Below are positions 1-64,000 of a DNA stretch of 64,000 bases, in pieces. Within the stretch, counting starts at the first letter, position 1, and the number at the start of each line of letters is the position of its first letter. A model generated the notes under the pieces. That model made no database searches, was not told the origin of the DNA, and saw only the letters and a program-made list of their open reading frames with translations. This DNA comes from Arthrobacter sp. 35W. Lineage in GTDB: Bacteria > Actinomycetota > Actinomycetes > Actinomycetales > Micrococcaceae. The position numbers and the translations under genes were made by a program. Location of the stretch: positions 496,001 to 560,000 of the forward strand of contig NZ_KI519454.1 of assembly GCF_000482545.1 (NCBI RefSeq). Direction: 5' to 3'.

Positions 1-172
1 CGGCAGCTACCACCTGTACCAGGGGCTGGGGCCGTTCCTGGGCAACTTCCTCATGGGCCTGGTGTTCTGCTGGGTCTACAAGCGCTGGGGGCGCCTGGCC
101 CCGCTGGTCATCGCCCACGCCCTGCTGGACATCGCCGCCTTCACCGCCGGCCCCTTGCTGGGATTCGGTTAA
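1..172 (+). CDS. CPBP family intramembrane metalloprotease, C-terminal fragment
   Basis: Partial gene, truncated by the window start; only the last 56 codons are seen, read from base 2 to the TAA at 170-172. The fragment is hydrophobic and contains APLVIAHALLDIAAF, which resembles the last conserved His-x(3)-Asn/Asp motif of CPBP (CAAX protease and bacteriocin-processing) membrane proteases. These are multi-pass glutamic-type membrane proteases, often of unknown substrate. The missing N-terminal half would carry the EExxxR motif, so the assignment rests on one motif. The gene converges on the VOC gene across a long hairpin. Confidence 0.6.
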   Translation, partial: GSYHLYQGLGPFLGNFLMGLVFCWVYKRWGRLAPLVIAHALLDIAAFTAGPLLGFG

Positions 173-177
173 ACAAA

Positions 178-237
178 AACTGTGCGACAGCACGTGTCGC
201 TATGGGCGTCCATAACGACACGTGCTGTCGCACAGTT
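178..237. terminator. Long perfect inverted repeat between convergent genes
   Basis: Two 22-bp arms (178-199 and 216-237, starting AACTGTGCGACAGC) are exact reverse complements. Inside, TATGG and CCATA (201-205/210-214) pair again around a 4-base loop, giving a nearly continuous 27-bp stem. There is no T-tract on either strand. The position between the stop codons of two convergent genes suggests a bidirectional I-shaped terminator; that function is inferred. Confidence 0.75.
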
Positions 238-253
238 GATAGGTGGGCCGGTA

Positions 254-892
254 TTAGATGGTGACCGGACCGTTGGGGGTTTCGAAGGTGACGCTCATGA
301 TGCCGGGCGTGCCGCGCGGGGCGATCCACTCGACCTTGACGTCCTCCAGCGGCTTCTCCACCGGTTCGCCCAGCCATTCGGTGACGCGCTCGGCGCTGCC
401 GGCAATGGTCAGGGAGGCCAGACGGACATTGGACTCGCGGGCCAGCGAGGGGTGCAGCTCGGGATTGCCCTCCCACTTGAGCATGTACGGCACCTGCGGG
501 TCCGCGATGAGGCCCTTGATGCCGATCTGCTGCCAGATCAACTCCTGGCCGTCGGGGAACTTGCGGTTGCCGGGGACGGCGCTGCGGCCGAGGCGCTCTT
601 CGAAGGGGGTAAGGTCATCCACCGCCACGCACCAGCCCATCCAGCCGCCGCCGGCTGCCGAACGGGCCCGCACGGCCTGGCCAAAGGGCGCCTTGTCCGA
701 CGCCGGGTGGTCCAGGCACTCCACGACCTCCACATAGTGGTGGTCCGTGAGGGGGATGATCATATTGCGGGTGCCGAAGCGCGGGTGCACGCCTCCACGC
801 ACCGCTTCGACTCCAAGGGCATCGGCAATCCGTCCAGCGGTTGCTGCCAGTCCATCTGATTCACAGGCGTAAGAAACATGATCCATGCGCAT
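254..892 (-). CDS. VOC (glyoxalase-like) family protein
   Basis: A 212-residue cytosolic protein of the glyoxalase/VOC type. It begins MRMDHVSYACES, the usual first beta strand of a VOC module, followed by MIIPLTDHHYVEVVE with candidate metal-binding His and Glu. A second, weaker half starts near residue 90. The family includes dioxygenases, lyases and antibiotic-binding proteins, so no substrate can be named. The ATG at 890-892 is preceded at the right distance by CAAGAT, a weak -10-like hexamer, so a leaderless start is possible. It is divergent from tex with about 125 bp between them. Confidence 0.75.
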   Translation of the reverse strand: MRMDHVSYACESDGLAATAGRIADALGVEAVRGGVHPRFGTRNMIIPLTDHHYVEVVECLDHPASDKAPFGQAVRARSAAGGGWMGWCVAVDDLTPFEERLGRSAVPGNRKFPDGQELIWQQIGIKGLIADPQVPYMLKWEGNPELHPSLARESNVRLASLTIAGSAERVTEWLGEPVEKPLEDVKVEWIAPRGTPGIMSVTFETPNGPVTI

Positions 893-964
893 GGCTTCAT
901 CTTGGCACTTTGTGAAGTACGTCTCGACTTAGGGCCCCCTTATCGTCATAGGACGTCAGTTCAA

Positions 965-980
965 TCGTCATAATTGACGA
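965..980. promoter_or_regulatory. Dyad upstream of tex
   Basis: A 6-bp perfect dyad TCGTCA-TAAT-TGACGA lies 38 bp before the tex start, in the spacer shared with the divergent VOC gene. A related half (TCGTCAT) occurs at 943-949. It could be an operator for either gene; no regulator is identified. Confidence 0.3.
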
Positions 981-1017
981 CAGAGGCTGCCGTCCGGCGG
1001 GTCAAATTGCCTGATGT

Positions 1018-3408
1018 GTGCGGGACAATGGCACGGTGACTTCGCATCCCGCAGCCCCGATCCCTTCGCGCCCCAGCAGCCCTGCGCCGCGCACCGACCC
1101 ACGCCCCGGCGGACGCAGCCCCGGCGCTGCGGCGGACCCTGTGAAGCAGGAGGAACGGAAGCCGGAACGGCAGGGGCCGGATGCCCTGGAGCGGGCCATC
1201 GCCGCCGAGCTGGGAGTGCGCCCCGACCAGGTGCGGGCCGCCGTCGCCCTTCTTGACGGCGGGGCCACGGTGCCCTTCATCGCCCGCTACCGCAAGGAAG
1301 CCACCGGCACGCTGGATGATGCCCAGCTGCGCACGCTGTCCGAACGCCTGAGGTATCTGCGCGAGCTCGAAGACCGCCGCCGCGCCGTGTTGGAGGGCAT
1401 CGAGGCGGCGGGGAAGCTGACCCCCGCCCTGCGCGCCGCCGTGCTCGCCGCGGCCACGAAGACGGAACTGGAGGAGCTGTACTTCCCCTTCAAATCCACC
1501 CGCCGCACCAAGGCCCAGTCTGCCCGCGAGGCGGGGCTGGAGCCGCTGGCGGACGCGTTGCTGAAGGAGCCGCACCGCGACCCGGAGGCCACCGCCGCCC
1601 GCTACCGCAATGCGGAGCACGGCGTGGACGACGCCGGGGCCGCCCTGGCCGGGGCCCGGGCCATCCTGATCGAGCGTGCCGCCCAGGACACGGTGCTGGC
1701 ATCCGAGCTGCGCACCCGGCTGTGGAAGGGTGGGCGGCTGCGCTCGCGCCCCAAACCCGGCGCCAAGGCCGGTGTTCCGGGCGCGCCCGGCGGGGATGCC
1801 GCCGCCAAATTCAAGGACTATCTGGACTTTGTCCAGCCGCTGAACCGCCTGCCCGGGCACCGGGTGCTTGCCCTGCTGCGCGGCGAGGCCGACGGCGTGC
1901 TGGCCCTGGACATCGCCGAGGCCGATCCGCGTGATGCCGAGGTGCTGGCCGAGGCCCGGGGCTGGTACGAACGCGCCGTCGCCCGCTCGCTGGGCGTATC
2001 CCCGCGCGGCCGGGCGGCCGACGAGTGGTTGATGGGCAGCGTGGAGGCGGCCTGGCGCACGCGGCTGCTGGCCCGCCTGGCCACCGAGGCCCGGGGGCGG
2101 CTCTTTGCCGCTGCCGAGGAGGAGGCCGTGGCGGTCTTCGCGGCCAATCTGCGCGACGTCCTGCTGGCCGCACCGGCCGGCAACCGGGCCACCCTGGGGC
2201 TGGATCCGGGCCTGCGCACGGGGGTCAAGGTCGCCGTCGTGGACGGCACCGGCCAGGTGGTCGCCACCGATACGGTCTACCCGCATGCCCCGGCCAAGCG
2301 CTGGGACGAGGCCCTCGCCAAACTCGTGGCCCTGTCCAAAAAGCACCGCGTGGAGCTGGTGGCCATCGGCAATGGCACGGCCTCCCGTGAAACGGACAGA
2401 CTGGCCGCGGCGCTGCTGGCCGAGCTGAAGAAGCACGACGGCGGTGCCCCCGGCGCCGCCCAGCCCGCCAAGGTGGTGGTCTCCGAGGCCGGCGCCAGCG
2501 TCTATTCCGCCTCCGCCCTGGCATCGGCGGAGCTGCCCGGCATGGACGTCTCCCTTCGCGGGGCCGTGTCGATCGCCCGCCGACTGCAGGATCCGCTGGC
2601 GGAATTGGTGAAGATCGAGCCCAAGTCCATCGGCGTGGGCCAGTACCAGCACGATCTCACCCCGGCCCGGCTGGACCGCGCCCTGGACGCCGTCGTCGAG
2701 GACTGCGTGAATGCGGTGGGCGTGGACGTCAATACGGCCTCCCCGGCGCTGCTGGCCCGGGTGGCCGGCGTCGGCCCGCTGCTGAGCGAAAACATCGTGG
2801 CGTACCGCAATGAACACGGCCCCTTTGCCAGCCGGGCGGCGCTGAAAAAGGTGCCGCGGCTTGGCGCCAAGGCCTTCGAACAGTGCGCCGGCTTCCTGCG
2901 GATCACCGGGGGAGCGGAGCCGCTGGACGCCTCCAGCATCCACCCCGAGGCCTACCCCGTGGCCCGGAAGATCCTCGCCGCAGCGGGGGCCAAGGCCCCC
3001 GGTGCAGGGGCCGCCGCCGTCGCCGCTCTGGACCCGGCCCGCTTCGTGGACGGCGCCTTCGGGCTGCCCACTGTGGTGGACATCCTGGCGGAGCTGCCCA
3101 AGCCCGGCCGCGACCCGCGCCCTCGCTTCGCCACCGCCAGCTTCGCCGAGGGCGTGGAGAAGATCACCGATCTGCGCGCCGGCATGGTGCTGGAGGGAAC
3201 GGTGTCCAATGTGGCAGCCTTCGGTGCCTTCGTGGACATCGGCGTCCACCAGGACGGTCTGATCCACATTTCCGCAATGAGCACCCGGCGCATCAACGAC
3301 CCCCGCGATGTGGTCAAATCCGGCGACGTCGTCAAGGTCAAGGTGCTGGCGGTGGAGCCGGAGCGCAAGCGGATCTCCCTGACGCTGAGGCTCGACGACG
3401 CCGTCTAG
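1018..3408 (+). CDS. tex: Tex-family RNA-binding transcription accessory protein
   Basis: A 796-residue Tex/Spt6-like protein, a cytosolic nucleic-acid-binding factor linked to transcription. Domain order matches the family: the N-terminal helical region with the signature TVPFIARYRKEATGTLDD (residues about 83-100), a YqgF/RuvX-like fold starting TLGLDPGLRTG (about 391), helix-hairpin-helix repeats (about 570-640, NTASPALLARVAGVG), and a C-terminal S1 domain (about 721-790, GTVSNVAAFGAFVDIG). The length is slightly above the usual 720-780 because the first 45 residues are a Pro/Ala/Arg-rich tail not typical of the family. The GTG at 1018 has no clear ribosome site; GTG 1036 and GTG 1141 are in frame, and 1141 would remove the odd tail. 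Family call is firm, start is not. Confidence 0.93.
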   Translation: MRDNGTVTSHPAAPIPSRPSSPAPRTDPRPGGRSPGAAADPVKQEERKPERQGPDALERAIAAELGVRPDQVRAAVALLDGGATVPFIARYRKEATGTLDDAQLRTLSERLRYLRELEDRRRAVLEGIEAAGKLTPALRAAVLAAATKTELEELYFPFKSTRRTKAQSAREAGLEPLADALLKEPHRDPEATAARYRNAEHGVDDAGAALAGARAILIERAAQDTVLASELRTRLWKGGRLRSRPKPGAKAGVPGAPGGDAAAKFKDYLDFVQPLNRLPGHRVLALLRGEADGVLALDIAEADPRDAEVLAEARGWYERAVARSLGVSPRGRAADEWLMGSVEAAWRTRLLARLATEARGRLFAAAEEEAVAVFAANLRDVLLAAPAGNRATLGLDPGLRTGVKVAVVDGTGQVVATDTVYPHAPAKRWDEALAKLVALSKKHRVELVAIGNGTASRETDRLAAALLAELKKHDGGAPGAAQPAKVVVSEAGASVYSASALASAELPGMDVSLRGAVSIARRLQDPLAELVKIEPKSIGVGQYQHDLTPARLDRALDAVVEDCVNAVGVDVNTASPALLARVAGVGPLLSENIVAYRNEHGPFASRAALKKVPRLGAKAFEQCAGFLRITGGAEPLDASSIHPEAYPVARKILAAAGAKAPGAGAAAVAALDPARFVDGAFGLPTVVDILAELPKPGRDPRPRFATASFAEGVEKITDLRAGMVLEGTVSNVAAFGAFVDIGVHQDGLIHISAMSTRRINDPRDVVKSGDVVKVKVLAVEPERKRISLTLRLDDAV

Positions 3409-3422
3409 CGCCGTCTCAAGGG

Positions 3423-3461
3423 CAGCGGGCAGCGGCAGCGGGCAGCGGCAGCGGGCTGCGG
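3423..3461. repeat. Three tandem 13-bp repeats after tex
   Basis: Three head-to-tail copies of CAGCGGGCAGCGG (the third has CTG for CAG) directly follow the tex stop. The repeat is GC-only apart from one A or T per half unit and is likely prone to slippage. No function is visible. Confidence 0.8.
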
Positions 3462-3555
3462 CACGGGGCGCAGGCGCCGGCGGACATGGCACGGCACAAA
3501 CCGTCACATAACCGTCATATTCTTGCGCCCCGCCGCGGGCCTCTCCCACACTGAA

Positions 3556-3675
3556 TGCAGGTCATGAGTGTCAGCGACAAGCCCCGGCTCGCTGACCGGC
3601 AACCCTCCACCGCGGTGGGGTGCCCCGGGTGAAGACCTGGCCTTGGCCAATCGGCTCAAGGCAAGCGCGGGCCAC
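3556..3675 (+). promoter_or_regulatory. SAM-IV riboswitch upstream of metY
   Basis: The stretch beginning GGTCATGAGTGTCAGCG at 3560, with the blocks GCCCCGGCTCGCTGACCGGC, AACCCTCCACCGCGGTGGGG and TGCCCCGGGTGAAGACC, matches what I recall of the actinobacterial SAM-IV consensus. The P1 helix is visible as CAGGTC (3558-3563) with GACCTG (3634-3639). A 3' hairpin, the hallmark of the SAM-IV layout, pairs GCCTTG (3640-3645) with CAAGGC (3657-3662). It sits 88 bases before metY, as expected for feedback by S-adenosylmethionine on methionine synthesis. The exact 3' limit is approximate. Confidence 0.9.
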
Positions 3676-3712
3676 AGGTGCATCCTGGCCCACCGGCCGG
3701 GCCACCCGTGTC

Positions 3713-3748
3713 GTTGTGGGCAAGAGGTGCAGCTTGCGGGCCCACAAC
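3713..3748 (+). promoter_or_regulatory. Candidate riboswitch expression platform
   Basis: GTTGTGGGC (3713-3721) pairs perfectly with GCCCACAAC (3740-3748), and an inner GCAAG/CTTGC helix (3720-3724/3733-3737) overlaps it. The hairpin ends two bases before the metY ribosome site GAGGAG (3751-3756), and there is no T-tract. This arrangement suits control of translation rather than termination, but that is inference. Confidence 0.5.
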
Positions 3749-3762
3749 TCGAGGAGCCACTT

Positions 3763-5079
3763 GTGAGCACCGGTTGGTCTTTTGAAACCCGTCAGATCCA
3801 CGTAGGCCAGGAGCCCGACGCCACCACCGGCGCCCGCGCCCTGCCGATCTACCAGACGACGTCGTTCGTCTTCCCCAGCACCGAGAGCGCCGCCAACCGC
3901 TTCGCCCTCGCCGAGCTGGCCCCCATCTACACCCGCATCGGCAACCCCACCCAGGACGCCGTCGAGCAAAGAATCGCCAGCCTTGAGGGCGGCCTTGCGG
4001 CCCTGCTGCTCTCCTCCGGCCAAGCTGCAGCGACCTTTGCCGTGCTGAACATTGCCGAGGCCGGGGACCACATCGTCTCCAGCCCCAGCGTCTACGGGGG
4101 CACCTACAACCTGTTCGCCCACACGCTGAAGAAGTTCGGCGTCGAGGTCACCTTCGTGGCGGACCCCGACAACCTGCAGGACTGGCGCGACGCCGTCCGC
4201 CCCAACACCAAGCTGTTCTTCGGCGAAGTTGTCTCCAACCCGCGCCAGGACGTGCTGGACATCGAGGGTGTCAGCACCGTGGCCCACGAGGCCGGTGTCC
4301 CGCTGCTCGTGGACAACACCCTGGCCACCCCTTACCTGATCCGTCCGATCGAGTGGGGAGCCGACGTCGTCATCCACTCCGCCACCAAGTACCTGGGCGG
4401 GCACGGCAGCGCCATTGCCGGCGTGATCGTTGACAGCGGCAAGTTCGATTTCACGAAGGATCCGGAGAAGTTCCCCGGCTTCAACACCCCGGACGAGAGC
4501 TACAACGGCCTGGTCTACGGGCGCGACCTCGGCGCCGACGGTGCCCTGGGCGCCAACCTCTCCTACATCCTCAAGGCCCGCGTGCAGCTGCTGCGCGACC
4601 TCGGCTCCGCCGTCGCCCCGTTCAACGCCTTCCTCATCGCCCAGGGCCTGGAGACGCTCAGCCTGCGCGTGGAGCGCCACGTGGAGAACGCCCGCGCCGT
4701 CGCCACCTGGCTTGAGCAGCACGCCGACGTCGAGGCCGTCGCCTATGCCGGCCTGCCGTCCAGCCCCTGGTACGAGCGCGGCGTGAAGTACGGGCCCAAG
4801 GGCACCGGCGCCGTCGTCGCCTTCGACATCAAGGGCGGCATCGAGGCCGGCAAGCGCTTCGTGGACGGACTGGAGCTGCACTCGCATGTGGCCAACCTCG
4901 GCGACGTCCGCTCGCTGGTCATCCACCCCGCGTCCACCACCCACGCCCAGCTCACCGCCGAGCAGCAACTGGTCGCCGGTGTGCGCCCCGGACTGGTGCG
5001 CCTGTCCGTCGGCCTGGAGAACATCACGGACATCCTGGCAGACCTCGAGGCCGGCTTCCGGGCCGCCAAGAGCGCGTGA
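3763..5079 (+). CDS. metY: O-acetylhomoserine aminocarboxypropyltransferase (sulfhydrylase)
   Basis: A 438-residue PLP enzyme of the Cys/Met metabolism family. It makes homocysteine from O-acetylhomoserine and sulfide in the cytosol. The PLP lysine is K209 in SATKYLGGHGS. Other family blocks are YTRIGNPTQDAVEQRIASLEGG near the N-terminus (quoted in part here as YTRIGNPTQDAVEQ) and VDNTLATPYL, which carries the cofactor-binding Asp. The GTG at 3763 is chosen because GAGGAG lies 6 bases upstream and because a longer open frame back to 3568 would run through the riboswitch. The gene overlaps metX by four bases (GTGA), so the two are translationally coupled and both fall under the SAM-IV riboswitch. 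Confidence 0.95.
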   Translation: MSTGWSFETRQIHVGQEPDATTGARALPIYQTTSFVFPSTESAANRFALAELAPIYTRIGNPTQDAVEQRIASLEGGLAALLLSSGQAAATFAVLNIAEAGDHIVSSPSVYGGTYNLFAHTLKKFGVEVTFVADPDNLQDWRDAVRPNTKLFFGEVVSNPRQDVLDIEGVSTVAHEAGVPLLVDNTLATPYLIRPIEWGADVVIHSATKYLGGHGSAIAGVIVDSGKFDFTKDPEKFPGFNTPDESYNGLVYGRDLGADGALGANLSYILKARVQLLRDLGSAVAPFNAFLIAQGLETLSLRVERHVENARAVATWLEQHADVEAVAYAGLPSSPWYERGVKYGPKGTGAVVAFDIKGGIEAGKRFVDGLELHSHVANLGDVRSLVIHPASTTHAQLTAEQQLVAGVRPGLVRLSVGLENITDILADLEAGFRAAKSA

Positions 5080-6350
5080 GCGTTTCTGCCGAGACCCTGG
5101 GAACCATAGGCGTGTTTTCCTCCGAGCCCGAGCTGTCCAGCGCCAGCTTGAACGTCGACGGCGTGAACGACGCCGGCGTGGCTGGGCTGCAGCCCGGTAC
5201 CAGCCCGGCATCCGACGGCGAGCTCCGCTATGCGCAGATCGGCGCCTTGGCGTTGGAGGCTGGGGGAACGCTGGAGGGAGTGTCCCTGGCCTTTGAAACC
5301 TGGGGCACGCTGAACGCGGACGCCTCCAACGCCGTCCTGATCCAGCACGCACTGACCGGCAGCACGCATGTCAGCCGCGGCGCAACGGATGAGGACGGCT
5401 GGTGGGAGGGCCTGGTTGGACCGGGCCGCACCATCGACACGGGGACGTTCTTCGTGGTGGCCGTGAACATTGTGGGCGGCTGCTACGGCACCACCGGACC
5501 GTCGTCGATCGCCGCCGACGGCACCCCGTACGGCTCGCGCTTCCCCTTCACCACCATCCGCGATTCCGTCGCGGCCGAGGCGAAACTGGCGGACCTGCTG
5601 GGCATCGGCTCCTGGTACGCCGTGATCGGCGGGTCCATGGGCGGTGCGCGGGCGCTGGAATGGGCCGCCACCTTCCCGGAGCGTGTTCGGCGCTGTGCCG
5701 TGGTGGCCTCCTGCGCGGCCAGCACGGCCGAGCAGATCGCCTTCGCCCAGGCGCAGGTGCTGGCCATCCGCCAGGACCCGCACTTTGCCGGCGGGGACTA
5801 TTACGACGGCGCTGCCCCCACCGCGGGGCTGGGCCTGGCGCGGCGCATCGCACACATCACCTACCGCTCCGAGGCGGAGATGGCCGTGCGCTTCGGCCGC
5901 AGCGCGCAGCCGGGCGAGGACCCGGTCGGCGCCGGGCGGCTGACGCCGTCGGGCGCTTCGGCAGGTCCCGGCGGTTCGGCGGGCCACGGTGCATCCGCGG
6001 CGGAGCGCTACCAGGTGGAAAGCTACCTCGACCACCAGGCGCGCAAACTGGTGGGCCGCTTCGACGCCAATAGCTACATCGCCATCACCGAGGCACTGAT
6101 GAGCCACGACGTCGCCCGCGGGCGGGGTCCATTGGAGTCCGCGCTGGCAGCTACGGCCGGCGTCGAGTTCCTCGTGGCGGCCGTGACCAGCGACAGGCTC
6201 TACTTCCCCGAGCAGTCCGGGGCCCTGGCCGCGGCGCTGCCCGGAGAGGTGCCGGTGCACAGCATCGATTCGCCCATCGGCCACGACGGCTTCCTCACGG
6301 AGACCGGCCAGCTCGGCACCCTGCTGCGGAAGAGCTTTTTCCCCGGCTGA
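5076..6350 (+). CDS. metX: Homoserine O-acetyltransferase
   Basis: A 424-residue alpha/beta-hydrolase-fold acyltransferase that makes O-acetylhomoserine, the substrate of MetY encoded just upstream. The nucleophile elbow GGSMGG carries S187. The oxyanion and substrate blocks are visible as ALTGSTHV and GGCYGTTGPSS. The C-terminal TSDRLYFP and IGHDGF supply the catalytic Asp and His. The N-terminus has about 45 extra residues before the fold. An Ala/Gly/Ser-rich insert (PSGASAGPGGSAGHGASA, about residues 289-308) sits between FGR and SYLDHQ in the lid region, where most MetX proteins have only a short loop. Start GTG 5076 overlaps the metY stop. Confidence 0.95.
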   Translation: MSVSAETLGTIGVFSSEPELSSASLNVDGVNDAGVAGLQPGTSPASDGELRYAQIGALALEAGGTLEGVSLAFETWGTLNADASNAVLIQHALTGSTHVSRGATDEDGWWEGLVGPGRTIDTGTFFVVAVNIVGGCYGTTGPSSIAADGTPYGSRFPFTTIRDSVAAEAKLADLLGIGSWYAVIGGSMGGARALEWAATFPERVRRCAVVASCAASTAEQIAFAQAQVLAIRQDPHFAGGDYYDGAAPTAGLGLARRIAHITYRSEAEMAVRFGRSAQPGEDPVGAGRLTPSGASAGPGGSAGHGASAAERYQVESYLDHQARKLVGRFDANSYIAITEALMSHDVARGRGPLESALAATAGVEFLVAAVTSDRLYFPEQSGALAAALPGEVPVHSIDSPIGHDGFLTETGQLGTLLRKSFFPG

Positions 6351-6362
6351 GCCAGCCCGCCC

Positions 6363-6422
6363 AACTGGGGCGCAGAAACTGTAAAGAATCCGCGGATTCG
6401 GTGCAGTTTCTGCGCCCCAGTT
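6363..6422. terminator. Long inverted repeat between metX and the SGNH gene
   Basis: AACTGGGGCGCAGAAACTG (6363-6381) and its exact reverse complement (6404-6422) form a 19-bp stem. Its loop contains a second 14-bp palindrome, GAATCCGCGGATTC (6386-6399). There is no T-tract. It lies between convergent stops and is probably a bidirectional terminator. The flanking GCCCAACTGGG also occurs at the outer arm of the repeat at 39831. Confidence 0.75.
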
Positions 6423-6434
6423 TGCGTTGCGGGT

Positions 6435-7286
6435 CTAGACGCCGGCGCCGGGCGGCATGCCGCTTTCGAACACCGGGCCGGGGGTGGGGCGCTTGGCGCT
6501 GATGCCGTCGCCGGAGGACTGGTGGCGGACCCGCCGCAGCACCCACGGCACCAGGAATTCGCGTGCCCAGACCAGATCTTCGGCGCGTGCAGCGCGCCAC
6601 GGCCGCGGCGGCATCGGGCTGGGGGAGAACGGCTCGAGGGTGTGGGGCACATTGAGCGCGTTCAACGCCATGGTCGCGATGGTGTGGTGCCCCAGCGGAG
6701 AAAAGTGCAAACGGTCATCCGCCCACATCTGCGCGTCCGTGAGCTCGCGCAGGGACCACATATCGGCGACGACGGCGTCGTGCCGGGCCGCGATGGTGCG
6801 GATGTTCTCGTTATAGATGGCAACCCTGCCGCGGATCATGCCCAGCACCGGCGTGTCGCGGATGTCGGGGCCGTTGAAGAGCAGAACCGTGGCGCCGGCG
6901 TCGGCCATCCTGCCCACTGCCACATCCAACTGTTCGGCCAGCGCATCCGGGTCCGAACCGGGGCGGATCAGGTCGTTGCCGCCGGCGGAGATGCTGATCA
7001 AATCGGGTTTGAGGGCCAGCGCCGGCTCCAGCTGCTCGGCGAGGATCTGGCCCAGCAGCCGGCCGCGGATGGCCAGATTGGCGTAGGCAAAGTCCGGGTG
7101 GGTCCGGCTGAGCTCCTCGGCCAGGCGGTCCGCCCAGCCGCGGTGGCCGCCCGGACTGGTGGCTTCGGGATCGCCGATGCCCTCCGTGAAGGAATCGCCC
7201 ATGGCCACATAGCGGCTCCAGGGATGGGTGTGCTCCACCCGGGATTCGAGGCTTGTTGTTTCAGGTGTCTGTTGATCTGTCACCAT
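6435..7286 (-). CDS. SGNH/GDSL-family hydrolase
   Basis: A 283-residue esterase-like protein without a signal peptide. SGNH blocks are visible: GDSFTEG with nucleophile S32 (block I), NLAIRGRLLGQ (block II), SAGGNDLIRP (block III) and the Asp-His pair in DDRLHFSPLGH (block V). Members hydrolyse acyl or acetyl esters of lipids or sugars; the substrate here is unknown. The last 80 residues, rich in Arg and Pro, extend past the catalytic domain. The ATG at 7284-7286 is followed by an in-frame GTG, so the exact start is uncertain. A dyad at 7295-7310 lies directly upstream and resembles the one before the acyl-CoA dehydrogenase gene. Confidence 0.88.
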   Translation of the reverse strand: MVTDQQTPETTSLESRVEHTHPWSRYVAMGDSFTEGIGDPEATSPGGHRGWADRLAEELSRTHPDFAYANLAIRGRLLGQILAEQLEPALALKPDLISISAGGNDLIRPGSDPDALAEQLDVAVGRMADAGATVLLFNGPDIRDTPVLGMIRGRVAIYNENIRTIAARHDAVVADMWSLRELTDAQMWADDRLHFSPLGHHTIATMALNALNVPHTLEPFSPSPMPPRPWRAARAEDLVWAREFLVPWVLRRVRHQSSGDGISAKRPTPGPVFESGMPPGAGV

Positions 7287-7294
7287 TCCATACT

Positions 7295-7310
7295 GCTACT
7301 GATCGGTAAC
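7295..7310. promoter_or_regulatory. Candidate operator upstream of the SGNH hydrolase
   Basis: GCTACTGATCGGTAAC is an imperfect dyad eight bases before the start codon of the minus-strand gene. It matches 13 of 16 positions of the perfect dyad GTTACTGATGAGTAAC at 38595-38610. It could be a shared regulator site; the regulator is unknown. Confidence 0.4.
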
Positions 7311-7533
7311 ATGCGCCAGCAATGCGTCCCGGGACGTTGATGGCAATGCTGTGGTTTTGCTCATGGATGCAGGCCTTGTGTGGCTTGATGGTGGCCGTCC
7401 GCGGCCTGCTGCCGGCGTTCTGGTCCGGGCGCTGAACGGGCCGTCGGTGCTGGCCGATCCCTCCACAGGCCCCGCAGGCGGGCGTTTGGTTCGGCGCATA
7501 CATTCGACCAGCTTCGATGAATTTGCCACTAGT

Positions 7534-7539
7534 TAGAAT
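7534..7539 (+). promoter_or_regulatory. -10 element of a candidate leaderless transcript
   Basis: TAGAAT ends 7 bases before ATG 7546, so transcription would begin at the start codon. No ribosome site and no convincing -35 element are present. Confidence 0.4.
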
Positions 7540-7545
7540 ATGTGT

Positions 7546-9189
7546 ATGAGTACGACGGCGTATTCCCCCGACGCTTCGGGGCGCAGGGCCGGTGGGCACG
7601 CCCGCCGGATCATCGCCCTTGCCTACCTCGCCGCGACGCATCCGGCGGGTGCTGGAACCGACTCCAATGATGCGGACGGCGGCGTGGGGGATTCCTCCTG
7701 CGGCCCGGACGTCCTTGGCCTGGGGTTGCTGGGCGACCACGGCCTGGTGGAGCTCGCCGCCCAGCTGGAGACCCTCTCCCGCCGCCTGGACGCCTTCAAG
7801 GTCCAGTGCGCCGGCGAAATCTCCGCCCGCACCCTGGCGGGCCGGTACCGGGAGGCCGGGGCCGCGACCCCGGTCGCGATGCTCCGCCAGGTCCTGCAGC
7901 TCTCCGCGGCCGAGGCGGCCAAACGCCTCGTCCTCGCCACTGCGTTCCTGCCCGCCACGGATCCGATCACGCTGGCCGTGTCCCCGGCCCGCCAGCCCGT
8001 GCTGGGCGCCGCGTTCCTGTCCGGGGCGTGTTCGGCCGAGGCCGCCCTGGCCGCCTCGCGGGCCGTCACCGACGCCGCCCACCTGGCCGCCGGCGGGCGG
8101 ATCACGGCTTCGGAGCTGGAGGAGGTCGAGGCCCGCCTGGCCGCGGTGGCGGCCACGGAGTCCCCGGACTTTTTGGCCCGGTGCGCACGCAGGATCCTGG
8201 CCCATCTGGACCCGGACGGGTCCGAGCCCACCGAGGCGGAGCTGCTGGCCAAGGAAGGCATCCACTTCGGGCATCCCCGGCGGGGTCTGGTCCGGTTCGA
8301 GGGGCATTTGACCCAGCTCTCGTATGAGGAGTTGATGGCCGCGATCGGCACGGGCACGAACCCGCGCACCCTGGCCGGCATCGTGGCCGAGGCCGGCGGT
8401 GCCGGTGGCGTGGTGGCGGTGCCGGGGCAGGGCGCACACCCGGCCTGGGCCGTCGGAACCCCAGACGGCGGCGGTGCGGCGGGCGGTGGGCCGCCGCCGG
8501 CCGCGGGCACGCCCGCCGCCTTGGACGCCCCCGGGTGCATCGAGGCGGACGGGTGCACCGATGCCATGGACCACTCCGGGCTGGACCCGGACGTGGCGAG
8601 GCGGCTGCTGGCCGCCCAACGCCCCCGCCCGCAGCTGCTCCTGCACGCCCTGCTGGACTGCGTCCGCCTGGCCTCGCGCACGGACACGCTCCCGGACAAC
8701 GGGGGCCTGCGCCCGCAGCTGTTCATCACCATGACCCTGGCCGACCTGACGGCCGGGTCCGGGTCCGCCACCGTGGCCCACACCGGGCCGATCCCCATCA
8801 CTGCGGTCCGGCGGGCGGCCTGCGACGCCGGGGTCATCCCCGCCGTCCTGGGCGCCGACGGGGAGGTCCTGGACGTGGGCCGGTCCCAGCGCCTGGTCAC
8901 CCCCACGATCCGGCGGGCCCTGGTCATCAGGGACAAAGGGTGCGCGTTTCCGGGCTGCGACAGGCCCGTGCAGTGGACCGACGCGCACCACATCATCCCC
9001 TGGTCCGAGGGTGGGGAGACCTCGGTGGAGAATTGTGTGCTGTTGTGCACGTACCACCACCATCTGGTGCACCACACCGGCTGGGAGGTCGAGAGCATCC
9101 ATGGCATGCCGTGGTTTCTGCCACCGTTGTCGATCGATCCGCTCCGGCGGCCGCTGCGCAACGCCTTCCACCACGCCGGCGCAGGGTGA
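7546..9189 (+). CDS. DUF222 domain-containing HNH endonuclease
   Basis: A 547-residue protein with an N-terminal DUF222-type helical region (about residues 40-330) and a C-terminal HNH nuclease motif. The HNH part reads DKGCAFPGCDRPV, then DAHHIIPW, then NCVLLCTYHHHLVH; the two Cys pairs and the His residues fit a zinc-stabilised beta-beta-alpha metal finger. Such proteins are abundant in actinobacteria, often in many paralogues; their target is unknown. An Ala/Gly/Pro-rich linker (about residues 300-330) separates the halves. ATG 7540 is in frame two codons upstream, but 7546 is preferred because TAGAAT would place the transcript start there. No inverted repeats or partner genes suggest a mobile element. 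Confidence 0.88.
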   Translation: MSTTAYSPDASGRRAGGHARRIIALAYLAATHPAGAGTDSNDADGGVGDSSCGPDVLGLGLLGDHGLVELAAQLETLSRRLDAFKVQCAGEISARTLAGRYREAGAATPVAMLRQVLQLSAAEAAKRLVLATAFLPATDPITLAVSPARQPVLGAAFLSGACSAEAALAASRAVTDAAHLAAGGRITASELEEVEARLAAVAATESPDFLARCARRILAHLDPDGSEPTEAELLAKEGIHFGHPRRGLVRFEGHLTQLSYEELMAAIGTGTNPRTLAGIVAEAGGAGGVVAVPGQGAHPAWAVGTPDGGGAAGGGPPPAAGTPAALDAPGCIEADGCTDAMDHSGLDPDVARRLLAAQRPRPQLLLHALLDCVRLASRTDTLPDNGGLRPQLFITMTLADLTAGSGSATVAHTGPIPITAVRRAACDAGVIPAVLGADGEVLDVGRSQRLVTPTIRRALVIRDKGCAFPGCDRPVQWTDAHHIIPWSEGGETSVENCVLLCTYHHHLVHHTGWEVESIHGMPWFLPPLSIDPLRRPLRNAFHHAGAG

Positions 9190-9302
9190 GCACGATCCGC
9201 GGCGACCGCCGGGCGGGCAGGATCCACTCGGCCCGGCGGACCCAGGCGGCAGGCGGCGGGTGAAGGCCCGGCGGCCGGCAGCGGAACATGCGCGGCAGGT
9301 GG

Positions 9303-9490
9303 CCTCGACGGTCACGGCCAGCGGATCGGTGCAGGGTCTCGACCGCCTTGGCAGGCCCGGCCACCCGCACGGGACGGCGCCGGGGGCCTCGACGGACCCG
9401 GCCAGCGGCGCGAGCGGGCAGCGGAGCCTCGACGGGCCCGGCCAGCCGCGCGGGAGGGCAGGTGGGGTCTCAGCGGGCCCGGACAGCGTC
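9303..9490. repeat. Degenerate ~40-bp tandem repeats in the HNH-esterase spacer
   Basis: The 398-base spacer 9190-9587 has no supported gene. It holds five diverged units built on CCTCGACGGGCCCGGCCAGC, starting near 9303, 9337, 9387, 9427 and 9468 (steps of 34 to 50 bp). Units 3 and 4 are nearly identical over 20 bases. The sequence is extremely GC-rich. No function is evident; it may be a decayed minisatellite. Confidence 0.65.
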
Positions 9491-9495
9491 CGCTG

Positions 9496-9518
9496 GGTTT
9501 CGGCTTCGCTCAATCACC
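9496..9518. repeat. Interspersed repeat, intergenic copy 1
   Basis: GGTTTCGGCTTCGCTCAATC and three more bases form the reverse complement, with two differences, of the element found twice inside the E2 acyltransferase gene (57811 and 57951). It lies about 70 bp before the esterase gene. Confidence 0.6.
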
Positions 9519-9587
9519 GGGCTGGGGAAGCGTCGGGGCCCCGACGGGTCCGACCACCGGTTGCCAAGACCATGAAAAGATGGACCC

Positions 9588-10244
9588 ATGACTAACACCG
9601 CAACGGAAACCGCGCCCACCGTCCTCTGGTCCAAACCTGAGGCCGAGCGGAAGGGGACGCCGCTGCTGGTGCTGCTGCACGGCTACGGCTCCAACGAGGC
9701 GGACCTCTTTGGTCTGGTGGAGATGCTGCCGGAGGAGTTCACCATCGCCTCGGTGCGCGCCGGCGAGCAGGCTGGCCCGGGCTTTGCCTGGTTCCCGCTG
9801 CGCGCGGATGTCAGCTACTCGCTGGACACCGTGAAGACCGCCACCGAGGAGACGGCCGCCTGGATCGACACCGTCAAGGGGGACCACAGCTCGGTCTCGC
9901 TGCTGGGCTTCTCCCAGGGCATGTGCATGGCCACCTCACTGGCCCGCCACCGCCCCTCGGACTATGCCGCCGTCGTCGGGCTCTCAGGTTTTGTGGTGGA
10001 TGCCGACGGTGATCCGTTCTTCCAGGACGAAGTGCTGGCCGAGGCTAAGATCCCCGTCTTCTGGGGACGCGACCAGGCCGATCCGGTGATCCCGGAGGCC
10101 GCTGTCGAGTACACCAACACGTGGCTGCGCGGACACTCCAAGATCACCAAGGTCCTCTACACGGGGATCTGGCACGGCATCAATGCCCAGGAAATGGCCC
10201 ATGTGAAGGAATTCCTGGCCATGACGGTGCCCGCCGCAAAGTAG
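9588..10244 (+). CDS. Phospholipase/carboxylesterase family hydrolase
   Basis: A 218-residue alpha/beta hydrolase of the carboxylesterase/thioesterase class (Abhydrolase_2). It has LVLLHGYGSNEADLF at the oxyanion region, the nucleophile motif GFSQGM with S109, the acid in WGRDQADPVIP and a terminal His in IWHGI. No signal peptide is present, so it is probably cytosolic. The family acts on short acyl esters or lysophospholipids; substrate unknown. It converges on the S4 gene with only 21 bp between stops and no hairpin. Confidence 0.88.
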   Translation: MTNTATETAPTVLWSKPEAERKGTPLLVLLHGYGSNEADLFGLVEMLPEEFTIASVRAGEQAGPGFAWFPLRADVSYSLDTVKTATEETAAWIDTVKGDHSSVSLLGFSQGMCMATSLARHRPSDYAAVVGLSGFVVDADGDPFFQDEVLAEAKIPVFWGRDQADPVIPEAAVEYTNTWLRGHSKITKVLYTGIWHGINAQEMAHVKEFLAMTVPAAK

Positions 10245-10265
10245 CGGGCACCGGGCAGCAGTTGC

Positions 10266-10496
10266 TTAGCCGCGGACGGCGATCCGGACTGTTTCGCCGT
10301 TCACCGTGACGGTGTCGCCGGCGCGCAGCTGGCGCCCGCGGCGCTCGTCGATTTCGCCGTTGACCTTTACCAGTCCGTTCTTGATGAGCTCGGTCGCTTC
10401 CACGCCGTCCTCCACTAGGGAGGCCAATTTCAGCAGTTGGCCCAATCGGATGACGTCGTCGCGGATTTCAATATCAATAATTTCGTTGGAGCTCAT
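10266..10496 (-). CDS. Small S4-domain RNA-binding protein
   Basis: A 76-residue protein made almost wholly of one S4 domain: IRLGQLLKLASLVEDG, then LIKNGLVKVNGE and RGRQLRAGDTVTV. This matches the YaaA/RlbA-like family of free-standing S4 proteins, which bind structured RNA and are often linked to ribosome assembly. The ATG at 10494-10496 gives the usual family length; an in-frame ATG at 10505 would add three residues. A longer open frame to 11108 only reflects the opposite-strand transporter gene. It is head-to-head with that gene, whose start codon is within 10 bp. Confidence 0.85.
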   Translation of the reverse strand: MSSNEIIDIEIRDDVIRLGQLLKLASLVEDGVEATELIKNGLVKVNGEIDERRGRQLRAGDTVTVNGETVRIAVRG

Positions 10497-10503
10497 ACAC
10501 ACC

Positions 10504-11511
10504 ATGATGCCGCAGAACAAGGCCGGGACTGCACCGCGGGCCCATATGAGTCCGCTGGTTGGTGTTCCCCTGGCCGTTGCCGCTGGGCTGGCCATCCCTG
10601 TGCAGGGCCGGGTCAACGGGGCCTTGGGTGCCACACTCGACGACGGATTGGCCGCTGCGCTGGTCAGCTTCGCCGTGGGTTTGGTGGTCATCATCGCGGC
10701 TTCGCTCGTTATGCCGCGCGGCCGAGCCGGGCTGGCGGCCATGCTTCCGGTGATCCGTGCCCGGAAGTTTCCGCGCTGGTACCTGCTGGCCGGCGCCATC
10801 GGGGCGGTCTTTGTTCTCAGCCAGGGGCTGACTATCTCAGTCCTGGGCGTGGCCCTGTTCACCGTGGCCACCGTCACGGGACAGACGGTGAGTGGACTGT
10901 TGGTGGACCGGCTGGGCATCGGCCCGGCGGGCAAGAAGCGGATCAACGGCATGCGCGTCCTGGGTGTGGTGCTGACCATTGCCGCCGTCGCCTGGGCCGT
11001 CTCGCCGCGGTTGGGGGCCGGCCTCGATGTCGGATCCCTGGTCCTGCCGCTGCTGCTTCCGATGGCGGCCGGATTCATGGTGAGCTTCCAGCAGGCCATG
11101 AACGGCACCCAGACGCTGCACTACGGTACGCCCATCACCGCCACCCTGGTCAACCTGGTTTCCGGTACGGCCGTGCTGTTGATTGCCTGGCTTGTCAAGG
11201 CCGCCGTGGCTGGGGTGGGCAATCCGCTGCCGGGGGAGTGGTGGTACTACCTGGGCGGACCCTTGGGCTGCATCTACGTTGGCGTCACGGCTCTGCTGGT
11301 GCGCAGCCTGGGAGTGCTGCTCACCGGGCTGGGCATCATCGGCGGCCAGCTGCTGGGGTCCCTCGCTCTGGACATTGTGCTGCCTGTCCCCGGGTCGCAC
11401 GTTGCGCTGGCCACGGTTCTGGGTACGCTGTTGACTCTGGCCGCCATTGTGGTGGCGACGCTGCCCTGGCCCCGGGTGGTCCTGAAATCCTTCGGAAGGC
11501 AAGCACTGTGA
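10504..11511 (+). CDS. DMT-superfamily transporter (DUF606/YdcZ type)
   Basis: A 335-residue membrane protein with about ten hydrophobic segments in two repeated halves. Each half opens with a similar pattern (VPLAVAAGLAIPVQGRVNGALG in the first, cited here as QGRVNGALG; GFMVSFQQAMNGTQTLHYGT in the second, cited as FQQAMNG). This is the YdcZ/DUF606 arrangement of the drug/metabolite transporter superfamily. Substrate unknown. ATG 10504 and ATG 10507 are adjacent choices, with ATG 10546 also possible; open frame further upstream is antisense to the S4 gene. The stop overlaps the next gene (GTGA), so the lactonase is co-translated. Confidence 0.82.
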   Translation: MMPQNKAGTAPRAHMSPLVGVPLAVAAGLAIPVQGRVNGALGATLDDGLAAALVSFAVGLVVIIAASLVMPRGRAGLAAMLPVIRARKFPRWYLLAGAIGAVFVLSQGLTISVLGVALFTVATVTGQTVSGLLVDRLGIGPAGKKRINGMRVLGVVLTIAAVAWAVSPRLGAGLDVGSLVLPLLLPMAAGFMVSFQQAMNGTQTLHYGTPITATLVNLVSGTAVLLIAWLVKAAVAGVGNPLPGEWWYYLGGPLGCIYVGVTALLVRSLGVLLTGLGIIGGQLLGSLALDIVLPVPGSHVALATVLGTLLTLAAIVVATLPWPRVVLKSFGRQAL

Positions 11512-12692
11512 CCTACGCCCTCATTGGCAGCTACACCGAGTCCGGCAATGGCAGTGGCGCGGGGGTGTCGCGGGTGCTCCTGGGTCCCGATGGACTGCTG
11601 GCCAGTGTCGACGCCGTCGGGGCCGGACTGCGCAACCCCTCCTTTCTGGCCGTCGACCCGCTGAATGCGGACGTGCTGTACGCCGTGGAGGAGCTCGACG
11701 ACGGGGCCCTGGCCGAGCTGGATGCCTCGACGCTGGCGCTGCGCCGGCGCACGCCCACGTCCGGTGCCCACCCCTGCCACGTTGCAGTGGTCGGGAGCGG
11801 GGCCGACGCCGGTGCCGGGCGGACTGTATGGGCCGCCAACTACTCCTCCGGCAGCGTTGCGGTGCTGCCGGCCGACGGCGCCTGGGCCGGGAATGCACTG
11901 GACGGGTCGGCAACGTCTGCCGGTGCACCCGTCCTGCTGGCCAACCCCGGCATCGGCCCGGTGGCCGACCGCCAGGAGCAATCGCACGCCCACCAATCGG
12001 TTCCCACGCCCTGGGGCACGGTGCTCGTGGCGGACCTCGGAGCGGACCGGGTGGACGAGTACTCCGCCGCCGCGCCGCACATGCTGCTCGGCAGTGCAAC
12101 GCTGCCGCCTGGTGCGGGCCCACGCCACCTGGTCCTGCTCGGGGACGTGCTCCTGGTGGCCGGCGAGCTTGATGCCCGGCTGCACATCTTCTCCCGCGAC
12201 GGCGGAGCCGCGGGCGAATCCGGTGCCGACAAGGCCCCCGGCCAGAGCCGTCCGGCCCCCTGTGTCTGGCACTGGCAGTACAGCGTGGCGCTGTTCGACG
12301 ACACTCACCCGGCCTTCGATGCTGCGGCAGACCGCTACCCCTCACATCTTCAGGCCAGTGCCGATGGCGCCGTCGTGTACGCCGCGATCCGCGGCCGCGA
12401 CAGCATCGCCGTCGTCGACGTTTCAGCGCTCGGGAACGGAACCGGGAACGGAACCGGGGACAGGAACGGGAACGGCAGTGCGTCGGCCGCCCGGCCCGTG
12501 CTGCTGGACGAGGTGCCCTGCGGCGGCGCCTGGCCGCGGCACTTCGCCGTCGAGGGTTCCAAGCTTTATGTGGCCAATGAGCGCTCGCACACCATCGCCG
12601 TCTTCGCCCTGGACGAGGCCGGCGTGCCCGGTGCCGAGCCCCTCCAGCAGTTCCCACTCAACAGCCCCACCTGCATCCTCCTGCCCAACTGA
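11508..12692 (+). CDS. Lactonase-family seven-bladed beta-propeller protein
   Basis: A 394-residue protein of the 6-phosphogluconolactonase (YbhE/Pgl, PF10282) propeller family, starting MTYALIGSYTES. Repeating blade blocks are seen in NPSFLAVDPLNADVLYAVEE, SGAHPCHVAVVG, GTVLVADLGADRVDEY, AGPRHLVLLGDVLLVAGEL and FAVEGSKLYVANERSHTIAVF. The His and Arg of GPRH are typical of the active face. Members hydrolyse sugar lactones, but many homologues are uncharacterised. GTG 11508 overlaps the transporter stop by four bases with AAGG upstream. The final residues LPN and the TGA stop are encoded inside the left arm of the inverted repeat at 12684. Confidence 0.83.
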   Translation: MTYALIGSYTESGNGSGAGVSRVLLGPDGLLASVDAVGAGLRNPSFLAVDPLNADVLYAVEELDDGALAELDASTLALRRRTPTSGAHPCHVAVVGSGADAGAGRTVWAANYSSGSVAVLPADGAWAGNALDGSATSAGAPVLLANPGIGPVADRQEQSHAHQSVPTPWGTVLVADLGADRVDEYSAAAPHMLLGSATLPPGAGPRHLVLLGDVLLVAGELDARLHIFSRDGGAAGESGADKAPGQSRPAPCVWHWQYSVALFDDTHPAFDAAADRYPSHLQASADGAVVYAAIRGRDSIAVVDVSALGNGTGNGTGDRNGNGSASAARPVLLDEVPCGGAWPRHFAVEGSKLYVANERSHTIAVFALDEAGVPGAEPLQQFPLNSPTCILLPN

Positions 12693-12750
12693 GTGACAGT
12701 TATCGCACAAAATCGCGCTTCGAACGTGCGATAGCTGTCACCTACTTGGG
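12684..12750. terminator. Inverted repeat, family C copy 1, overlapping the lactonase stop
   Basis: GTGACAGTTATCGCAC (12693-12708) pairs with GTGCGATAGCTGTCAC (12726-12741) with one G-T wobble. The outer flanks CCCAACT (12684-12690) and ACTTGGG (12744-12750) pair with one mismatch. The left flank contains the last two codons (CCC AAC) and the first base of the stop codon of the lactonase gene. The element at 39831 has the same sequence in both arms. There is no T-tract; a terminator role is inferred. Confidence 0.72.
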
Positions 12751-12763
12751 CCGGGAGGGCCGG

Positions 12764-12793
12764 TAGGCTAGTGCAGGAACCTCCGCACGGAGG
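12764..12793 (+). promoter_or_regulatory. glyS promoter -10 and leader hairpin
   Basis: TAGGCT (12764-12769) is a good actinobacterial -10 hexamer, implying a leader of about 105 bases before glyS. Immediately downstream CCTCCG-CA-CGGAGG (12780-12793) forms a small perfect hairpin. No T-box features are seen. No clear -35 element is present. Confidence 0.4.
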
Positions 12794-12880
12794 GATTCCC
12801 GCGCCCCCGGCATCGGCCGGACCGCGAGGCGGACCGCACCCAGCGGCCCCGCGACGCTCCTAGAAAGGGACACCGCCACC

Positions 12881-14266
12881 ATGGCCAACAAGTCTTCGCT
12901 CGATCCCATCATCTCGCTGGCCAAGCGCCGCGGCTTCGTCTTCCAGGCGGGTGAGATCTACGGCGGTTCACGGTCGGCCTGGGACTATGGGCCCCTCGGC
13001 GTCGAGCTGAAGGAAAACATCAAGCGCCAGTGGTGGCAGACGTTCGTCCGTGGACGCGAAGACATGGTGGGCCTGGATTCCTCCGTCATCCTGCCCAAGG
13101 CCGTCTGGGAGGCCTCCGGCCACGTCGCGACCTTCACCGACCCGCTGGTGGAGTCGCTGCACACGCACAAGCGCTACCGTGCCGACCACCTGATCGAGGC
13201 CTACACGGCCAAGCACGGCCGCCCGCCGGAGAACGGCCTGGCGGACATCAAGGACCCGGAGACCGGCCAGGACGGCAACTGGACCGAGCCGCAGAACTTC
13301 TCCGGCCTCATGAAGACCTTCCTGGGCCCGGTCGACAACGAGACCGGCCTGCACTACATGCGCCCGGAGACCGCCCAGGGCATCTTCGTGAACTTCAACA
13401 ACGTGCTGACCACCTCGCGCAAGAAGCCGCCGTTCGGCATCGGCCAGATCGGCAAGGCGTTCCGGAACGAGATCACGCCCGGCAACTTCATCTTCCGCAC
13501 CCGCGAGTTCGAGCAGATGGAGATCGAGTTCTTCACCGCCCCGGCCGACGCCGACGAGTGGTTCAAGCACTGGGTCGAGTCCTGCTGGGACTGGTTTGTT
13601 GACCTGGGCATCAACCCGGAGAACCTGCGCAAGTTCGACGTACCGGCCGAGGACCGCGCGCACTACTCAGCCGGCACCATCGACGTCGAGTACCGCTTCG
13701 GCTTCCAGGGCTCCGAGTGGGGCGAGCTCATGGGCATTGCCAACCGCACGGACTTCGACCTGACCAGCCACTCCACCGCCTCCGGCACGGAGCTGAGCTA
13801 CTTCAACCAGGCCTCCGGCGAACGCTTCACCCCGTACGTGATCGAGCCCTCCTTCGGCCTGACCCGTTCCATGATGGCGTTCCTGGTGGACGCCTACACC
13901 GAGGACGAGGCCCCCAACGCCAAGGGCGGCGTGGACAAGCGCACTGTGCTGCGTCTGGACCCGCGCCTGTCGCCGGTGAAGGCCGCTGTGCTGCCGCTGA
14001 GCCGCAACGAGGACCTCTCCCCGAAGGCCAAGGACCTGGCGAACCAGCTGCGCAAGCACTGGAACATCGAGTTCGACGACGCCGGCGCCATCGGCCGCCG
14101 ATACCGCCGCCAGGACGAGATCGGTACGCCGTTCTGCATCACGGTGGACTTCGACACCCTCGAGGACCAAGCCGTGACCATCCGTGAGCGCGACAGCATG
14201 TCCCAGGAGCGCGTCTCCCTGGACAAGGTGGAGAGCTACCTGGCCGCCCGTCTGATCGGCGCCTAG
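12881..14266 (+). CDS. glyS: Glycine--tRNA ligase
   Basis: A 461-residue class II aminoacyl-tRNA synthetase of the homodimeric alpha2 type that charges tRNA-Gly. Class II motifs are visible: [16 protein letters not shown] near the N-terminus, [12 protein letters not shown], motif 2 in [10 protein letters not shown] and [14 protein letters not shown], and motif 3 in [15 protein letters not shown]. The C-terminal anticodon-binding domain (about 350-461) has [29 protein letters not shown] upstream of ATG 12881 serves as ribosome site. A GNAT gene follows after 6 bp and is probably co-transcribed. Confidence 0.97.
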
Positions 14267-14272
14267 GCACCG

Positions 14273-15244
14273 ATGGCCGAGTTGAGCTACCGCCCTTGGC
14301 GCGATGGGGACGATCTGGCCCTGAACGAGATCTGGGGCGACCCGGAGACCTTCCAGGCCGGACAGTTCCGCGGCGCCCTGGCGGTGTCGCAGGATGCCGG
14401 TCCGTGGCGGCGCACCATCGTGGCCGAGGACCAGGGCATTGCCGTGGCCGCGGGCGTGGTGTACTCCACAGCCCTGCACGCCGAGCGCCTCTGGGTGTAT
14501 GTGGAGGTGGCCCGCGACCACCGCGGCACGGGGCTGGCGGCCACGCTGCTGGCCATGCTGCGGGCGGAGGCCGCTGCCGCCAAGGCTGCCGGGACCATTG
14601 GCACGACGGCGTTGCGCACCAAGGTGGAGCCCGGCACCGCCGGGGCCGCCTTTGCCGCCCGGATCGGCCTGGCACCGCTGCAGCGCAGCCGCGTGGTGGT
14701 GGTGTCTCCGAACGCCCTGCGGCTGCCGGTCTTTGGCGAGGGCACCGAGGCCGAGGCCACGGAGCGTGTGCAGGACCTGGCCACGGGCTCGGTGGAGCTG
14801 ACCGACGTCGTCGGGCGCTACTACGAGGCCGTGCACGCCTGGGATCCGACGGGTCCGTTGTCCCCGGGCACCGTCCAGCGTCTGTTCCTGGACGATCTGA
14901 CAGGTGCGCACGGAGCGATTGTCCTGCGCGCCGCCCCGGAAAGTTCGTTTGGAGCCAGCGTGGCACCGACCAAGAAGGGCCGCGTGCAGGCCTTCGTGGT
15001 CAGCTACACCCAGGGCGCCCAGGATGCCCCCACGGATGTCTTTGTGGGGCATGAGCCCGCGCTGGCTCCGGCGGAGGCGGCCGACGCCGTCCGGGACCTG
15101 CTGGCCCTGATCGCCCACCAACACCCGGTGGTGCTGGAACTGGACGAGTCCATGACGGCCCTGCGCGCCGTCGTCGAGCCTCTGTTGGAGGCCGGCAAGG
15201 CCAGCGTCCGCGGGGTCGAAACCCTGGTGGTCGGCGAGTCCTGA
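14273..15244 (+). CDS. GNAT-family N-acetyltransferase
   Basis: A 323-residue protein with an N-terminal GNAT domain (about residues 1-140): YRPWRDGDDLALNEIW, then VYVEVARDHRGTGLAATLL, whose RGTGLA is the acetyl-CoA pyrophosphate loop. The second half (about 150-323) looks like a degenerate second GNAT-like domain without a clear loop. Substrate unknown. It follows glyS by 6 bp, and its stop is closely followed by the inverted repeat at 15252. Confidence 0.8.
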   Translation: MAELSYRPWRDGDDLALNEIWGDPETFQAGQFRGALAVSQDAGPWRRTIVAEDQGIAVAAGVVYSTALHAERLWVYVEVARDHRGTGLAATLLAMLRAEAAAAKAAGTIGTTALRTKVEPGTAGAAFAARIGLAPLQRSRVVVVSPNALRLPVFGEGTEAEATERVQDLATGSVELTDVVGRYYEAVHAWDPTGPLSPGTVQRLFLDDLTGAHGAIVLRAAPESSFGASVAPTKKGRVQAFVVSYTQGAQDAPTDVFVGHEPALAPAEAADAVRDLLALIAHQHPVVLELDESMTALRAVVEPLLEAGKASVRGVETLVVGES

Positions 15245-15251
15245 CCGGATG

Positions 15252-15310
15252 TTGAGGCGTGGGCTGATGCCGTTTAGATCCGTTCTAAAGGGCATCAGCC
15301 CACGCCTCAA
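15252..15310. terminator. Inverted repeat, family A copy 1
   Basis: TTGAGGCGTGGGCTGATGCC (15252-15271) pairs exactly with 15291-15310. Inside, TTTAG and CTAAA (15273-15277/15285-15289) extend the stem. It lies 7 bp after the GNAT stop and 40 bp before the next gene on the same strand. The copy at 16765 shares TTGAGGCGTG and TTTAG but has changed the middle six bases on both arms together. Confidence 0.78.
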
Positions 15311-15349
15311 TGCGTTCAACTTCTTTCCCAAAACGCCACGAGGTGCGCT

Positions 15350-16747
15350 GTGAGCCATTCCCATTCCCATGTCCACGCCGATGCGCAGGAGCTGACACCG
15401 GCGCAGGCGCGGGCCGTGAACGCCATGCGGCGCCGGGCCAACACGCTGCTCGTCGCGGTGCTGGCCCCCATTGCCGTCCTGGCCGTGGTGGCCATGGTGC
15501 TGCTGTGGCCCAGCGGTTCGGTGCAGTCCGCGCAAGGGCCCAACCCTTACACGGCGGCGCCCGGTGCCAGCATCGAAACGGGCTCGGTGCAGCGGACGGC
15601 CGTCGAGGACTGCCCGGGCACCCCAGTCCCGCCCTCAGGGACGGCGCAACAGTGTCTGGTGGCCTATCTGGTGGCTGACAGCGGCGCCGGCGTGGTGCCG
15701 GTGGCGGTCCCGCCGGAGATTGAGAAGACCCGCGGCGTCAAGGTTGGCGACAACATCCGCTACGTGGACCTTTCGGGCATTGTCGCGGCGGATGGGTCCT
15801 CCTTCCAGGGGCCGCAGTTTGTCTTCATGGACTTTGTCCGCACCCTGCCCATTGCCCTGCTGGCCTTCGCCTATGCCGTCGTCGTCATCGCCGTCGCGCG
15901 CTGGCGCGGTGTGCGGGCGCTGATCGGCCTGGGCGGCGCCTTCGCCGTGCTGGCCGCGTTCATGCTCCCCGCCCTGCTGGAGGGGCGGCCGCCCCTCCTC
16001 GTGGGGCTGGTGGGGGCCACGGTGATCATGTTTGGCGTGCTGTACTTCGCCCACGGCTTCTCCGCCAGAACGTCGACGGCGCTGCTGGGGACGCTGTTCG
16101 GGCTGGGGATCACGGCGCTGCTGGCCGCCTGGGCCACCGACGCTGCGGCACTGACCGGCACGGCTGAGCACAACAGCTACACCCTGATGACGCTGGCCCC
16201 GGGCATGAGCCTGTCCGGCATGATCCTCTGCGGGCTCATCATCTCCGGGCTGGGCGTGCTCAACGATGTCACTATCACCCAGTCCTCGGCCGTCTGGGAG
16301 CTGTACGAGCTGGCCCCGCACACCAGCGCCCGGAACCTGTTCACCTCGGCCATGCGCATCGGGCGGGACCACATCGCCTCCACCGTGTACACCATCGCCT
16401 TCGCCTACGCCGGGGGAGCGCTGCCCGTGCTGATCCTGGTGTCCCTGTACGACAGGCCGCTGCTGGACGCACTGACCAGCGTGGAGCTGGCCGAGGAGGT
16501 GGTCCGCATCCTGGTGGGCTCCATCGGCCTGGTGCTGGCCATCCCGGTGACGACGGCGGTGGCCGTTGCGGTGGTCAAGGCCACCAGAAACCGGAGACCT
16601 CCTGGCAACCGCAAGCCGGCCGGCCGGCGGAGCAGCGCCGGCACAGGTGCACCCGCAAGCCACAAGCACACGGAACCCGCCGCCGACACACCCACCACCG
16701 CAAACCCAACAGAGTCCGCAGCCGCCGTCGGGCCGCCCAGCCGTTAA
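15350..16747 (+). CDS. YibE/F-family membrane protein
   Basis: A 465-residue polytopic membrane protein. It has a His-rich N-terminal tail (HSHSHVH), one N-terminal membrane anchor (about 27-50), an extracytoplasmic domain (about 55-160) and then about seven membrane segments. The family block GVLNDVTITQSSAVWEL and the glycine-rich helices match the YibE/F (PF07907) family, whose function is not established. The C-terminal 50 residues are a basic, Pro/Thr-rich cytosolic tail. GTG 15350 follows CGAGG by a normal spacing. The gene ends before the family A hairpin at 16765. Confidence 0.85.
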   Translation: MSHSHSHVHADAQELTPAQARAVNAMRRRANTLLVAVLAPIAVLAVVAMVLLWPSGSVQSAQGPNPYTAAPGASIETGSVQRTAVEDCPGTPVPPSGTAQQCLVAYLVADSGAGVVPVAVPPEIEKTRGVKVGDNIRYVDLSGIVAADGSSFQGPQFVFMDFVRTLPIALLAFAYAVVVIAVARWRGVRALIGLGGAFAVLAAFMLPALLEGRPPLLVGLVGATVIMFGVLYFAHGFSARTSTALLGTLFGLGITALLAAWATDAAALTGTAEHNSYTLMTLAPGMSLSGMILCGLIISGLGVLNDVTITQSSAVWELYELAPHTSARNLFTSAMRIGRDHIASTVYTIAFAYAGGALPVLILVSLYDRPLLDALTSVELAEEVVRILVGSIGLVLAIPVTTAVAVAVVKATRNRRPPGNRKPAGRRSSAGTGAPASHKHTEPAADTPTTANPTESAAAVGPPSR

Positions 16748-16764
16748 CCACAGCCGTTAACGAC

Positions 16765-16825
16765 GTTGAGGCGTGAGGTAGTGCCCTTTAGCCGCAGTCT
16801 AAAGGGCACTACCTCACGCCTCAAC
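16765..16825. terminator. Inverted repeat, family A copy 2
   Basis: A perfect 27-bp stem (16765-16791 with 16799-16825) and a 7-base loop. The left arm begins GTTGAGGCGTGAGGTAGTGC and ends CCTTTAG. No T-tract. It lies between the convergent YibE/F and TetR genes and is probably a bidirectional terminator. Its conserved ends and changed but still paired middle match the copy at 15252. Confidence 0.8.
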
Positions 16826-16841
16826 AGCGGACAAGGGCCGG

Positions 16842-17438
16842 CTATTGGGCCAATCGTCCCGAGAACGGGTAGAGGATGGCGGCGGAGACCTCCGCCACGG
16901 GGCGCTCGGGGCTGAAGACCAGCCATTCCAGGCCGCCCATCAGCGAGGCGCCGAAGATGCTGGCGGCCATCAGCAGCTCCTGGCCCTCGTCGCCCGGTTC
17001 CGGGTTCAACGGCCGGATGGCCTGGACAAACTCCGACAGCACCTCCCGGCGCAGCACCAGGATGGAATGCTGCCAGACCCTGTCCGTGCGGAAGATCTCT
17101 GCGGCCATCAGCTTGGCCAGGGCGCGGTTGTCCCGGATGAGTTCGAGCATGGCGGACACCATGGACTCCACCGAGGCCCAGCCGGCGTGCGCCAGCCGGG
17201 CCTCGCGCAGCACCGCGGCCAGCTGGGACACGCCGGCGGTCAGCAGCTCCTCAAAAAGCTTGTCCTTGGAGGAGAAGTTGTAATAGACGCTGCCCTTGGC
17301 CACCCCGGCCCGCTCGGCCACTTCGTCCATCGTGGTGCCCGAAATGCCGTGCTGGGCGCCAAGTTCCAAGGCGGCATCGAGGATGGCCCGCTTGGTTCCG
17401 GAGATGCGTGGCATGAAGGGTCCGATCGTTGGGGGCAT
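16842..17438 (-). CDS. TetR-family transcriptional regulator
   Basis: A 198-residue TetR repressor. The N-terminal helix-turn-helix reads ILDAALELGAQHGISGTTMDEVAERAGVAKGSVYYNF, of which TTMDEVAERAGVAKGSVYYN is diagnostic (about residues 35-55). The C-terminal ligand domain is unassigned. The start is uncertain between ATG 17438 and ATG 17414 (MPRISGTK), neither with a good ribosome site. It is the last gene of the minus-strand ATPase-YhgE-TetR group, 80 bp after the YhgE stop, and probably binds the ACTGAC-CA-GTCAGT operator at 20438. Confidence 0.88.
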   Translation of the reverse strand: MPPTIGPFMPRISGTKRAILDAALELGAQHGISGTTMDEVAERAGVAKGSVYYNFSSKDKLFEELLTAGVSQLAAVLREARLAHAGWASVESMVSAMLELIRDNRALAKLMAAEIFRTDRVWQHSILVLRREVLSEFVQAIRPLNPEPGDEGQELLMAASIFGASLMGGLEWLVFSPERPVAEVSAAILYPFSGRLAQ

Positions 17439-17518
17439 ACGGGCGGGGCGTACGGGGTGGGCATGTGCGCATGGCACGGCCTGTGGGTGGACGCCTGGGC
17501 GGCGCCCACCCATCAACC

Positions 17519-19696
17519 CTAGATCACCAGTTCCGGGTGCAGGCGCTTGATGGAGAAGACCCGCTGGCGGGATGCGCTGAAGGCGCTGACGGCCACCGAG
17601 GCAATGGCGAGCACCGCAAGGAAGACCACCGAGATCCACAGCCGGGCGTCAACGCCACCGGTCATCAGCTCCCGCAGTCCGTCCACCACATAGGTCGCGG
17701 GCATGAACGGGTGCAGGGCCTGGAAGAACTCCGGCGTGGTTTCCACCGGGTAGGTTCCGCCGGAGGAGCTGAGCTGGAGCATCAGCAGCACCAGGGACGC
17801 CACGCGGCCCGCGGCCGTGCCCAGCACGATGATGAACATTTGCTGCAGGGCCAGGAAGGTCACGGTGGTCAGGTAGATGAACGCCGCCATGCCCACGGGG
17901 TGGACGGGCTTCATGTCCAGACCGAAGAGCAGCACGGCCACCATGATGGCCACCTGGCCCAGCCCGATGGCCAGGGCCGGCAGCAGTGCCGTCAGGACGG
18001 TGCGCAGTCCGCCGGCGCCGGCGGCCAGGGCCCGGGTGGGCAGCGCGCGCAGCAGCAGCCAGGAGATCAGTGCGCCGACAAAGGTGGCCAGGGCGATGAA
18101 GAACGGGGCAAAGCCCTCACCGAAGCTGTTGGACTGGTTGGCCCACTGGGCATCCACGGCCACCGGGGCGCCCATGATGTCCGACTTCGCCCGGATCAGG
18201 TCTGCGGAGTCGTTGGGGATCTTGTCCCCACCCTCGGCCAGCTTGTCGGCCAGCGTGTGGCTGCCGGCTGAGAGCTTGTCCGCCCCCTCGGAGAGCTGGG
18301 TGCCACCGGCCACCAGTTCGCCGGCGCCGTCGGCCAGCGTCCCGGTTCCGGCGCTGAGCGTGCCCGCTCCGGAAGCCAGGGTGGCTGCGCCGTTGTTGGC
18401 GGTGGCGGCACCCGACGCCAGGGCCGCGGCGCCGTCGTTGACCTGGGAGGCGCCCGCGGCCAGCGCGGAGGAGCCCGCTGCGGCCTGGCCTACGCCGTCC
18501 ACCAGCGTGCCCACGCCGCCCGAGAGCTGCGCAGCACCTGCGGAGAGCTGGGCAGCGCCGTTGGCCAGGGGAGTGGCGCCGGCGGCGAGCTTGTCCGCGC
18601 CACCGGCCACGCCCGCGGCCTTGGCGGCCATCGGGGCGACGGTGTTGCTCTGCAGGGCCTGCAGGTCGGCCACCAGGGCGGTGGCCTCCGGGCTCGGGGG
18701 CAGGGCCTGGGCCGCGGCCAGCAGCGAGGACACGGAGGCCGACGTCGTTGCGGCATCGGCGGAGACGCCATTGGCGCCGGCGGCCAGCCCCGTTGCGGAC
18801 TTCGCCAGGGTGGCGGCATTGCTGGACAGGGAGCCGGTGTTGGCCGCGAGGGAGGCGGCACCGTCCTTCAAGGTGGCGGCACCGGGCACGGCGGCGTTGA
18901 GCCTGCCGGCCAGTTCCCCGGCGCCGGTGGAGAGGGTGGAGGTGCCGTTGGCCAGGGTGCCCGCACCGGTGGAGAGCGTGTTCAGCCCGGTGGAGAGCGA
19001 GGAGGCTCCGGCGGCCAGCTGCGCGGCTCCATCCTTGAGCGTCAGTGTGCCATCGGCCAGCGAGTCCATGCCGACCACCAGCTTGCCGGCGCCGTCCTTG
19101 GCACTGTCCACGCCCGCGGCGATCTCACCGGCGCCGCCGGCGGCGGTGCGCAGGCCCTCGCCGGCGTCGTGCAGGCCCACCAGCAGCGCATTGGAGGTCT
19201 GCTGGCCCAGCTGGGCCGCGACGGCGTCGCGCACCTGGGCCATGGCCTGCTTGCCCAGCACGGAGGAGAGGAAGTTGTTGGCGTCGTTGAAATCAACGTC
19301 CAGCACTGTCTGCTCGGGGTTCCCGGTGCCCACCGAGATGGCGCTCGCGGAGAAGTTCTCCGGGATGGTCAGGGCGAAGTAGTAGGTGCCGTCGTCCACG
19401 CCCTTGGCAGCGGCGTCGGCGTCGGTGACCTGCCACTTCAGGTCCATGCCCTCGGTGAGCTTGTCCACCAGGTCGTTGCCGGCGGTGAGGCGCTCACCGT
19501 CCTTGGTGGCGCCGGCGTCCTGGTTGACCAGGGCCACCGGCAGGGAATCCATGTGCTTGTCCGGAGCCTGGAAGGCCCACAGGTACAGGGCGCCGTAGAT
19601 GAGCGGGATGAACAGCATCACCGCCACGGCAATCTTGGGCAGGGTGCCGCGTTTGAAACGGCTCAGCTCCGTCCCCGGGGAAAGGAAGGCAAACAT
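17519..19696 (-). CDS. YhgE/Pip-domain membrane protein
   Basis: A 725-residue protein with one N-terminal membrane helix (about 20-42), a very long extracytoplasmic stalk (about 45-500) and five or six C-terminal membrane helices. The stalk is built of repeats with the pattern L-x2-GA-x2-L-x2-G, for example ALASGAATANNGAATLASGA. The domain plan matches the YhgE/Pip family (phage infection protein, EsaA, ABC-2-like permeases). It starts on the base next to the stop of the ABC ATPase gene, so the two likely form one exporter or envelope complex. The substrate is not known. Confidence 0.88.
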   Translation of the reverse strand: MFAFLSPGTELSRFKRGTLPKIAVAVMLFIPLIYGALYLWAFQAPDKHMDSLPVALVNQDAGATKDGERLTAGNDLVDKLTEGMDLKWQVTDADAAAKGVDDGTYYFALTIPENFSASAISVGTGNPEQTVLDVDFNDANNFLSSVLGKQAMAQVRDAVAAQLGQQTSNALLVGLHDAGEGLRTAAGGAGEIAAGVDSAKDGAGKLVVGMDSLADGTLTLKDGAAQLAAGASSLSTGLNTLSTGAGTLANGTSTLSTGAGELAGRLNAAVPGAATLKDGAASLAANTGSLSSNAATLAKSATGLAAGANGVSADAATTSASVSSLLAAAQALPPSPEATALVADLQALQSNTVAPMAAKAAGVAGGADKLAAGATPLANGAAQLSAGAAQLSGGVGTLVDGVGQAAAGSSALAAGASQVNDGAAALASGAATANNGAATLASGAGTLSAGTGTLADGAGELVAGGTQLSEGADKLSAGSHTLADKLAEGGDKIPNDSADLIRAKSDIMGAPVAVDAQWANQSNSFGEGFAPFFIALATFVGALISWLLLRALPTRALAAGAGGLRTVLTALLPALAIGLGQVAIMVAVLLFGLDMKPVHPVGMAAFIYLTTVTFLALQQMFIIVLGTAAGRVASLVLLMLQLSSSGGTYPVETTPEFFQALHPFMPATYVVDGLRELMTGGVDARLWISVVFLAVLAIASVAVSAFSASRQRVFSIKRLHPELVI

Positions 19697-20374
19697 CTAG
19701 GACATCTCCGTATCGATGAGCAAGGTGGTGGGTTGGGTGTCCAGGGCTGTCCATAGATCGGTGTCCTGGGAGGAAGCGGCGACGACGACGGCGGTGCCGT
19801 GGGCGGCGAGGGCGGCCAGCCGGTGCCAAATGACCTCGCGGGCCGCGCGGCTGTGCACCTGGTCGATGTCATCCAGAAAGAGGATCTCCGGGGCGGACAT
19901 CATGGCCAGCGTGATGCGCAGCAGGAAGGCCTGCGTCTCATCCAGATCCCAGATGACGGTGTCGGCGTGGGGAATCCGGGCGCTGCCGAACACCGGCGCG
20001 CAGACCTCCGCCACCTCCGGATCTGTCAGTTTGCCGACGATCGCGTACCAGGGGGAGAGCCAGGCGCGGCGCTCGCGGAGGGCGGCGCCCACCGTGACGG
20101 AATCCTCCAGGCCGTCGATCCCCTCGAACCCGGCGATGGCGGTGGCCTTCTGGACCGAGCGCAGCTGGGCGGGGACATTGCGCCCCAGCACGTCCAGCGT
20201 GCCCGAACTGGGCTTCATGCGACCGGCCATGGACAGCAGCAGCGAGGTGCGTCCGCTGCCGGAGGGTCCGCAGACGAGGGTGAGCCCGGGCCCGATCTCG
20301 AAGGTGAGGGGGCCGTAGACGGTTCCCCGGGTGGACGACAATTCCAGATTGTCTGCGTGGATGACCGGTTGCAC
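19697..20374 (-). CDS. ABC transporter ATP-binding protein, atypical
   Basis: A 225-residue ABC ATPase. Walker A is GPSGSGRTSLL and Walker B is EILFLDDIDQV. The usual LSGGQ signature is not seen; the matching position reads DLDETQAFLLRITLAMM. In Walker B the catalytic Glu is Asp (LDDID). Both changes suggest weak or altered ATP use. GTG 20374 is preferred because AAAGGA lies 5 bases upstream; an open frame continues to 20410 without a ribosome site. It abuts the YhgE gene with no gap. The promoter overlaps a TetR-style dyad, so the operon is probably repressed by the TetR protein encoded at its end. Confidence 0.83.
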   Translation of the reverse strand: MQPVIHADNLELSSTRGTVYGPLTFEIGPGLTLVCGPSGSGRTSLLLSMAGRMKPSSGTLDVLGRNVPAQLRSVQKATAIAGFEGIDGLEDSVTVGAALRERRAWLSPWYAIVGKLTDPEVAEVCAPVFGSARIPHADTVIWDLDETQAFLLRITLAMMSAPEILFLDDIDQVHSRAAREVIWHRLAALAAHGTAVVVAASSQDTDLWTALDTQPTTLLIDTEMS

Positions 20375-20437
20375 GGTGGTCCTTTCGCTGCCGGTGTGTG
20401 TTCCTGGCACCTGATGGTGTCCGAATCAGTCCTTTGT

Positions 20438-20479
20438 ACTGACCAGTCAGTTTAGCTCCGAGGGGGAGTGGACTGTCAA
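20438..20479 (-). promoter_or_regulatory. Promoter and TetR-style operator of the ATPase-YhgE-TetR operon
   Basis: On the minus strand a consensus -35 TTGACA (20479-20474) is followed, 19 bp later, by TAAACT (20454-20449). The dyad ACTGAC-CA-GTCAGT (20438-20451) overlaps the downstream half of the -10 element. This is a typical place for a repressor. Regulation by the operon's own TetR is inferred from position. Confidence 0.6.
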
Positions 20480-20506
20480 TTTGCCCCGCTTTGAGAGAAT
20501 TGATGG

Positions 20507-21688
20507 GTGAGCATTGCAGACATCCCCACCAGCACCACCAAACTGGAACTTCCGCCCCTGAAGCTGGGCAACATCACCGTGGACACCCCGGTGGTCCTCG
20601 CCCCGATGGCCGGCATCACCAACACCGCGTTCCGGCGGCTCTGCCGCGAACACGGCGGCGGCGTCTTCGTCTCCGAGATGGTGACCTCCCGCGCCCTGGT
20701 GGAGCGCACGCCGGAGTCGATGCGCATCATCAGCCACGACGACGACGAGAAGGTCCGCTCGGTGCAGCTGTACACCACGGACCCGGTGACGGTGGGCCGT
20801 GCGGTGCGGATGCTGGTCGAGGAGGACCGGGCGGACCACATCGACCTCAACTTCGGCTGCCCGGTGGCCAAGGTCACCCGCAAGGGCGGCGGCGCGGCCC
20901 TGCCCTGGAAGACGGACCTCTTCACTTCGATCGTCAACACGGCCGTGCGCGAGGCCTCCAAGGGCAACATTCCGCTCACCATCAAGATGCGCAAGGGCAT
21001 CGATGACGACCACCTGACCTACCTCGACGCCGGCCGGATCGCCCGCGACGCCGGTGTTGCCGCCGTCGCCCTCCACGGCCGCACGGCCAGCGAGTTCTAC
21101 TCCGGCAAGGCCGACTGGGACGCCATCGCCCGCCTGCGCGAGGCCCTGCCTGACATCCCAGTGCTGGGCAACGGCGACATCTGGAGCGCCGAGGACGCCA
21201 TCGCGATGGTCCGCCAGACCGGCGTTGACGGCGTTGTGGTGGGCCGCGGATGCCAGGGCCGCCCGTGGCTCTTCGGGGACCTGATGGCAGCGTTCGAGGG
21301 CAGCGACAAGCGCCACCGCCCGGGGCTGAAGGACGTTTCCGACGCCGTCTACCGCCACGCCGAGCTGCTGATCGACACCTTCGACGACGAAAACAAGGCC
21401 CTGCGCGACATCCGCAAGCACATGGCCTGGTACTTCAAGGGCTATGTGGTGGGCGGGGAGCTGCGCGCCAAGCTGGCCACCGTGCCCACGTTGGAGGTGC
21501 TGCGCGGGCTGCTGGACCAGCTGGACCCCGAGGCTCCGTACCCGGGCCCCGACGCCGAGGGCCCGCGCGGGCGCGCCGGCAGCCCCAAGCGCACCGCCCT
21601 GCCCGACGGCTGGCTGAACGAGCGCTGCGTCAGCGCCGCCCAGCAGCTCGAAATCGCCGCCGCAGAAATCGACAACTCCGGCGGATAA
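20507..21688 (+). CDS. dusB: tRNA-dihydrouridine synthase
   Basis: A 393-residue FMN enzyme that reduces uridines in tRNA D-loops. It opens with LAPMAGITNTAFRRLCRE, the flavin-binding start of the TIM barrel. The catalytic Cys is C118 in LNFGCPVAKVTRKGGG. Later blocks are ALHGRTASEFYSGKADW and VVGRGCQGRPWLF. The C-terminal helical region contains KHMAWYFKGY. GTG 20507 with GAGAGA upstream is used. The gene is divergent from the ABC ATPase operon with about 130 bp between starts, and precedes dgt and dnaG, an order common in Micrococcaceae. Confidence 0.95.
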   Translation: MSIADIPTSTTKLELPPLKLGNITVDTPVVLAPMAGITNTAFRRLCREHGGGVFVSEMVTSRALVERTPESMRIISHDDDEKVRSVQLYTTDPVTVGRAVRMLVEEDRADHIDLNFGCPVAKVTRKGGGAALPWKTDLFTSIVNTAVREASKGNIPLTIKMRKGIDDDHLTYLDAGRIARDAGVAAVALHGRTASEFYSGKADWDAIARLREALPDIPVLGNGDIWSAEDAIAMVRQTGVDGVVVGRGCQGRPWLFGDLMAAFEGSDKRHRPGLKDVSDAVYRHAELLIDTFDDENKALRDIRKHMAWYFKGYVVGGELRAKLATVPTLEVLRGLLDQLDPEAPYPGPDAEGPRGRAGSPKRTALPDGWLNERCVSAAQQLEIAAAEIDNSGG

Positions 21689-21795
21689 CGGGTCCCGATG
21701 TGCATCCGCGACGCACGTCCCCTTTGAGGACGCATCCACTACTGCGTCGTCAGCGGGGAAGTGCGTCGCCAGCCGGGGGAGCGGTCGTCGCACCG

Positions 21796-21841
21796 GGTTT
21801 CGGCGGGCTCAACCGCCGGTGTCGGCGGTTCCCCCTAGACT
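21796..21841 (+). promoter_or_regulatory. Repeat copy and -10 element before dgt
   Basis: GGTTTCGGCGGGCTCAACCG (from 21796) is a diverged copy of the interspersed repeat also found at 9496 and in the E2 gene. Next comes TAGACT (21836-21841), a -10 hexamer ending 7 bases before the dgt ATG. CCCCC and GGGGG flank the TAGACT. The dgt transcript is thus probably leaderless. Confidence 0.45.
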
Positions 21842-21847
21842 GGGGGC

Positions 21848-23146
21848 ATGTCCAGCACCACGGAACACGCAGGCGGAGAAACCAGCGCCGGCCGCTATAC
21901 GAGCCATGACGCGGAGCGCTGGGTGGCCGAGGCCGCCAAGAGCAGCTACCGCACGCCCTTCGAGCGGGACAGGGCCCGGGTGCTGCATTCCTCGGCGCTG
22001 CGGCGGTTGGGCGCCAAGACCCAGGTGGTGGCTCCGGATGCCGATGATTTTGTCCGCACGCGTCTGACCCATTCTCTGGAGGTTGCGCAGGTGGGGCGCG
22101 AACTTGGCCGCGCCCTGGGGTGCGATCCGGATGTGGTGGACACGGCCTGCCTCTCGCACGATCTGGGCCATCCGCCCTTCGGCCACAACGGCGAATCCGT
22201 GCTGAACGACATCGCCCACCGCATCGGCGGTTTCGAGGGCAATGCCCAGACACTGCGGCTGCTCACCAGGCTGGAGCCGAAGGTGCTGGCCGCTGACGGT
22301 ACGCCCGCGGGCTTGAACCTCAGCCGGGCCTCCCTGGATGCCGCCTGCAAGTACCCCTGGTCGGCCCCTGACGCTCCGTTGATTCATGGATTGCGCACCA
22401 GCAAGTTTGGCGCCTATGAGGATGACCTGCCGGTCTTTGACTGGTTGCGGGCCAATGCCCCGGCCGGCAAGCCGTGCGTTGAGGCGCAGGTCATGGACCT
22501 GGCCGATGACATCTCCTACTCGGTGCACGACGTCGAGGATGCGATTGTGGCAGGGCATTTCCAGCTCAAGTGGTTGGACAGCCCTGACCAGCGCAGCCGC
22601 GTGGTGGGCTACACCCGCCAGTGGTACCTGCCGCACACCGATCCTGCGGCCATTGATGCCGCGTTGGCACGCCTGGAGGCCACGGCGGTGTGGGTCCGCC
22701 ATGCCGACGGCAGCCGGGCGTCCATGGCGGCGTTGAAGAACATGACGAGCCAGCTCATCGGCCGGTTCTGCCAGAGCGCCCTGGATGCCACGCGCCGGCT
22801 CTACGGCCATGATGCCCTGACGCGGTTTGCGGCGGATGTCATCGTCCCCGAGCACACGGTGGAGGAGATTGCCGTGATGAAGGGTCTGGCGACCACCTTT
22901 GTGATGACCACCGACCACCGCCAGCCCATCTACCAGCGCCAGCAGGATGTGCTCAATGAGCTGGTGGCTGTGCTCAGCGCCAGCGGGGAGCAGCATCTGG
23001 AGACCATGTTTGCCGCGGATTGGCGGCTGGCCGGTGACGACGGCGCGCGGCTGCGGGTGGTGGTGGACCAGGTGGCGTCGCTGACGGACGGCTCGGCCCT
23101 GGCCCTGCACGAACGCCTCGTGGGAACGCACCGCACGCTCATCTAG
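21848..23146 (+). CDS. dgt: Deoxyguanosinetriphosphate triphosphohydrolase-like protein
   Basis: A 432-residue HD-domain hydrolase that converts dGTP to deoxyguanosine and triphosphate. HD metal residues are in RTRLTHSLEVAQVGR and CLSHDLGHPPFGHNGE, with a downstream Asp in MDLADDISYSVHD. The length fits the bacterial type that needs only one chain per active site. No ribosome site precedes ATG 21848; the -10 hexamer TAGACT ends 7 bases upstream, consistent with a leaderless mRNA. It lies between dusB and dnaG. Confidence 0.93.
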   Translation: MSSTTEHAGGETSAGRYTSHDAERWVAEAAKSSYRTPFERDRARVLHSSALRRLGAKTQVVAPDADDFVRTRLTHSLEVAQVGRELGRALGCDPDVVDTACLSHDLGHPPFGHNGESVLNDIAHRIGGFEGNAQTLRLLTRLEPKVLAADGTPAGLNLSRASLDAACKYPWSAPDAPLIHGLRTSKFGAYEDDLPVFDWLRANAPAGKPCVEAQVMDLADDISYSVHDVEDAIVAGHFQLKWLDSPDQRSRVVGYTRQWYLPHTDPAAIDAALARLEATAVWVRHADGSRASMAALKNMTSQLIGRFCQSALDATRRLYGHDALTRFAADVIVPEHTVEEIAVMKGLATTFVMTTDHRQPIYQRQQDVLNELVAVLSASGEQHLETMFAADWRLAGDDGARLRVVVDQVASLTDGSALALHERLVGTHRTLI

Positions 23147-23168
23147 TGCGGGTGTGGTGCGCTGCGGG

Positions 23169-23519
23169 TCAGTAGGCCGGGTAGTTCGTCATGCTGTCGA
23201 CCATGAACGCCAGGGAATCGGCGTCGAGGTTCGACAGGAAGTTCATCGAGGCGGCCAGTGCGAGGCCCATTACGGTGAAGAAGCCGATGGCCACGTAGGC
23301 CGCCAGCTGGCGGTCCATGACGACGGAACCGGTCACGGTGGTGGGGGCCGCAAGCTGAGGGTCGATGTGGTTGGGCGCCGTGTCGAGGCTGCCGTCCGCC
23401 AGTTCGGCGACGACAAGGCCGTTGGCCCGGTCGAGCTTCATGGACGTGATGGCGCCGCCGTGGCGGGCCAGCAGGATGTCGTGGCCGACGTGGTGGCGAG
23501 GAGAAAGTGATGAAAGCAT
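23169..23519 (-). CDS. Hypothetical membrane-anchored protein
   Basis: A 116-residue protein with a hydrophilic N-terminal two thirds and one likely membrane helix (about residues 72-96, LAAYVAIGFFTVMGLALAAS). No known domain is recognised. AAGGGG lies upstream of the ATG at 23517-23519, supporting expression. It is transcribed away from dnaG and converges on dgt with a 22-bp gap. Confidence 0.65.
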   Translation of the reverse strand: MLSSLSPRHHVGHDILLARHGGAITSMKLDRANGLVVAELADGSLDTAPNHIDPQLAAPTTVTGSVVMDRQLAAYVAIGFFTVMGLALAASMNFLSNLDADSLAFMVDSMTNYPAY

Positions 23520-23718
23520 GGCTGGGCCCCTTGGGATGTGAGTTCTATGGAAGCGCCCCGGCTAGCAAGCGATTGCCGGGCGGTGTCCGCACCATTGGGG
23601 GCATCTTCAGTTTATCGGCGGGGGAGTGCGAAACCGGCCGAATCCGGGCCAGGACGGCGGTGATGCTGCCCACCGGGGACGGTGATGTCCGACACCGCAG
23701 GGCCGGCGTTGCGTCCCG

Positions 23719-23724
23719 TAAGCT
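23719..23724 (+). promoter_or_regulatory. -10 element of dnaG, leaderless candidate
   Basis: TAAGCT ends 7 bases before GTG 23731, which lacks a ribosome site. A transcript starting at the GTG is likely. Confidence 0.42.
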
Positions 23725-23730
23725 GGATCA

Positions 23731-25776
23731 GTGGCAGGGCTGATCAAACGTGAAGATATCGACGAGGTGCGCACACGCACCGACATCAAAGAGGTTGTCG
23801 ATGGCTACGTCACGCTCAAATCCGCCGGCATCGGCTCCTACAAGGGCCTGTGCCCCTTCCACGATGAGCGCAGCCCCTCCTTCCACGTGCGCCCGCAGAT
23901 GGGTTTCTTCCACTGCTTCGGCTGCCAGGAGAGCGGCGATGTCATCTCCTTCATCCAGAAGATGGACCACATCTCCTTCTCCGAGGCCGTGGAGAAGCTG
24001 GCCGCCCGCATCGGTTTCGAACTGCACTACGAGGACGGCGGCACGGGCCCCCGCCGCGAAGAGGTGGGCCGCCGCCAGCGGTTGCTGGACGCCCACAAGA
24101 TTGCCGGCGAGTTCTTCCGCGCCCAGCTGCTGACCCCCGCCGCCGCGGCCGGGCGCCAGTTCCTGACGGAGCGCGGCTTTGAACGTTCCGCCGCCGAGCA
24201 CTTCGGTGTCGGCTTTGCCCCGCAGGGCTGGGATTCGCTGCTCAAGCACCTCACGGGCAAGGGCTTCACCCAGGAGGAGCTCAAGCTCACGGGCATGTTC
24301 TCCGAGGGCCAGAGGGGCATCTACGACAGGTTCCGCGGCCGGCTGATCTGGCCCATCCGCGACATTGCCGGGGACACGATTGGCTTTGGCGCCCGCAAGC
24401 TCTTTGAGGACGACCAAGGCCCGAAGTACCTGAACACCCCGGAGACGGTGCTCTACAAGAAGTCCCAGGTGCTCTATGGCATCGATCTGGCCAAGCGCAA
24501 CATCGCCTCCAAGCGCCAGCTGGTGGTTGTCGAGGGCTATACGGACGTGATGGCCTGCCATCTGGCCGGCGTCGACACCGCCGTCGCGACCTGTGGCACG
24601 GCCTTTGGTGCCGACCACATCAAGGTGGCCCGCCGGCTGCTCTCCGACGACGGCTCGGGCGGGGAGGTGGTGTTCACCTTCGACGGCGATGCCGCCGGCC
24701 AGAAGGCCGCCCTAAAGGCCTTCGACGAGGACCAGCGCTTTGTGGCCCAGACGTACGTGGCGGTGGAGCCCTCCGGTGCCGACCCCTGCGAGCTGCGCCA
24801 GCTGCGCGGCGACGACGCCGTGCACACGCTCATCAAGTCCCGGCGCCCCCTGTTTGAATTTGCGATCCGCTCCACGCTGGCCAAGTTTGACCTGAACACG
24901 GTGGAGGGCCGCGTCTCCGGACTGCGCGCCTCCGCGCCTGTGGTGGCGGCCATCCGCGACGGGTCCACGCGGATGGGCTACAGCCAGGAACTAGCCGGCT
25001 GGCTGGGCATCGCCGACCCCAATGAGGTGCTGCGCGCCGTCAACTCCGCCGCGCGCCGCCTGCAGAGCCCGGCCACCGGCCACGGCCACCCGGGCCAGGG
25101 CGGCCCTGCCGCCGGGCATGGGGCGCAGTCGGGATCCCGCCAGGGCGGCCAGACAGGTGCGCAGGCAGCCGGTTCCCAGCCGCAGCGTGGTGCCGGTGGA
25201 GCGCAACAGTATGGGGGAGGGCAGCAGCAGGCAGCGGCCCAGCAGGCCGGCCAGCAGCAGGGCCAGGACACCCTTCAGTTCCAGGAGCCGGCCGAGCCGG
25301 TGTATTCCCGCCCGGACCCCAATGACCCGGTGGTGCGGATGGAACGCGAGGCCCTGGAGGTGGTGCTCCAGCACCCCGGTTTGATGACGGAGAGCGACTG
25401 GCGCAACTTTGCCGGCTCGGAATTTGCCGTGCCGGCCTACAGTGCCGTCCACCAGGCCATCTGCGCCTCCGGCGAGGCAGGGGCCGTACCGTCCCAGTGG
25501 CTGGAGCTGGTCCGCCAGCAGCTGCCCGAAGCCCTGGCGCCGATTGTCTCGGAACTGGCCGTGACACCGCTGCCGGCGACCAATCCGGATACATTGCGCA
25601 ATTACTGCCGCGATATTCTGCGCGGTCTTTTTGAGATGCAAATCACACGATTGAAAGCCCAGCGCATGGGAGCCCTGCAAAGAATGGATCCGGCGGCCGA
25701 TCCCGCGGCCTACCAGCAGCTCCAGCGCGAGCTCATGGAGCTGGAGATCAGCAGGCGGGCGCTGCGCGGGGACTAG
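23731..25776 (+). CDS. dnaG: DNA primase
   Basis: A 681-residue primase that makes RNA primers at the replication fork. The CHC2 zinc finger uses C41, H44, C62 and C65 (CPFHDE and FHCFGC). The catalytic core follows, with the TOPRIM segment VVEGYTDVMACHLAG and the acidic FTFDGDAAGQKAA. A Gln/Gly-rich linker of about 80 residues (about 447-525, for example GGGQQQAAAQQAGQQQG) separates the core from the C-terminal DnaB-helicase-binding domain (about 530-681). This linker is longer than in most primases. GTG 23731 is taken as start because of the -10 element 7 bases upstream. Confidence 0.97.
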   Translation: MAGLIKREDIDEVRTRTDIKEVVDGYVTLKSAGIGSYKGLCPFHDERSPSFHVRPQMGFFHCFGCQESGDVISFIQKMDHISFSEAVEKLAARIGFELHYEDGGTGPRREEVGRRQRLLDAHKIAGEFFRAQLLTPAAAAGRQFLTERGFERSAAEHFGVGFAPQGWDSLLKHLTGKGFTQEELKLTGMFSEGQRGIYDRFRGRLIWPIRDIAGDTIGFGARKLFEDDQGPKYLNTPETVLYKKSQVLYGIDLAKRNIASKRQLVVVEGYTDVMACHLAGVDTAVATCGTAFGADHIKVARRLLSDDGSGGEVVFTFDGDAAGQKAALKAFDEDQRFVAQTYVAVEPSGADPCELRQLRGDDAVHTLIKSRRPLFEFAIRSTLAKFDLNTVEGRVSGLRASAPVVAAIRDGSTRMGYSQELAGWLGIADPNEVLRAVNSAARRLQSPATGHGHPGQGGPAAGHGAQSGSRQGGQTGAQAAGSQPQRGAGGAQQYGGGQQQAAAQQAGQQQGQDTLQFQEPAEPVYSRPDPNDPVVRMEREALEVVLQHPGLMTESDWRNFAGSEFAVPAYSAVHQAICASGEAGAVPSQWLELVRQQLPEALAPIVSELAVTPLPATNPDTLRNYCRDILRGLFEMQITRLKAQRMGALQRMDPAADPAAYQQLQRELMELEISRRALRGD

Positions 25777-25782
25777 GAAATT

Positions 25783-25803
25783 CCCCGAAATCCCGGGGTT
25801 TTT
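25783..25803 (+). terminator. Intrinsic terminator after dnaG
   Basis: CCCCG (25783-25787) pairs with CGGGG (25794-25798) and is followed by five T residues (25799-25803). Confidence 0.65.
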
Positions 25804-25823
25804 GGACCCTGCCCCGCCTCGAT

Positions 25824-25852
25824 TTCACAACTGGGCAAAGTCTTGTTAGTGT
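25824..25852 (+). promoter_or_regulatory. Promoter of the tRNA-Asn pair
   Basis: TTCACA (25824-25829) and TAGTGT (25847-25852) are separated by 17 bp, and the second ends 13 bases before the first tRNA. Confidence 0.5.
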
Positions 25853-25865
25853 TGTTCCTGCGCAT

Positions 25866-25941
25866 TCCCCTGTAGCTCAATTGGCAGAGCATTCGACTGT
25901 TAATCGAAGGGTTGCTGGTTCAAGTCCAGCCGGGGGAGCCA
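25866..25941 (+). tRNA. tRNA-Asn (GTT), copy 1
   Basis: A full cloverleaf: acceptor TCCCCTG with CGGGGGA, D-loop AGCTCAATTGGCAGAGC, anticodon loop CTGTTAA with anticodon GTT at 25899-25901, and T-arm GGTTCAAGTCC. The discriminator G is followed by an encoded CCA (25939-25941). Confidence 0.97.
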
Positions 25942-25960
25942 TTGGCTCATATGCGTGCTT

Positions 25961-26033
25961 TCCCCTGTAGCTCAATTGGCAGAGCATTCGACTGTTAATC
26001 GAAGGGTTGCTGGTTCAAGTCCAGCCGGGGGAG
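25961..26033 (+). tRNA. tRNA-Asn (GTT), copy 2
   Basis: The 73-base body is identical to copy 1, 19 bases downstream; anticodon GTT at 25994-25996. Here the discriminator is followed by CAA, so the CCA end is not encoded and must be added by enzyme. Confidence 0.97.
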
Positions 26034-26043
26034 CAAAACGAGG

Positions 26044-26079
26044 AACCCCGTCCGATGGAAACATTGGGCGGGGTTTTTT
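26044..26079 (+). terminator. Intrinsic terminator after the tRNA-Asn pair
   Basis: AACCCCGTCC (26044-26053) pairs with GGGCGGGGTT (26066-26075) with one G-T wobble, followed by a run of six T residues (26074-26079). Confidence 0.85.
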
Positions 26080-26111
26080 CGTCTTCTGTCGGCGGCGCTA
26101 GGTTTGAACCC

Positions 26112-27386
26112 ATGGACACACAACCCGCCCTCGGCCGCCGATTGGGCACCACGGATGCCGTCGTGATCGGCCTGGGATCGATGATCGGCGCCGGTGTCTT
26201 CGCCGCCTTCGCCCCCGCCGCACAGGCCGCCGGCTCCGGGCTGCTGGTCGGGCTGGCCGTGGCCGCTGTGGCCGCATTGTGCAACGCCACCTCCTCGGCC
26301 CAGCTGGCCGCACAGTACCCGGAATCCGGCGGCACCTACATCTATGGCCGGCGGCGGCTGGGCGAGTGGCCCGGCTTCCTGGCCGGCTGGGGCTTCGTCT
26401 TCGGCAAGACCGCCAGCAGCGCCGCCATGGCGATGACCTTTGCCGCCTATGCCGCGCCGCCGGGCTGGGGGAGGCCCGTGGCAATCGCCGCCGTCGCCGC
26501 ACTGGCCGCCGTCAACTACCGCGGCGTCACGAAGACGGCCAGGCTGGCCCGGATCCTCGTCGTGGCGGTGCTGGCCGCACTGGCCGTGGTGGTCGCCGTC
26601 TGCTGGGCGCAGGTCACCGGCCCGGGCGTGGGCGCCAGGATTCTGGGACCAGGCCTGCTGGACTCCGGCTGGTACGGCATCCTGCAATCGGCCGGCCTGC
26701 TGTTCTTCGCCTTCGCCGGCTACGCCCGCATCGCGACCATGGGCGGGGAGGTCAAGGACCCGTCTCGGACCATTCCGCGGGCCATCATGCTGGCCCTGGG
26801 GGTCGCCGTCGTCCTTTATGCGCTGGTGGGGACCAGCCTGCTGGCCGCCCTGGGGCCCGACGGCGTGGCGGAGAGCGCGGCTCCGCTCGCCGCTGCGGCC
26901 GCCGCAGGTCCTTGGGCATGGGCTGTGCCCGTCGTGGCCGTTGGAGCCGCTCTGGCGGCGCTGGGCGCCCTGCTGGGCCTGCTGGCCGGGCTGGGGCGTA
27001 CCACCATGGCCATGGCCCGCGAGGGGGACCTGCCGGTGCTGCTCGCGGCCATCCACCCGCGCTTCCACGTGCCCCACCGGGCCGAGGTGGTGCTGGCCGT
27101 GCTGATCTGCGCGGTGATCCTCGTGGCGGACCTCCGCGGCGCCATCGGCTTCTCGTCCTTCGGCGTGCTGGTCTACTACCTCGTGGCGAATCTGGCAGCC
27201 CTCACGCAGGCCCGCCCCCAGCGGCGCTACCCGCGGGCGCTGGCCGTTGCCGGAGCCGTTCTGTGCGTGGTGCTGGCGGCAACGCTGCCCGTTGAATCGG
27301 TCCTCGCGGGAGGAGCCATGTTCGCCGTCGGGGCCGCCTACCGCCTGGTGCGGCTGCGCCTGCGGCCGCCAGCCCGGGCGGCGTAG
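26112..27386 (+). CDS. APC-family amino acid permease
   Basis: A 424-residue transporter with about 12 membrane helices. It opens with the APC signature IGLGSMIGAGVFAAFAPAA in helix 1, followed by QYPESGGTYIYG in helix 3. A second conserved stretch, ATMGGEVKDPSRTIPRAI, follows helix 6. Amino acid or amine uptake is likely; the substrate is unknown. ATG 26112 is chosen over the longer frame because that frame would run through tRNA-Asn copy 2. A -10-like TAGGTT (26099-26104) ends 8 bases before the ATG and no ribosome site is visible, so this may be another leaderless gene. A tandem repeat begins at its stop codon. Confidence 0.9.
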   Translation: MDTQPALGRRLGTTDAVVIGLGSMIGAGVFAAFAPAAQAAGSGLLVGLAVAAVAALCNATSSAQLAAQYPESGGTYIYGRRRLGEWPGFLAGWGFVFGKTASSAAMAMTFAAYAAPPGWGRPVAIAAVAALAAVNYRGVTKTARLARILVVAVLAALAVVVAVCWAQVTGPGVGARILGPGLLDSGWYGILQSAGLLFFAFAGYARIATMGGEVKDPSRTIPRAIMLALGVAVVLYALVGTSLLAALGPDGVAESAAPLAAAAAAGPWAWAVPVVAVGAALAALGALLGLLAGLGRTTMAMAREGDLPVLLAAIHPRFHVPHRAEVVLAVLICAVILVADLRGAIGFSSFGVLVYYLVANLAALTQARPQRRYPRALAVAGAVLCVVLAATLPVESVLAGGAMFAVGAAYRLVRLRLRPPARAA

Positions 27387-27503
27387 GACGCGCCGGCCGG
27401 GAGGGCATAGGACGCGCCGGACCGGAGGGCTTGGGACACCCCGGCCCGGAGGGCTTGGGACGCGCCGGTCCGGAGGGCGCGGGGCTGCCCCGGTCCAGGG
27501 CTG
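27384..27503. repeat. 24-bp tandem repeat starting at the permease stop codon
   Basis: Four clear units of 24 bp (27384-27407, 27408-27431, 27432-27455, 27456-27479) and a decayed fifth follow the pattern TAGGACGCGCCGGNCCGGAG. The first T is the T of the permease TAG stop. The unit is eight codons long. It fills most of the 145-bp spacer between convergent genes, the only spacer of that kind here without a hairpin. Confidence 0.8.
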
Positions 27504-27531
27504 GACGGACACGGGAACCGGGGCCCGCGGG

Positions 27532-27939
27532 CTAGACGAAGCTCATTTCCGCCTGGAGGAACCGCTCGGCCTCTGCAATGGCGCCAAGGAACGCATCATC
27601 CTGCGTTGGGTGTTCACGCGGGGTGCGCGGACTCCACTCATGCGGGGCGGAATGCACGCGTTCAAAACCCGCGCCGGGAGGCGCGTAGAAGATGCCAAAG
27701 CGCTGCACTGGCCATTCGAGTGAGGACTCCGGCGCCACCAGCAGGGCGGCGTTCAAGGCCGGGTTGTACCACTGGGCAATGGGCCGGCGGCGGTCCTCGG
27801 TGAACAGCCCCGCGGCGTACAGTGCGGCGGATTCAGCGCTGGTGGTGGCGCGCAGGCGGTCCCACCACAGCGCAAGAATGCCGCCGTCGCAGCGTTGCCA
27901 CGCGGCGGGGATGGGCGGGGGTTCCTGCCATCTGGCCAC
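27532..27939 (-). CDS. Hypothetical protein
   Basis: A 135-residue soluble protein, Trp- and Pro-rich (ALWWDRLR, QWYNPALNAALLV, EWPVQRFGIFYAPPG), with no domain I can name. The GTG at 27937-27939 has no ribosome site, but on its strand TAAAAT (27951-27946) ends 7 bases upstream, which fits a leaderless mRNA. It is in the same orientation as the small membrane gene that follows upstream. Confidence 0.65.
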   Translation of the reverse strand: MARWQEPPPIPAAWQRCDGGILALWWDRLRATTSAESAALYAAGLFTEDRRRPIAQWYNPALNAALLVAPESSLEWPVQRFGIFYAPPGAGFERVHSAPHEWSPRTPREHPTQDDAFLGAIAEAERFLQAEMSFV

Positions 27940-27998
27940 AGTCCAATTTTATCCCGCCGGGGCATCTCGTCCCAGTGGCGCGCGGACATTGGCGCGGG

Positions 27999-28172
27999 CT
28001 ATTTGGGTCCGGGATTGATCCGGTACATGGCGGCACCAAGGACCGCCGCGCAGATGATGGCCACAATGAGCCTGTTGCCGAAGTAGCCGCCCAGCACAGC
28101 GCCCAGAATGGCCCCGAGCAGCACGCCGATGAACAGTCCGCGGCCGTTGCGGTGGATCGGCTTTTCGCTCAT
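27999..28172 (-). CDS. Small glycine-zipper membrane protein (57 residues)
   Basis: A 57-residue frame from ATG 28172 to TAG 27999-28001, starting MSEKPIHRNGRG and ending RINPGPK. Two hydrophobic segments are present: LFIGVLLGAILGAVLGGYFG, with small residues every three or four positions, and LIVAIICAAVLGAAMY. The basic N-terminus, clean hydrophobic core and codon use like its neighbours support a real gene. It lies between the esterase and the 135-residue gene, on the same strand. Function unknown. Confidence 0.6.
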   Translation of the reverse strand: MSEKPIHRNGRGLFIGVLLGAILGAVLGGYFGNRLIVAIICAAVLGAAMYRINPGPK

Positions 28173-28261
28173 GCGCCAACCCTACCAACGAGGGGTCCGG
28201 CGATGGGTCGGCCGGGGTCCGGCCAAGGGCCCGGCCACGTTCCGCGGCGGGAGCGGCGGAC

Positions 28262-29557
28262 CTAGGGCGGCGGGGCCAGGCCCAGCCGCGGATAGAGGAC
28301 CTCGAAGCCCTTCTGCAGGCCGTCCGTGAGCGCCGGGCCCACATGGCCCGCACCGGGGATCAGATAGAGGGTCACGTCCATGCCCGCGGCGCGTGCCGCG
28401 TCGGACACTTGGGCCGCCACCGCTGCATACTGCGGATCCTGGCTGCCGGCGGTGAAGATGGCGGTGGTGCCGGCAAACTTCTTGCCGGCCAGAATCGTCA
28501 ACGGCTTCTCGGCGTCATAGGCGCTTTGGCTTGAGGCAAAGATGGTGGCCAGGTTCTGCGCCTCGTTCTCGGCCCCCGGGAACAATTCGCCGGAGATGTC
28601 CAGCAGATTGCCCCAGAGCTGGGGGTATTTGATGGCAAAGGACAGTGCGCACTGGCCGCCGTTGGAGTAGCCCGCAACGGTCCAGTACTGACGCTCCGAC
28701 AGGATGTTCAGGTTTGCCCGGGCCCACGCCACCACATCGGTATTGATGTAGGTCTGCACCTTGCCGTATTGGGCCGTGTCCAGGCACAGCGTGTCGTCCA
28801 TGCCGGGGCCGATCTGGTCAGCCACCACCACGATCGGGGCCAGGCCCTGGTGGGCTGCGGCAAAGGTGTCGAGGATCCCGGCGACGTACTGCGGGTCGGG
28901 GGTGCCGGGCTGGCCCATCATCAGCAGCACAAACGGCAGCCTGGGCGGGTTGGCCGTCAGCGCGGCGGGCGGCAGATAGACACCCGCCGGACGGGCGGTG
29001 AAGCCCGACGCCGTGGCGGGGATGTCGGCGGTGCCGGTGGTGCCCTTGGCCGGCATGTCCGCCGGTGGCGTCCAGCGTTGGTACAGCGGCCCGGTGGGTG
29101 CGGCGCTGGGGCTGGGATCGGGCGGTTTGATATTGATGGGGTCTTCTGTGGAGATGCCCAGCACCGAGCCCAGTGTCTTGTTCAGTCCGAACGACGCATT
29201 CACGCCCATGCCCATGACCAGCGCGAAGACGGGAATGGCCACCACAGCCACCACCTTGCGCCAGCGCGGAACACCCCAGAAGCTGGCCACGGCCAGGCCG
29301 AGGGCACCGGTGCCCAGAGCACCCCAGAACCAGGTGAAGCGGGGGATCGGCACCTTGAAGACATCAAAAAGGGCGTCCGACAGCCAGATGGTCCCTGCGC
29401 CCACCAGGGCCCCAAGCGCGACGGCGGCGGTGGCCTTCACCGTCCACCGAGCGGACGGGCGCAGGAAGAGGACCGCGAAGAACAGGGCAAAGAGGCCAAT
29501 GGCTGTCCACATGACGGGGCCGTCGTCGATGACCGCGTTCAAGATGCTCTTCCACAT
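28262..29557 (-). CDS. Membrane-anchored esterase, putative aminoacyl-lipid hydrolase
   Basis: A 431-residue protein with about four N-terminal membrane helices (residues 1-125) and an extracytoplasmic alpha/beta-hydrolase domain of the esterase D/mycolyltransferase type (about 180-425). The nucleophile motif is AGYSNGGQCA, with the acid probably in TAGSQDPQ and the His in PGAGHVGPAL. It follows DUF1345 and the MprF-like synthase on the same strand. In Corynebacterium, lipid-alanylating synthases are paired with esterases that remove the amino acid; by analogy this protein may hydrolyse aminoacylated lipid. That role is inferred from context. The ATG at 29555-29557 has AAGGAGG 10 bases upstream. 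Confidence 0.8.
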   Translation of the reverse strand: MWKSILNAVIDDGPVMWTAIGLFALFFAVLFLRPSARWTVKATAAVALGALVGAGTIWLSDALFDVFKVPIPRFTWFWGALGTGALGLAVASFWGVPRWRKVVAVVAIPVFALVMGMGVNASFGLNKTLGSVLGISTEDPINIKPPDPSPSAAPTGPLYQRWTPPADMPAKGTTGTADIPATASGFTARPAGVYLPPAALTANPPRLPFVLLMMGQPGTPDPQYVAGILDTFAAAHQGLAPIVVVADQIGPGMDDTLCLDTAQYGKVQTYINTDVVAWARANLNILSERQYWTVAGYSNGGQCALSFAIKYPQLWGNLLDISGELFPGAENEAQNLATIFASSQSAYDAEKPLTILAGKKFAGTTAIFTAGSQDPQYAAVAAQVSDAARAAGMDVTLYLIPGAGHVGPALTDGLQKGFEVLYPRLGLAPPP

Positions 29558-29610
29558 CTGCCATCCTCCTTGTCCTTCGGCTGCTCACTGGCCTGCTTCA
29601 TTGGGCCGGG

Positions 29611-30297
29611 CTATTTGCCGATGTTCATGATGGTGTTCAGGGCCAGCACCACGATGAGGCCGTTGAAGAAGAAGCTGATCACCGAGTGGTACACCATGGT
29701 CCAGCGGATCTCGGTGCGCAGCGTCTCCACATCCGAGGCGGCGAAGGCGGTGCCCATCGTGTAGGAGAAGTACACAAAGTCCGCCAGCACCGGTGCCGTG
29801 GTGGCCGGGAAGCGCAGCATCGGCCGCCCGGGCCGGCGGTAGTGGGCATACATGTAGATCCGGGCGAAGCCCCAGTGCAGGAAGCCCCAGGACAACAGCA
29901 TCGCCGCCACGCCCACCACCGTCAGCGCCACGGCATGCTCCTCGTCGGTGTCCACCCGCGCCAGCAGCACGGAGGTGGCGGCGTAGAGGCCGAAGACGCT
30001 CGAACAGATGGTCCCGGCGATGGCGGTGGCGCGCAGCCCCCAGAAAGGCCGGCGGAGCCGGATGAGGCGCCGCCCGCTGCCGCTGAACCGAACCCCGAAC
30101 GCCACACCGATGATGTTGGCCACGGCGTAGGCAAAACCGGCGACGCACCACAATCCGAGGATGTCGATGTCATCCAGGGCATCGTTGCTGATGGAGGCAA
30201 TGGCGATGGCAATCATCGCCAGCTCGCCCAGGAACCGGGCCACGTCGCCGAAGGAGATGCCACCGCCGGCCGCCGGCGTCTGCGCCGCCGCGCTCAT
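29611..30297 (-). CDS. DUF1345 family membrane protein
   Basis: A 228-residue protein with about five membrane helices. The conserved DUF1345 block appears as DFVYFSYTMGTAFAASDV, followed by a late helix with VYHSVISFFFNGLIVVL. The family has no known function. Its start codon overlaps the stop of the MprF-like gene by ATGA, so it is translationally coupled to it and probably helps the same envelope process. Confidence 0.88.
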   Translation of the reverse strand: MSAAAQTPAAGGGISFGDVARFLGELAMIAIAIASISNDALDDIDILGLWCVAGFAYAVANIIGVAFGVRFSGSGRRLIRLRRPFWGLRATAIAGTICSSVFGLYAATSVLLARVDTDEEHAVALTVVGVAAMLLSWGFLHWGFARIYMYAHYRRPGRPMLRFPATTAPVLADFVYFSYTMGTAFAASDVETLRTEIRWTMVYHSVISFFFNGLIVVLALNTIMNIGK

Positions 30298-32807
30298 GAC
30301 TCCCGGCCCACCAGCGCCCGCAGCAGCGAGGCACTCTGGCGCGGGGACAGGCCCGGCAGATAGGCGGAGGAGACGGCCAGACCAATCGCCGGCAGCGCGA
30401 GCGGGTCCTGGTAGTACATGTAGAGCGTGCGGTGGACGGGCTGGAACCGAGACTTGAACGCCGCCAGGGACTTGAAGCCGTACATCGGCTCCAACGCATC
30501 ACCCAGCAGCGCCAGGATCCGGTCAAGGCTGCTGTGGTCGCCGTCGTCGGACGCACCGGACGCCGTCGCCAGCGGCGAGCCCGAGAGCGAAATGGTGGCC
30601 ACCGAGTCCCGGAAATGGTTGGCGGCGGAGGCGATCAGGAACTCCATCACGCCCTTGAAGCCGGTGGTGCGGCGGCGCATGAAGTCCAGGGTCCACCCCA
30701 CTGGCACGCCGCTGCTGAAGACCGGCAGCCAGCTGGTCACACCGTGCACCAGCCCGTCGTCGTCCACGGCCACGCAGCACAGCACGCCGTCGGCCTTCAG
30801 CTCCTCGAGGCCGCCCAGGGTGAAGCCCATTTCCGGCAGGGGCTTGTCGGAGACCCACTCGGCGGAGATTTCGGCCAGCTGGGCGCGGATGCCCGGCGGC
30901 ATCTGGGCGTACATGGACCACTGGTCCTTGATGCCAAGCTTTTCCGCCCGGTTCAGCGCCGTGCGGACGTTCTGCCATTCCTTGCCCTTGAAGGTCATGT
31001 CCGCGATGTTCAGCAATGTTTCCTCAGCCACCGCCAGCCTGCGGAAACCATGCCCGTCCAGGGCCTTGGCCAAGGTGCCGGGCGCGGAGTAGAAGCAAGG
31101 GACCACGCCCAGCTCCGTGCAGTGGGCCACGAAGCCGGCGGCGGCGGCCTCGGTGTGGGCCGCATCGCCGAAAGGCTCGGCCACCGTCAGGGCCACACCA
31201 TTGTGGACCTGGTAGGCCACGCCGGCCTCGCCGTCCGGGGTGAACCAGTACGCATTGTTGTTCCACAGCGCCATCCAGGACAGCGAGCCGCCGCCCCGGT
31301 GCACCAGCTCCCGCGCGCGCGCCTTGTCGGCAGCGGCGTCGGCCTCCAGAGCGCCAAAGGCCGTGTAGCTGCGCACCACCGACACCAGGACCACCAGCCA
31401 CACCACGACGCCGCCAAAGCCATAGATGATGGTGGACACCAATCCATTGGGCAGCTCGGTGGCGAAGGGCACGGGGAACGGAAAGAGGATGTGGGCCAGC
31501 TGCCCCAGCAGCGTGAAAATGCTGAAGTGCTCCAGATTGCCCTCGATGAACCAGAACGCGGCATAGAGCAGGACGGCGCTGCCGGCGGCTAGGCCGGCGC
31601 TGCGGTAGAGGCGGCGGTAGCTGGCCGGGGAGGATTCGACCCTGAACTTGGCGCGGTTGAGCAGCAGCAGGACGATGATGATCAATGGACCGGCGAAGAC
31701 GGCGCCGACGTACAAGGAGAACAGCCCGGCCAGCTCGTCGCTGACATCGACACCTGGGTCGGTGAGGAAGAGCACCACATCGGCCACCAGCACCAGCAGC
31801 AGGTAGGTGCAGATGCCCATGACCAGCAGCCAGGCCAGCCGCCGGCCGCGGCGCAGACCTTCCGCGCAGAGCAGGAGCAGCAGCACGGGCACCACCGACA
31901 GCACAGCGGCTCCGACACTGTTGATCCCCACGGCGCTCTGCAGGGAGATGCATGCAGCATCCCCGCCGCAGATTTCGCTGAGCTCATCGGTGCCCGGGCT
32001 GGCCTGGACCATGATGAGCGAGCTGAAGGCCATGGGCCCCACGGACAGGGCGCCCATCAGCTGGTCCAACAGCGAGCCAAGGGCAAAGACGCCCACCACG
32101 GTGCCGATCAGGAAACGGTACTCGCGCACCGTGGAGCGGTAGCGGGTGGCCGCCCATCTGTGGTGTCCAGCGGCGGCGAACAGCATCCAGCCGGCCACCA
32201 GGCCCAGCACAGCGGCGGCCAGCGCCTGGATGGTCTGGGCAACCCCCACATAGAGGGCAAACATGACTGTCGCCGCCACCAGCCAGGTCCGGGTGCGCCG
32301 GCGCCACAGCGGCTCCATCCGCGCCGTCGCCAAGCCCAGGGCCGCGGCGGCGCCACCATAGGGCCCCACCACGTAGTCACTGCCCAGGTACTGCAGCCAC
32401 TCGTCGTTGCTCGCGATGCCCAGCAGCACCAGGGAACTGAGGATCAGTGCGCTCGCCGCCGATCCTGCCACGAAGGCCACCAGGGTGGGGAGGATGCCGA
32501 CCGTCTTCTCGGCCACCCCGACAGCCACCAGCACGATGGCGGTGGCGAAAAGGTAGTCCAGCAAGGAGGTGGCGAAGAAGGCCGAGGTGAGCCAGGACCA
32601 CGGCGTGCCGGTGCCGTCGCTGACGTCAATGCCGACACTTGCCAGCAGATCCTCGGAGGGGCCGTCGGGCAGGCTGGCCGTCGCGGCGGCGATGATCCAC
32701 AGCGCCGCGACCATGGCCAGTGTCAGGGGCAGGTGGCGCGCCAGATCAAGGACTGCGGCCCACCGGCGCCTGGCGCGCTGTCGGGGTTCCGGCGTGGTGG
32801 TGGACAA
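30294..32807 (-). CDS. MprF-like phosphatidylglycerol lysyl/alanyltransferase with rhomboid-like N-terminus
   Basis: An 837-residue membrane protein. Residues about 20-220 form six or seven helices with a rhomboid-like layout but lacking the catalytic GxSG serine (GPYGGAAAALGL instead) and its His. More helices follow to about 520. The C-terminal half (about 540-830) is a DUF2156/LPG synthase domain with tandem GNAT folds (WMALWNNNAYWFTPDGEAGV, cited as NNNAYWFTPDG; RTALNRAEKLGI; GFKGVMEFLIASAAN). Such enzymes move an amino acid from aminoacyl-tRNA to phosphatidylglycerol or diacylglycerol, lowering surface charge. TTG 32807 is favoured: AAGGGG lies 6 bases upstream and it removes an overlap with the MFS gene. 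The amino acid (Lys, Ala or other) cannot be told. Confidence 0.83.
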   Translation of the reverse strand: MSTTTPEPRQRARRRWAAVLDLARHLPLTLAMVAALWIIAAATASLPDGPSEDLLASVGIDVSDGTGTPWSWLTSAFFATSLLDYLFATAIVLVAVGVAEKTVGILPTLVAFVAGSAASALILSSLVLLGIASNDEWLQYLGSDYVVGPYGGAAAALGLATARMEPLWRRRTRTWLVAATVMFALYVGVAQTIQALAAAVLGLVAGWMLFAAAGHHRWAATRYRSTVREYRFLIGTVVGVFALGSLLDQLMGALSVGPMAFSSLIMVQASPGTDELSEICGGDAACISLQSAVGINSVGAAVLSVVPVLLLLLCAEGLRRGRRLAWLLVMGICTYLLLVLVADVVLFLTDPGVDVSDELAGLFSLYVGAVFAGPLIIIVLLLLNRAKFRVESSPASYRRLYRSAGLAAGSAVLLYAAFWFIEGNLEHFSIFTLLGQLAHILFPFPVPFATELPNGLVSTIIYGFGGVVVWLVVLVSVVRSYTAFGALEADAAADKARARELVHRGGGSLSWMALWNNNAYWFTPDGEAGVAYQVHNGVALTVAEPFGDAAHTEAAAAGFVAHCTELGVVPCFYSAPGTLAKALDGHGFRRLAVAEETLLNIADMTFKGKEWQNVRTALNRAEKLGIKDQWSMYAQMPPGIRAQLAEISAEWVSDKPLPEMGFTLGGLEELKADGVLCCVAVDDDGLVHGVTSWLPVFSSGVPVGWTLDFMRRRTTGFKGVMEFLIASAANHFRDSVATISLSGSPLATASGASDDGDHSSLDRILALLGDALEPMYGFKSLAAFKSRFQPVHRTLYMYYQDPLALPAIGLAVSSAYLPGLSPRQSASLLRALVGRES

Positions 32808-32865
32808 GGCATTCCCCTTTGCAGTTGCCGAACCCGCACTGCTGCCGGCACCAGCCGGACCGGCA

Positions 32866-34086
32866 CTAGATGGCGGGCACTGTCCGCGGCCGAACAATCA
32901 GCCACAGCGACAGCATACCCAGTACCACGCAGGCGCCCATGATGGCCGCCATCGGCGTCGCGCTGGCCACGCCCAGCAGACCCACAACAGGGGAGATCAG
33001 ACCGGCGAAGCCGAAGGTGACGGCACCCATGAGTGAGGCCGCCGTTCCGGCCTGTGCACCGTGCCTGGCCAGGCCCTGGACCTGGATGCTGGGGAACATG
33101 AATCCGGTGGCCAGGATGAAGAACCAGAGGGGGATGGCGATGCCCCACAGGCCCAGGCCCAATTGGTCGCAGATGATCATGGCCGCCGCCGCGAGCAGCT
33201 GGGCCACGGTGGCCATGGCCATCACCCACTGCGGACCCATGTGGCGCATCATCCGTGCGGCGATCTGCACACCGGCCACCACGCCCAGGGAGTTGATGCC
33301 GAACAGCAGGCCGTACTGCTGGGGCGTGAAGCCGAAGGTGTCCTGGAACAGGAAGGTGGAGGCGGAGAGGTAGGTGAACAGCGCGCCGAAGTTCAGCCCA
33401 CCAATGAGCAGCGTCCCCACAAAGATCCTGTCGCTGAACACCCGCTTGTACCGCAGCGCAAGTGTGGAGTCGGAGCCGTGGCGGCGTTCGCGGGGCAGGG
33501 TTTCAATGATGAAGAAGCCTGCGGCCACCACCACCAGAAGTCCGTAGGCTGCCAGGAAGAAGAAGATGCCCGGCCAGTCCATGATGCCCAGCAGCTGGGA
33601 TCCGATCAGTGGTGCCAGGATGGGGGCCATGCCGTTGACCAGGGACATCCTGGAGAACATGCGCACCAGCTGGTAGCCGGCAAAGAGGTCGCGGATCATG
33701 GCCATCGCCACGACGCCGCCGCCCGCCGCGCCGATGCCCTGCAGCACACGGAACACGCCCAGCATGGTGATGTCCGTCGACAGCGCCGCGCCGAGCGAGG
33801 CACCCACATGCAGGGCCGTGGCCAGCAGCAGCGGCATCCTGCGGCCGAACTTGTCGCTCAGCGGCCCCACCACCAACTGGCCGGCGGCAAAGCCGATGGT
33901 GGTTGCCGTCAGCGTCAGCTGCACCGCCGTCGCACTGACCCTCAGCTCTTCGGCAATGATCGGGAAGGCCGGCAGATAGAGGTCCACCGTGAACGGACCC
34001 AACGCCGTCAACAGCCCGAGGACGAGCACGTAGACCAGCTTTTGCCTGCGGGAAAGGGCGTCACCAGGAGTGGCGTGGGAGGTCAA
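32866..34086 (-). CDS. Bcr/CflA-family MFS efflux transporter
   Basis: A 406-residue, 12-helix major facilitator. Family features are TVDLYLPAFPIIAEELRVS at the first helix, the motif A loop GPLSDKFGRRMP and RVLQGIGAAGGGVVAMAMIRD in helices 4-5. This is the Bcr/CflA drug-resistance group (bicyclomycin, chloramphenicol and similar), substrate not predictable. TTG 34086 with AAGGATCC upstream gives the usual length; an open frame runs further to 34194 but adds a non-conserved Pro-rich tail. It is the first gene of the minus-strand envelope operon, 58 bp before the MprF-like gene. Confidence 0.88.
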   Translation of the reverse strand: MTSHATPGDALSRRQKLVYVLVLGLLTALGPFTVDLYLPAFPIIAEELRVSATAVQLTLTATTIGFAAGQLVVGPLSDKFGRRMPLLLATALHVGASLGAALSTDITMLGVFRVLQGIGAAGGGVVAMAMIRDLFAGYQLVRMFSRMSLVNGMAPILAPLIGSQLLGIMDWPGIFFFLAAYGLLVVVAAGFFIIETLPRERRHGSDSTLALRYKRVFSDRIFVGTLLIGGLNFGALFTYLSASTFLFQDTFGFTPQQYGLLFGINSLGVVAGVQIAARMMRHMGPQWVMAMATVAQLLAAAAMIICDQLGLGLWGIAIPLWFFILATGFMFPSIQVQGLARHGAQAGTAASLMGAVTFGFAGLISPVVGLLGVASATPMAAIMGACVVLGMLSLWLIVRPRTVPAI

Positions 34087-34434
34087 CGAAGGATCCTTCT
34101 TGAGACGACGAAGCAGCCCACAGACGCAGCGGAGCGGGCTGTGGAACGGCGGAAACGGGGGAGGGCTAGTGCCAGCTGGAACAGTGGCCGGCACATGTGC
34201 ACCGATGAACCCATCCTAGGGTGCCCGGCCATGGCCCGGTAAAGGGTTTCCCAACCAGCGAGACGGCCACATGCTGTGATTTGCACCACTACAAGGGCCC
34301 TCCGGCCCGGGGCCGACGGCTGGGCGGGGGTCAATGGTAATTTTGACTTCAGGCGCGCCGGAGGGAACCCGGCGCCCAACCGCGGGGCCGCACTTCGGCC
34401 GCGCGCAGTTGTTCAAGCTATGGAGGCGGTTTCG
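34087..34434. other. Divergent intergenic region without a gene
   Basis: This 348-base spacer between the MFS and holin-like genes has no supported gene. It contains a weak dyad GTCAA-N8-TTGAC (34330-34347) and CCACAG/CTGTGG arms near the MFS start. No convincing promoter pair was found on either strand. Confidence 0.5.
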
Positions 34435-35283
34435 ATGGTCAGTGCGGGGCACGGAACGGGCGGGGCCAAGGGAACCACCTCCTGGGCCGGGGACGACTCC
34501 CTGATCGAGGCGCTGAAGACGGCCGGCCGCCTGGTGCCACGCCAGCTCAACGACGAGCTGGCCCTGGCCAAGGCCGAGCTGGCGCGCAAGGGCGGCAAGG
34601 TCGGCGTAGCCGCGGGCTTCCTGGGCGCGGCGCTGGTCTTTGCCGGGCTGCTGGTGATTGCCCTGGTGGTGGCCGCCATTGCGGGGCTGGCAACGATCAT
34701 GCCCCTGTGGTTGTCTGCCCTGCTGGTCTCGGCCCTGTTCCTCGTGGTCACCCTCGTGGCCGCCCTCATTGGCGTGCGCAAGGTCAAGAAGACCATGCCG
34801 CTCATCCCCGAAGAGGCATGGCGGGGGATCCGGCACGATTTGGGCATCGCCAAGCAGGGCAGGGACTTCGACCCCTCGACACTGGTGGCGCCGGTGCTGA
34901 GCAAGGAAGAGCTCGAGGCCCGCAAGGCGGAGAAGCTTGCCGCTGCCGCCCGGGCCAAGGCCGAACGCGAGTCCAAGGCCGCCGAGAACGGCCCCACACC
35001 CAGTGAAGAGGAACTGCTGGCCCGCACCCGCACCCGCCGCGAACACCTGCTGGTGCTGCGCGAGGAGCTGGTGGCCAAGGCCAATGTCAAGACCCAGGGT
35101 GCCGCCCTGGCGGCCGCCGTCGGCAGCGAAGCCAAGGCCCGGTTCACCTCGGCGGCCTCCGCCGCTGCGCCGTTGGTTGAAACCGTTGCCACCGAGGTGC
35201 GGAACCGCTGGATTCCGCTGAGCCTGCTGGCCGCCTCCGGCACTGCCCTGGTCCTGTTGCTGAGGAAGCTGTTCAAGCGCTGA
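34435..35283 (+). CDS. Phage-holin-family (Holin-X-like) membrane protein
   Basis: A 282-residue protein. An N-terminal amphipathic segment (LNDELALAKAELARKGG) is followed by two membrane helices (about 55-80 and 85-110), a charged, Ala/Glu-rich probable coiled coil (about 150-225) and a last membrane helix (about 258-275) ending LLRKLFKR. The N-terminal half matches actinobacterial Holin-X/DUF1469 proteins, which despite the name are ordinary chromosomal genes. ATG 34435 is chosen because GGAGG lies 8 bases upstream; ATG 34420 is in frame. It precedes the phospholipid synthesis gene by about 76 bp. Confidence 0.78.
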   Translation: MVSAGHGTGGAKGTTSWAGDDSLIEALKTAGRLVPRQLNDELALAKAELARKGGKVGVAAGFLGAALVFAGLLVIALVVAAIAGLATIMPLWLSALLVSALFLVVTLVAALIGVRKVKKTMPLIPEEAWRGIRHDLGIAKQGRDFDPSTLVAPVLSKEELEARKAEKLAAAARAKAERESKAAENGPTPSEEELLARTRTRREHLLVLREELVAKANVKTQGAALAAAVGSEAKARFTSAASAAAPLVETVATEVRNRWIPLSLLAASGTALVLLLRKLFKR

Positions 35284-35359
35284 CGGCGGGTGCCCCACCG
35301 GCGCGCCGGCGGCAGTCAGGACAATCTTTGAGCCATCGCAGCAGTCGAAAGGGGGAGGT

Positions 35360-36004
35360 GTGAGGTTGATCGGCGCGGGAACACGCCCGGGGCAGCAGCC
35401 TGCCGCCAGCAGGCGGATCATCACCGTCCCCAACGTCATCACGGTGGTCCGCTTTCTCGGCGTTCCGTTGTTCGTCTGGCTGGTCCTCGCCCAGCACCAG
35501 TACGGCTGGGCCGTGCTGGTGCTTGCCCTGATGGCAGGCACCGACTGGATTGACGGCTACGTTGCCCGCCGGTTCAACCAGGCCTCCGAACTGGGCCGCG
35601 TCCTCGATCCGCTGGCGGACCGCGTGGCGCTGGTGACAGTCGCCGTCACCCTGGTGCTCGCCGGCGTCGCGCCGTGGTGGCTGCTGGCCGCCCTGGTGGT
35701 CCCCGACGCTGTTCTGGCCACGGTCTCCGTCATCTTCTTCCGCTGGCACCCGGACCTGCCCGTCAGCACTATCGGCAAGGTGCGCACCGCGGCCCTGCTG
35801 GTGGGCACGCCCCTGCTGCTGCTGGCCAAGGTGGTGGGCCACGAGCCCAACGCCCTGGGTGTGGCGGCATGGGTCCTGCTGGCCATCGGCGTGCTGGGCC
35901 ATCTGGTGGCCGCCTACAACTACTTCTGGGCCATGGTGCACAAGCACCAGGACCAGCGAAACCAGCAAGACCAACAGGGCCGGAACCTGGGGGCGGGCCT
36001 GTGA
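35360..36004 (+). CDS. CDP-alcohol phosphatidyltransferase family protein
   Basis: A 214-residue integral membrane enzyme with about six helices. The family motif D-x2-D-G-x2-A-R-x8-G-x3-D-x3-D is complete in DWIDGYVARRFNQASELGRV followed by LDPLADR. Members join CDP-diacylglycerol to glycerol phosphate, phosphatidylglycerol or inositol phosphate; phosphatidylglycerophosphate or cardiolipin synthase are the likeliest roles here. GTG 35360 has a strong GGGGGAGG site. The stop overlaps the next ATG by one base. Confidence 0.88.
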   Translation: MRLIGAGTRPGQQPAASRRIITVPNVITVVRFLGVPLFVWLVLAQHQYGWAVLVLALMAGTDWIDGYVARRFNQASELGRVLDPLADRVALVTVAVTLVLAGVAPWWLLAALVVPDAVLATVSVIFFRWHPDLPVSTIGKVRTAALLVGTPLLLLAKVVGHEPNALGVAAWVLLAIGVLGHLVAAYNYFWAMVHKHQDQRNQQDQQGRNLGAGL

Positions 36005-36912
36005 TGTGGATCGGTGTTGCCTGTGCAGTGGCAGGCGCCTTCTTCCTTGCCTTCGGTGCGCAGCGCCAGGGCAGCGCCGTGCAGTCCAACACCGGCGGCC
36101 TGGCCCTGGGCAGCAATGGGTTTCTGCGCCTGCTGCGCAACCCGCGCTGGGTCCTGGGCCTGGTCCTGCTGGGGCTGGGGATGGTGCTCAACGTGGTGGC
36201 TCTGACCCTGGGGACACTGGTGGTGATCCAACCGATCGGCGCCATTGCGCTGGTCATCACCACCATCGTGAACTCCAAGGACCAGGGCATCCGGCTCAAC
36301 CGGGCCACCGTCGTCGCCATCACCTGCTGCGTCACCGGCAGTGCGCTCTTCGTGCTGCTGGCGGTGAATGTGGTGAGTGAGAACCACCACGTCACGGTGG
36401 AACAGGAACTGACGGTGGTGTTCATGCTGGCCATCGTCGTGGCCATCTTTGGCACGGCGCTCATCCTGTGGCGCCACCACATCCGGGCCTTCTTCTACAT
36501 CCTGGGAGCCGGCGTCCTGTTCGGCTTCGTGGCCGTGCTGACCCGCATCATCTCCAAGCAGATCTTCGACCCCAACGGCCTCTACCTGCTCAATGTGCAG
36601 TGGTACTCCATCATCGCCATCGCCGTGGCGGGCGGACTGGGCAGCTGGTTTGTCCAGAGCGCCTATGCCAGCGGGCCGCCGGATCTGGTCATCGCCGGCC
36701 TGACGGTCATCGACCCGATGGTGGGCATCGCCATCGGCATCACCATTCTCGGTGAGCTTCGCCCCGATGTCCCCGCCGTGGTGGCGATTTCCATGGCCGG
36801 GGCGGCATTGCTTGCTATCGTGGGTGTCGTTGCTCTCTCGCGGCACCACCCCGATGTGGTGAAGCGGAAGAATGAGTCCGCCAAGGACTTGAAGAAGTCA
36901 GCCCGCACCTAG
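36004..36912 (+). CDS. NIPA-like / DMT-superfamily membrane transporter
   Basis: A 302-residue protein with nine or ten membrane helices, beginning with GVACAVAGAFFLAFGAQRQG. The pattern GTLVVIQPIGAIALVITTI and the late VIDPMVGIAIGITILGE resemble NIPA-type magnesium transporters and related EamA proteins. Substrate unknown. ATG 36004 shares one base with the previous stop, so translation is coupled; open frame upstream is out of register with the phosphatidyltransferase. Confidence 0.78.
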   Translation: MWIGVACAVAGAFFLAFGAQRQGSAVQSNTGGLALGSNGFLRLLRNPRWVLGLVLLGLGMVLNVVALTLGTLVVIQPIGAIALVITTIVNSKDQGIRLNRATVVAITCCVTGSALFVLLAVNVVSENHHVTVEQELTVVFMLAIVVAIFGTALILWRHHIRAFFYILGAGVLFGFVAVLTRIISKQIFDPNGLYLLNVQWYSIIAIAVAGGLGSWFVQSAYASGPPDLVIAGLTVIDPMVGIAIGITILGELRPDVPAVVAISMAGAALLAIVGVVALSRHHPDVVKRKNESAKDLKKSART

Positions 36913-37040
36913 TGCCGGCCCTTCCATGGGAGCACACCACAGTTTTTTGATGCACGACGGCGCAGGGAGCCTCACGCGGTTTCCTGCGCGCGCGCTCCGG
37001 CCACCGCCGGCTGCGTGAGAAGCCACCAGGAGTATTTTCA

Positions 37041-38345
37041 GTGACATCCACTCAGAGCCCGGACTCGCAGCAAAGCACCTCGCCGGCGGCGGAGCGGGTG
37101 AGTGCCGATGGCGCTCCCGCCGGCACTGCTCCCGCGGGAGCGTCGTCGTCGAGCACCAGGGCGGCAACGCGGCCCTTGACCATCCTGATCGCCGCGGACA
37201 CCTACCCGCCGCACGTGAACGGCGCCGCGCAGTTCTGCTACCGCCTGGCCAAGGGCATGAAGGCCCGCGGCCACAAGGTCCACGTGGCAGCCTGCCGCCC
37301 CGATGCCGGCAAGGCCTACACAGAGACCCTCCCCGAGGCCACGGTGCACCGGCTGCGCTCACGCTCAGTGCCGACGCACGAATACTTCCGCATCTCCCTG
37401 CCGTGGGAGATCAAGAAGGACATCGCGGCGATCTTCGACGAGATCAACCCGGATGTGGTGCACGTGCAGAGCCACTACATGATCGGTGAGCACGTGGTGT
37501 ACGAGGCCCAGCGCCGCGGCATCCGCATCGTTGCCACCAACCACTTCATGCCGGAGAACCTGAACCCGTTCCTGCCGTTCCCGCAGTGGTTCAAAAACAT
37601 TGTCGGCAAGGTGTCCTGGCGCGACATGGGCAAGGTCATGGGCCGCGCGGATGTGGTCACCACGCCCACGCCGCTGGCGGCCAAGGCCATGCACCAGCAC
37701 GCCTTCCTGCGCAAGGTGCTGCCGCTGTCCAACGGCATCGACGCCGGCAACTACGAGCTGGCCGAGGGCGAGATCATTGAGCGCCACGCCAATCCGACGG
37801 TGCTTTTTGCCGGCCGCCTGGCCGAGGAAAAGCACATCGACGTCCTGATCGACGCCATCGCCAAGATGCCGGCGGATCTGAACGTGCATCTGGAGATCGT
37901 CGGCGGCGGCGAGGTCAAGAACGCCCTGAAGGCACAGGCCGAGCGTCTGGGTCTGGCAGAGAAGGTGAAATTCTTCGGTCTGGTCAGCGATGAAGACTTG
38001 CGCAAGGCCTACATCCAGGCGGATGTCTTTTGCATGCCCGGCACCGCCGAACTGCAGTCGCTGGTGAGCCTGGAAGCCATGAGCGCCTCCACCCCCGTGG
38101 TGCTGGCCAACGCCATGGCGCTGCCGCACCTGGTCGACAACGGCGTTAACGGCTACCTCTTCACCCCGATGGACAGCGATGACCTGGCGGCGAAGATCAC
38201 CAAGATCCTGCGCCTGTCCGAGGCGGACAGGACGGCCATGGGCGAGGCCAGCCACGCTATGGTGGCCCGGCACGGCCTCAACAAGACGCTGGACACTTTT
38301 GAAGACATCTACCGCGGCGGCAGCTACGAGGACCACGCTCTGTAG
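37041..38345 (+). CDS. GT4-family glycosyltransferase
   Basis: A 434-residue GT-B glycosyltransferase. A Ser/Ala-rich tail of about 45 residues precedes the N-terminal Rossmann domain (ILIAADTYPPHVNGAAQFCY), which has the acceptor-side glycine loop. The donor domain starts at TVLFAGRLAEEKHIDVLIDA; the E-x7-E motif is in GTAELQSLVSLEAMSASTP. Such enzymes add hexoses to lipids such as diacylglycerol or phosphatidylinositol, which fits the adjacent phospholipid synthesis gene, but the acceptor is not determined. GTG 37041 has AGGAG 8 bases upstream. Confidence 0.88.
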   Translation: MTSTQSPDSQQSTSPAAERVSADGAPAGTAPAGASSSSTRAATRPLTILIAADTYPPHVNGAAQFCYRLAKGMKARGHKVHVAACRPDAGKAYTETLPEATVHRLRSRSVPTHEYFRISLPWEIKKDIAAIFDEINPDVVHVQSHYMIGEHVVYEAQRRGIRIVATNHFMPENLNPFLPFPQWFKNIVGKVSWRDMGKVMGRADVVTTPTPLAAKAMHQHAFLRKVLPLSNGIDAGNYELAEGEIIERHANPTVLFAGRLAEEKHIDVLIDAIAKMPADLNVHLEIVGGGEVKNALKAQAERLGLAEKVKFFGLVSDEDLRKAYIQADVFCMPGTAELQSLVSLEAMSASTPVVLANAMALPHLVDNGVNGYLFTPMDSDDLAAKITKILRLSEADRTAMGEASHAMVARHGLNKTLDTFEDIYRGGSYEDHAL

Positions 38346-38355
38346 CCAAAGCCAT

Positions 38356-38361
38356 TAGGAT
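38356..38361 (+). promoter_or_regulatory. -10 element upstream of tRNA-Met
   Basis: TAGGAT lies 54 bases before the tRNA; the same hexamer precedes frr and the DivIVA-domain gene. No clear -35. Confidence 0.4.
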
Positions 38362-38415
38362 GGTCTGGGCGCGGCACCGTGTGCAGTTTGTGGCACACGG
38401 TGGGCGCCCGGACAT

Positions 38416-38489
38416 GGGGCTATAGCTCAGCTGGTTAGAGCGCGGGACTCATAATCCTAAGGTCCTCGGTTCAAGTCCGAGTAGCCCTA
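38416..38489 (+). tRNA. tRNA-Met (CAT)
   Basis: Cloverleaf with acceptor GGGGCTA/TAGCCCT (one terminal G-T), D-arm GCTCAGCTGGTTAGAGC, anticodon loop CTCATAA with CAT at 38450-38452, and T-arm CTCGGTTCAAGTCCGAG. The first base pair is formed, unlike initiator tRNA. The 27-43 pair is mismatched. Elongator Met is likeliest; a lysidine-modified Ile tRNA cannot be excluded from sequence alone. CCA is not encoded. Confidence 0.92.
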
Positions 38490-38497
38490 CCCTGCAG

Positions 38498-38530
38498 AAC
38501 CCCGGAACCACCTCTGGTTCCGGGGTTCTT
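38498..38530 (+). terminator. Intrinsic terminator after tRNA-Met
   Basis: AACCCCGGAACCA (38498-38510) pairs exactly with TGGTTCCGGGGTT (38515-38527) around a four-base loop. A short T run follows. Confidence 0.8.
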
Positions 38531-38580
38531 TGCTGTCCGCGGGAGCGCCCCTTGCTGCCGGGGGATCGTTGCCAGCTGCA

Positions 38581-38610
38581 TTACTCTCCGGTAAGTTACT
38601 GATGAGTAAC
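38581..38610 (+). promoter_or_regulatory. Double dyad operator upstream of the acyl-CoA dehydrogenase
   Basis: TTAC-N6-GTAA (38581-38594) directly adjoins the perfect dyad GTTACT-GATG-AGTAAC (38595-38610). The second ends 12 bases before the ribosome site AAGGAG. The layout fits a TetR- or GntR-type repressor of fatty or amino acid catabolism. A similar dyad precedes the SGNH hydrolase gene. Confidence 0.5.
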
Positions 38611-38632
38611 ATCACCAGCAAAGGAGCTTCCC

Positions 38633-39823
38633 ATGGCCAAGGCCGCCATCGATCCGAACAACCTGCCCTACGCCGACGGCGACTTCTATGGCTTTGAGCA
38701 GCTGCTGACCGAGTCCGAGCGGGAGCGTCTGCAGGAAATCCGCGACTTCCTGGCCAAGGAGGTCAAGCCGATCGCCGTGGACTGCTGGAACCGCGCCGAG
38801 TTCCCGATGGAGCTGATCCCGAAGCTGGCGGAGCTGGACGTCATGAGCCCGATCCGCCGCCAGGGCCACTCCAGCCTGTTCGCCGGGCTGATGCAGGCCG
38901 AGTTCACCCGCGCCGATTCCTCGATCGCCACGTTCATGGGCGTCCATGACGGCCTGTTCACCGCCACCATTGAACTGCTCGCCTCCGAGGAGCAGAAGGC
39001 CGCCTGGCTGCCGGACATCTATGCGATGAAGAAGATCGGAGCCTTTGGGCTCACCGAACCGCTGGGCGGATCCGACGTCGCCGGCGGCACGCGCACCACG
39101 GCCCGCCGTGAGGGCGGCAACTGGATCCTCAACGGCGCCAAGCGCTGGATCGGCAACGCGACCTTCGCCGACTGGGTGGTCATCTTCGCCCGAGACGAGG
39201 CGGACAATGCGGTCAAGTCCTTCCTCATCGACACCACCACCGAGGGCTACAGGGCCACCAAGATTGAGAACAAGACGGCGCTGCGCACGGTGCAGAACGC
39301 CGACATCACCCTGACCGACGTCGTCGTTCCCGATGGGTTCAAACTGGCCGGCGGCAACTCCTTCCGCGACACGAACAAGGTGCTCAAGGTCAGCCGGCTC
39401 GGCGTGGCCTGGCAGGCCGTGGGCCAGCAGCTGGCCGCGTTCGACGTCGCCCGGCGCTACGCCGTCGAGCGCCACCAGTTCGGCCGCCCGCTGGCCTCCT
39501 TCCAGCTGGTGCAGGACCAGCTGGTGAAGATCCTGGGCAATGTTGTTGCCTCGACGGGCATGATGGTGCGCCTGGCGCAGCTGGAGGATGCCAACGCCGC
39601 CAAGGACGAGCAGTCGGCGCTGGCGAAGGCCTTCACCACCGCCAGGATGCGCGAATCCGTCGCCATGGGCCGCAGCATCCTGGGCGGCAACGGTATTGTC
39701 ACGGACTATGAGATGGCCAAGATCTTCGCCGACGCGGAGGCCATCTACTCCTACGAGGGCACCTACGAGATCAACACGCTCGTCACTGGCCGCGCCATCA
39801 CCGGAATCTCCGCCATCGTCTAG
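38633..39823 (+). CDS. Acyl-CoA dehydrogenase family protein (glutaryl-CoA-dehydrogenase-like)
   Basis: A 396-residue FAD enzyme that oxidises an acyl-CoA at the alpha-beta bond. Conserved blocks are GLTEPLGGSDVAGGTRTTA and KRWIGNATFADWVVIFAR (FAD binding), RRYAVERHQFGRPLASFQL (subunit contact) and ILGGNGIVTDY. The catalytic base is E375 in YSYEGTYEIN. Overall sequence is closest in my reading to the glutaryl-CoA dehydrogenase group, so a role in lysine/tryptophan or related catabolism is possible. AAGGAG precedes ATG 38633. Expression is probably controlled through the dyads at 38581-38610. Confidence 0.9.
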   Translation: MAKAAIDPNNLPYADGDFYGFEQLLTESERERLQEIRDFLAKEVKPIAVDCWNRAEFPMELIPKLAELDVMSPIRRQGHSSLFAGLMQAEFTRADSSIATFMGVHDGLFTATIELLASEEQKAAWLPDIYAMKKIGAFGLTEPLGGSDVAGGTRTTARREGGNWILNGAKRWIGNATFADWVVIFARDEADNAVKSFLIDTTTEGYRATKIENKTALRTVQNADITLTDVVVPDGFKLAGGNSFRDTNKVLKVSRLGVAWQAVGQQLAAFDVARRYAVERHQFGRPLASFQLVQDQLVKILGNVVASTGMMVRLAQLEDANAAKDEQSALAKAFTTARMRESVAMGRSILGGNGIVTDYEMAKIFADAEAIYSYEGTYEINTLVTGRAITGISAIV

Positions 39824-39830
39824 CCCCCTG

Positions 39831-39898
39831 CCCAACTGGGTGACACTTATCGCACATTTTTGGGCGATTTTTGTGCGATAACTGTCACCTAGTTGGGG
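39831..39898. terminator. Inverted repeat, family C copy 2, overlapping the M23 stop
   Basis: CCCAACTGGGTGACACTTAT and CGCAC (39831-39855) pair with 39873-39897 with one G-T wobble and one C-C mismatch over 25 bp. The arms carry the same sequence as the element at 12684. The right arm contains the stop codon of the convergent M23 peptidase gene (39889-39891). The T-rich loop differs from copy 1. Confidence 0.75.
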
Positions 39899-40467
39899 CG
39901 GGGGGTGAGGGGGAGCAGGATGGACGGGCGGCGGTCCTGCACAAATTGCAGCGGGTCCAGGTACTCCTCGCCGCGGCGGACGCCCCAGTGCAGGCAGCTG
40001 TGCGGGGAGGCCATCATGGATCCGCAATGGGTGGGCCCGTCAAGGATGCCCACCGTCTGGCCCTGGGCGACGCCGGTGCCCGCTGCCGGGGCGCCCGTGA
40101 CTGGTTCGAAGCTGCTCAGCAGCCCGTTGGCGTGGCGGATGGTGACGACGTCCCTGTCCACCACCTGCCCACTGAAGACCACCACCCCGTCCGCCGGGGC
40201 CGTGACGGGAACGCCCTGGGCCGCGGCGAGATCAACCCCGCGGTGCCCCGCCAGCCATGGCTTGGGCGGCGGCGCAAAGGGATGCACGACGGCGGGGCGC
40301 GGCACCAGCGGCCAGGTCCACGGTGGCGGGGGAGCGGCGCCGGCACTCGGGTCCCCGGGTGCCGGCAGCACCAGGGCCAGGAGAAGGGCCAGTGCGAAGG
40401 CGGCCGCCAATGGGCGGGCGCGGGTCCGTGGATGGAAACAGATCGGCAGGGGCTGGCTCCGGGTCAT
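39889..40467 (-). CDS. M23-family peptidase (LytM-like)
   Basis: A 192-residue exported protein: basic N-terminus, signal helix (about 18-38, LAAAFALALLLALVLP), then an M23 fold. The first metal motif is intact in HRGVDLA. The second, normally H-x-H, reads SCLHWG, so the first His is replaced by Cys. This is common in a subset of actinobacterial homologues and may weaken hydrolysis. The likely target is peptidoglycan. The ATG at 40465-40467 is chosen because it directly precedes the signal peptide; a longer frame to 40623 adds a non-conserved stretch. It is divergent from rpsB, a typical placement. Its C-terminal Pro-Asn and stop come from the inverted repeat. Confidence 0.85.
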   Translation of the reverse strand: MTRSQPLPICFHPRTRARPLAAAFALALLLALVLPAPGDPSAGAAPPPPWTWPLVPRPAVVHPFAPPPKPWLAGHRGVDLAAAQGVPVTAPADGVVVFSGQVVDRDVVTIRHANGLLSSFEPVTGAPAAGTGVAQGQTVGILDGPTHCGSMMASPHSCLHWGVRRGEEYLDPLQFVQDRRPSILLPLTPRPN

Positions 40468-40819
40468 CCACTCAGGGTCGCGCCGGAACGCCGCGGCGGC
40501 GCCGGGCCGCGGGCGGGCTGTGGACGGCCGGGCATCGTCGTGCGCTGTGCAGGCACCGCCGCCGCCGGGCGAGCGGCACAAGGCCGCCAGCGTGTCACGG
40601 CCGGTGGAGCGGTGTAGTAACATAGGTGGAGCAGTTTGCCGTGTGCAAGCTGACTACGCGCATCCCGCCCGGACGCTGCCAGTTACAGCAGTAGACGGAT
40701 TGCCCCTCTTCGGTCCGTTCATTCGGTTGAGCAGAGCAATGGATGCCAGGAGCACAGCCCGGTGGAATCGTCCGCCGGGGTAAAAAGGCTAACAACCGTA
40801 AACATGAAGGAGCGCCGGC
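40468..40819 (+). promoter_or_regulatory. rpsB leader and divergent promoter region
   Basis: No gene is supported in these 352 bases. TAACAT (40618-40623) is a possible -10, giving an rpsB leader of about 190 bases. Near its end CCCGGTGG (40759-40766) can pair with CCGCCGGG (40773-40780), followed by GTAAAAAGG. Long leaders on ribosomal protein genes often bind their product, but no known rpsB leader motif is recognised. Confidence 0.35.
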
Positions 40820-41698
40820 ATGCCCGTCGTAACCATGCGCCAGCTGCTTGACAGCGGCGTCCACTTTGGACACCAGACCCGTCGTTGGAACCCGAAGATG
40901 AAGCGCTTCATCTTCACCGAGCGCAACGGCATCTACATCATCGACCTGCAGCAGTCGCTGTCCTACATCGACCGCGCCTACGAGTTCGTCAAGGCCACTG
41001 TCGCCCACGGCGGCACCGTGCTCTTCGTCGGTACCAAGAAGCAGGCTCAGGAAGCCATCGCCGACCAGGCAACCCGCGTGGGCCAGCCCTACGTGAACCA
41101 GCGCTGGTTGGGCGGTATGCTCACCAACTTCCAGACCGTCGCCAAGCGCATCCAGCGCATGAAGGAACTCGAAGAGATCAACTTCGAGGACGTTGCCTCC
41201 TCCGGCCACACCAAGAAGGAACTGCTGCTGCTCAAGCGCGAGCTCACCAAGCTGCAGACCAACCTGGGCGGCATCCGCAACCTGACCAAGGCACCGTCCG
41301 TGCTGTGGGTTGTTGACACCAAGAAGGAGCACCTCGCCATTGACGAGGCCAAGAAGCTCAACATCCCCGTTGTGGCCATCCTGGACACCAACTGCGATCC
41401 CGATGAGGTCGACTTCCCGATTCCGGGCAACGACGACGCCATCCGCTCCGTGCACCTGCTGACCCGCGTGGTTGCAGACGCCATCGCCGAGGGCCTGATG
41501 GCCCGCAACGCCAAGGCTACGGGCTCCGAAGCTCCGGCCGAGCCGCTGGCCGAGTGGGAGCGCGAGCTGCTCGTGACCGACTCCGCCGTCGAGGCTCCGG
41601 TCGAGGCTGCTGTTGAGGCACCCGTCGAGGCCGCTGTTGAGGCTCCGGCCGAAGCCGCCGTCGAGGCACCGGCCGTCGAAGCCGAAACCGAGAAGTAA
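40820..41698 (+). CDS. rpsB: 30S ribosomal protein S2
   Basis: A 292-residue small-subunit protein. It opens [20 protein letters not shown], the S2 signature, followed by [20 protein letters not shown] and [13 protein letters not shown]. After residue about 240 comes a tail of Val/Glu/Ala/Pro repeats (EAPVEAAV units), typical in Micrococcaceae but variable in length. AAGGAGCG precedes ATG 40820. It forms a unit with tsf, interrupted by the hairpin at 41745. Confidence 0.98.
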
Positions 41699-41744
41699 AA
41701 ACTCTCTTAGCGCTCCGTTCATCGGAAGCGCGCACACTGAGATG

Positions 41745-41802
41745 ACTCACCACTGGCAGGAGCGCCGCCCATCGGGGCAGAGCGCTCCTGCCAGTGGCGA
41801 GT
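41745..41802 (+). terminator. Long hairpin between rpsB and tsf
   Basis: ACTCACCACTGGCAGGAGCG (41745-41764) pairs with 41783-41802, with one A-C mismatch. The 18-base loop is GC-rich. There is no T-tract and tsf follows 43 bases later on the same strand. It may act as an attenuator or RNA-processing site that sets the S2:EF-Ts ratio; this is inferred. Confidence 0.6.
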
Positions 41803-41845
41803 GACCAGTGGTAAATACTGACAAAATCTACACTGAGGGGTTCAC

Positions 41846-42682
41846 ATGGCGAACTACACCGCTGCTGATATCAAGGCTCTGCGCGAGCGCACTGGCGCTG
41901 GCATGATGGACGTCAAGAAGGCTCTCGACGAGGCAAATGGCGACGCCGAAAAGGCGATGGAGCTCATTCGCATCAAGGGCCTCAAGGGCGCCACCAAGCG
42001 TGAAGGCCGCTCCACCGCCGAGGGCCTCGTCGCCGCTTCGGTCAACGGTGGCGTTGGCGTCATGGTTGAGGTCAACTGCGAGACCGACTTCGTGGCCAAG
42101 GCTGCCCCGTTCATCGAGTTCTCCAACAAGGTTCTGGCCGCTGCCCAGGCTTCCGGCGCCTCCGACGTCGAGACCCTGCTGGCATTCGACGTCGATGGCA
42201 AGCCGCTCTCCGAGCTGGTCATCGAAGCCGGCGCACTGCTGGGCGAGAAGGTTGCCGTCCGCCGCGTTGCACGCGTTGAGGGTGCAACCGTTGACGCCTA
42301 CCTGCACAAGACGTCCAAGGACCTCCCGGCCCAGGTTGGCGTTCTGTTCGCTGTTGACGGTGAGGGTGACGCTGCCGCCGAGGCCGCCCACGACATCGCC
42401 GTGCACATCGCAGCCTACGCACCGACCTACCTCACCCGTGAGGAAGTTCCGGCCGAACTGGTTGAGAGCGAGCGCCGCATTGCCGACGAGACCGCACGCG
42501 CCGAGGGCAAGCCCGAAGCCGCGCTGACCAAGATCGTCGAGGGCCGCCTGACGGGCTTCTTCAAGGAGAGTGTCCTGGTTGACCAGGCATTCGCCAAGGA
42601 CGCCAAGAAGAGCGTTGCCCAGGTCCTCGAAGAGGCCGGCGTGAAGGCAACCGCCTTCGCCCGCTTCCGCGTTGGAGCCTAA
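41846..42682 (+). CDS. tsf: Elongation factor Ts
   Basis: A 278-residue nucleotide exchange factor for EF-Tu. The N-terminal UBA-like domain reads ADIKALRERTGAGMMDVKKA, then comes the conserved EVNCETDFVAK, whose TDFV loop displaces Mg-GDP in EF-Tu. The two core subdomains follow. The length is normal. GAGGGG precedes ATG 41846. A T-tailed terminator follows the stop, so pyrH is a separate unit. Confidence 0.98.
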   Translation: MANYTAADIKALRERTGAGMMDVKKALDEANGDAEKAMELIRIKGLKGATKREGRSTAEGLVAASVNGGVGVMVEVNCETDFVAKAAPFIEFSNKVLAAAQASGASDVETLLAFDVDGKPLSELVIEAGALLGEKVAVRRVARVEGATVDAYLHKTSKDLPAQVGVLFAVDGEGDAAAEAAHDIAVHIAAYAPTYLTREEVPAELVESERRIADETARAEGKPEAALTKIVEGRLTGFFKESVLVDQAFAKDAKKSVAQVLEEAGVKATAFARFRVGA

Positions 42683-42710
42683 GCACCAGCTTAGAAATAT
42701 GTAAGAGGAG

Positions 42711-42741
42711 GGGGTGGCCACCAAGGTGGCCACCCCTTTTT
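42711..42741 (+). terminator. Intrinsic terminator after tsf
   Basis: GGGGTGGCCACC (42711-42722) and GGTGGCCACCCC (42725-42736) pair perfectly around AA, followed by five T residues. Confidence 0.9.
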
Positions 42742-42755
42742 CATGCCAACAAAGC

Positions 42756-42761
42756 TAAGAT
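42756..42761 (+). promoter_or_regulatory. -10 element of pyrH
   Basis: TAAGAT lies 68 bases before ATG 42830. Because it is downstream of ATG 42743, it argues against that earlier in-frame start. Confidence 0.45.
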
Positions 42762-42829
42762 CTTTGTGGCTGGGCCCTTCGGGGCCGAAGACAATGGAAT
42801 TAACGGCCCCTGTGCCAATGGAAGGCAAC

Positions 42830-43597
42830 ATGACTACCACAACACCTGAAACCCTTTCCGCCACAGAGCCCCAGTCCCAGCGCGCGGGCGGCGGACACCG
42901 CCGCCGCGTGCTCCTCAAGCTCTCCGGCGAGGTCTTTGGCGGCGGCAAGCTCGGCGTCGACCCCGTGACCGTGCGCAACATCGCCGAGCAGATCGCCCGC
43001 ACCGTGGACACCGTCGAGGTCGCCATCGTCGTCGGCGGCGGCAACTTCTTCCGCGGTGCCGAGCTCTCCGCCTCCGGCATGGACCGCTCCCGCGCGGACT
43101 ACATGGGCATGCTGGGCACCGTGATGAACTGCCTCGCACTGCAGGACTTCCTGGAGCAGGCAGGCGTGGAAACCCGCGTCCAGTCCGCCATCACCATGGG
43201 CCAGGTAGCCGAGGCCTACATCCCGCGGCGTGCCATCCGCCACCTGGAGAAGGGCCGCGTGGTCATCTTCGGTGCCGGCGCGGGCCTGCCGTACTTCTCC
43301 ACCGACACCGTTGCCGCCCAGCGGGCCCTGGAGGTCCACGCTGACGTGGTCCTGATGGCCAAGAACGGCGTCGACGGTGTGTACACGGCCGATCCGAAGA
43401 AGGACCCCGACGCCGTGAAGCTGGACACGCTGACCTACGACGAGGCCATGCAGCGCGACATCCGCGTCATGGACCAGACGGCATTCAGCCTCTGCAAGGA
43501 CAACAACGTCACCATGCTGGTCTTCGGCATGGAGGGCGAGGGCAACGTGGCAGGGGCCATTCTGGGCGAGAAGCTGGGCACCCTGGTCACCCCCTAA
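42830..43597 (+). CDS. pyrH: UMP kinase
   Basis: A 255-residue amino-acid-kinase-fold enzyme that phosphorylates UMP in pyrimidine synthesis. After a 24-residue Thr/Ala-rich leader the fold begins [15 protein letters not shown]. Later blocks are [42 protein letters not shown] and [21 protein letters not shown] 42830 is chosen over ATG 42743 because of GGAAGG just upstream, the promoter position and the normal family length. It leads the pyrH-frr-cdsA group. Confidence 0.97.
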
Positions 43598-43638
43598 AAG
43601 CCGCCGGAAAGCGGTGCTGCGGCGCTGCGCGGCCACGA

Positions 43639-43644
43639 TAGGAT
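43639..43644 (+). promoter_or_regulatory. -10 element upstream of frr
   Basis: TAGGAT, 69 bases before the frr start, matches the hexamer before tRNA-Met and the DivIVA-domain gene. It would let frr-cdsA be transcribed apart from pyrH. Confidence 0.4.
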
Positions 43645-43713
43645 GAACACTGGAGCTGCGCAGCGCTGAGCGCCGCCATTGACGTTGAGTATGCATTTGC
43701 GAGGGAGAGACAC

Positions 43714-44271
43714 GTGATCGAAGAGACTTTGCTCGAGGCCGAGGAAAAGATGGACAAGGCCGTTGAGGTAGCCAAAGAGGACTTCGCCGCTGTCCGCACG
43801 GGCCGTGCGAACCCGGCGCTGTTCGCCAAGGTCATGGTGGAGTACTACGGCTCCCCGACGCCGCTGCAGCAGCTGGCCTCCTTCGCCGTTCCGGAGGCCC
43901 GGACCCTGCTCATCACCCCGTTCGACCGCACCGCCATGGGCGACATCGAGCGCGCCCTGTCCTCCTCCGAGGTCGGCGCCAACCCGTCCAACGACGGCAA
44001 TGTGATCCGCGTGATCATGCCGGAGCTGACCGAGGAACGCCGCAAGGAGTACGTGAAGATCGTCCGCGGCAAGGGCGAGGACGCCAAGGTGTCCCTGCGC
44101 AACATCCGCCGCAAGGCCAAGGATGCGCTGGACCGCATCGTCAAGGACGGCGACGCCGGCGAGGACGAGGGAAACCGTGCCGAGAAGGAACTGGACGCGA
44201 TGACCAAGTCCCACAGTGACAACATTGACGAGCTCCTCAAGCGCAAGGAAGCTGAGCTGCTCGAGGTCTAA
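43714..44271 (+). CDS. frr: Ribosome recycling factor
   Basis: A 185-residue factor that, with EF-G, splits the post-termination ribosome. Family blocks are [37 protein letters not shown], and [15 protein letters not shown]. The C-terminal helix carries [23 protein letters not shown] 43714 has GAGGGAGAG upstream. The TAA stop overlaps the cdsA ATG (TAATG). Confidence 0.98.
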
Positions 44272-45578
44272 TGAGCGACTCCCAGCCGGCGGCGGCTGGA
44301 TCCAGTGCGGGTGGGGCGCCAGAGACGGGTACCGATCCATCCAGATCCGGGGATCTGTCGCCCACTCTTCCAACCCGGCGGTCCCTGAGGGCCGCCGAAC
44401 GCTCGCGGCCCGGTTCCCCAGGGACGGGCGTCATTGCGGTCGTTCCCACCGCTGTGGCGCCTGCTGCGGAGGGCTCCGCATCGGCGGGCTCTGCAGCTGA
44501 AAGCTCTGCATCGGCCGACGCCGATCCGGCATCCGCAGGTGCAGCGCCCGTCCCGGCAGCGACCGCGGCAGCGTCGCCGACGGCGGCCGCCGAGCCTTCG
44601 GTGGGACCGCCGGCTGCTGCTCCGCCGGCGTCGACAGTTCCCGCGATTCCATTGGTGCCGGGCCCCATTGCGCCGCTGCCGGCCGCTGCCGCGGCGGCGC
44701 TGCCCGGGGCCATCGAGGACACCAGCAAGCACACGCCCAAGGCGGGCCGGAACCTTCCGGCCGCCGTCGGCGTCGGCGTCGCCCTGTTGGCGCTGGTGCT
44801 GGGCGGGCTGCTGTTCTTCCCGCTGGCCTTTGTGGTGTTTGCCACGGCCTTTGCCTGCCTGGGCGTCTGGGAAGTCACCCGGGCCATGGGCCGGCATGAG
44901 ATCAGTGCTCCGCTGGTGCCGGTGATGGTGGGCACGGCGGCCATGCCGGCCGCCGCCTATTTTGCCGGGTCCGAGGGCCTGCTGTTTGCCTTTACGGCCG
45001 CCAGCGCGGCCACGCTGCTGTGGCGGGTGGTGGATCCGGCGCCCGGGGCCATCAAGAGCATCTTTGCCGGCGTTTTCGCTTTGGCCTGGATACCGTTCAT
45101 GCTCAGCTTCGTCTTCCTGATGATCCGGGGCGGCGCTGCGCCGACCACGGGCCTGACGCTTGACCTTGGCGCGCTGAACCCCGGGGTGCTGCAGGTGGTG
45201 ATCATGCTGCTGCTGGTGGTGGCCAACGATACCTTTGGCTATCTGGTCGGGGTGTTGTTCGGCAAGCACCCGATGGCGCCGAAGATCAGCCCCAAGAAGT
45301 CTTGGGAGGGTTTCGCCGGGTCCATGGGCGGTGCCACCCTGGTGGGGATCCTGGCCACGGTGTTCCTGCTCGACGAGCACTGGTGGGTGGGGCTGGCCCT
45401 GGCCGTCGGCATGGTGCTGGCCGGAACCAGCGGAGATTTTGCCGAGTCAATGGTCAAACGGGAACTGGGCGTGAAGGACATGAGCAACATCCTGCCCGGG
45501 CACGGCGGGGTGATGGACAGGCTGGATTCGATCCTGTTTGCCGCTCCCGTGGCCTTCGCCATCTTCAGCGTCCTGTGA
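44271..45578 (+). CDS. cdsA: Phosphatidate cytidylyltransferase
   Basis: A 435-residue membrane enzyme that makes CDP-diacylglycerol for all phospholipids. The first 160 residues are a low-complexity Ala/Ser/Pro/Glu region with no predicted membrane helix, much longer than in most CdsA proteins. About eight helices follow (from GVGVALLALVLGGLLFF). The family signature is complete in ESMVKRELGVKDMSNILPGH followed by GGVMDRLDS. KKSWEGFAGSMGG is the other conserved loop. The start shares one base with the frr stop. Confidence 0.95.
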   Translation: MSDSQPAAAGSSAGGAPETGTDPSRSGDLSPTLPTRRSLRAAERSRPGSPGTGVIAVVPTAVAPAAEGSASAGSAAESSASADADPASAGAAPVPAATAAASPTAAAEPSVGPPAAAPPASTVPAIPLVPGPIAPLPAAAAAALPGAIEDTSKHTPKAGRNLPAAVGVGVALLALVLGGLLFFPLAFVVFATAFACLGVWEVTRAMGRHEISAPLVPVMVGTAAMPAAAYFAGSEGLLFAFTAASAATLLWRVVDPAPGAIKSIFAGVFALAWIPFMLSFVFLMIRGGAAPTTGLTLDLGALNPGVLQVVIMLLLVVANDTFGYLVGVLFGKHPMAPKISPKKSWEGFAGSMGGATLVGILATVFLLDEHWWVGLALAVGMVLAGTSGDFAESMVKRELGVKDMSNILPGHGGVMDRLDSILFAAPVAFAIFSVL

Positions 45579-45617
45579 CGCGTTCAACGGTTCCACGCCT
45601 CCGCGGGGCCGGCAACG

Positions 45618-45623
45618 TAGGAT
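45618..45623 (+). promoter_or_regulatory. -10 element of the DivIVA-domain gene
   Basis: TAGGAT, with a predicted leader of about 80 bases. No clear -35. Confidence 0.42.
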
Positions 45624-45709
45624 GAATTCGACGCGCGTGGCGGACATGCCGTGCGCGACAGCCAGAGCACGTGACGACGTGCTTGACAGCAGAGGAAAAC
45701 CAGCAAGGA

Positions 45710-46297
45710 ATGACTGTGACCGTGGAAGAGATTGACAGGACCGAGGCGCCGTTTGGGCGCGTAGCCAGCAAGGACTACGGCTACAACGTCAAGCAGGTTG
45801 ACCAGTTCCTCGACCGTGCCCGGGCCTTCTATACGTCCGAGGACACCTCGCACAAGGCGCTGACCTCCCACGAAGTCCGCGCGGTTTCCTTCGACCCGGC
45901 CAAGGGCGGCTACGAGGCGCGGGCCGTCGATGCCGCGCTGGACCGCCTGGAGGATGTGTTTGTCCAGCGCGAGCGTGACGAGCTGATCGCGGCCAAGGGC
46001 GAGGACGCCTGGCTGCTGCAGATCGGCAAGATCGCCTCCGTGCTGCGCGGGCGCCTGCACCGGCCCGACGGCGAACGCTTCCGCCGTGCCAAGGGGCGGG
46101 TCGCCAGCTACTCCACTGATGATGTGGACGCGCTCTGCGTGGAGCTGGTGAAGTACTTCGAAGAGGACAAGCCGTTGAGCGTGGACGTGATCCGCCGCGC
46201 CGTCTTCGCCCCGGCCACCGGTGCCGCCGGCTACGACGAGGCGCAGGTGGACGCCTTCCTCGACCGCGTCGTCGAGATGATGGCCTCGATCGACTAG
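45710..46297 (+). CDS. DivIVA-domain-containing protein
   Basis: A 195-residue cytosolic protein with three short DivIVA-like motifs: GYNVKQVDQFLDRARAFY, GYEARAVDAALDRLEDVF and GYDEAQVDAFLDRVVEMM (about residues 22-40, 64-82 and 175-193). In DivIVA this motif lies at the membrane-binding N-terminus; repeated copies without a long coiled coil define a smaller actinobacterial family linked to cell pole or septum. ATG 45710 touches AAGGA, while GTG 45716 has it at a normal 6-base spacing and may be the true start. A frame back to 45671 is unlikely. Confidence 0.82.
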   Translation: MTVTVEEIDRTEAPFGRVASKDYGYNVKQVDQFLDRARAFYTSEDTSHKALTSHEVRAVSFDPAKGGYEARAVDAALDRLEDVFVQRERDELIAAKGEDAWLLQIGKIASVLRGRLHRPDGERFRRAKGRVASYSTDDVDALCVELVKYFEEDKPLSVDVIRRAVFAPATGAAGYDEAQVDAFLDRVVEMMASID

Positions 46298-46318
46298 CGC
46301 TGTCCGACCCAAACCTTT

Positions 46319-46379
46319 CGCGAAGAGGCAGTTGGGGACAGTCCGGACGCTCCGGACTGTCCCCAACTGCCTTTTCGCG
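46319..46379. terminator. Inverted repeat, family B copy 1
   Basis: A 29-bp stem (46319-46347 with 46351-46379, one G-T wobble) and a 3-base loop. The core of the left arm is GCAGTTGGGGACAGTCCGGA. It lies between the convergent DivIVA-domain and symporter genes. The copy at 52485 shares GCAGTTGGGGA and TCCGGA, while the three bases between differ on both arms so that pairing is kept. Confidence 0.82.
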
Positions 46380-46428
46380 TGTGGGGTGGTGCGGGGTGGG
46401 GGCGATTGGTGCGGGGTGTGGCGCGCGG

Positions 46429-47907
46429 CTAGCGGGGTTTGCCGGGGGAGAGTGGACGCTCGGGGACGTGCAGGCGGGTCATGAATCTGGCCGTGCCCGC
46501 CCCCTGGCGGTGCGCCGTCGCCCGGGAGACCAGCACCATGACGGCGAACGCCACCGGCACCGTCCACGCCGCAGGCTGGGAGAGCAGCTCATAGCCGGGA
46601 TCGCCGGCATGCAGCCGTGGCCCGAGGAGGATGGCGCCTCCGCACAGGGTGCCGCCGGCCACCATGCCCGCGATGGCCCCGGCGTCGGTCAGTCCACGCC
46701 ACCAGATGCCCAGCACCAGCATGGGGCACACCGTGGAGGCCGTGAAGGCGAACACCAGCCCCACGCTGCCGGCCAGGCCCAGGGACTGGGTGCCCAGCGC
46801 CACGGCAAGCGGCACCACCGCCGAGAGCACTGCTGCCCACCGGAACCCGCGCACACTGCCCCCCAGCAGGTCCTGGCTGATGACGCCGGCGAGGGAGACC
46901 ACCAGCCCGGAGGTGGTGGAGAGGAACGCGGCAAACGCGCCGGCGATCACCAATGCGGACAGCAGCTCGCCGGCCGTCCCGCCCACCAGCCGTCCCGGCA
47001 GCAGAAGCACGACGGCGTCGGCCCCGCCGGCCGCCACCAGCTCCGGGAGGAACAGCCGGCCCAGCACGCCCAGAATGGTGGGAAAGATGTAGAAGAGCCC
47101 CAGCAGCCCGAGCACAATCAGGGTGGTGCGCCGGGCGGCCGAGCCGTCCGGGTTGGTGTAGAAGCGCACCAGCACATGCGGCAGCCCCAGCGTGCCAAAG
47201 AGCAGCGCCGCCAGCAGCGAAAGGGTGCGATAGGGGGATCCGCCGCTGCCGCCCCACACCATGGCCGCCGCCTCGGCGCTGGGGACGGGGGCGCCCGGGC
47301 CGCTCACCTGGAGCACCAGGAAGATGGCCGGAACCCCCAGCGCGGTGAGTTTGAGCCAGTACTGGAAGGCTTGGACAAAGGTGATGGAGCGCATGCCGCC
47401 TGTGGCGACGGTGAGGACGACGACGGCCACCACAGCCACCGAGCCCACCCACGCCGGCAGCCCGGTGGTGGTGCGGATGGTCAGCGCCGCGCCGTGCAAC
47501 TGGGGGACGATGTAGAACCAGCCCACCACCACCACGAGCACGCTGGTGACGGACCGCGCCGCCGTGGAATCCAGCCGGGCCTGGGCGAAGTCGGGGATGG
47601 TGTACGCCCCGGAGCGGCGCAGCGGCGCCGCCACGAAGAGGAGCAGCATCAGGTAGCCGGCGGTGTAGCCGATCGGGAACCACAGCGCATCCAGACCGGA
47701 AACCATCACCAGGCCCGCGATGCCCAGGAAGCTCGCCGCAGAGAGGTACTCGCCCCCGATGGCCGAGGCATTCAGCCAGGGCTTGACGGTCCGCGAGGCG
47801 ACATAGAAGTCGCTGGTGGTGCGGGAGATCCGCAACCCGTAGAAACCGATCAGCGCCGTGGCGGCGGCGACGGCGGCCAGGGCGGCGAAGCCGGCGGTGG
47901 CGTTCAC
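46429..47907 (-). CDS. Sodium:solute symporter family protein (monocarboxylate type)
   Basis: A 492-residue transporter with about 13 membrane helices. It has the SSS family blocks RTVKPWLNASAIGGEYLSAA (helix 2 region), YGLRISRTTSDFYVASR and GTLGLPHVLVRFYTNPD, and the late FAAFLSTTSGLVVSLAGVIS. The pattern is close to ActP/MctC acetate-pyruvate-propionate carriers. GTG 47907 overlaps the stop of the DUF485-like partner gene by four bases. The four minus-strand genes (kinase, regulator, partner, symporter) form one likely operon. Confidence 0.88.
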   Translation of the reverse strand: MNATAGFAALAAVAAATALIGFYGLRISRTTSDFYVASRTVKPWLNASAIGGEYLSAASFLGIAGLVMVSGLDALWFPIGYTAGYLMLLLFVAAPLRRSGAYTIPDFAQARLDSTAARSVTSVLVVVVGWFYIVPQLHGAALTIRTTTGLPAWVGSVAVVAVVVLTVATGGMRSITFVQAFQYWLKLTALGVPAIFLVLQVSGPGAPVPSAEAAAMVWGGSGGSPYRTLSLLAALLFGTLGLPHVLVRFYTNPDGSAARRTTLIVLGLLGLFYIFPTILGVLGRLFLPELVAAGGADAVVLLLPGRLVGGTAGELLSALVIAGAFAAFLSTTSGLVVSLAGVISQDLLGGSVRGFRWAAVLSAVVPLAVALGTQSLGLAGSVGLVFAFTASTVCPMLVLGIWWRGLTDAGAIAGMVAGGTLCGGAILLGPRLHAGDPGYELLSQPAAWTVPVAFAVMVLVSRATAHRQGAGTARFMTRLHVPERPLSPGKPR

Positions 47908-48299
47908 TTCTCACCCACCAGATCGAGATAGCGTGCCTCGTTGCGGGCCGCCGCGCGGACAAAGAGCCACGCGCAGAGGCAGACCACCGGGTAGATGCCC
48001 ACGCCCAGCACCAGCCAGGGCAGCGGGATGCCACCCAGCCGCACCTCCAGCAGTCCGGGCAGCAGGGTGGCCAGCAGCCAACAGCCGGCGAGGACCAGGG
48101 CAAAGGCTCCGGCCACCACGGCCGCCAGCCGCAATTGGGAGCGGATGAGGGATCGGACAAACACCTCGCCCACCTGGGAGTGCTCGGAGACCTCCTGCGC
48201 GACGCTGGCGCGGACCGGTGCAGCATTGGCCAGCCGGCGCGGTGCCTCCACCCGGACACGCTGCGGGGGCTCCGGGGCGTCCTGGCCCGGAACCGTCAC
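47904..48299 (-). CDS. DUF485-like small membrane protein
   Basis: A 131-residue protein with a soluble N-terminus (about 1-55) and two membrane helices (LAAVVAGAFALVLAGCWLLA and PWLVLGVGIYPVVCLCAWLF). This layout is that of DUF485 proteins, which are encoded next to acetate-type symporters. The sequence is diverged from the second DUF485 gene at 50451. It overlaps the regulator gene upstream and the symporter gene downstream by four bases each, showing tight coupling. Confidence 0.75.
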   Translation of the reverse strand: MTVPGQDAPEPPQRVRVEAPRRLANAAPVRASVAQEVSEHSQVGEVFVRSLIRSQLRLAAVVAGAFALVLAGCWLLATLLPGLLEVRLGGIPLPWLVLGVGIYPVVCLCAWLFVRAAARNEARYLDLVGEK

Positions 48300-49021
48300 G
48301 GCTGCGGCCTGACCTTGGTCGCGGCCAGTCGTTCGCGCAGCAGAGGAAGATGGCGGCGGCTGACGGGCAGTTCGGCATCGGCCACGGACAGCGTGGGGCG
48401 GGCTGCACCGAGTTTGAGCGAGCTGACAAAGGGCATGCAGACCAGATACGAGCGGTGGATGCGCAGGAAGCCGGCCGCGGCCCAGCGCTGTTCCAAATCG
48501 GCCAGCGGGACGCGGACCAGATAGCTGTCGTGGGCCGTGTGCAGCCTGGCGTAGTCGCCCTGGGCCTGGACATAGCGCACCTCGTCAAGGCGGATCAGCC
48601 GGCTGGTGCCGCCCTTCTCCACGGTGATCATTTCAGCCTCTGGGCCCTCCGGAGCCGGGGCCGCCAGTTCGGTGAGCCGCCCCACGGTGGCGGCCAGCCG
48701 CTCGGCCCGCACCGGCTTGAGCAGGTAGTCCACCGCGGCAAGCTCAAAGGCCTGCAGGGCGCAATCCTCATCGGCCGTCACAAAGACGACGGCGGGAGGG
48801 TTGGGGCGGGCGTTGATGGCGTGGGCGATCTCCAGCCCGGACAATCCCGGCATATGGATGTCCAGGAACAGGGCATCGATGCGGCTCTGCTCCAGGATGG
48901 CCAGTGCGGCCCGGCCGCTGCCTGCGCGGTGGATCTGCCCGATCCGCCCATCCTTGCCGAGCAGGAAGGACAATTCCGCCACGGCGGGAAGCTCGTCGTC
49001 AGCGACGAGGACATTGATCAT
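48296..49021 (-). CDS. LytTR-family response regulator
   Basis: A 241-residue regulator with a receiver domain (1-120) and a C-terminal LytTR DNA-binding domain (about 135-235). The phospho-acceptor is D54 in LFLDIHMPG, with the acidic pair DDE at 8-10 and K102 in LLKPVRAE. LytTR blocks are IRLDEVRYVQAQGDYARLHT and FLRIHRSYLVCM. LytTR proteins bind two direct repeats about 21 bp apart; such a pair is found at 50341-50372. It lies 35 bp after the kinase gene. Confidence 0.92.
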   Translation of the reverse strand: MINVLVADDELPAVAELSFLLGKDGRIGQIHRAGSGRAALAILEQSRIDALFLDIHMPGLSGLEIAHAINARPNPPAVVFVTADEDCALQAFELAAVDYLLKPVRAERLAATVGRLTELAAPAPEGPEAEMITVEKGGTSRLIRLDEVRYVQAQGDYARLHTAHDSYLVRVPLADLEQRWAAAGFLRIHRSYLVCMPFVSSLKLGAARPTLSVADAELPVSRRHLPLLRERLAATKVRPQP

Positions 49022-49056
49022 GGCAACAGTGTAGGCAGTGCCGCGGCTGCGGGGAG

Positions 49057-50313
49057 TCAGGCGTCGTGGTCCGGCTGGGATTTGGGCACCCGCATCGCCA
49101 CCAGGGTCCCAGCGCCGGGCGCGGTGTCAATGACCAGCCCAAAGTCGTCCCCGTAGACCTGCCGCAGGCGGGCGTCCACATTGCGCAGACCCACATGGTC
49201 GCCGTCGCGGTGGCCGGCGAGCACACTGCGCAGATGCTCCGGATCGATCCCCACGCCGTCGTCCTCGATGGTGACCTCCGCCAGCGCCCCCTGGTCGCGG
49301 GCCATGATCTTGATGTGGCCCACGCCCTCCTTGGCCTCCAGGCCATGGCGCACGGCGTTCTCCACCAGCGGCTGCAGGGACAGGAAGGGGATCACCGTGC
49401 CCAGCACCTCCGGGGCGATCTGCAGGTTGACCTGCAGCCGCTCGCCAAAGCGCGCCCGTTCCAGCAGCAGGTATCTGTCGATGCAGAGCAGCTCTTCGGC
49501 CAGCGTGGTGAAATCACCGTGGCGGCGGAAGGAATACCGGGTGAAGTCGGCAAATTCCACCACCAGCTCCCTGGCCCGGACAGGGTCGGTGTTGATGAAG
49601 GAGGCGATGGCGTTCAGCGAGTTGTAGATGAAATGAGGACTGATCTGGGCCCGCAGCGCCCGCACCTCGGCCTCCATCAGCAGGGTGCGGCTGGCACCGA
49701 GCTCGGCCAACTGCACCTGCGCGGAGATCCACCCGGCCACCTCGTTGGCCGCCCGCACCAGCGCCGGGCTGGCCTGTTTGGTGAAGGCCAGCACACAGCC
49801 CACCACCCGGGCATCGACCTGGATGGGGGAGGCGACGGCGGCCTTGACGCCATGGTCGGCACCGGCCAGGCCCAGATCCACCAGCTGGGATTCGTCGAGC
49901 GTGCACACCTGCGTTCTGCCGGTGGCCAGTGCACGCGCAGCCAGCGCCATCACCGCCCGGCTCCTGGCCGCCGATGGCGTGCGCGGGGCGGACCGCTCCG
50001 TGCGGGCCGCCGCGTCCCAGGCCAGCGGAGCCGATTCATCGGTCAACGCCAGGGCCGTGCAGTGCAGCATGGACCGCAGCGCCTTGGACGCTTTCATGGC
50101 ACCGGCCGGTTCCAGACCGTTGCGCAGATGTCCGCCGGCCACTGTGGCCAGGTGGAGGGTGGTGTAGGTGGCCCGCTCCGCGTCGGTGCCCAGCTCGCGG
50201 CGCCGCCGCGACAGCCGGAAGCCCAAGGCGCCCGCCACGCCGGCGCCCAGGAGCACGACCGCGGCAGCGGCCAAGAGCACGGCGCTGAGCAAAACCGGGA
50301 AGGAATCGGGCAT
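49057..50313 (-). CDS. LytS-type sensor histidine kinase
   Basis: A 418-residue kinase. One N-terminal membrane helix (about 6-33) is followed by a GAF-like sensor region (about 60-200) and a His-kinase domain of the LytS/YehU class. The phospho-acceptor is H227 in LRAQISPHFIYNSLNAI. ATP-binding boxes are QPLVENAVRHGLE (N box) and EDDGVGI and GLRNVDARL (G boxes). With a single membrane helix and a large cytosolic sensor it probably senses an internal metabolite. It is divergent from the DUF485-actP operon. Confidence 0.9.
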   Translation of the reverse strand: MPDSFPVLLSAVLLAAAAVVLLGAGVAGALGFRLSRRRRELGTDAERATYTTLHLATVAGGHLRNGLEPAGAMKASKALRSMLHCTALALTDESAPLAWDAAARTERSAPRTPSAARSRAVMALAARALATGRTQVCTLDESQLVDLGLAGADHGVKAAVASPIQVDARVVGCVLAFTKQASPALVRAANEVAGWISAQVQLAELGASRTLLMEAEVRALRAQISPHFIYNSLNAIASFINTDPVRARELVVEFADFTRYSFRRHGDFTTLAEELLCIDRYLLLERARFGERLQVNLQIAPEVLGTVIPFLSLQPLVENAVRHGLEAKEGVGHIKIMARDQGALAEVTIEDDGVGIDPEHLRSVLAGHRDGDHVGLRNVDARLRQVYGDDFGLVIDTAPGAGTLVAMRVPKSQPDHDA

Positions 50314-50340
50314 GGAGCAAGACTAGCGCCCGCACCATCC

Positions 50341-50372
50341 GCCATTGGGCGCAGCCTTGGTGCCATTGGGCG
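50341..50372. promoter_or_regulatory. 21-bp-phased direct repeat, candidate LytTR binding site
   Basis: GCCATTGGGCG occurs at 50341-50351 and again at 50362-50372, an exact 21-bp offset with a 10-bp gap. Two direct repeats on the same DNA face are what LytTR regulators bind. The site lies between the divergent kinase gene and the DUF485-actP operon, 79 bp before the latter. Confidence 0.55.
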
Positions 50373-50417
50373 ACGGCGGGATGCGGTGGACGGTCCAGCC
50401 CCCGCCGGAGGGTTGAT

Positions 50418-50433
50418 AGTGAAGTGCATCACA
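50418..50433. promoter_or_regulatory. CRP/GlxR-type site upstream of DUF485-actP
   Basis: AGTGA-N6-TCACA matches nine of ten positions of the CRP-family consensus TGTGA-N6-TCACA. It ends 17 bases before the DUF485 start. Acetate transport genes are often under cAMP-type control. Confidence 0.5.
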
Positions 50434-50450
50434 TCACTCAAGGAGGAATG

Positions 50451-50816
50451 ATGGGTACTTCAGCCCAACCCACGCCACACGATCCGGTTCCCGAGATTGA
50501 TTTTGAAGAGGTCCAGGCCACCGCCGAGTTCCAGCATCTGCGCCGCAAGCACCGCAGTTTCGTCTTCCCCGTGGCCATCGCGTTTCTGCTCTGGTACTTC
50601 CTGTACGTCCTGCTGGCCGACTACGCCCACGATTTCATGTCCACCAAGGTCTTCGGCAGCATCAATGTGGGGCTGCTGCTGGGGCTGGGCCAGTTTGTGA
50701 CGACCTTCGCCATCACCACCTGGTACGTCAGCTACGCCAACCGCAAGCTTGATCCCGACGCATCCGCGATCCGGCGCCGCCTCGAGGAACCGTCCCTGAG
50801 CCAGGAAGGAGCCTGA
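50451..50816 (+). CDS. DUF485 domain-containing protein
   Basis: A 121-residue membrane protein with two helices. The DUF485 block starts at FQHLRRKHRSFVFPVAIAFL and continues WYFLYVLLADYA; the second helix is followed by TWYVSYANRKLDP. These proteins are encoded directly upstream of acetate symporters (YjcH with ActP in E. coli). AGGAGG lies 4 bases before ATG 50451; ATG 50448 is nearly on top of it. actP starts after 2 bp. Confidence 0.9.
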   Translation: MGTSAQPTPHDPVPEIDFEEVQATAEFQHLRRKHRSFVFPVAIAFLLWYFLYVLLADYAHDFMSTKVFGSINVGLLLGLGQFVTTFAITTWYVSYANRKLDPDASAIRRRLEEPSLSQEGA

Positions 50817-50818
50817 CC

Positions 50819-52465
50819 ATGGGCGCCTACATGTCCCTGCCTGCCGCCGTCCCCGCGGCCCTGGCGACCCAGATGAAGGACACCACCTGGATCAACATTC
50901 TGATCTTCTCCGCCTTCGTGGCCATCACCCTGGTGGTGGTGTTCCGGGCCAGTCGCAACAACAAGACGGCAGCCGACTACTACGCGGCCGGCCGTTCGTT
51001 TTCCGGTGGCCAGAACGGCACCGCGATCGCCGGCGACTACCTCTCGGCGGCGTCGTTCCTGGGCATCACCGGGGCCATCGCCGTCAACGGCTATGACGGC
51101 TTCCTCTACTCGATCGGCTTCCTGGTGGCCTGGCTGGTGGCCCTGCTGCTGGTGGCCGAACTGCTGCGCAACACCGGCAAGTTCACCATGGCAGATGTGC
51201 TCTCCTTCCGGTTGAAGCAGCGCCCCGTGCGCATCGCTGCGGCCACCACCACGCTGATGGTCTGCTTCTTCTACCTGCTCGCGCAGATGGCCGGTGCCGG
51301 TGGACTGGTCTCGCTGCTGCTCGGTCTGGACAGCAAGGACACCCTGGGCCAGGCCGTGGTCATCACCGTGGTGGGCGGTCTGATGATCCTGTACGTGCTG
51401 ATCGGCGGCATGAAGGGCACCACCTGGGTGCAGATCATCAAGGCTGCGCTGCTGATTGTCGGCGCCGCGGCGATGACCATCATCGTGCTGGCCATGCACG
51501 GCTTCAACCTGTCCACGCTGCTGGACGCCGCGGTGGCCAAGGCCGGCGACGGCGGAGCCGCCCTGCTGAATCCGGGCAAGCAGTACGGTGCTACGGGCAC
51601 CTCCAAGCTCGACTTCATCTCGCTGGCGCTGGCCCTGGTGCTCGGCACGGCGGCCCTGCCGCATGTGTTGATGCGCTTCTACACGGTGCCCACGGCCAAG
51701 GAGGCCCGCAAGTCGGTGGTGTGGGCCATCTGGCTGATCGGCGTCTTCTACCTGTTCACCCTGGTGCTCGGCTACGGCGCCGGCGCCCTGATCGGTGCCA
51801 AGGAAATCCTCGCGGCCCCCGGCGGCGTCAATGCCGCGGCCCCGCTGCTGGCCTTCGTCATTGGGGGACCGGTGCTGCTGGGCTTCATCTCCGCCGTCGC
51901 CTTCGCCACGATTCTGGCGGTCGTGGCCGGACTGACCATCACAGCGGCGGCCTCTTTTGCCCATGACATCTATGCCAACGTCATCGCCAAGGACAAGTCC
52001 AACCCGCAGATGGAGGTCAAGGTGGCCCGCCGCACGGTGGTGGTCATCGGCGTCGTGGCCATCGGCGGCGGCATCCTGGCCAATGGGCAGAACGTGGCCT
52101 TCCTGGTGGCGCTGGCCTTCGCCGTCGCGGCCAGTGCCAACCTGCCGACCATCCTCTACTCGCTGTTCTGGAAGCGCTTCACCACCCAGGGTGCGCTGTG
52201 GAGCATGTACGGCGGCCTGGCCGTGGCGATCATCCTGATCGCGTTCTCTCCGGTGGTCTCCGGCAGCCCCAAGGCCATGATCCCCGGCGCCAGCTTTGCC
52301 TGGTTCCCGCTGGCCAACCCCGGTTTGGTGTCGATCCCGGTGGCCTTCTTCCTGGGCTGGCTGGGCACCATGCTGGACAAGAGCACGGAGGATCCCGCCA
52401 AGCAGGCAGAGATGGAGGTGCGCTCGCTGACCGGCGTCGGAGCCGAGAAGGCCACCAACCACTAG
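50819..52465 (+). CDS. actP: Cation acetate symporter
   Basis: A 548-residue SSS transporter with about 13 helices. Diagnostic blocks are YYAAGRSFSGGQNGTAIAGD, YLSAASFLGITGAIAVNGYD, GTAALPHVLMRFYTVP and AVAFATILAVVAGLTITAA. It imports acetate and possibly pyruvate or propionate with Na or H ions. It is paired with DUF485. The promoter region carries a CRP-type site and a LytTR-style repeat. The gene ends before the family B inverted repeat. Confidence 0.93.
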   Translation: MGAYMSLPAAVPAALATQMKDTTWINILIFSAFVAITLVVVFRASRNNKTAADYYAAGRSFSGGQNGTAIAGDYLSAASFLGITGAIAVNGYDGFLYSIGFLVAWLVALLLVAELLRNTGKFTMADVLSFRLKQRPVRIAAATTTLMVCFFYLLAQMAGAGGLVSLLLGLDSKDTLGQAVVITVVGGLMILYVLIGGMKGTTWVQIIKAALLIVGAAAMTIIVLAMHGFNLSTLLDAAVAKAGDGGAALLNPGKQYGATGTSKLDFISLALALVLGTAALPHVLMRFYTVPTAKEARKSVVWAIWLIGVFYLFTLVLGYGAGALIGAKEILAAPGGVNAAAPLLAFVIGGPVLLGFISAVAFATILAVVAGLTITAAASFAHDIYANVIAKDKSNPQMEVKVARRTVVVIGVVAIGGGILANGQNVAFLVALAFAVAASANLPTILYSLFWKRFTTQGALWSMYGGLAVAIILIAFSPVVSGSPKAMIPGASFAWFPLANPGLVSIPVAFFLGWLGTMLDKSTEDPAKQAEMEVRSLTGVGAEKATNH

Positions 52466-52484
52466 CGGCCTTCCAGCCAAACCG

Positions 52485-52549
52485 CACACGAAAACGCAGT
52501 TGGGGATGGTCCGGATCGTCCGGACCATCCCCAACTGCGTTTTCGTGTG
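52485..52549. terminator. Inverted repeat, family B copy 2
   Basis: A perfect 31-bp stem (52485-52515 with 52519-52549) closed by a 3-base loop TCG. The left arm core is GCAGTTGGGGATGGTCCGGA. No T-tract beyond GTTTTCG. It lies between convergent actP and the next gene. Together with 46319 it defines family B. Confidence 0.85.
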
Positions 52550-52598
52550 TGTGGTTGAGGGGCGGTGCGTGGAGAGGGGCCGGTTGTTGCTGCCCGTC

Positions 52599-53282
52599 CT
52601 AATGCTGGTGGCCCTGGGGGATGTGCAGGGCCGGGTTGGTGCCCTCCGGCGATCCGCCGTGGCCACCGGATCCGCCGTGGCCGCCGTGCGGCACAGCAAC
52701 CTGGCCGGCCGACGACGCCGCCAGACCGGGTGTGGTGACTCCGGCAACCAGCAGCGAGGCGGCAAACATGGCCGCCAGCAGCCGGCCGGCCGGGGGAGCG
52801 GCCGCGGGCGCACCCGCCGTCGTCCTGTCCGTGCCGCCCCTTGCGGCCAGCCGGCGCGAGTCCCGTGCGTCCCGCCGGCCAAGCCAGCCCAGGGAGCCGA
52901 CGATCGAGAGTTCCAGCACGACGGCGCAGACCGCCGCCAGATCAAAGTGCCGCTCCGCAGGACTGCGGAACACCAGCTGGCCCAGGACCGTGGCCAGATG
53001 GACCGCTGCAGCCACGGACAAGACGCGCGCGGTCTTCGGTGCCAAAAGCGGGCGACCCCGCCGCAGCGAGAGAAGAGACCACAGCAGCAATGCTGCTGCC
53101 CATGCTGCGGCGGTGCCGCCCGCCGTCCAAAGCAGCGGCTGCCAGGTCCCGCCGCGCCCGGCCTCCACCAATAGGTTGGAGGCCAGTGCCGAGCCCAGGG
53201 CTGCGGCGCCGAGCCCGGCCAATCCGGTGTACAGCGCCACCGCCTCGGGGGCAACGGGGGTGGACCGGGTGCCGCCGGCCAT
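52599..53282 (-). CDS. Hypothetical membrane protein with His/Gly-rich C-terminus
   Basis: A 227-residue protein with five or six membrane helices (for example AVALYTGLAGLGAAALGSAL and SIVGSLGWLG) and a C-terminal tail HGGHGGSGGHGG ending PQGHQH. The tail could bind metal ions. No domain is recognised. ATG 53282 is used; a longer frame upstream would overlap the DUF4383 gene. It follows that gene after 2 bp, so the two are an operon. Confidence 0.7.
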   Translation of the reverse strand: MAGGTRSTPVAPEAVALYTGLAGLGAAALGSALASNLLVEAGRGGTWQPLLWTAGGTAAAWAAALLLWSLLSLRRGRPLLAPKTARVLSVAAAVHLATVLGQLVFRSPAERHFDLAAVCAVVLELSIVGSLGWLGRRDARDSRRLAARGGTDRTTAGAPAAAPPAGRLLAAMFAASLLVAGVTTPGLAASSAGQVAVPHGGHGGSGGHGGSPEGTNPALHIPQGHQH

Positions 53283-53284
53283 GG

Positions 53285-53701
53285 CTAGGCCGTCCGGTGG
53301 GACATGGACGCGGAGACCGTCTTGTCCTGCGAGAGCCCCACTCCCAGCAGTACGACGGCGCTGGCGAGGTGCAGCACATTGTCGGCGCCGTTGAGGGCGA
53401 TGATGTTCAGGCTGCTGCCCAGCAGGAACAGGCCCACGATGCCCACCAGCAGGTAGACGCCGCCCACGGTGGTGTTCACGGCCTTGGCCGCCGCCGTCGA
53501 CTTCAGCCCTGCGGACAGCAAGGCAGCACCGATCAGCAGGTGGATGATGTTGTGGAGCGGGTTGACGGCGAAAATGATCAGATTGGCTCCCTCGGTGGCG
53601 AAAAAGCCGATGCCGCTGGTGACGACGAAGCCCAGCACGCCGACCAGCAGGTAGACGGCTCCAAAGATGGTGGCAAGCAGTTTGTTGGGTGAAGTACGCA
53701 T
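53285..53701 (-). CDS. DUF4383 family membrane protein
   Basis: A 138-residue protein with four membrane helices: KLLATIFGAVYLLVGVLGFV, then a conserved loop NPLHNIIHLLIGAALL, a helix VGGVYLLVGIVGLFLLGSSL and NGADNVLHLASAVVLLGVGL. The repeated N-x2-D/H-N-x2-H-L pattern is the DUF4383 signature. Function unknown; such genes are common in actinobacteria and often stress-induced. AAGGAAGG lies 11 bases before ATG 53701. Confidence 0.87.
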   Translation of the reverse strand: MRTSPNKLLATIFGAVYLLVGVLGFVVTSGIGFFATEGANLIIFAVNPLHNIIHLLIGAALLSAGLKSTAAAKAVNTTVGGVYLLVGIVGLFLLGSSLNIIALNGADNVLHLASAVVLLGVGLSQDKTVSASMSHRTA

Positions 53702-53909
53702 CGAAACCAAGCCTTCCTTTTCCAATGGACAGGGGCCTGTGGCCCGTCCGGAATGTTGGGAGCTCCGACAGGAACCCCTCACGCATTATTCGGAGCCGCG
53801 GCGGGTGTGGATTGGATGGATGGGGGAAATCTTTCAGGTGCCATGGCCAAGCCCCCACGGCAGCCGCACACTTGAATCAACAGCCCTCCGAGCTGGGAAG
53901 GAAGACACC

Positions 53910-54725
53910 ATGAACGAGAATGATCTGCCGGTCCACCCACCCATCGTGTTCATCCATGGCCTCTGGCTGCACGCCAGCTCCTGGGAGCCGTGGGTGGAGC
54001 TGTTCGCCAGCCGCGGCTACACCGCCAGCGCGCCGGGCTGGCCCGGCGACGGAGCAACCGTGGAGGCCACGCGGAATGCGCCCGAGGCGCTCAACGACGT
54101 CGGGATCGAAGCCATCTACAACCACTACGCAGGCATCATCGGGCAGTCGGAGACCAAGCCTGTGGTCATTGGGCATTCCTTTGGTGGACTGATTGCCCAG
54201 GAACTGCTGGCCAACGGCCTTGCGGCGGCAGCCATCGCCATCGATGCGGCGCCCATCAAGGGGGTCACGGCCCTGCCGTTTGCGGAGCTGCGGACGGCGC
54301 TGCCGGTGCTCGTCAATCCGGCCAACCGCCACAAGACGGTGTCCCTGACCGCCAAGCATTTCCACTACAGCTTTGGCAACACGCTCACCGAGGCGGAATC
54401 CAACGCGCTTCATGAGCGCTGGACCATCCCCGGCCCCGGCCGGCCGCTCTTCGAGGATGCCACGGCCAACTTCACCAAGGATTCGCCGGCGGCGGTGGAC
54501 ACCCACAAGGCCGTGCGCGGGCCGCTGCTGCTGACCGCCGGCACCAAGGACCACACGGTGCCCGAGCTGGCCACCTGGCAGGCCTACATGCTCTACGCCG
54601 ACAACCAGGACTCCGTCACCGAACACCACCTCTTCGATGGGAAGGGCCACTCGCTGACCATCGACAGTGGATGGCAGGATGTGGCCACGGTGGCACTGGA
54701 CTGGCTGGAGTCAAAGGGGTTCTAG
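53910..54725 (+). CDS. Alpha/beta hydrolase
   Basis: A 271-residue soluble hydrolase. It has PIVFIHGLWLHASSW at the oxyanion loop, the nucleophile motif VIGHSFGGLIA (Ser about residue 89), the acid in AGTKDHTVP and the His in GKGHSLTI. The chain is closest to small esterases/haloperoxidase-like hydrolases; the substrate is unknown. AAGGAAG lies 5 bases before ATG 53910. It converges on the Lrp gene with a 6-bp gap. Confidence 0.87.
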   Translation: MNENDLPVHPPIVFIHGLWLHASSWEPWVELFASRGYTASAPGWPGDGATVEATRNAPEALNDVGIEAIYNHYAGIIGQSETKPVVIGHSFGGLIAQELLANGLAAAAIAIDAAPIKGVTALPFAELRTALPVLVNPANRHKTVSLTAKHFHYSFGNTLTEAESNALHERWTIPGPGRPLFEDATANFTKDSPAAVDTHKAVRGPLLLTAGTKDHTVPELATWQAYMLYADNQDSVTEHHLFDGKGHSLTIDSGWQDVATVALDWLESKGF

Positions 54726-54731
54726 CAAGGG

Positions 54732-55208
54732 TCAGCCGCGGGCCTGCGGGCCCTGCTCCAGCAGCGGGCCCATCCGGAACGGCACCAGTTCGTTCATGGC
54801 CAGCGACGTTTCGGTGCGCTCCACGCCGTCGCAGGCGAGGATCTTCCCGTTGATCCGAAAGAGGTCCTCGGCCCCGGTGGACACCACCCGGACCAGCAGG
54901 TCCGCCCGTCCGCTGAGGCCGTGGGCCTCCACCACCTCGGGAATGGCGGCCAATGAGGTGGCCAGCTGTGCCAGCTTCTGCTGTTGGACGTGCACGGAGA
55001 TGAACGCCGTCAACGGGTAGCCCAGGGCCACCGGATTGACCCGGTGGTCGAAAGAGAGGAAGGCATGCTTCTTTTCCAGGACGGCCATTCTGGCCTGGAC
55101 AGTGTTGCGGGAGAGCCCCAGCGATTGGGCCAGGGCCACCACCGTCTGGCGGGGATCGTCGATCATGGCCAAAAGGATCCGGGCATCGGTGCCATCCAGA
55201 GCTTGCAT
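54732..55208 (-). CDS. Lrp/AsnC-family transcriptional regulator
   Basis: A 158-residue regulator: N-terminal helix-turn-helix (DARILLAMIDDPRQTVVALA, then LGLSRNTVQARMAVLEKK) and a C-terminal RAM ligand domain (about 65-145, TAFISVHVQQQKL and GRADLLVRVVS). It is divergent from the E1alpha gene. Lrp-type BkdR proteins regulate branched-chain 2-oxoacid dehydrogenase genes in other bacteria, which fits this position. ATG 55208 is preferred over ATG 55226, because the -10-like TAGCGT (55222-55217) lies between them and would place the transcript start almost at 55208. Confidence 0.9.
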   Translation of the reverse strand: MQALDGTDARILLAMIDDPRQTVVALAQSLGLSRNTVQARMAVLEKKHAFLSFDHRVNPVALGYPLTAFISVHVQQQKLAQLATSLAAIPEVVEAHGLSGRADLLVRVVSTGAEDLFRINGKILACDGVERTETSLAMNELVPFRMGPLLEQGPQARG

Positions 55209-55292
55209 AATGCGCAACGCTAGCACGGTCCCGGGGAGGCAAACGGGGCATGATGCTCAGTCATTTCCGGATCGGTTGTGCCATCCACCGCC

Positions 55293-55308
55293 TGTGAGTA
55301 GTGTCACA
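55293..55308. promoter_or_regulatory. Perfect CRP/GlxR-type site upstream of the 2-oxoacid dehydrogenase operon
   Basis: TGTGA-GTAGTG-TCACA is an exact match to the CRP-family consensus. It directly adjoins a possible -10, TTAGAT (55309-55314), so binding would interfere with polymerase. It lies between the Lrp gene and the E1alpha gene. Confidence 0.58.
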
Positions 55309-55428
55309 TTAGATGCGGACGAGGGTGTCCGATGACGGACAGCGGGCCAGAAACCCAGCACCGAGCCGGGTGGAGCATCCACAAGATGCGCCTTTCGGCA
55401 ACAACTACATGCAAAGGGGCGTGGAACC

Positions 55429-56550
55429 ATGGGCCATGGCGAAGCCGGCACAGCGGGGCAGGGGCAGGACATGCTCCAACTCATCACGGACAAGGGGGTC
55501 CGGGTGTCGCATCCGGAGCTTGACCCCTACATTGCCGACGTCACCGACGAGGAGTTGGTGAAGCTGTATGAGGACATGGTGGTGGTCCGGCGGATCGACA
55601 CCGAGGCCACGGCGCTGCAGCGCCAGGGCGAGCTGGCCCTCTGGCCGCCGCTGCTGGGCCAGGAGGCCTCCCAGATCGGCTCCGCCCGTGCCCTGCGCCC
55701 GGATGACTTCGTCTTCTCCAGCTACCGAGAGAACGGCGTCGCCTACTGCCGCGGTGTGGATCTGACGGACCTGATCCGCGTATGGCGCGGCAACGCCTCC
55801 TCCGGCTGGGATCCGTACGAGATCAACATGGCCACCCCGCAGATCATCATCGGCGCCCAGACCCTGCACGCCACCGGCTATGCGCTGGGCATCCAGCAGG
55901 ACGGCGCGGACTCGGCGGCTGTGGCCTACTTTGGCGACGGCGCCACGAGCGAGGGCGATGTCAACGAAGCCATGGTGTTTGCCGCCAGCTTCCAGGTGCC
56001 CGTCATCTTCTTCTGCCAGAACAACCACTGGGCCATCTCGGAACCGGTGGGCCTGCAGTCCCACATCCCCCTGGCCGGTCGCGCCGCAGGGTTCGGCATT
56101 CCGAGCATGCGCGTGGACGGCAATGACGTCCTGGCCGTGCTCGCTGCCACCCGCTGGGCGCTGGAGCGCGCCCGCAGCGGTGGCGGCCCGAGCTTCATCG
56201 AGGCCGTCACCTACCGGATGGGCCCGCACACGACGGCGGACGACCCCACCCGCTACCGCGATGCCAACGAGCTGGAGGACTGGCGCGCCAAGGACCCGAT
56301 TGCCCGGGTGGCCGCACTGCTGGAGGCCAGCGGCGCCCTGACCCCCGCGATGGAGGAGCAGATCGCCGCCGCGGCCGACGGCGTTGCCAAGGACCTGCGT
56401 GCCGGCTGCCTGGGGCTGGTGGATCCGGAGCCGGAGGCGGTCTTCGCCCACGTCTACGCCACCCCCAACTCCTGGCTGGAGCGCCAGCAGGAGCACTACA
56501 GCCGGTATCTGGCCGGCTTTTCCGCCGACACCACCGAGGGGAGCAACTGA
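55429..56550 (+). CDS. 2-oxoacid dehydrogenase E1 component, alpha subunit (branched-chain type)
   Basis: A 373-residue thiamine-diphosphate enzyme subunit. The ThDP motif is GDGATSEGDVNEA to CQNN (about residues 168-197), with SYRENGVAYCRG and GPHTTADDPTRYR typical of E1alpha. With the beta and E2 genes it forms a complex that decarboxylates a 2-oxoacid to an acyl-CoA. The E1alpha/E1beta layout, the divergent Lrp gene and the nearby methylcrotonyl-type carboxylase favour branched-chain 2-oxoacids over pyruvate, since actinobacteria usually use AceE for pyruvate. AAAGGGG lies 11 bases before ATG 55429; ATG 55471 is an alternative. No E3 gene is adjacent. Confidence 0.88.
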   Translation: MGHGEAGTAGQGQDMLQLITDKGVRVSHPELDPYIADVTDEELVKLYEDMVVVRRIDTEATALQRQGELALWPPLLGQEASQIGSARALRPDDFVFSSYRENGVAYCRGVDLTDLIRVWRGNASSGWDPYEINMATPQIIIGAQTLHATGYALGIQQDGADSAAVAYFGDGATSEGDVNEAMVFAASFQVPVIFFCQNNHWAISEPVGLQSHIPLAGRAAGFGIPSMRVDGNDVLAVLAATRWALERARSGGGPSFIEAVTYRMGPHTTADDPTRYRDANELEDWRAKDPIARVAALLEASGALTPAMEEQIAAAADGVAKDLRAGCLGLVDPEPEAVFAHVYATPNSWLERQQEHYSRYLAGFSADTTEGSN

Positions 56551-57560
56551 TGTCCACGATGACATTCGGCCGGGCCATCAATGCCGGACTGCGCAAGGCC
56601 ATGGAAGATGATCCCAAGGTGCTGCTGATGGGGGAGGACATCGGCAAGCTGGGCGGCGTCTTCCGCATCACCGATGGTCTGCAAAAGGACTTCGGCGCCC
56701 ACCGGGTGATCGACACTCCGCTGGCCGAGGCCGCGATCATGGGCACCGCCGTCGGGCTGGCCTACCGCGGCTTCCGGCCGGTGTGCGAGATCCAGTTTGA
56801 CGGCTTCATCTACCCCGGCTTCGACCAGATCGTCTGCCAGGTGGCCAAACTGCACTACCGCACGCAGGGCCGGGTCAAGATGCCCATCACCATCCGCGTG
56901 CCCTTCGGTGGCGGCATCGGCTCCCCGGAGCACCACTCGGAGTCGCCGGAGGCCTATTTCACCCACACCTCGGGGCTGCGCGTGGTGGCCGTCTCCAACC
57001 CGCAGGACGCCTACACGATGATCCGCCAGGCCATCGCCTGCGACGATCCGGTGCTCTATTTCGAGCCCAAGCGCCGCTACCACACCAAGGGCGAGGTCGA
57101 GGAGGGCGGGGCGCTGTCGCTGGCGCCGTCCATGGAGAGTGCCCGGACCGTCGCCGCCGGCACCGACGTCACCCTTGTGACCTACGGCCCGCTGGTGTCC
57201 ACGGCCCTCGACGCCGCCACGGCGGCCGCGGACGACGGCGTATCCATCGAGGTGATCGACCTGCGCTCGCTGGCCCCGGTGGACTACGCCGTGGTGGAGG
57301 CCTCGGTGCGCCGCACCGGCCGGCTGGTCATCACGCACGAGGCCGCCCAATCCGGCGGGCTGGGCGCGGAGATCGCCGCCAGCATCACCGAGCGCTGCTT
57401 CAACTTCCTGGAGGCCGCCCCGGTGCGGGTGACGGGCTTCGACATTCCCTACCCGGCCTCGAAGCTGGAAAAGCACCATCTGCCGGATCTGGACAGGATT
57501 CTGGACGGCGTCGACAGGGCCCTGGGCCGCCCCAACTCGCAGAGCGGACTGGAAGGATGA
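56550..57560 (+). CDS. 2-oxoacid dehydrogenase E1 component, beta subunit
   Basis: A 336-residue transketolase-like subunit completing the E1 alpha2beta2 tetramer. Conserved stretches are MGEDIGKLGGVFRITDGL, DTPLAEAAIMGTAVGLAYRG, QFDGFIYPGFDQIV and HEAAQSGGLGAEIAA. Its ATG shares one base with the E1alpha stop (TGATG) and its stop overlaps the E2 start, so the three genes are translationally coupled. Confidence 0.93.
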   Translation: MSTMTFGRAINAGLRKAMEDDPKVLLMGEDIGKLGGVFRITDGLQKDFGAHRVIDTPLAEAAIMGTAVGLAYRGFRPVCEIQFDGFIYPGFDQIVCQVAKLHYRTQGRVKMPITIRVPFGGGIGSPEHHSESPEAYFTHTSGLRVVAVSNPQDAYTMIRQAIACDDPVLYFEPKRRYHTKGEVEEGGALSLAPSMESARTVAAGTDVTLVTYGPLVSTALDAATAAADDGVSIEVIDLRSLAPVDYAVVEASVRRTGRLVITHEAAQSGGLGAEIAASITERCFNFLEAAPVRVTGFDIPYPASKLEKHHLPDLDRILDGVDRALGRPNSQSGLEG

Positions 57561-59005
57561 TGATGATCAAGGAATTCAAGCTGCCGGATCTGGGCGAGGG
57601 CCTGACGGAATCGGAGATCGTCTCCTGGCATGTGGCCGTGGGGGACACCGTGGTGCTCAACCAGGTGATCGCCGAGGTGGAGACCGCCAAGGCCGTGGTG
57701 GAGCTGCCCAGCCCGTACGACGGCGTGATCGCCCGACTGCACGAGGAGCCCGGCACCGTGGTCCAGGTGGGCGAAACGATCGTCTCCTTCGACGTCGTCG
57801 ACGACTCTGCGGTGGTTGAGCGGAGCCGAAACCCCGAGCCTGGCCCAAACCCCGAGGTCAAACGCGTCCCCACCCTTGTGGGCTACGGGGCGGACCCGGA
57901 AAAGACCGGCCGCCCGGTCCGCCGCCGCCGCATCGGCGCGCCCGCCCCCGCGGTGGTTGAGCGGAGCGCAGCGGAGCCGAAACCTGGTTCCGCCGCCACG
58001 GGCCCGGCCGCCCCGTCCCCGCAGGTCGAGACCACTGTCGCCGCCCCCGGCGCCGCCGTCGAGCGCCCGCGGTCCACCCCGCCCGTGCGCAAACTGGCCC
58101 GGGATCTGGGCATCGACCTCACCACCGTCGCCGGATCGGGTGCCGGCGGGCTGATCGTCCGCGAGGATGTGCTGGCCGCCAAGGCCGGCGCCGCCCCGGT
58201 GTCCGCAGCCGTGCCAGCCGCGGCGGAAGCCGCCACAGCGGCGCCCGGGCCGGCAGCCGCCGCCCAGGTGCCCGCGCCGCCGTCGTCGTCCTTCGCCGGG
58301 CGGCCCCGGGAGGAGCGGGCGGACATCAAGGGCGTGCGCAAGCACACCGCCGCCGCCATGGTGGCCAGCGCCTTCACCGCCCCGCATGTCACGGAGTTCC
58401 TGACAGTTGACGTCACGGCCAGCATGGAACTGCTGGAACGGTTGAGGGCGCGGCGCGATTTCGCCGGGCTGAAGCTGACCCCGCTGACGCTTGTGGCGAA
58501 GGCGCTTTGCCTGGCCGCCGCGCGGCAGCCGAGCGTGAACTCGCGCTGGGACGAGGCCAATGGCCAGATCATCACCATGAACTATGTGAACCTGGGCATC
58601 GCCGCCGCCACGCCGCGCGGACTTCTGGTGCCCAACATCAAGGACGCCCATGCGCTGGACCTGCGCCAGCTGGCCGCCGCGCTGGGCGAGCTGGCCGAGA
58701 CGGCTCGGGCGGGCAAGACCACCCCTGCCGCATTGGGCGGCGGAACCATCTCCATCACCAACATCGGCGTCTTCGGCATCGACGCAGGTACACCCATCCT
58801 GAACCCCGGTGAGGCGGCCATCGTGGCCATGGGGGCGGTGCGGCGGCAGCCGTGGGAGCACAACGGCGAGGTGGCGCTGCGCCAGGTCATGACCCTGAGC
58901 CTGTCCTTCGACCACAGGCTGGTGGACGGTGAGCAGGGCTCCAGGTTCCTGGCGGACATCGGCGCCGTGCTGGCCGATCCGGCCCTGGTGCTGGCCATGG
59001 TGTAG
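57557..59005 (+). CDS. Dihydrolipoamide acyltransferase E2
   Basis: A 482-residue E2 with one lipoyl domain (1-80, lipoyl-Lys K45 in VETAKAVVEL), a peripheral-subunit-binding domain (about 174-210, RKLARDLGIDLTTVAGSGAG) and a catalytic core (about 255-482) with H453 and D457 in DHRLVDG. The core moves the acyl group to CoA. The linker after the lipoyl domain contains two in-frame copies of an interspersed DNA repeat, read as VVERSRNPEPG (about residues 85-95) and VVERSAAEPKPG (about 133-144). Three ATG codons in a row (57557, 57560, 57563) are possible starts. Confidence 0.92.
   Translation: MMMIKEFKLPDLGEGLTESEIVSWHVAVGDTVVLNQVIAEVETAKAVVELPSPYDGVIARLHEEPGTVVQVGETIVSFDVVDDSAVVERSRNPEPGPNPEVKRVPTLVGYGADPEKTGRPVRRRRIGAPAPAVVERSAAEPKPGSAATGPAAPSPQVETTVAAPGAAVERPRSTPPVRKLARDLGIDLTTVAGSGAGGLIVREDVLAAKAGAAPVSAAVPAAAEAATAAPGPAAAAQVPAPPSSSFAGRPREERADIKGVRKHTAAAMVASAFTAPHVTEFLTVDVTASMELLERLRARRDFAGLKLTPLTLVAKALCLAAARQPSVNSRWDEANGQIITMNYVNLGIAAATPRGLLVPNIKDAHALDLRQLAAALGELAETARAGKTTPAALGGGTISITNIGVFGIDAGTPILNPGEAAIVAMGAVRRQPWEHNGEVALRQVMTLSLSFDHRLVDGEQGSRFLADIGAVLADPALVLAMV
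57811..57833. repeat. Interspersed repeat inside the E2 linker, copy A
   Basis: GGTGGTTGAGCGGAGCCGAA then ACC. The reverse complement, with two changes, occurs between genes at 9496, and a diverged form at 21796. Here it is in frame and adds residues to the flexible linker. Confidence 0.7.
57951..57984. repeat. Interspersed repeat inside the E2 linker, copy B
   Basis: A longer version of the same element: CGGTGGTTGAGCGGAGCGCA, then GCGGAGCCGAAACC. An extra internal GCGCAGCGGA is present relative to copy A. It is also in frame. Confidence 0.7.
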
Positions 59006-59015
59006 CGGACCCTGG

Positions 59016-59047
59016 CCTGCGGGGCGCCTAAAAGGCATTTCCGCAGG
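59016..59047 (+). terminator. Hairpin after the E2 gene
   Basis: CCTGCGG (59016-59022) pairs with CCGCAGG (59041-59047), and inside GCCT/AGGC (59026-59029/59033-59036) pair again. No T-tract follows. Likely the end of the 2-oxoacid dehydrogenase operon. Confidence 0.5.
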
Positions 59048-59091
59048 TCAGGACCGTTATTGTGCTGTTATTCAGTCGATTTGCAGGACCA

Positions 59092-59120
59092 TTGACCGCC
59101 CTCTTGCGGGTGCCTATAGT
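59092..59120 (+). promoter_or_regulatory. Promoter of the SPW-repeat gene
   Basis: TTGACC (59092-59097) and TATAGT (59115-59120) with a 17-bp spacer form the best vegetative promoter in the window. The predicted leader is about 52 bases. Confidence 0.75.
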
Positions 59121-59179
59121 TTGAAGTGACCCCCACTTTGGGAGCCAACAACCAGGTATTACCAAGGAGGTTGGTATCA

Positions 59180-59548
59180 ATGAAGAGGTGGAACCGCTGG
59201 CAGGATTGGGTAGCTGTGATCGTCGGCCTCTACGCCGCATTGTCAACGATGTGGACGGCCCAGGCCGGTGCATCGACGCTTCTCATGGTCGGGTGCGGTG
59301 TTCTTCTGATTGTCTGTGGAGTCTGGAACCTGATGTCGCCCGGCATGCCGGTGGCTGAGTGGGTCCAGCTTGCGCTTGGCGCCCTTCTGTTCGTGTCCCC
59401 GTGGATTGGCCAGTACTCCGGCCAGATGGGTGCAGCATGGACATCATGGATCGGCGGGGCGCTTGCCCTCATCGCAGCCGGCATGGCCCTTCAACCGAGC
59501 ATGCACATGCATGCCGATCATGACCATGGCGGCGCTCCGGCCCACTAG
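59180..59548 (+). CDS. SPW-repeat membrane protein
   Basis: A 122-residue protein with four membrane helices. The SPW motif is in LLFVSPWIGQYSG, and a related WNLMSPGMPVAEW lies in the loop before. The family has no known function. The C-terminus is His-rich (MHMHADHDHGG), so metal binding is possible. AAGGAGG (59164-59170) lies 9 bases before ATG 59180; a frame from 59126 is less likely. A strong promoter and its own terminator show that it is a single-gene unit. Confidence 0.85.
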   Translation: MKRWNRWQDWVAVIVGLYAALSTMWTAQAGASTLLMVGCGVLLIVCGVWNLMSPGMPVAEWVQLALGALLFVSPWIGQYSGQMGAAWTSWIGGALALIAAGMALQPSMHMHADHDHGGAPAH

Positions 59549-59562
59549 GCCGCTGCCCCTTT

Positions 59563-59597
59563 CGAAAGCGCCGGACTCAGCCGGCGCTTTCGTTCTG
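59563..59597. terminator. Hairpin between the SPW and TetR genes
   Basis: CGAAAGCGCCGG (59563-59574) pairs exactly with CCGGCGCTTTCG (59581-59592), followed by TTCTG. It is bordered by CCCTTT on the left and can serve both convergent genes. Confidence 0.75.
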
Positions 59598-59641
59598 TCC
59601 GGGGCCGGACGGACCCGCCGGTGGCGGGGAAAACAGGGCCC

Positions 59642-60250
59642 TCAGGCGGCCGGAGCCACCAGGGCCGCCCAGGCCATCTGCTCCAGCACCGGGCGTGCGG
59701 ACTTCGCGCCCACCCGTTTTCCGTGCATCTGCAGGCTGTGGGGGGTGGAGTTGATCAGGCCGAAGACGGCATGGGCCTTGATGCGCCGGGCCGCGGAATC
59801 CTCCTCCGGGTGGAGCCGGCCCAGCAGGTCCACCCACAGTTCCACGTAGCTGCGCTGCAGGATGCGCACCTGCTTGTGGTCCTCGGGGGAGAGGTTGTCC
59901 AGATCGCGGTCCTGGACGCGGATGACGTCGGTGTTGGACAGGGCGAAGTCGACATGGAAGGAGATCAGCGCACGCAGCGCGCCGTCGTCGTCCCCGGTGG
60001 TGGCGACCACCTCGCGGCCGCCGGAGAGCAGCTCGTCGCTGACATCCAGCAGCAGGGCCCCCAACAGGGCCTGTTTTCCGCTGAAGTGCCGGTAGACGGC
60101 GGGTCCGCTGACGCCGGCCGCGGCGCCAAGGTCTTCGATCGAGACCCGGCTGAAGCCGCGCTGGGCGAAGAGCGCGGCGGCCGCGTCAAGCATGGTCCGG
60201 CGCCGGCTGGCCTTGGCCTGGCTGCGCCGCGTGGGCAATTCCTGGCTCAT
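59642..60250 (-). CDS. TetR-family transcriptional regulator
   Basis: A 202-residue repressor with an N-terminal helix-turn-helix (TMLDAAAALFAQRGFSRVSI, then EDLGAAAGVSGPAVYRHFSG) and an all-helical ligand domain. The C-terminal part resembles repressors of acyl-CoA and leucine/fatty acid breakdown. ATG 60250 has AAAGGG 4 bases upstream; GTG 60274 and ATG 60271 are in frame. It is divergent from the carboxylase genes and probably binds the GACTAAC/GTTAGTC sites between them. Confidence 0.9.
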   Translation of the reverse strand: MSQELPTRRSQAKASRRRTMLDAAAALFAQRGFSRVSIEDLGAAAGVSGPAVYRHFSGKQALLGALLLDVSDELLSGGREVVATTGDDDGALRALISFHVDFALSNTDVIRVQDRDLDNLSPEDHKQVRILQRSYVELWVDLLGRLHPEEDSAARRIKAHAVFGLINSTPHSLQMHGKRVGAKSARPVLEQMAWAALVAPAA

Positions 60251-60284
60251 TTCACCCTTTGTGTTGGACATCACAGTTTAGACA

Positions 60285-60317
60285 GACTAACCTAAATTCC
60301 AGTTAGTCACCACTAAC
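60285..60317. promoter_or_regulatory. Candidate TetR operator of the carboxylase locus
   Basis: GACTAAC (60285-60291) and GTTAGTC (60302-60308) form a perfect 7-bp dyad with a 10-bp spacer. A third half site CTAAC (60313-60317) pairs with the GTTAG at 60302. The cluster lies between the divergent TetR and carboxylase genes. Confidence 0.6.
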
Positions 60318-60377
60318 CAAAGTACTCCCGGGCATAGCAAAACCGGGAATTCGCAAAGGAATTTGGGGCAAAAGCCA

Positions 60378-61985
60378 ATGGAGACTATGCAAAGCCTGGT
60401 GGATGCCGGGAGCGAGGCCTTTGCCGCCAATGAGCGGGCCCAGCGGGCGCTGGCCCAGGAGCTGCGGGCCAGGCTGGCCGCGGCGGCCCTTGGCGGGCCG
60501 GAGCGCTCACGGGAGCGCCACGTGGCCCGTGGGAAGCTGCTGCCCCGGAACCGGGTGGACACGCTGCTGGATGAGGGCAGCCCGTTCCTGGAGATCGCGC
60601 CGCTGGCCGCCAACGGCATGTACGACGACGAGTCCCCGGGGGCGGGGGTGATCGCCGGGATCGGCCTGGTGCACGGCCGGGCGGTGCTGGTCATCTGCAA
60701 CGACGCCACGGTCAAGGGCGGCACCTACTACCCGATGACCGTCAAGAAGCACCTGCGGGCGCAGGAGATTGCGCTGGAAAACCGGCTGCCCTGCATCTAC
60801 CTGGTGGACTCCGGCGGAGCCTTCCTGCCCAAGCAGGATGAGGTGTTCCCGGACAAGGAGCACTTTGGCCGGATCTTCTACAACCAGGCCAAGTTGTCCG
60901 CCGCGAAGATCCCGCAGATCGCCGCCGTGCTGGGCTCCTGCACCGCGGGAGGCGCCTATGTGCCGGCGATGAGCGATGAGACGGTGATCGTCCGCAACCA
61001 GGGAACCATCTTCCTGGGCGGTCCGCCGCTGGTGAAGGCCGCCATCGGCGAGATCGTCACGGCCGAGGAGCTGGGCGGCGGGGAGGTGCACGCCAGGATC
61101 TCCGGCGTCGTGGACCATCTGGCCGAAAACGATGCCCACGCCCTGGCGATCGTCCGCGACATCATTGCCACGCTGCCGGCCCCGGACGCCCCGGCCTGGG
61201 ACGTGCAGCCTCCCGAGGAGCCCGCCGTCGACCCTGCCCAGATCTACGGCGCGGTGCCGGCGGATCTGAACACGCCCTACGACGCCCGTGAGGTGGTCGC
61301 CCGGCTGCTGGACGGCAGCCGCTTCCACGAGTTCAAGCGGGAGTACGGCACCACGCTGGTCACCGGCTTCGGCCATCTGCAGGGACATCCGGTGGGCATT
61401 GTGGCCAACAACGGCGTGCTGTTCAGTGAATCCGCTCTAAAGGGGGCGCATTTCATCGAACTCTGCGACCAGCGCGGCATTCCGCTGCTCTTCCTGCAGA
61501 ACCTCAACGGCTTCATGGTGGGCAAGGACTACGAGCAGGGCGGCATCGCCAAGCACGGTGCCAAGATGGTCACCGCCGTCGCCACGGCCAGGGTCCCCAA
61601 GCTGACGGTGGTGGTGGGCGGCTCCTTTGGCGCCGGCAACTACTCCATGTGCGGTCGGGCGTACTCGCCGCGCTTTTTGTGGATGTGGCCGGCCAGCCGG
61701 ATCTCCGTGATGGGCGGCAACCAGGCCTCGGCCGTACTGGCCACCGTCAAACGCGAGCAGATCGAGGGCGCGGGCGGGGCCTGGTCCGCCGCCGAGGAGG
61801 AGGCCTTCAAGGCACCCATCAAGGCGCAGTACGAGGACCAGGGCAGCCCCTACTACTCCACCGCCCGCTTGTGGGACGACGGCGTGATCGACCCCGCTGA
61901 CACGCGGACGGTGCTGGGCCTGGCCCTTGACGTGTGTTCCCGGGTGCCGCTGCCGGAGACCTCCTTCGGCCTGTTCAGGATGTGA
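60378..61985 (+). CDS. mccB: Acyl-CoA carboxylase beta subunit (methylcrotonyl-CoA carboxylase type)
   Basis: A 535-residue carboxyltransferase. It carries carboxyl groups from biotin to an acyl-CoA, probably 3-methylcrotonyl-CoA in leucine breakdown. Conserved blocks are [55 protein letters not shown] and, in the second half, [17 protein letters not shown] and [20 protein letters not shown] with [12 protein letters not shown]. The last blocks are typical of MCC beta rather than propionyl- or acetyl-CoA carboxylases. Start choices are TTG 60363, ATG 60378 and ATG 60387; none has a strong ribosome site. The alpha gene follows after 5 bp. Confidence 0.9.
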
Positions 61986-61990
61986 GAGAC

Positions 61991-64000
61991 GTGAAATCTG
62001 CGAAAGCACCCATCACCACCGTTCTGGTGGCCAACCGCGGCGAGATCGCCTGCCGCGTGATCTCCTCCCTGAAGGCCATGGGCCTGAAATCGGTGGCCGT
62101 CTATTCCGACGCCGACGCCGGGGCCCGCCATGTGCGCCTGGCCGACGCCGCCGTGCGGATCGGGCCCGCCGCCGCGGCGCGCAGCTACCTGGACATCGAG
62201 GCCATCGTGGCCGCAGCCAAGGCCAGCGGTGCCCAGGCAGTGCACCCGGGCTACGGCTTCCTGGCGGAGAACCTGGACTTTGCCAAGGCCCTGGCCGCCG
62301 CCGGCATCGTGTTCATTGGCCCCGGAGTGCGCGCCCTGGAATTGATGGGGGACAAGATCCGGGCCAAGAACCATGTGGCCGGCTTCGACGTCCCCGTGGT
62401 TCCGGGCATCGCCCGCCCCGGGCTGAGCGACGCCGAGCTGCTCGACGCCGCCGACGCCGTCGGCTATCCACTGCTGATCAAGCCCTCGGCCGGCGGCGGC
62501 GGCAAGGGCATGGCCGCCGTGCTGTCCCACGATGAACTGCCCGCGGCCCTGGCCACCGCCCGCCGCGTGGCCGCAGGCGCGTTCGGCGACGACACCCTGT
62601 TCCTGGAGCGGCTGATCCCCAGCCCGCGCCACATCGAGGTGCAGATCCTGGCGGACAACTTTGGCCACGTGGTGCATCTGGGCGAGCGCGAATGCTCCCT
62701 GCAGCGCCGCCACCAGAAGGTGATCGAGGAGGCACCCTCGCCGCTGCTGGACGGCGTCCCGAATGGGGCGGACATCCGGGAGCGGATCGGGGCGGCTGCC
62801 TGCAACGCCGCCCGCAGCGTGGGCTACAGCGGGGCGGGCACCGTGGAGTTCCTGGTCTCCGATGCCGCGCCGGAGGAGTTCTTCTTCATGGAGATGAACA
62901 CCCGGCTGCAGGTGGAGCACCCGGTGACCGAAATGGTCACGGGAGTGGACCTGGTCCAGTGGCAGGTGCGGATCGCCGCGGGGGAGCCGCTGGCCCTGGC
63001 CCAGCGGGACATCCGCCTCACCGGCCATGCCGTCGAGGCCCGCCTCTACGCCGAGGACCCGGAGCACGGCTTCCTGCCCACGGCCGGGCGGGTGCTGGCC
63101 CTGTCAGAACCCACCGGCGACGGCGTCCGGGTGGACTCTGCGCTGGTGGACGGGCTGGAGATCGGCTCGGACTACGACCCCATGCTGGCCAAGATCATTG
63201 CCTGGGCGCCGGACCGCGCCGCGGCCATCGACAGGCTGGACCGGGCCCTCGCCGGCACCACCGTGCTGGGGCTGGGCACCAACATCGAGTACCTGCGGCT
63301 GCTGCTGGCCGATCCTGATGTGCGGGCCGGACGGCTGGACACCACGCTGATCGGGCGCAAGCTCCCGGGGATGGTGTTCCAGGCCCCGGACGCCGCACTG
63401 CTGGCGGCGGCCGCTCTCTGGCTGCACCGGCACGCCGCGGAGGAATCCGCCTTCGGGACCGCTGCCAACGGCGGTGCCACAGGGGTGTGGACCACCGCCA
63501 CCGGCTGGCGGCTCGGTCCGGACCGGCCGGTGGAGGTGCTGCTGGAGCCGGGGCCGGGCGCCGTCGACGCCGCCGTGCCCGTGTCGGCGGCCCTGTCCCA
63601 GATCACCATCTCCGATGCCTCCGCCTCGGCCCGCGTGGTGCTGGACGGCGGTGTGGAGCACGCGGTCCGGCTGGTGGAGCTGGCCGACTCGACCCTCGTG
63701 GAGTTCGACGGCGCCGCCACGAAGGCCCGCTTTGCGCTGGCCGACGGCGTGTTGTGGATCGGGGCGGACGGCAGATCCTTCCCCGTGCTGAGGCGCAGCC
63801 GCAGCGAGCGGGTGGCGGCGATGCTGGCCGGCCTGGCCCGGCCGGAGGGTGCAGCGGATCCGCAGGTCGCCTCGCCCATGCCCGGCACGGTGGTGAGTGT
63901 GAATGTCTCCTCGGGAGACGCCGTCGTGCCCGGCACGGTGCTCCTGGCCGTGGAGGCCATGAAGATGGAGCACCAACTCACCGCCGCGGTGGCCGGCATC
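61991..64000 (+). CDS. mccA: Acyl-CoA carboxylase alpha subunit (biotin carboxylase + BCCP), 3' truncated
   Basis: Runs off the window end after 670 codons. The biotin carboxylase domain occupies about residues 10-455: [46 protein letters not shown] (ATP-grasp glycine loop), [20 protein letters not shown] and [15 protein letters not shown] middle domain follows (about 460-590). The biotin carrier domain near the end has VEAMKMEH with biotinyl K658. The enzyme carboxylates biotin with ATP and bicarbonate for the beta subunit just upstream. GTG 61991 has GAGAG upstream. Only a few residues should be missing. Confidence 0.93.

Follow-up and report, generated by a model that had tools for sequence, protein, structure and literature searches.

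The genome of the soil bacterium Arthrobacter sp. 35W contains long inverted repeats in many of the spacers between converging genes, and the window analysed here (the whole stretch of 64 000 nucleotides) raises the question of whether these may be bidirectional terminators, barriers to colliding polymerases or mobile palindromes. A first-pass annotation had counted eleven convergent gene pairs, three of them with gaps of less than 25 bp, and this count was reproduced by a home-made codon-usage gene caller, which overlooks lower-GC islands and may trim starts. All eight of the long stems listed in that annotation were recovered by the stem finder, with arms of 26–33 nt and zero to four mismatches. 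Several belong to palindrome families, named F1 to F6 in this analysis; positions are given without a strand. The stems in convergent spacers lie at 178–237 (F6, 28-nt arms, the stops being 5 and 16 nt away), 6363–6422 (30-nt arms, 12 nt from either stop, clustering with one other copy, L011:19339), 16765–16825 (F2, perfect 27-bp arms), 39831–39897 (F1, 67 bp, in a spacer of 65 bp; 39824–39904 according to the finder), 46319–46379 (F5) and 52485–52549 (F5, perfect 31-bp arms). Two stems placed between same-strand genes were found again at 12684–12750 (F1, 67 bp; finder 12683–12751) and 15252–15310 (F2, 7 nt behind the stop). A short ordinary hairpin at 59563–59592 (12-bp arms) and, in a convergent spacer, a short GC-rich tandem repeat at 27384–27470 (end approximate) are both visible by eye. 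Three further stems with co-directional neighbours had not been listed: an F3 palindrome at 21710–21767 (finder start 21708), an ordinary 15-bp stem at 38496–38529, downstream of a tRNA gene (38416–38489), and a stem with 21-nt arms at 41745–41802 that belongs to no family found. Rfam matches in the window comprised one SAM-IV riboswitch and three tRNAs, and nothing else.

The distribution of stems was assessed in a systematic sample of 910 kb of the same genome, drawn mostly from contig C1 with three stretches of C2 and a tiny one of C4, with the window itself and spacers shorter than 25 or longer than 600 bp excluded. Stems scoring at least 15 were present in 44 of 78 convergent spacers, compared with 45 of the 332 spacers between co-directional genes and 2 of the 104 between divergent ones, and 20 rounds of dinucleotide shuffling of the 78 convergent spacers yielded none. 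The proposed enrichment at convergent spacers is thus borne out, with the amendment that the excess of stems is a feature of gene 3' ends at large and is strongest where two such ends meet.

Two kinds of stem can be told apart: some are ordinary hairpins followed by a modest excess of T, and others are members of repeat families. Of the 39 stems whose arms reach 24 bp or more, 23 come from these families. The median distance from the stop codon to the start of an ordinary stem is 18 nt (counted by hand), and the T fraction after ordinary stems is 0.34 against a background of 0.172, so that the description of the stems as T-less does not apply to them; it applies less well to F3 and F5 (0.28 versus 0.168) and holds for F1, with a T fraction of 0.153 over the first 8 nt past the stem and 0.183 further on, and TTT within 8 nt at only 4 of 97 gene ends. 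Lacking a T excess, F1 is not a canonical intrinsic terminator. The predicted folding energies of the stems are similar for both strands, which, together with their symmetry and placement, makes a bidirectional terminator a plausible candidate function. The stems had also been said to exceed ordinary terminators; their length is real, but long U-poor hairpins have been published for high-GC Streptomyces.

F1, described here from 51 genome stretches selected for holding it, is a 67 bp element in which two inverted 25-nt half-sites (CCCAACTnnGTGACAnnTnTnnCAC) flank a 17-nt centre. It has about 70 copies, and its length is exactly 67 bp at 66 of 71 sites; the other five were left out of the arm, flank and half-site counts, and four of them (L236:1999, L258:3005, L259:2949 and L256:4999) are only distantly related to true F1. 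Its GC content of 54% is low compared with the 65–70% of the window. The two arms of one copy pair at 654 of 990 variable cells, whereas 1000 shuffles averaged 548 and reached at most 598, an excess that may be a leftover of perfect ancestral copies. Half-sites number 64 on each strand genome-wide, which is compatible with paired arms but no proof of them, and no lone arm with up to three mismatches was found in 1.38 Mb of the 4.66-Mb genome.

The placement of F1 relative to stop codons is strikingly regular. Its 71 sites comprise 31 convergent, 39 co-directional and one divergent, and 69 of them lie between −13 and +40 nt from a stop codon. F1 itself supplies the stop at 25 of 99 nearby gene ends: the TGA of the gene at 11508–12692 coincides with positions 7–9 of the copy at 12684–12750, and the right-hand gene of the convergent pair around 39831 likewise takes its stop from F1 (−9). 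Besides the site in a divergent spacer, an exception is L241:3066, where the end of a called gene falls 62 nt into the element. At all 28 co-directional sites in spacers of at least 150 bp, F1 is no more than 40 nt away from the upstream stop, while uniform placement predicts 7.2 such sites, and the earlier suggestion that such palindromes are kept because they are harmless fits this less well. Several other families show the same placement at gene 3' ends.

Comparison with other genomes points to mobility of the families, one of the options raised in the first-pass annotation. Within this genome, copies recur at unrelated sites, and among 22 congeners they are rare or absent: F1 gave at least 143 strand-matches in this genome, with 28 and 24 for two congeners and at most four for the other 20, and F3 gave at least 147 here, two and one in two congeners and none in the other 20. 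One congener, G010, appears to possess families of its own. Among 295 genomes from the taxonomic family, this one alone contains the exact F1 half-site, which gave two single matches in IMG/VR, neither inside a stem scoring 12 or more. The conserved convergent MutY spacer, picked because it carries F1 in this genome, harbours different hairpins in different species, and the stem finder detected none in 11 of the 22 congeners, which indicates that a hairpin there is dispensable; the finder overlooks inverted repeats that are long and imperfect or large-looped, and at least two of these 11 (L292 and L297) hold such repeats by eye. Other loci are less informative. Downstream of YibE/F (site 16765), 85 of 89 relatives lack a stem scoring above 10, a weak test because most seem to have another next gene and only one has the convergent TetR neighbour in range. 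For site 15252, one of the six relatives listed, of 36 in range, has a stem of 12, and for site 21708 none of the six listed, of 70 in range, has a stem of 9 or more. ParE-like orthologues were set aside as a candidate empty site, as no convergent partner was found. Neither a transposition event nor an exact empty site was seen in these comparisons.

Searches for the means of this presumed spread covered two protein models, PF01797 and TIGR02249, and returned no candidate mobiliser or binding protein. RAYT transposases (Y1_Tnp, PF01797) had no match in this genome, with matches in two of 23 genomes of the genus and five of 14 control genomes. The integron integrase IntI (TIGR02249) gave ten matches here, all below the cut-off, as were all those in the 14 control genomes, so that this search had no positive control; an assignment of the palindromes as integron attC sites was not retained. 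In the flanks of the 66 copies, direct matches of 3 nt or more, as a target site duplication would leave, were not above those of shuffled partners (2-nt matches numbered eight versus 4.9), and pairing beyond the 67 bp was overall not above shuffled partners either. With no RAYT, no lone arms in the 1.38 Mb and no target duplication, neither a mobiliser nor an insertion footprint was found.

The closest published parallels are repetitive extragenic palindromes (REPs). Those of the GTAG and CGTC super-families are described as short dispersed palindromes, often species-specific and with several types per genome, located mainly in convergent and unidirectional spacers, at most 20 bp from both stops in the convergent case, with GTAG REPs often providing the TAG stop and CGTC REPs having no known transposase (Di Nocera et al., 2013; PMC3733652); a search of the main text of that article turned up neither Arthrobacter nor Actinobacteria. 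F1 is likewise a dispersed, multi-copy extragenic palindrome that lies close to flanking gene 3' ends and sometimes gives the stop; although its placement matches published REPs, it falls outside the classical REP/RAYT systems because no RAYT was found. It also differs from the 20–40 bp GTAG/CGTC REPs in being 67 bp long and fully symmetric, with no conserved unpaired tag seen by eye in the flanks of its 71 sites; F3 ends in paired GACGC/GCGTC, its CGTC thus lying inside the stem rather than in an unpaired tag. In E. coli, 446 of 4072 REPs lie within 15 nt of a stop, a distance at which REPs stall ribosomes and lower translation according to work cited in the RepRanger paper (PMC12306157); the F1 hairpin similarly stands directly behind the stop, but in F1 most copies are so close. 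In Streptomyces, U-poor hairpins (HS-U-lack, I-shaped) have been reported at transcript 3' ends, with 55 bidirectional ends in S. clavuligerus and median 3' UTRs of 66–76 nt (PMC8269248; PMC12207403). These share with the present stems a high-GC actinobacterial setting and little or no U-tract, but the accessible parts of those reports describe no repeat families, in contrast to those found here. Bacterial MITEs (RUP, Correia/NEMIS, ERIC and RPE) are also short non-autonomous inverted-repeat elements that form long stem-loops near or in genes; they measure about 100–200 bp and mostly have target duplications or TA ends (Delihas, 2007; PMC2229807), whereas F1 lacks a target duplication and has no internal body other than its 17-nt centre.

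The fast turnover in the MutY spacer, where a hairpin is dispensable, the tandem arrays among F3 copies and the near-absence of the families from called genes and divergent spacers, as for tolerated insertions, are what would be expected of selfish, functionless palindromes that move anywhere and survive only behind stops, where they do least harm. We consider this possible rather than probable, as F1 stays next to the stop also where co-directional spacers are long and the same 3'-end placement is common to unrelated families and to ordinary stems. That all stems are ordinary bidirectional or I-shaped terminators, each evolved in place without mobile repeats, is improbable: the non-family stems, with their T excess and short distance from the stop, fit it and the Streptomyces hairpins lend it precedent, but a common primary sequence at unrelated sites already disfavours it for the families, and it leaves unexplained some 70 copies of usually identical length, the low GC content of F1 and the near-confinement of the families to one species.

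Some features of F1 would instead suit a site bound by a dimeric protein on double-stranded DNA (a transposase end, a road-block or a nucleoid protein), with the hairpin being incidental: its spacing is constant, conservation within each arm is position-specific, only three of the four purine pairs occur at positions 8–9 of the half-site (AG 52, GG 42, GA 38 and AA 0; n = 132) and 25 of 66 copies have arms of unlike subtype at positions 21–22. Recent copies would also show conserved arms, however, arms of the same copy pair more than shuffled ones, several other families are placed likewise and the limited protein search gave no candidate, so that we regard such a site as very improbable.

The reading that we prefer, with a probability of roughly 0.55, is that the families are lineage-specific REP-like palindromes that have spread through the genome and act as two-way mRNA 3'-end hairpins. 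On the basis of sequence and placement, the stems would form the 3' ends of mRNAs, with over half of the longest being copies of the short families F1 to F6. An F1 copy that overlaps a stop codon or immediately follows it would present a strong hairpin just as translation finishes, and its symmetry would allow a single copy to serve both converging genes, either as a terminator that needs no U-tract or by blocking both exonucleases and read-through at the 3' end. The families would have been spread by some mobiliser. A bolder extension, which we find rather doubtful, is that certain actinobacteria carry families of palindromes that do without RAYT: an undescribed mobiliser or copying mechanism would insert them at stop codons or keep them exactly there, so that the gene-end hairpin would be swapped wholesale between sister species.

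These families raise the question of what might copy a palindrome in a genome in which no RAYT was found. If the preferred reading is correct, it would account for the long U-poor stems between converging genes, and the gene ends of a high-GC bacterium would be quickly rebuilt from nearly species-private repeats. The approximately 70 near-identical F1 copies at different genes provide a natural series for the study of termination, mRNA protection and stop-codon effects.

All of the stems named in the first-pass annotation were found again by stem search and in the sequence itself, its count of eleven convergent gene pairs in the window agreed with gene calling, and three further stems between co-directional genes, absent from its list, were located at 21708, 38496 and 41745. 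The window also contains a SAM-IV riboswitch at 3560–3673 (Rfam RF00634, 116.9 bits). The proposed enrichment at convergent gene ends was borne out in a 910-kb sample of the same 4.66 Mb genome, which left out the window and came mostly from its contig. With matches scored +1, mismatches −2 and loops of at most 22, a stem scoring at least 15 was present in 44 of 78 convergent spacers of 25–600 bp, compared with 45 of 332 co-directional and 2 of 104 divergent ones (Fisher p = 2.5e-14 for convergent versus co-directional and 4e-4 for co-directional versus divergent), and the excess of convergent over co-directional spacers was seen in all three spacer length classes. No such stem appeared when the 78 convergent spacers were dinucleotide-shuffled 20 times, and called genes hold only 6 of the 117 stems, though 83% of the sample is coding. 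The stems are real and strongly non-random.

Clustering of stem arms over 974 kb, window included, revealed families that recur at unrelated places: F1 and F5 with nine members each, F3 with eight, F6 and F2 with four each and F4 with three. Models of F1, F3 or F5 match 23 of the 39 stems in the 910-kb sample whose arms reach 24 bp or more; a relationship between some families is possible, since the F5 model also picks up F4 and one F6-like copy. For stems outside the families, the median start is 18 nt past the nearest stop codon (n = 102; median counted by hand), and they are followed by an excess of T, 0.34 in the next 8 nt versus 0.172 further on (118 gene ends). F1, with a mean GC content of 54% versus 65–70% for the window, starts a median of 3 nt behind the stop (71 sites) and shows no such excess (0.153 versus 0.183; 97 gene ends), while F3 and F5 are intermediate (0.28 versus 0.168; 21 gene ends). 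The earlier description of stems without a T-tract thus fits F1 and does not extend to the non-family stems.

F1 consists of two inverted 25-nt half-sites around a 17-nt centre, and exactly 67 bp were measured in 66 of 71 sites, taken from 51 stretches fetched for holding it. Each arm contains CCCAACTnnGTGACAnnTnTnnCAC. Across the genome, 64 forward and 64 reverse matches to the half-site occur with at most one mismatch, a tolerance at which the reversed control pattern gave no match; a scan of 1.38 Mb allowing four mismatches returned 137 arms, the three unpaired ones each having four. Arms of the same copy pair in 654 of 990 variable-position cells, against an average of 548 and a maximum of 598 in 1000 shuffles, an excess that decaying perfect ancestors would also leave. 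The outer 25 pairs are perfect in 17 of 66 copies, and the arm subtypes at positions 21–22 differ in 25 of 66. At positions 8–9, the 132 half-sites read AG (52), GG (42) or GA (38), and never AA. Across 66 sites the left 12 nt of flank are rich in C (405/792) and the right 12 nt in G (407/792), with flank-to-flank pairing not above that of shuffles.

The 71 F1 sites comprise 31 convergent, 39 co-directional and one divergent context, and a stop lies within −13 to +40 nt of the element at 69 of them, on both sides at 30. Two sites fall outside this range: the divergent one and L241:3066 (local coordinate of a fetched stretch), at which a called gene runs 62 nt into the element. In co-directional spacers of at least 150 bp, F1 lies no more than 40 nt from the upstream stop in 28 of 28 cases, where uniform placement predicts 7.2. 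The element itself supplies the stop for some of the 99 nearby gene ends, through positions 7–9 (TGA or TAG) for 14 and positions 11–13 (TGA) for 11, giving protein tails such as ...PN* and ...PTG*. ORFs also stop near the element at six F1-like loci in the congeners G004 and G013, on the basis of the ORFs alone. F3 lies in 16 convergent, 15 co-directional and one divergent context and four times at edges (tandem copies counted singly), and F5 in eight, five and two, respectively. Tandem arrays of F3 with a spacing of ~130–225 bp (L016:3038–4048, L230:4052–4949, L231:354–1021 and 5504–6236) indicate that a longer unit was duplicated locally and that this family expanded in that way too. F5 forms pairs at L027:17545–18674 (~1.07 kb apart) and L032:1356–1930 (~0.5 kb apart), one copy of each lying in a divergent spacer by the gene calls.

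A search for the same families in related genomes, as the first-pass annotation had suggested, found F1 and F3 to be rare or absent in most of 22 congeners. Strand-matches to the F1 model number at least 143 in strain 35W, 28 and 24 in two congeners and at most four in the other 20; those to F3 at least 147 (tandem arrays included), two and one in two congeners and none in 20; and those to F5 at least 45, 23 in the congener G009 and at most eight elsewhere. The exact F1 half-site occurs in one of 295 genomes of the taxonomic family, that of 35W itself. A different motif was counted nine and eight times in the congener G010 and at most twice in four further genomes, and was not found in 35W. 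One record titled Sporosarcina beigongshangi REN13 (L178) carries an Arthrobacter-like YibE/F, and the title is probably a misidentification.

The MutY gene and a gene ending ...ENGFGEL are convergent in 23 of 23 genomes examined. In 35W the spacer holds F1, with the MutY tail ...LPN* and its stop inside the element; a stem scoring at least 14 is present in eight of the remaining 22 genomes (two pairs with one common sequence), in no case F1, three have weaker stems and 11 have none by the finder. Two of these 11 spacers measure only 12 and 13 bp, and at least two hold long imperfect repeats visible by eye, which the finder misses. In G004 (L280) the spacer is filled by a different 24-bp palindrome, GTCTCGACAGGCTCGACCACC; in 1.38 Mb of 35W, both strands counted, the core GACAGGCTCGAC of this palindrome occurs four times. 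The gene upstream of the window site at 12684 has the tail ...CILLPN*, its stop lying in F1; the four relatives in range have other endings, for example ...IVLA* (our translation), followed by spacers whose stems score just 9 to 12.

That REPs sit at such places and supply stop codons is already known. According to PMC3733652, whose main text gave no match for Arthrobacter or Actinobacteria, GTAG and CGTC REPs lie mostly in convergent or unidirectional spacers, in convergent ones within 20 bp of both stops; the TAG stop is often provided by GTAG REPs, and no transposase is known for the CGTC type. F1 differs from both in its length, full symmetry, absence of an unpaired tag and host; no REP-associated tyrosine transposase was found in 35W, and no target duplication at F1 copies. 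The available portion of the REP survey PMC12306157 includes one Arthrobacter genome in a table and does not describe these families, nor was a description found in the literature on Arthrobacter palindromic repeats, which does not prove its absence. The stems do surpass ordinary terminators in length and are more than plain terminators, but PMC8269248 and PMC12207403 already report long U-poor hairpins and bidirectional 3' ends in Streptomyces.

Strain 35W carries repeat families, placed behind stop codons and nearly restricted to one species, that are close to REP biology and may be, or may recently have been, mobile. Copies behind stops may act in forming the mRNA 3' ends of one neighbouring gene or of both. 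Folding energies are alike on the two strands, as a two-way element would require, and if the effective stem of F1 starts near position 10, it would lie ~10–18 nt behind most stops, close to the starting point of ordinary stems.
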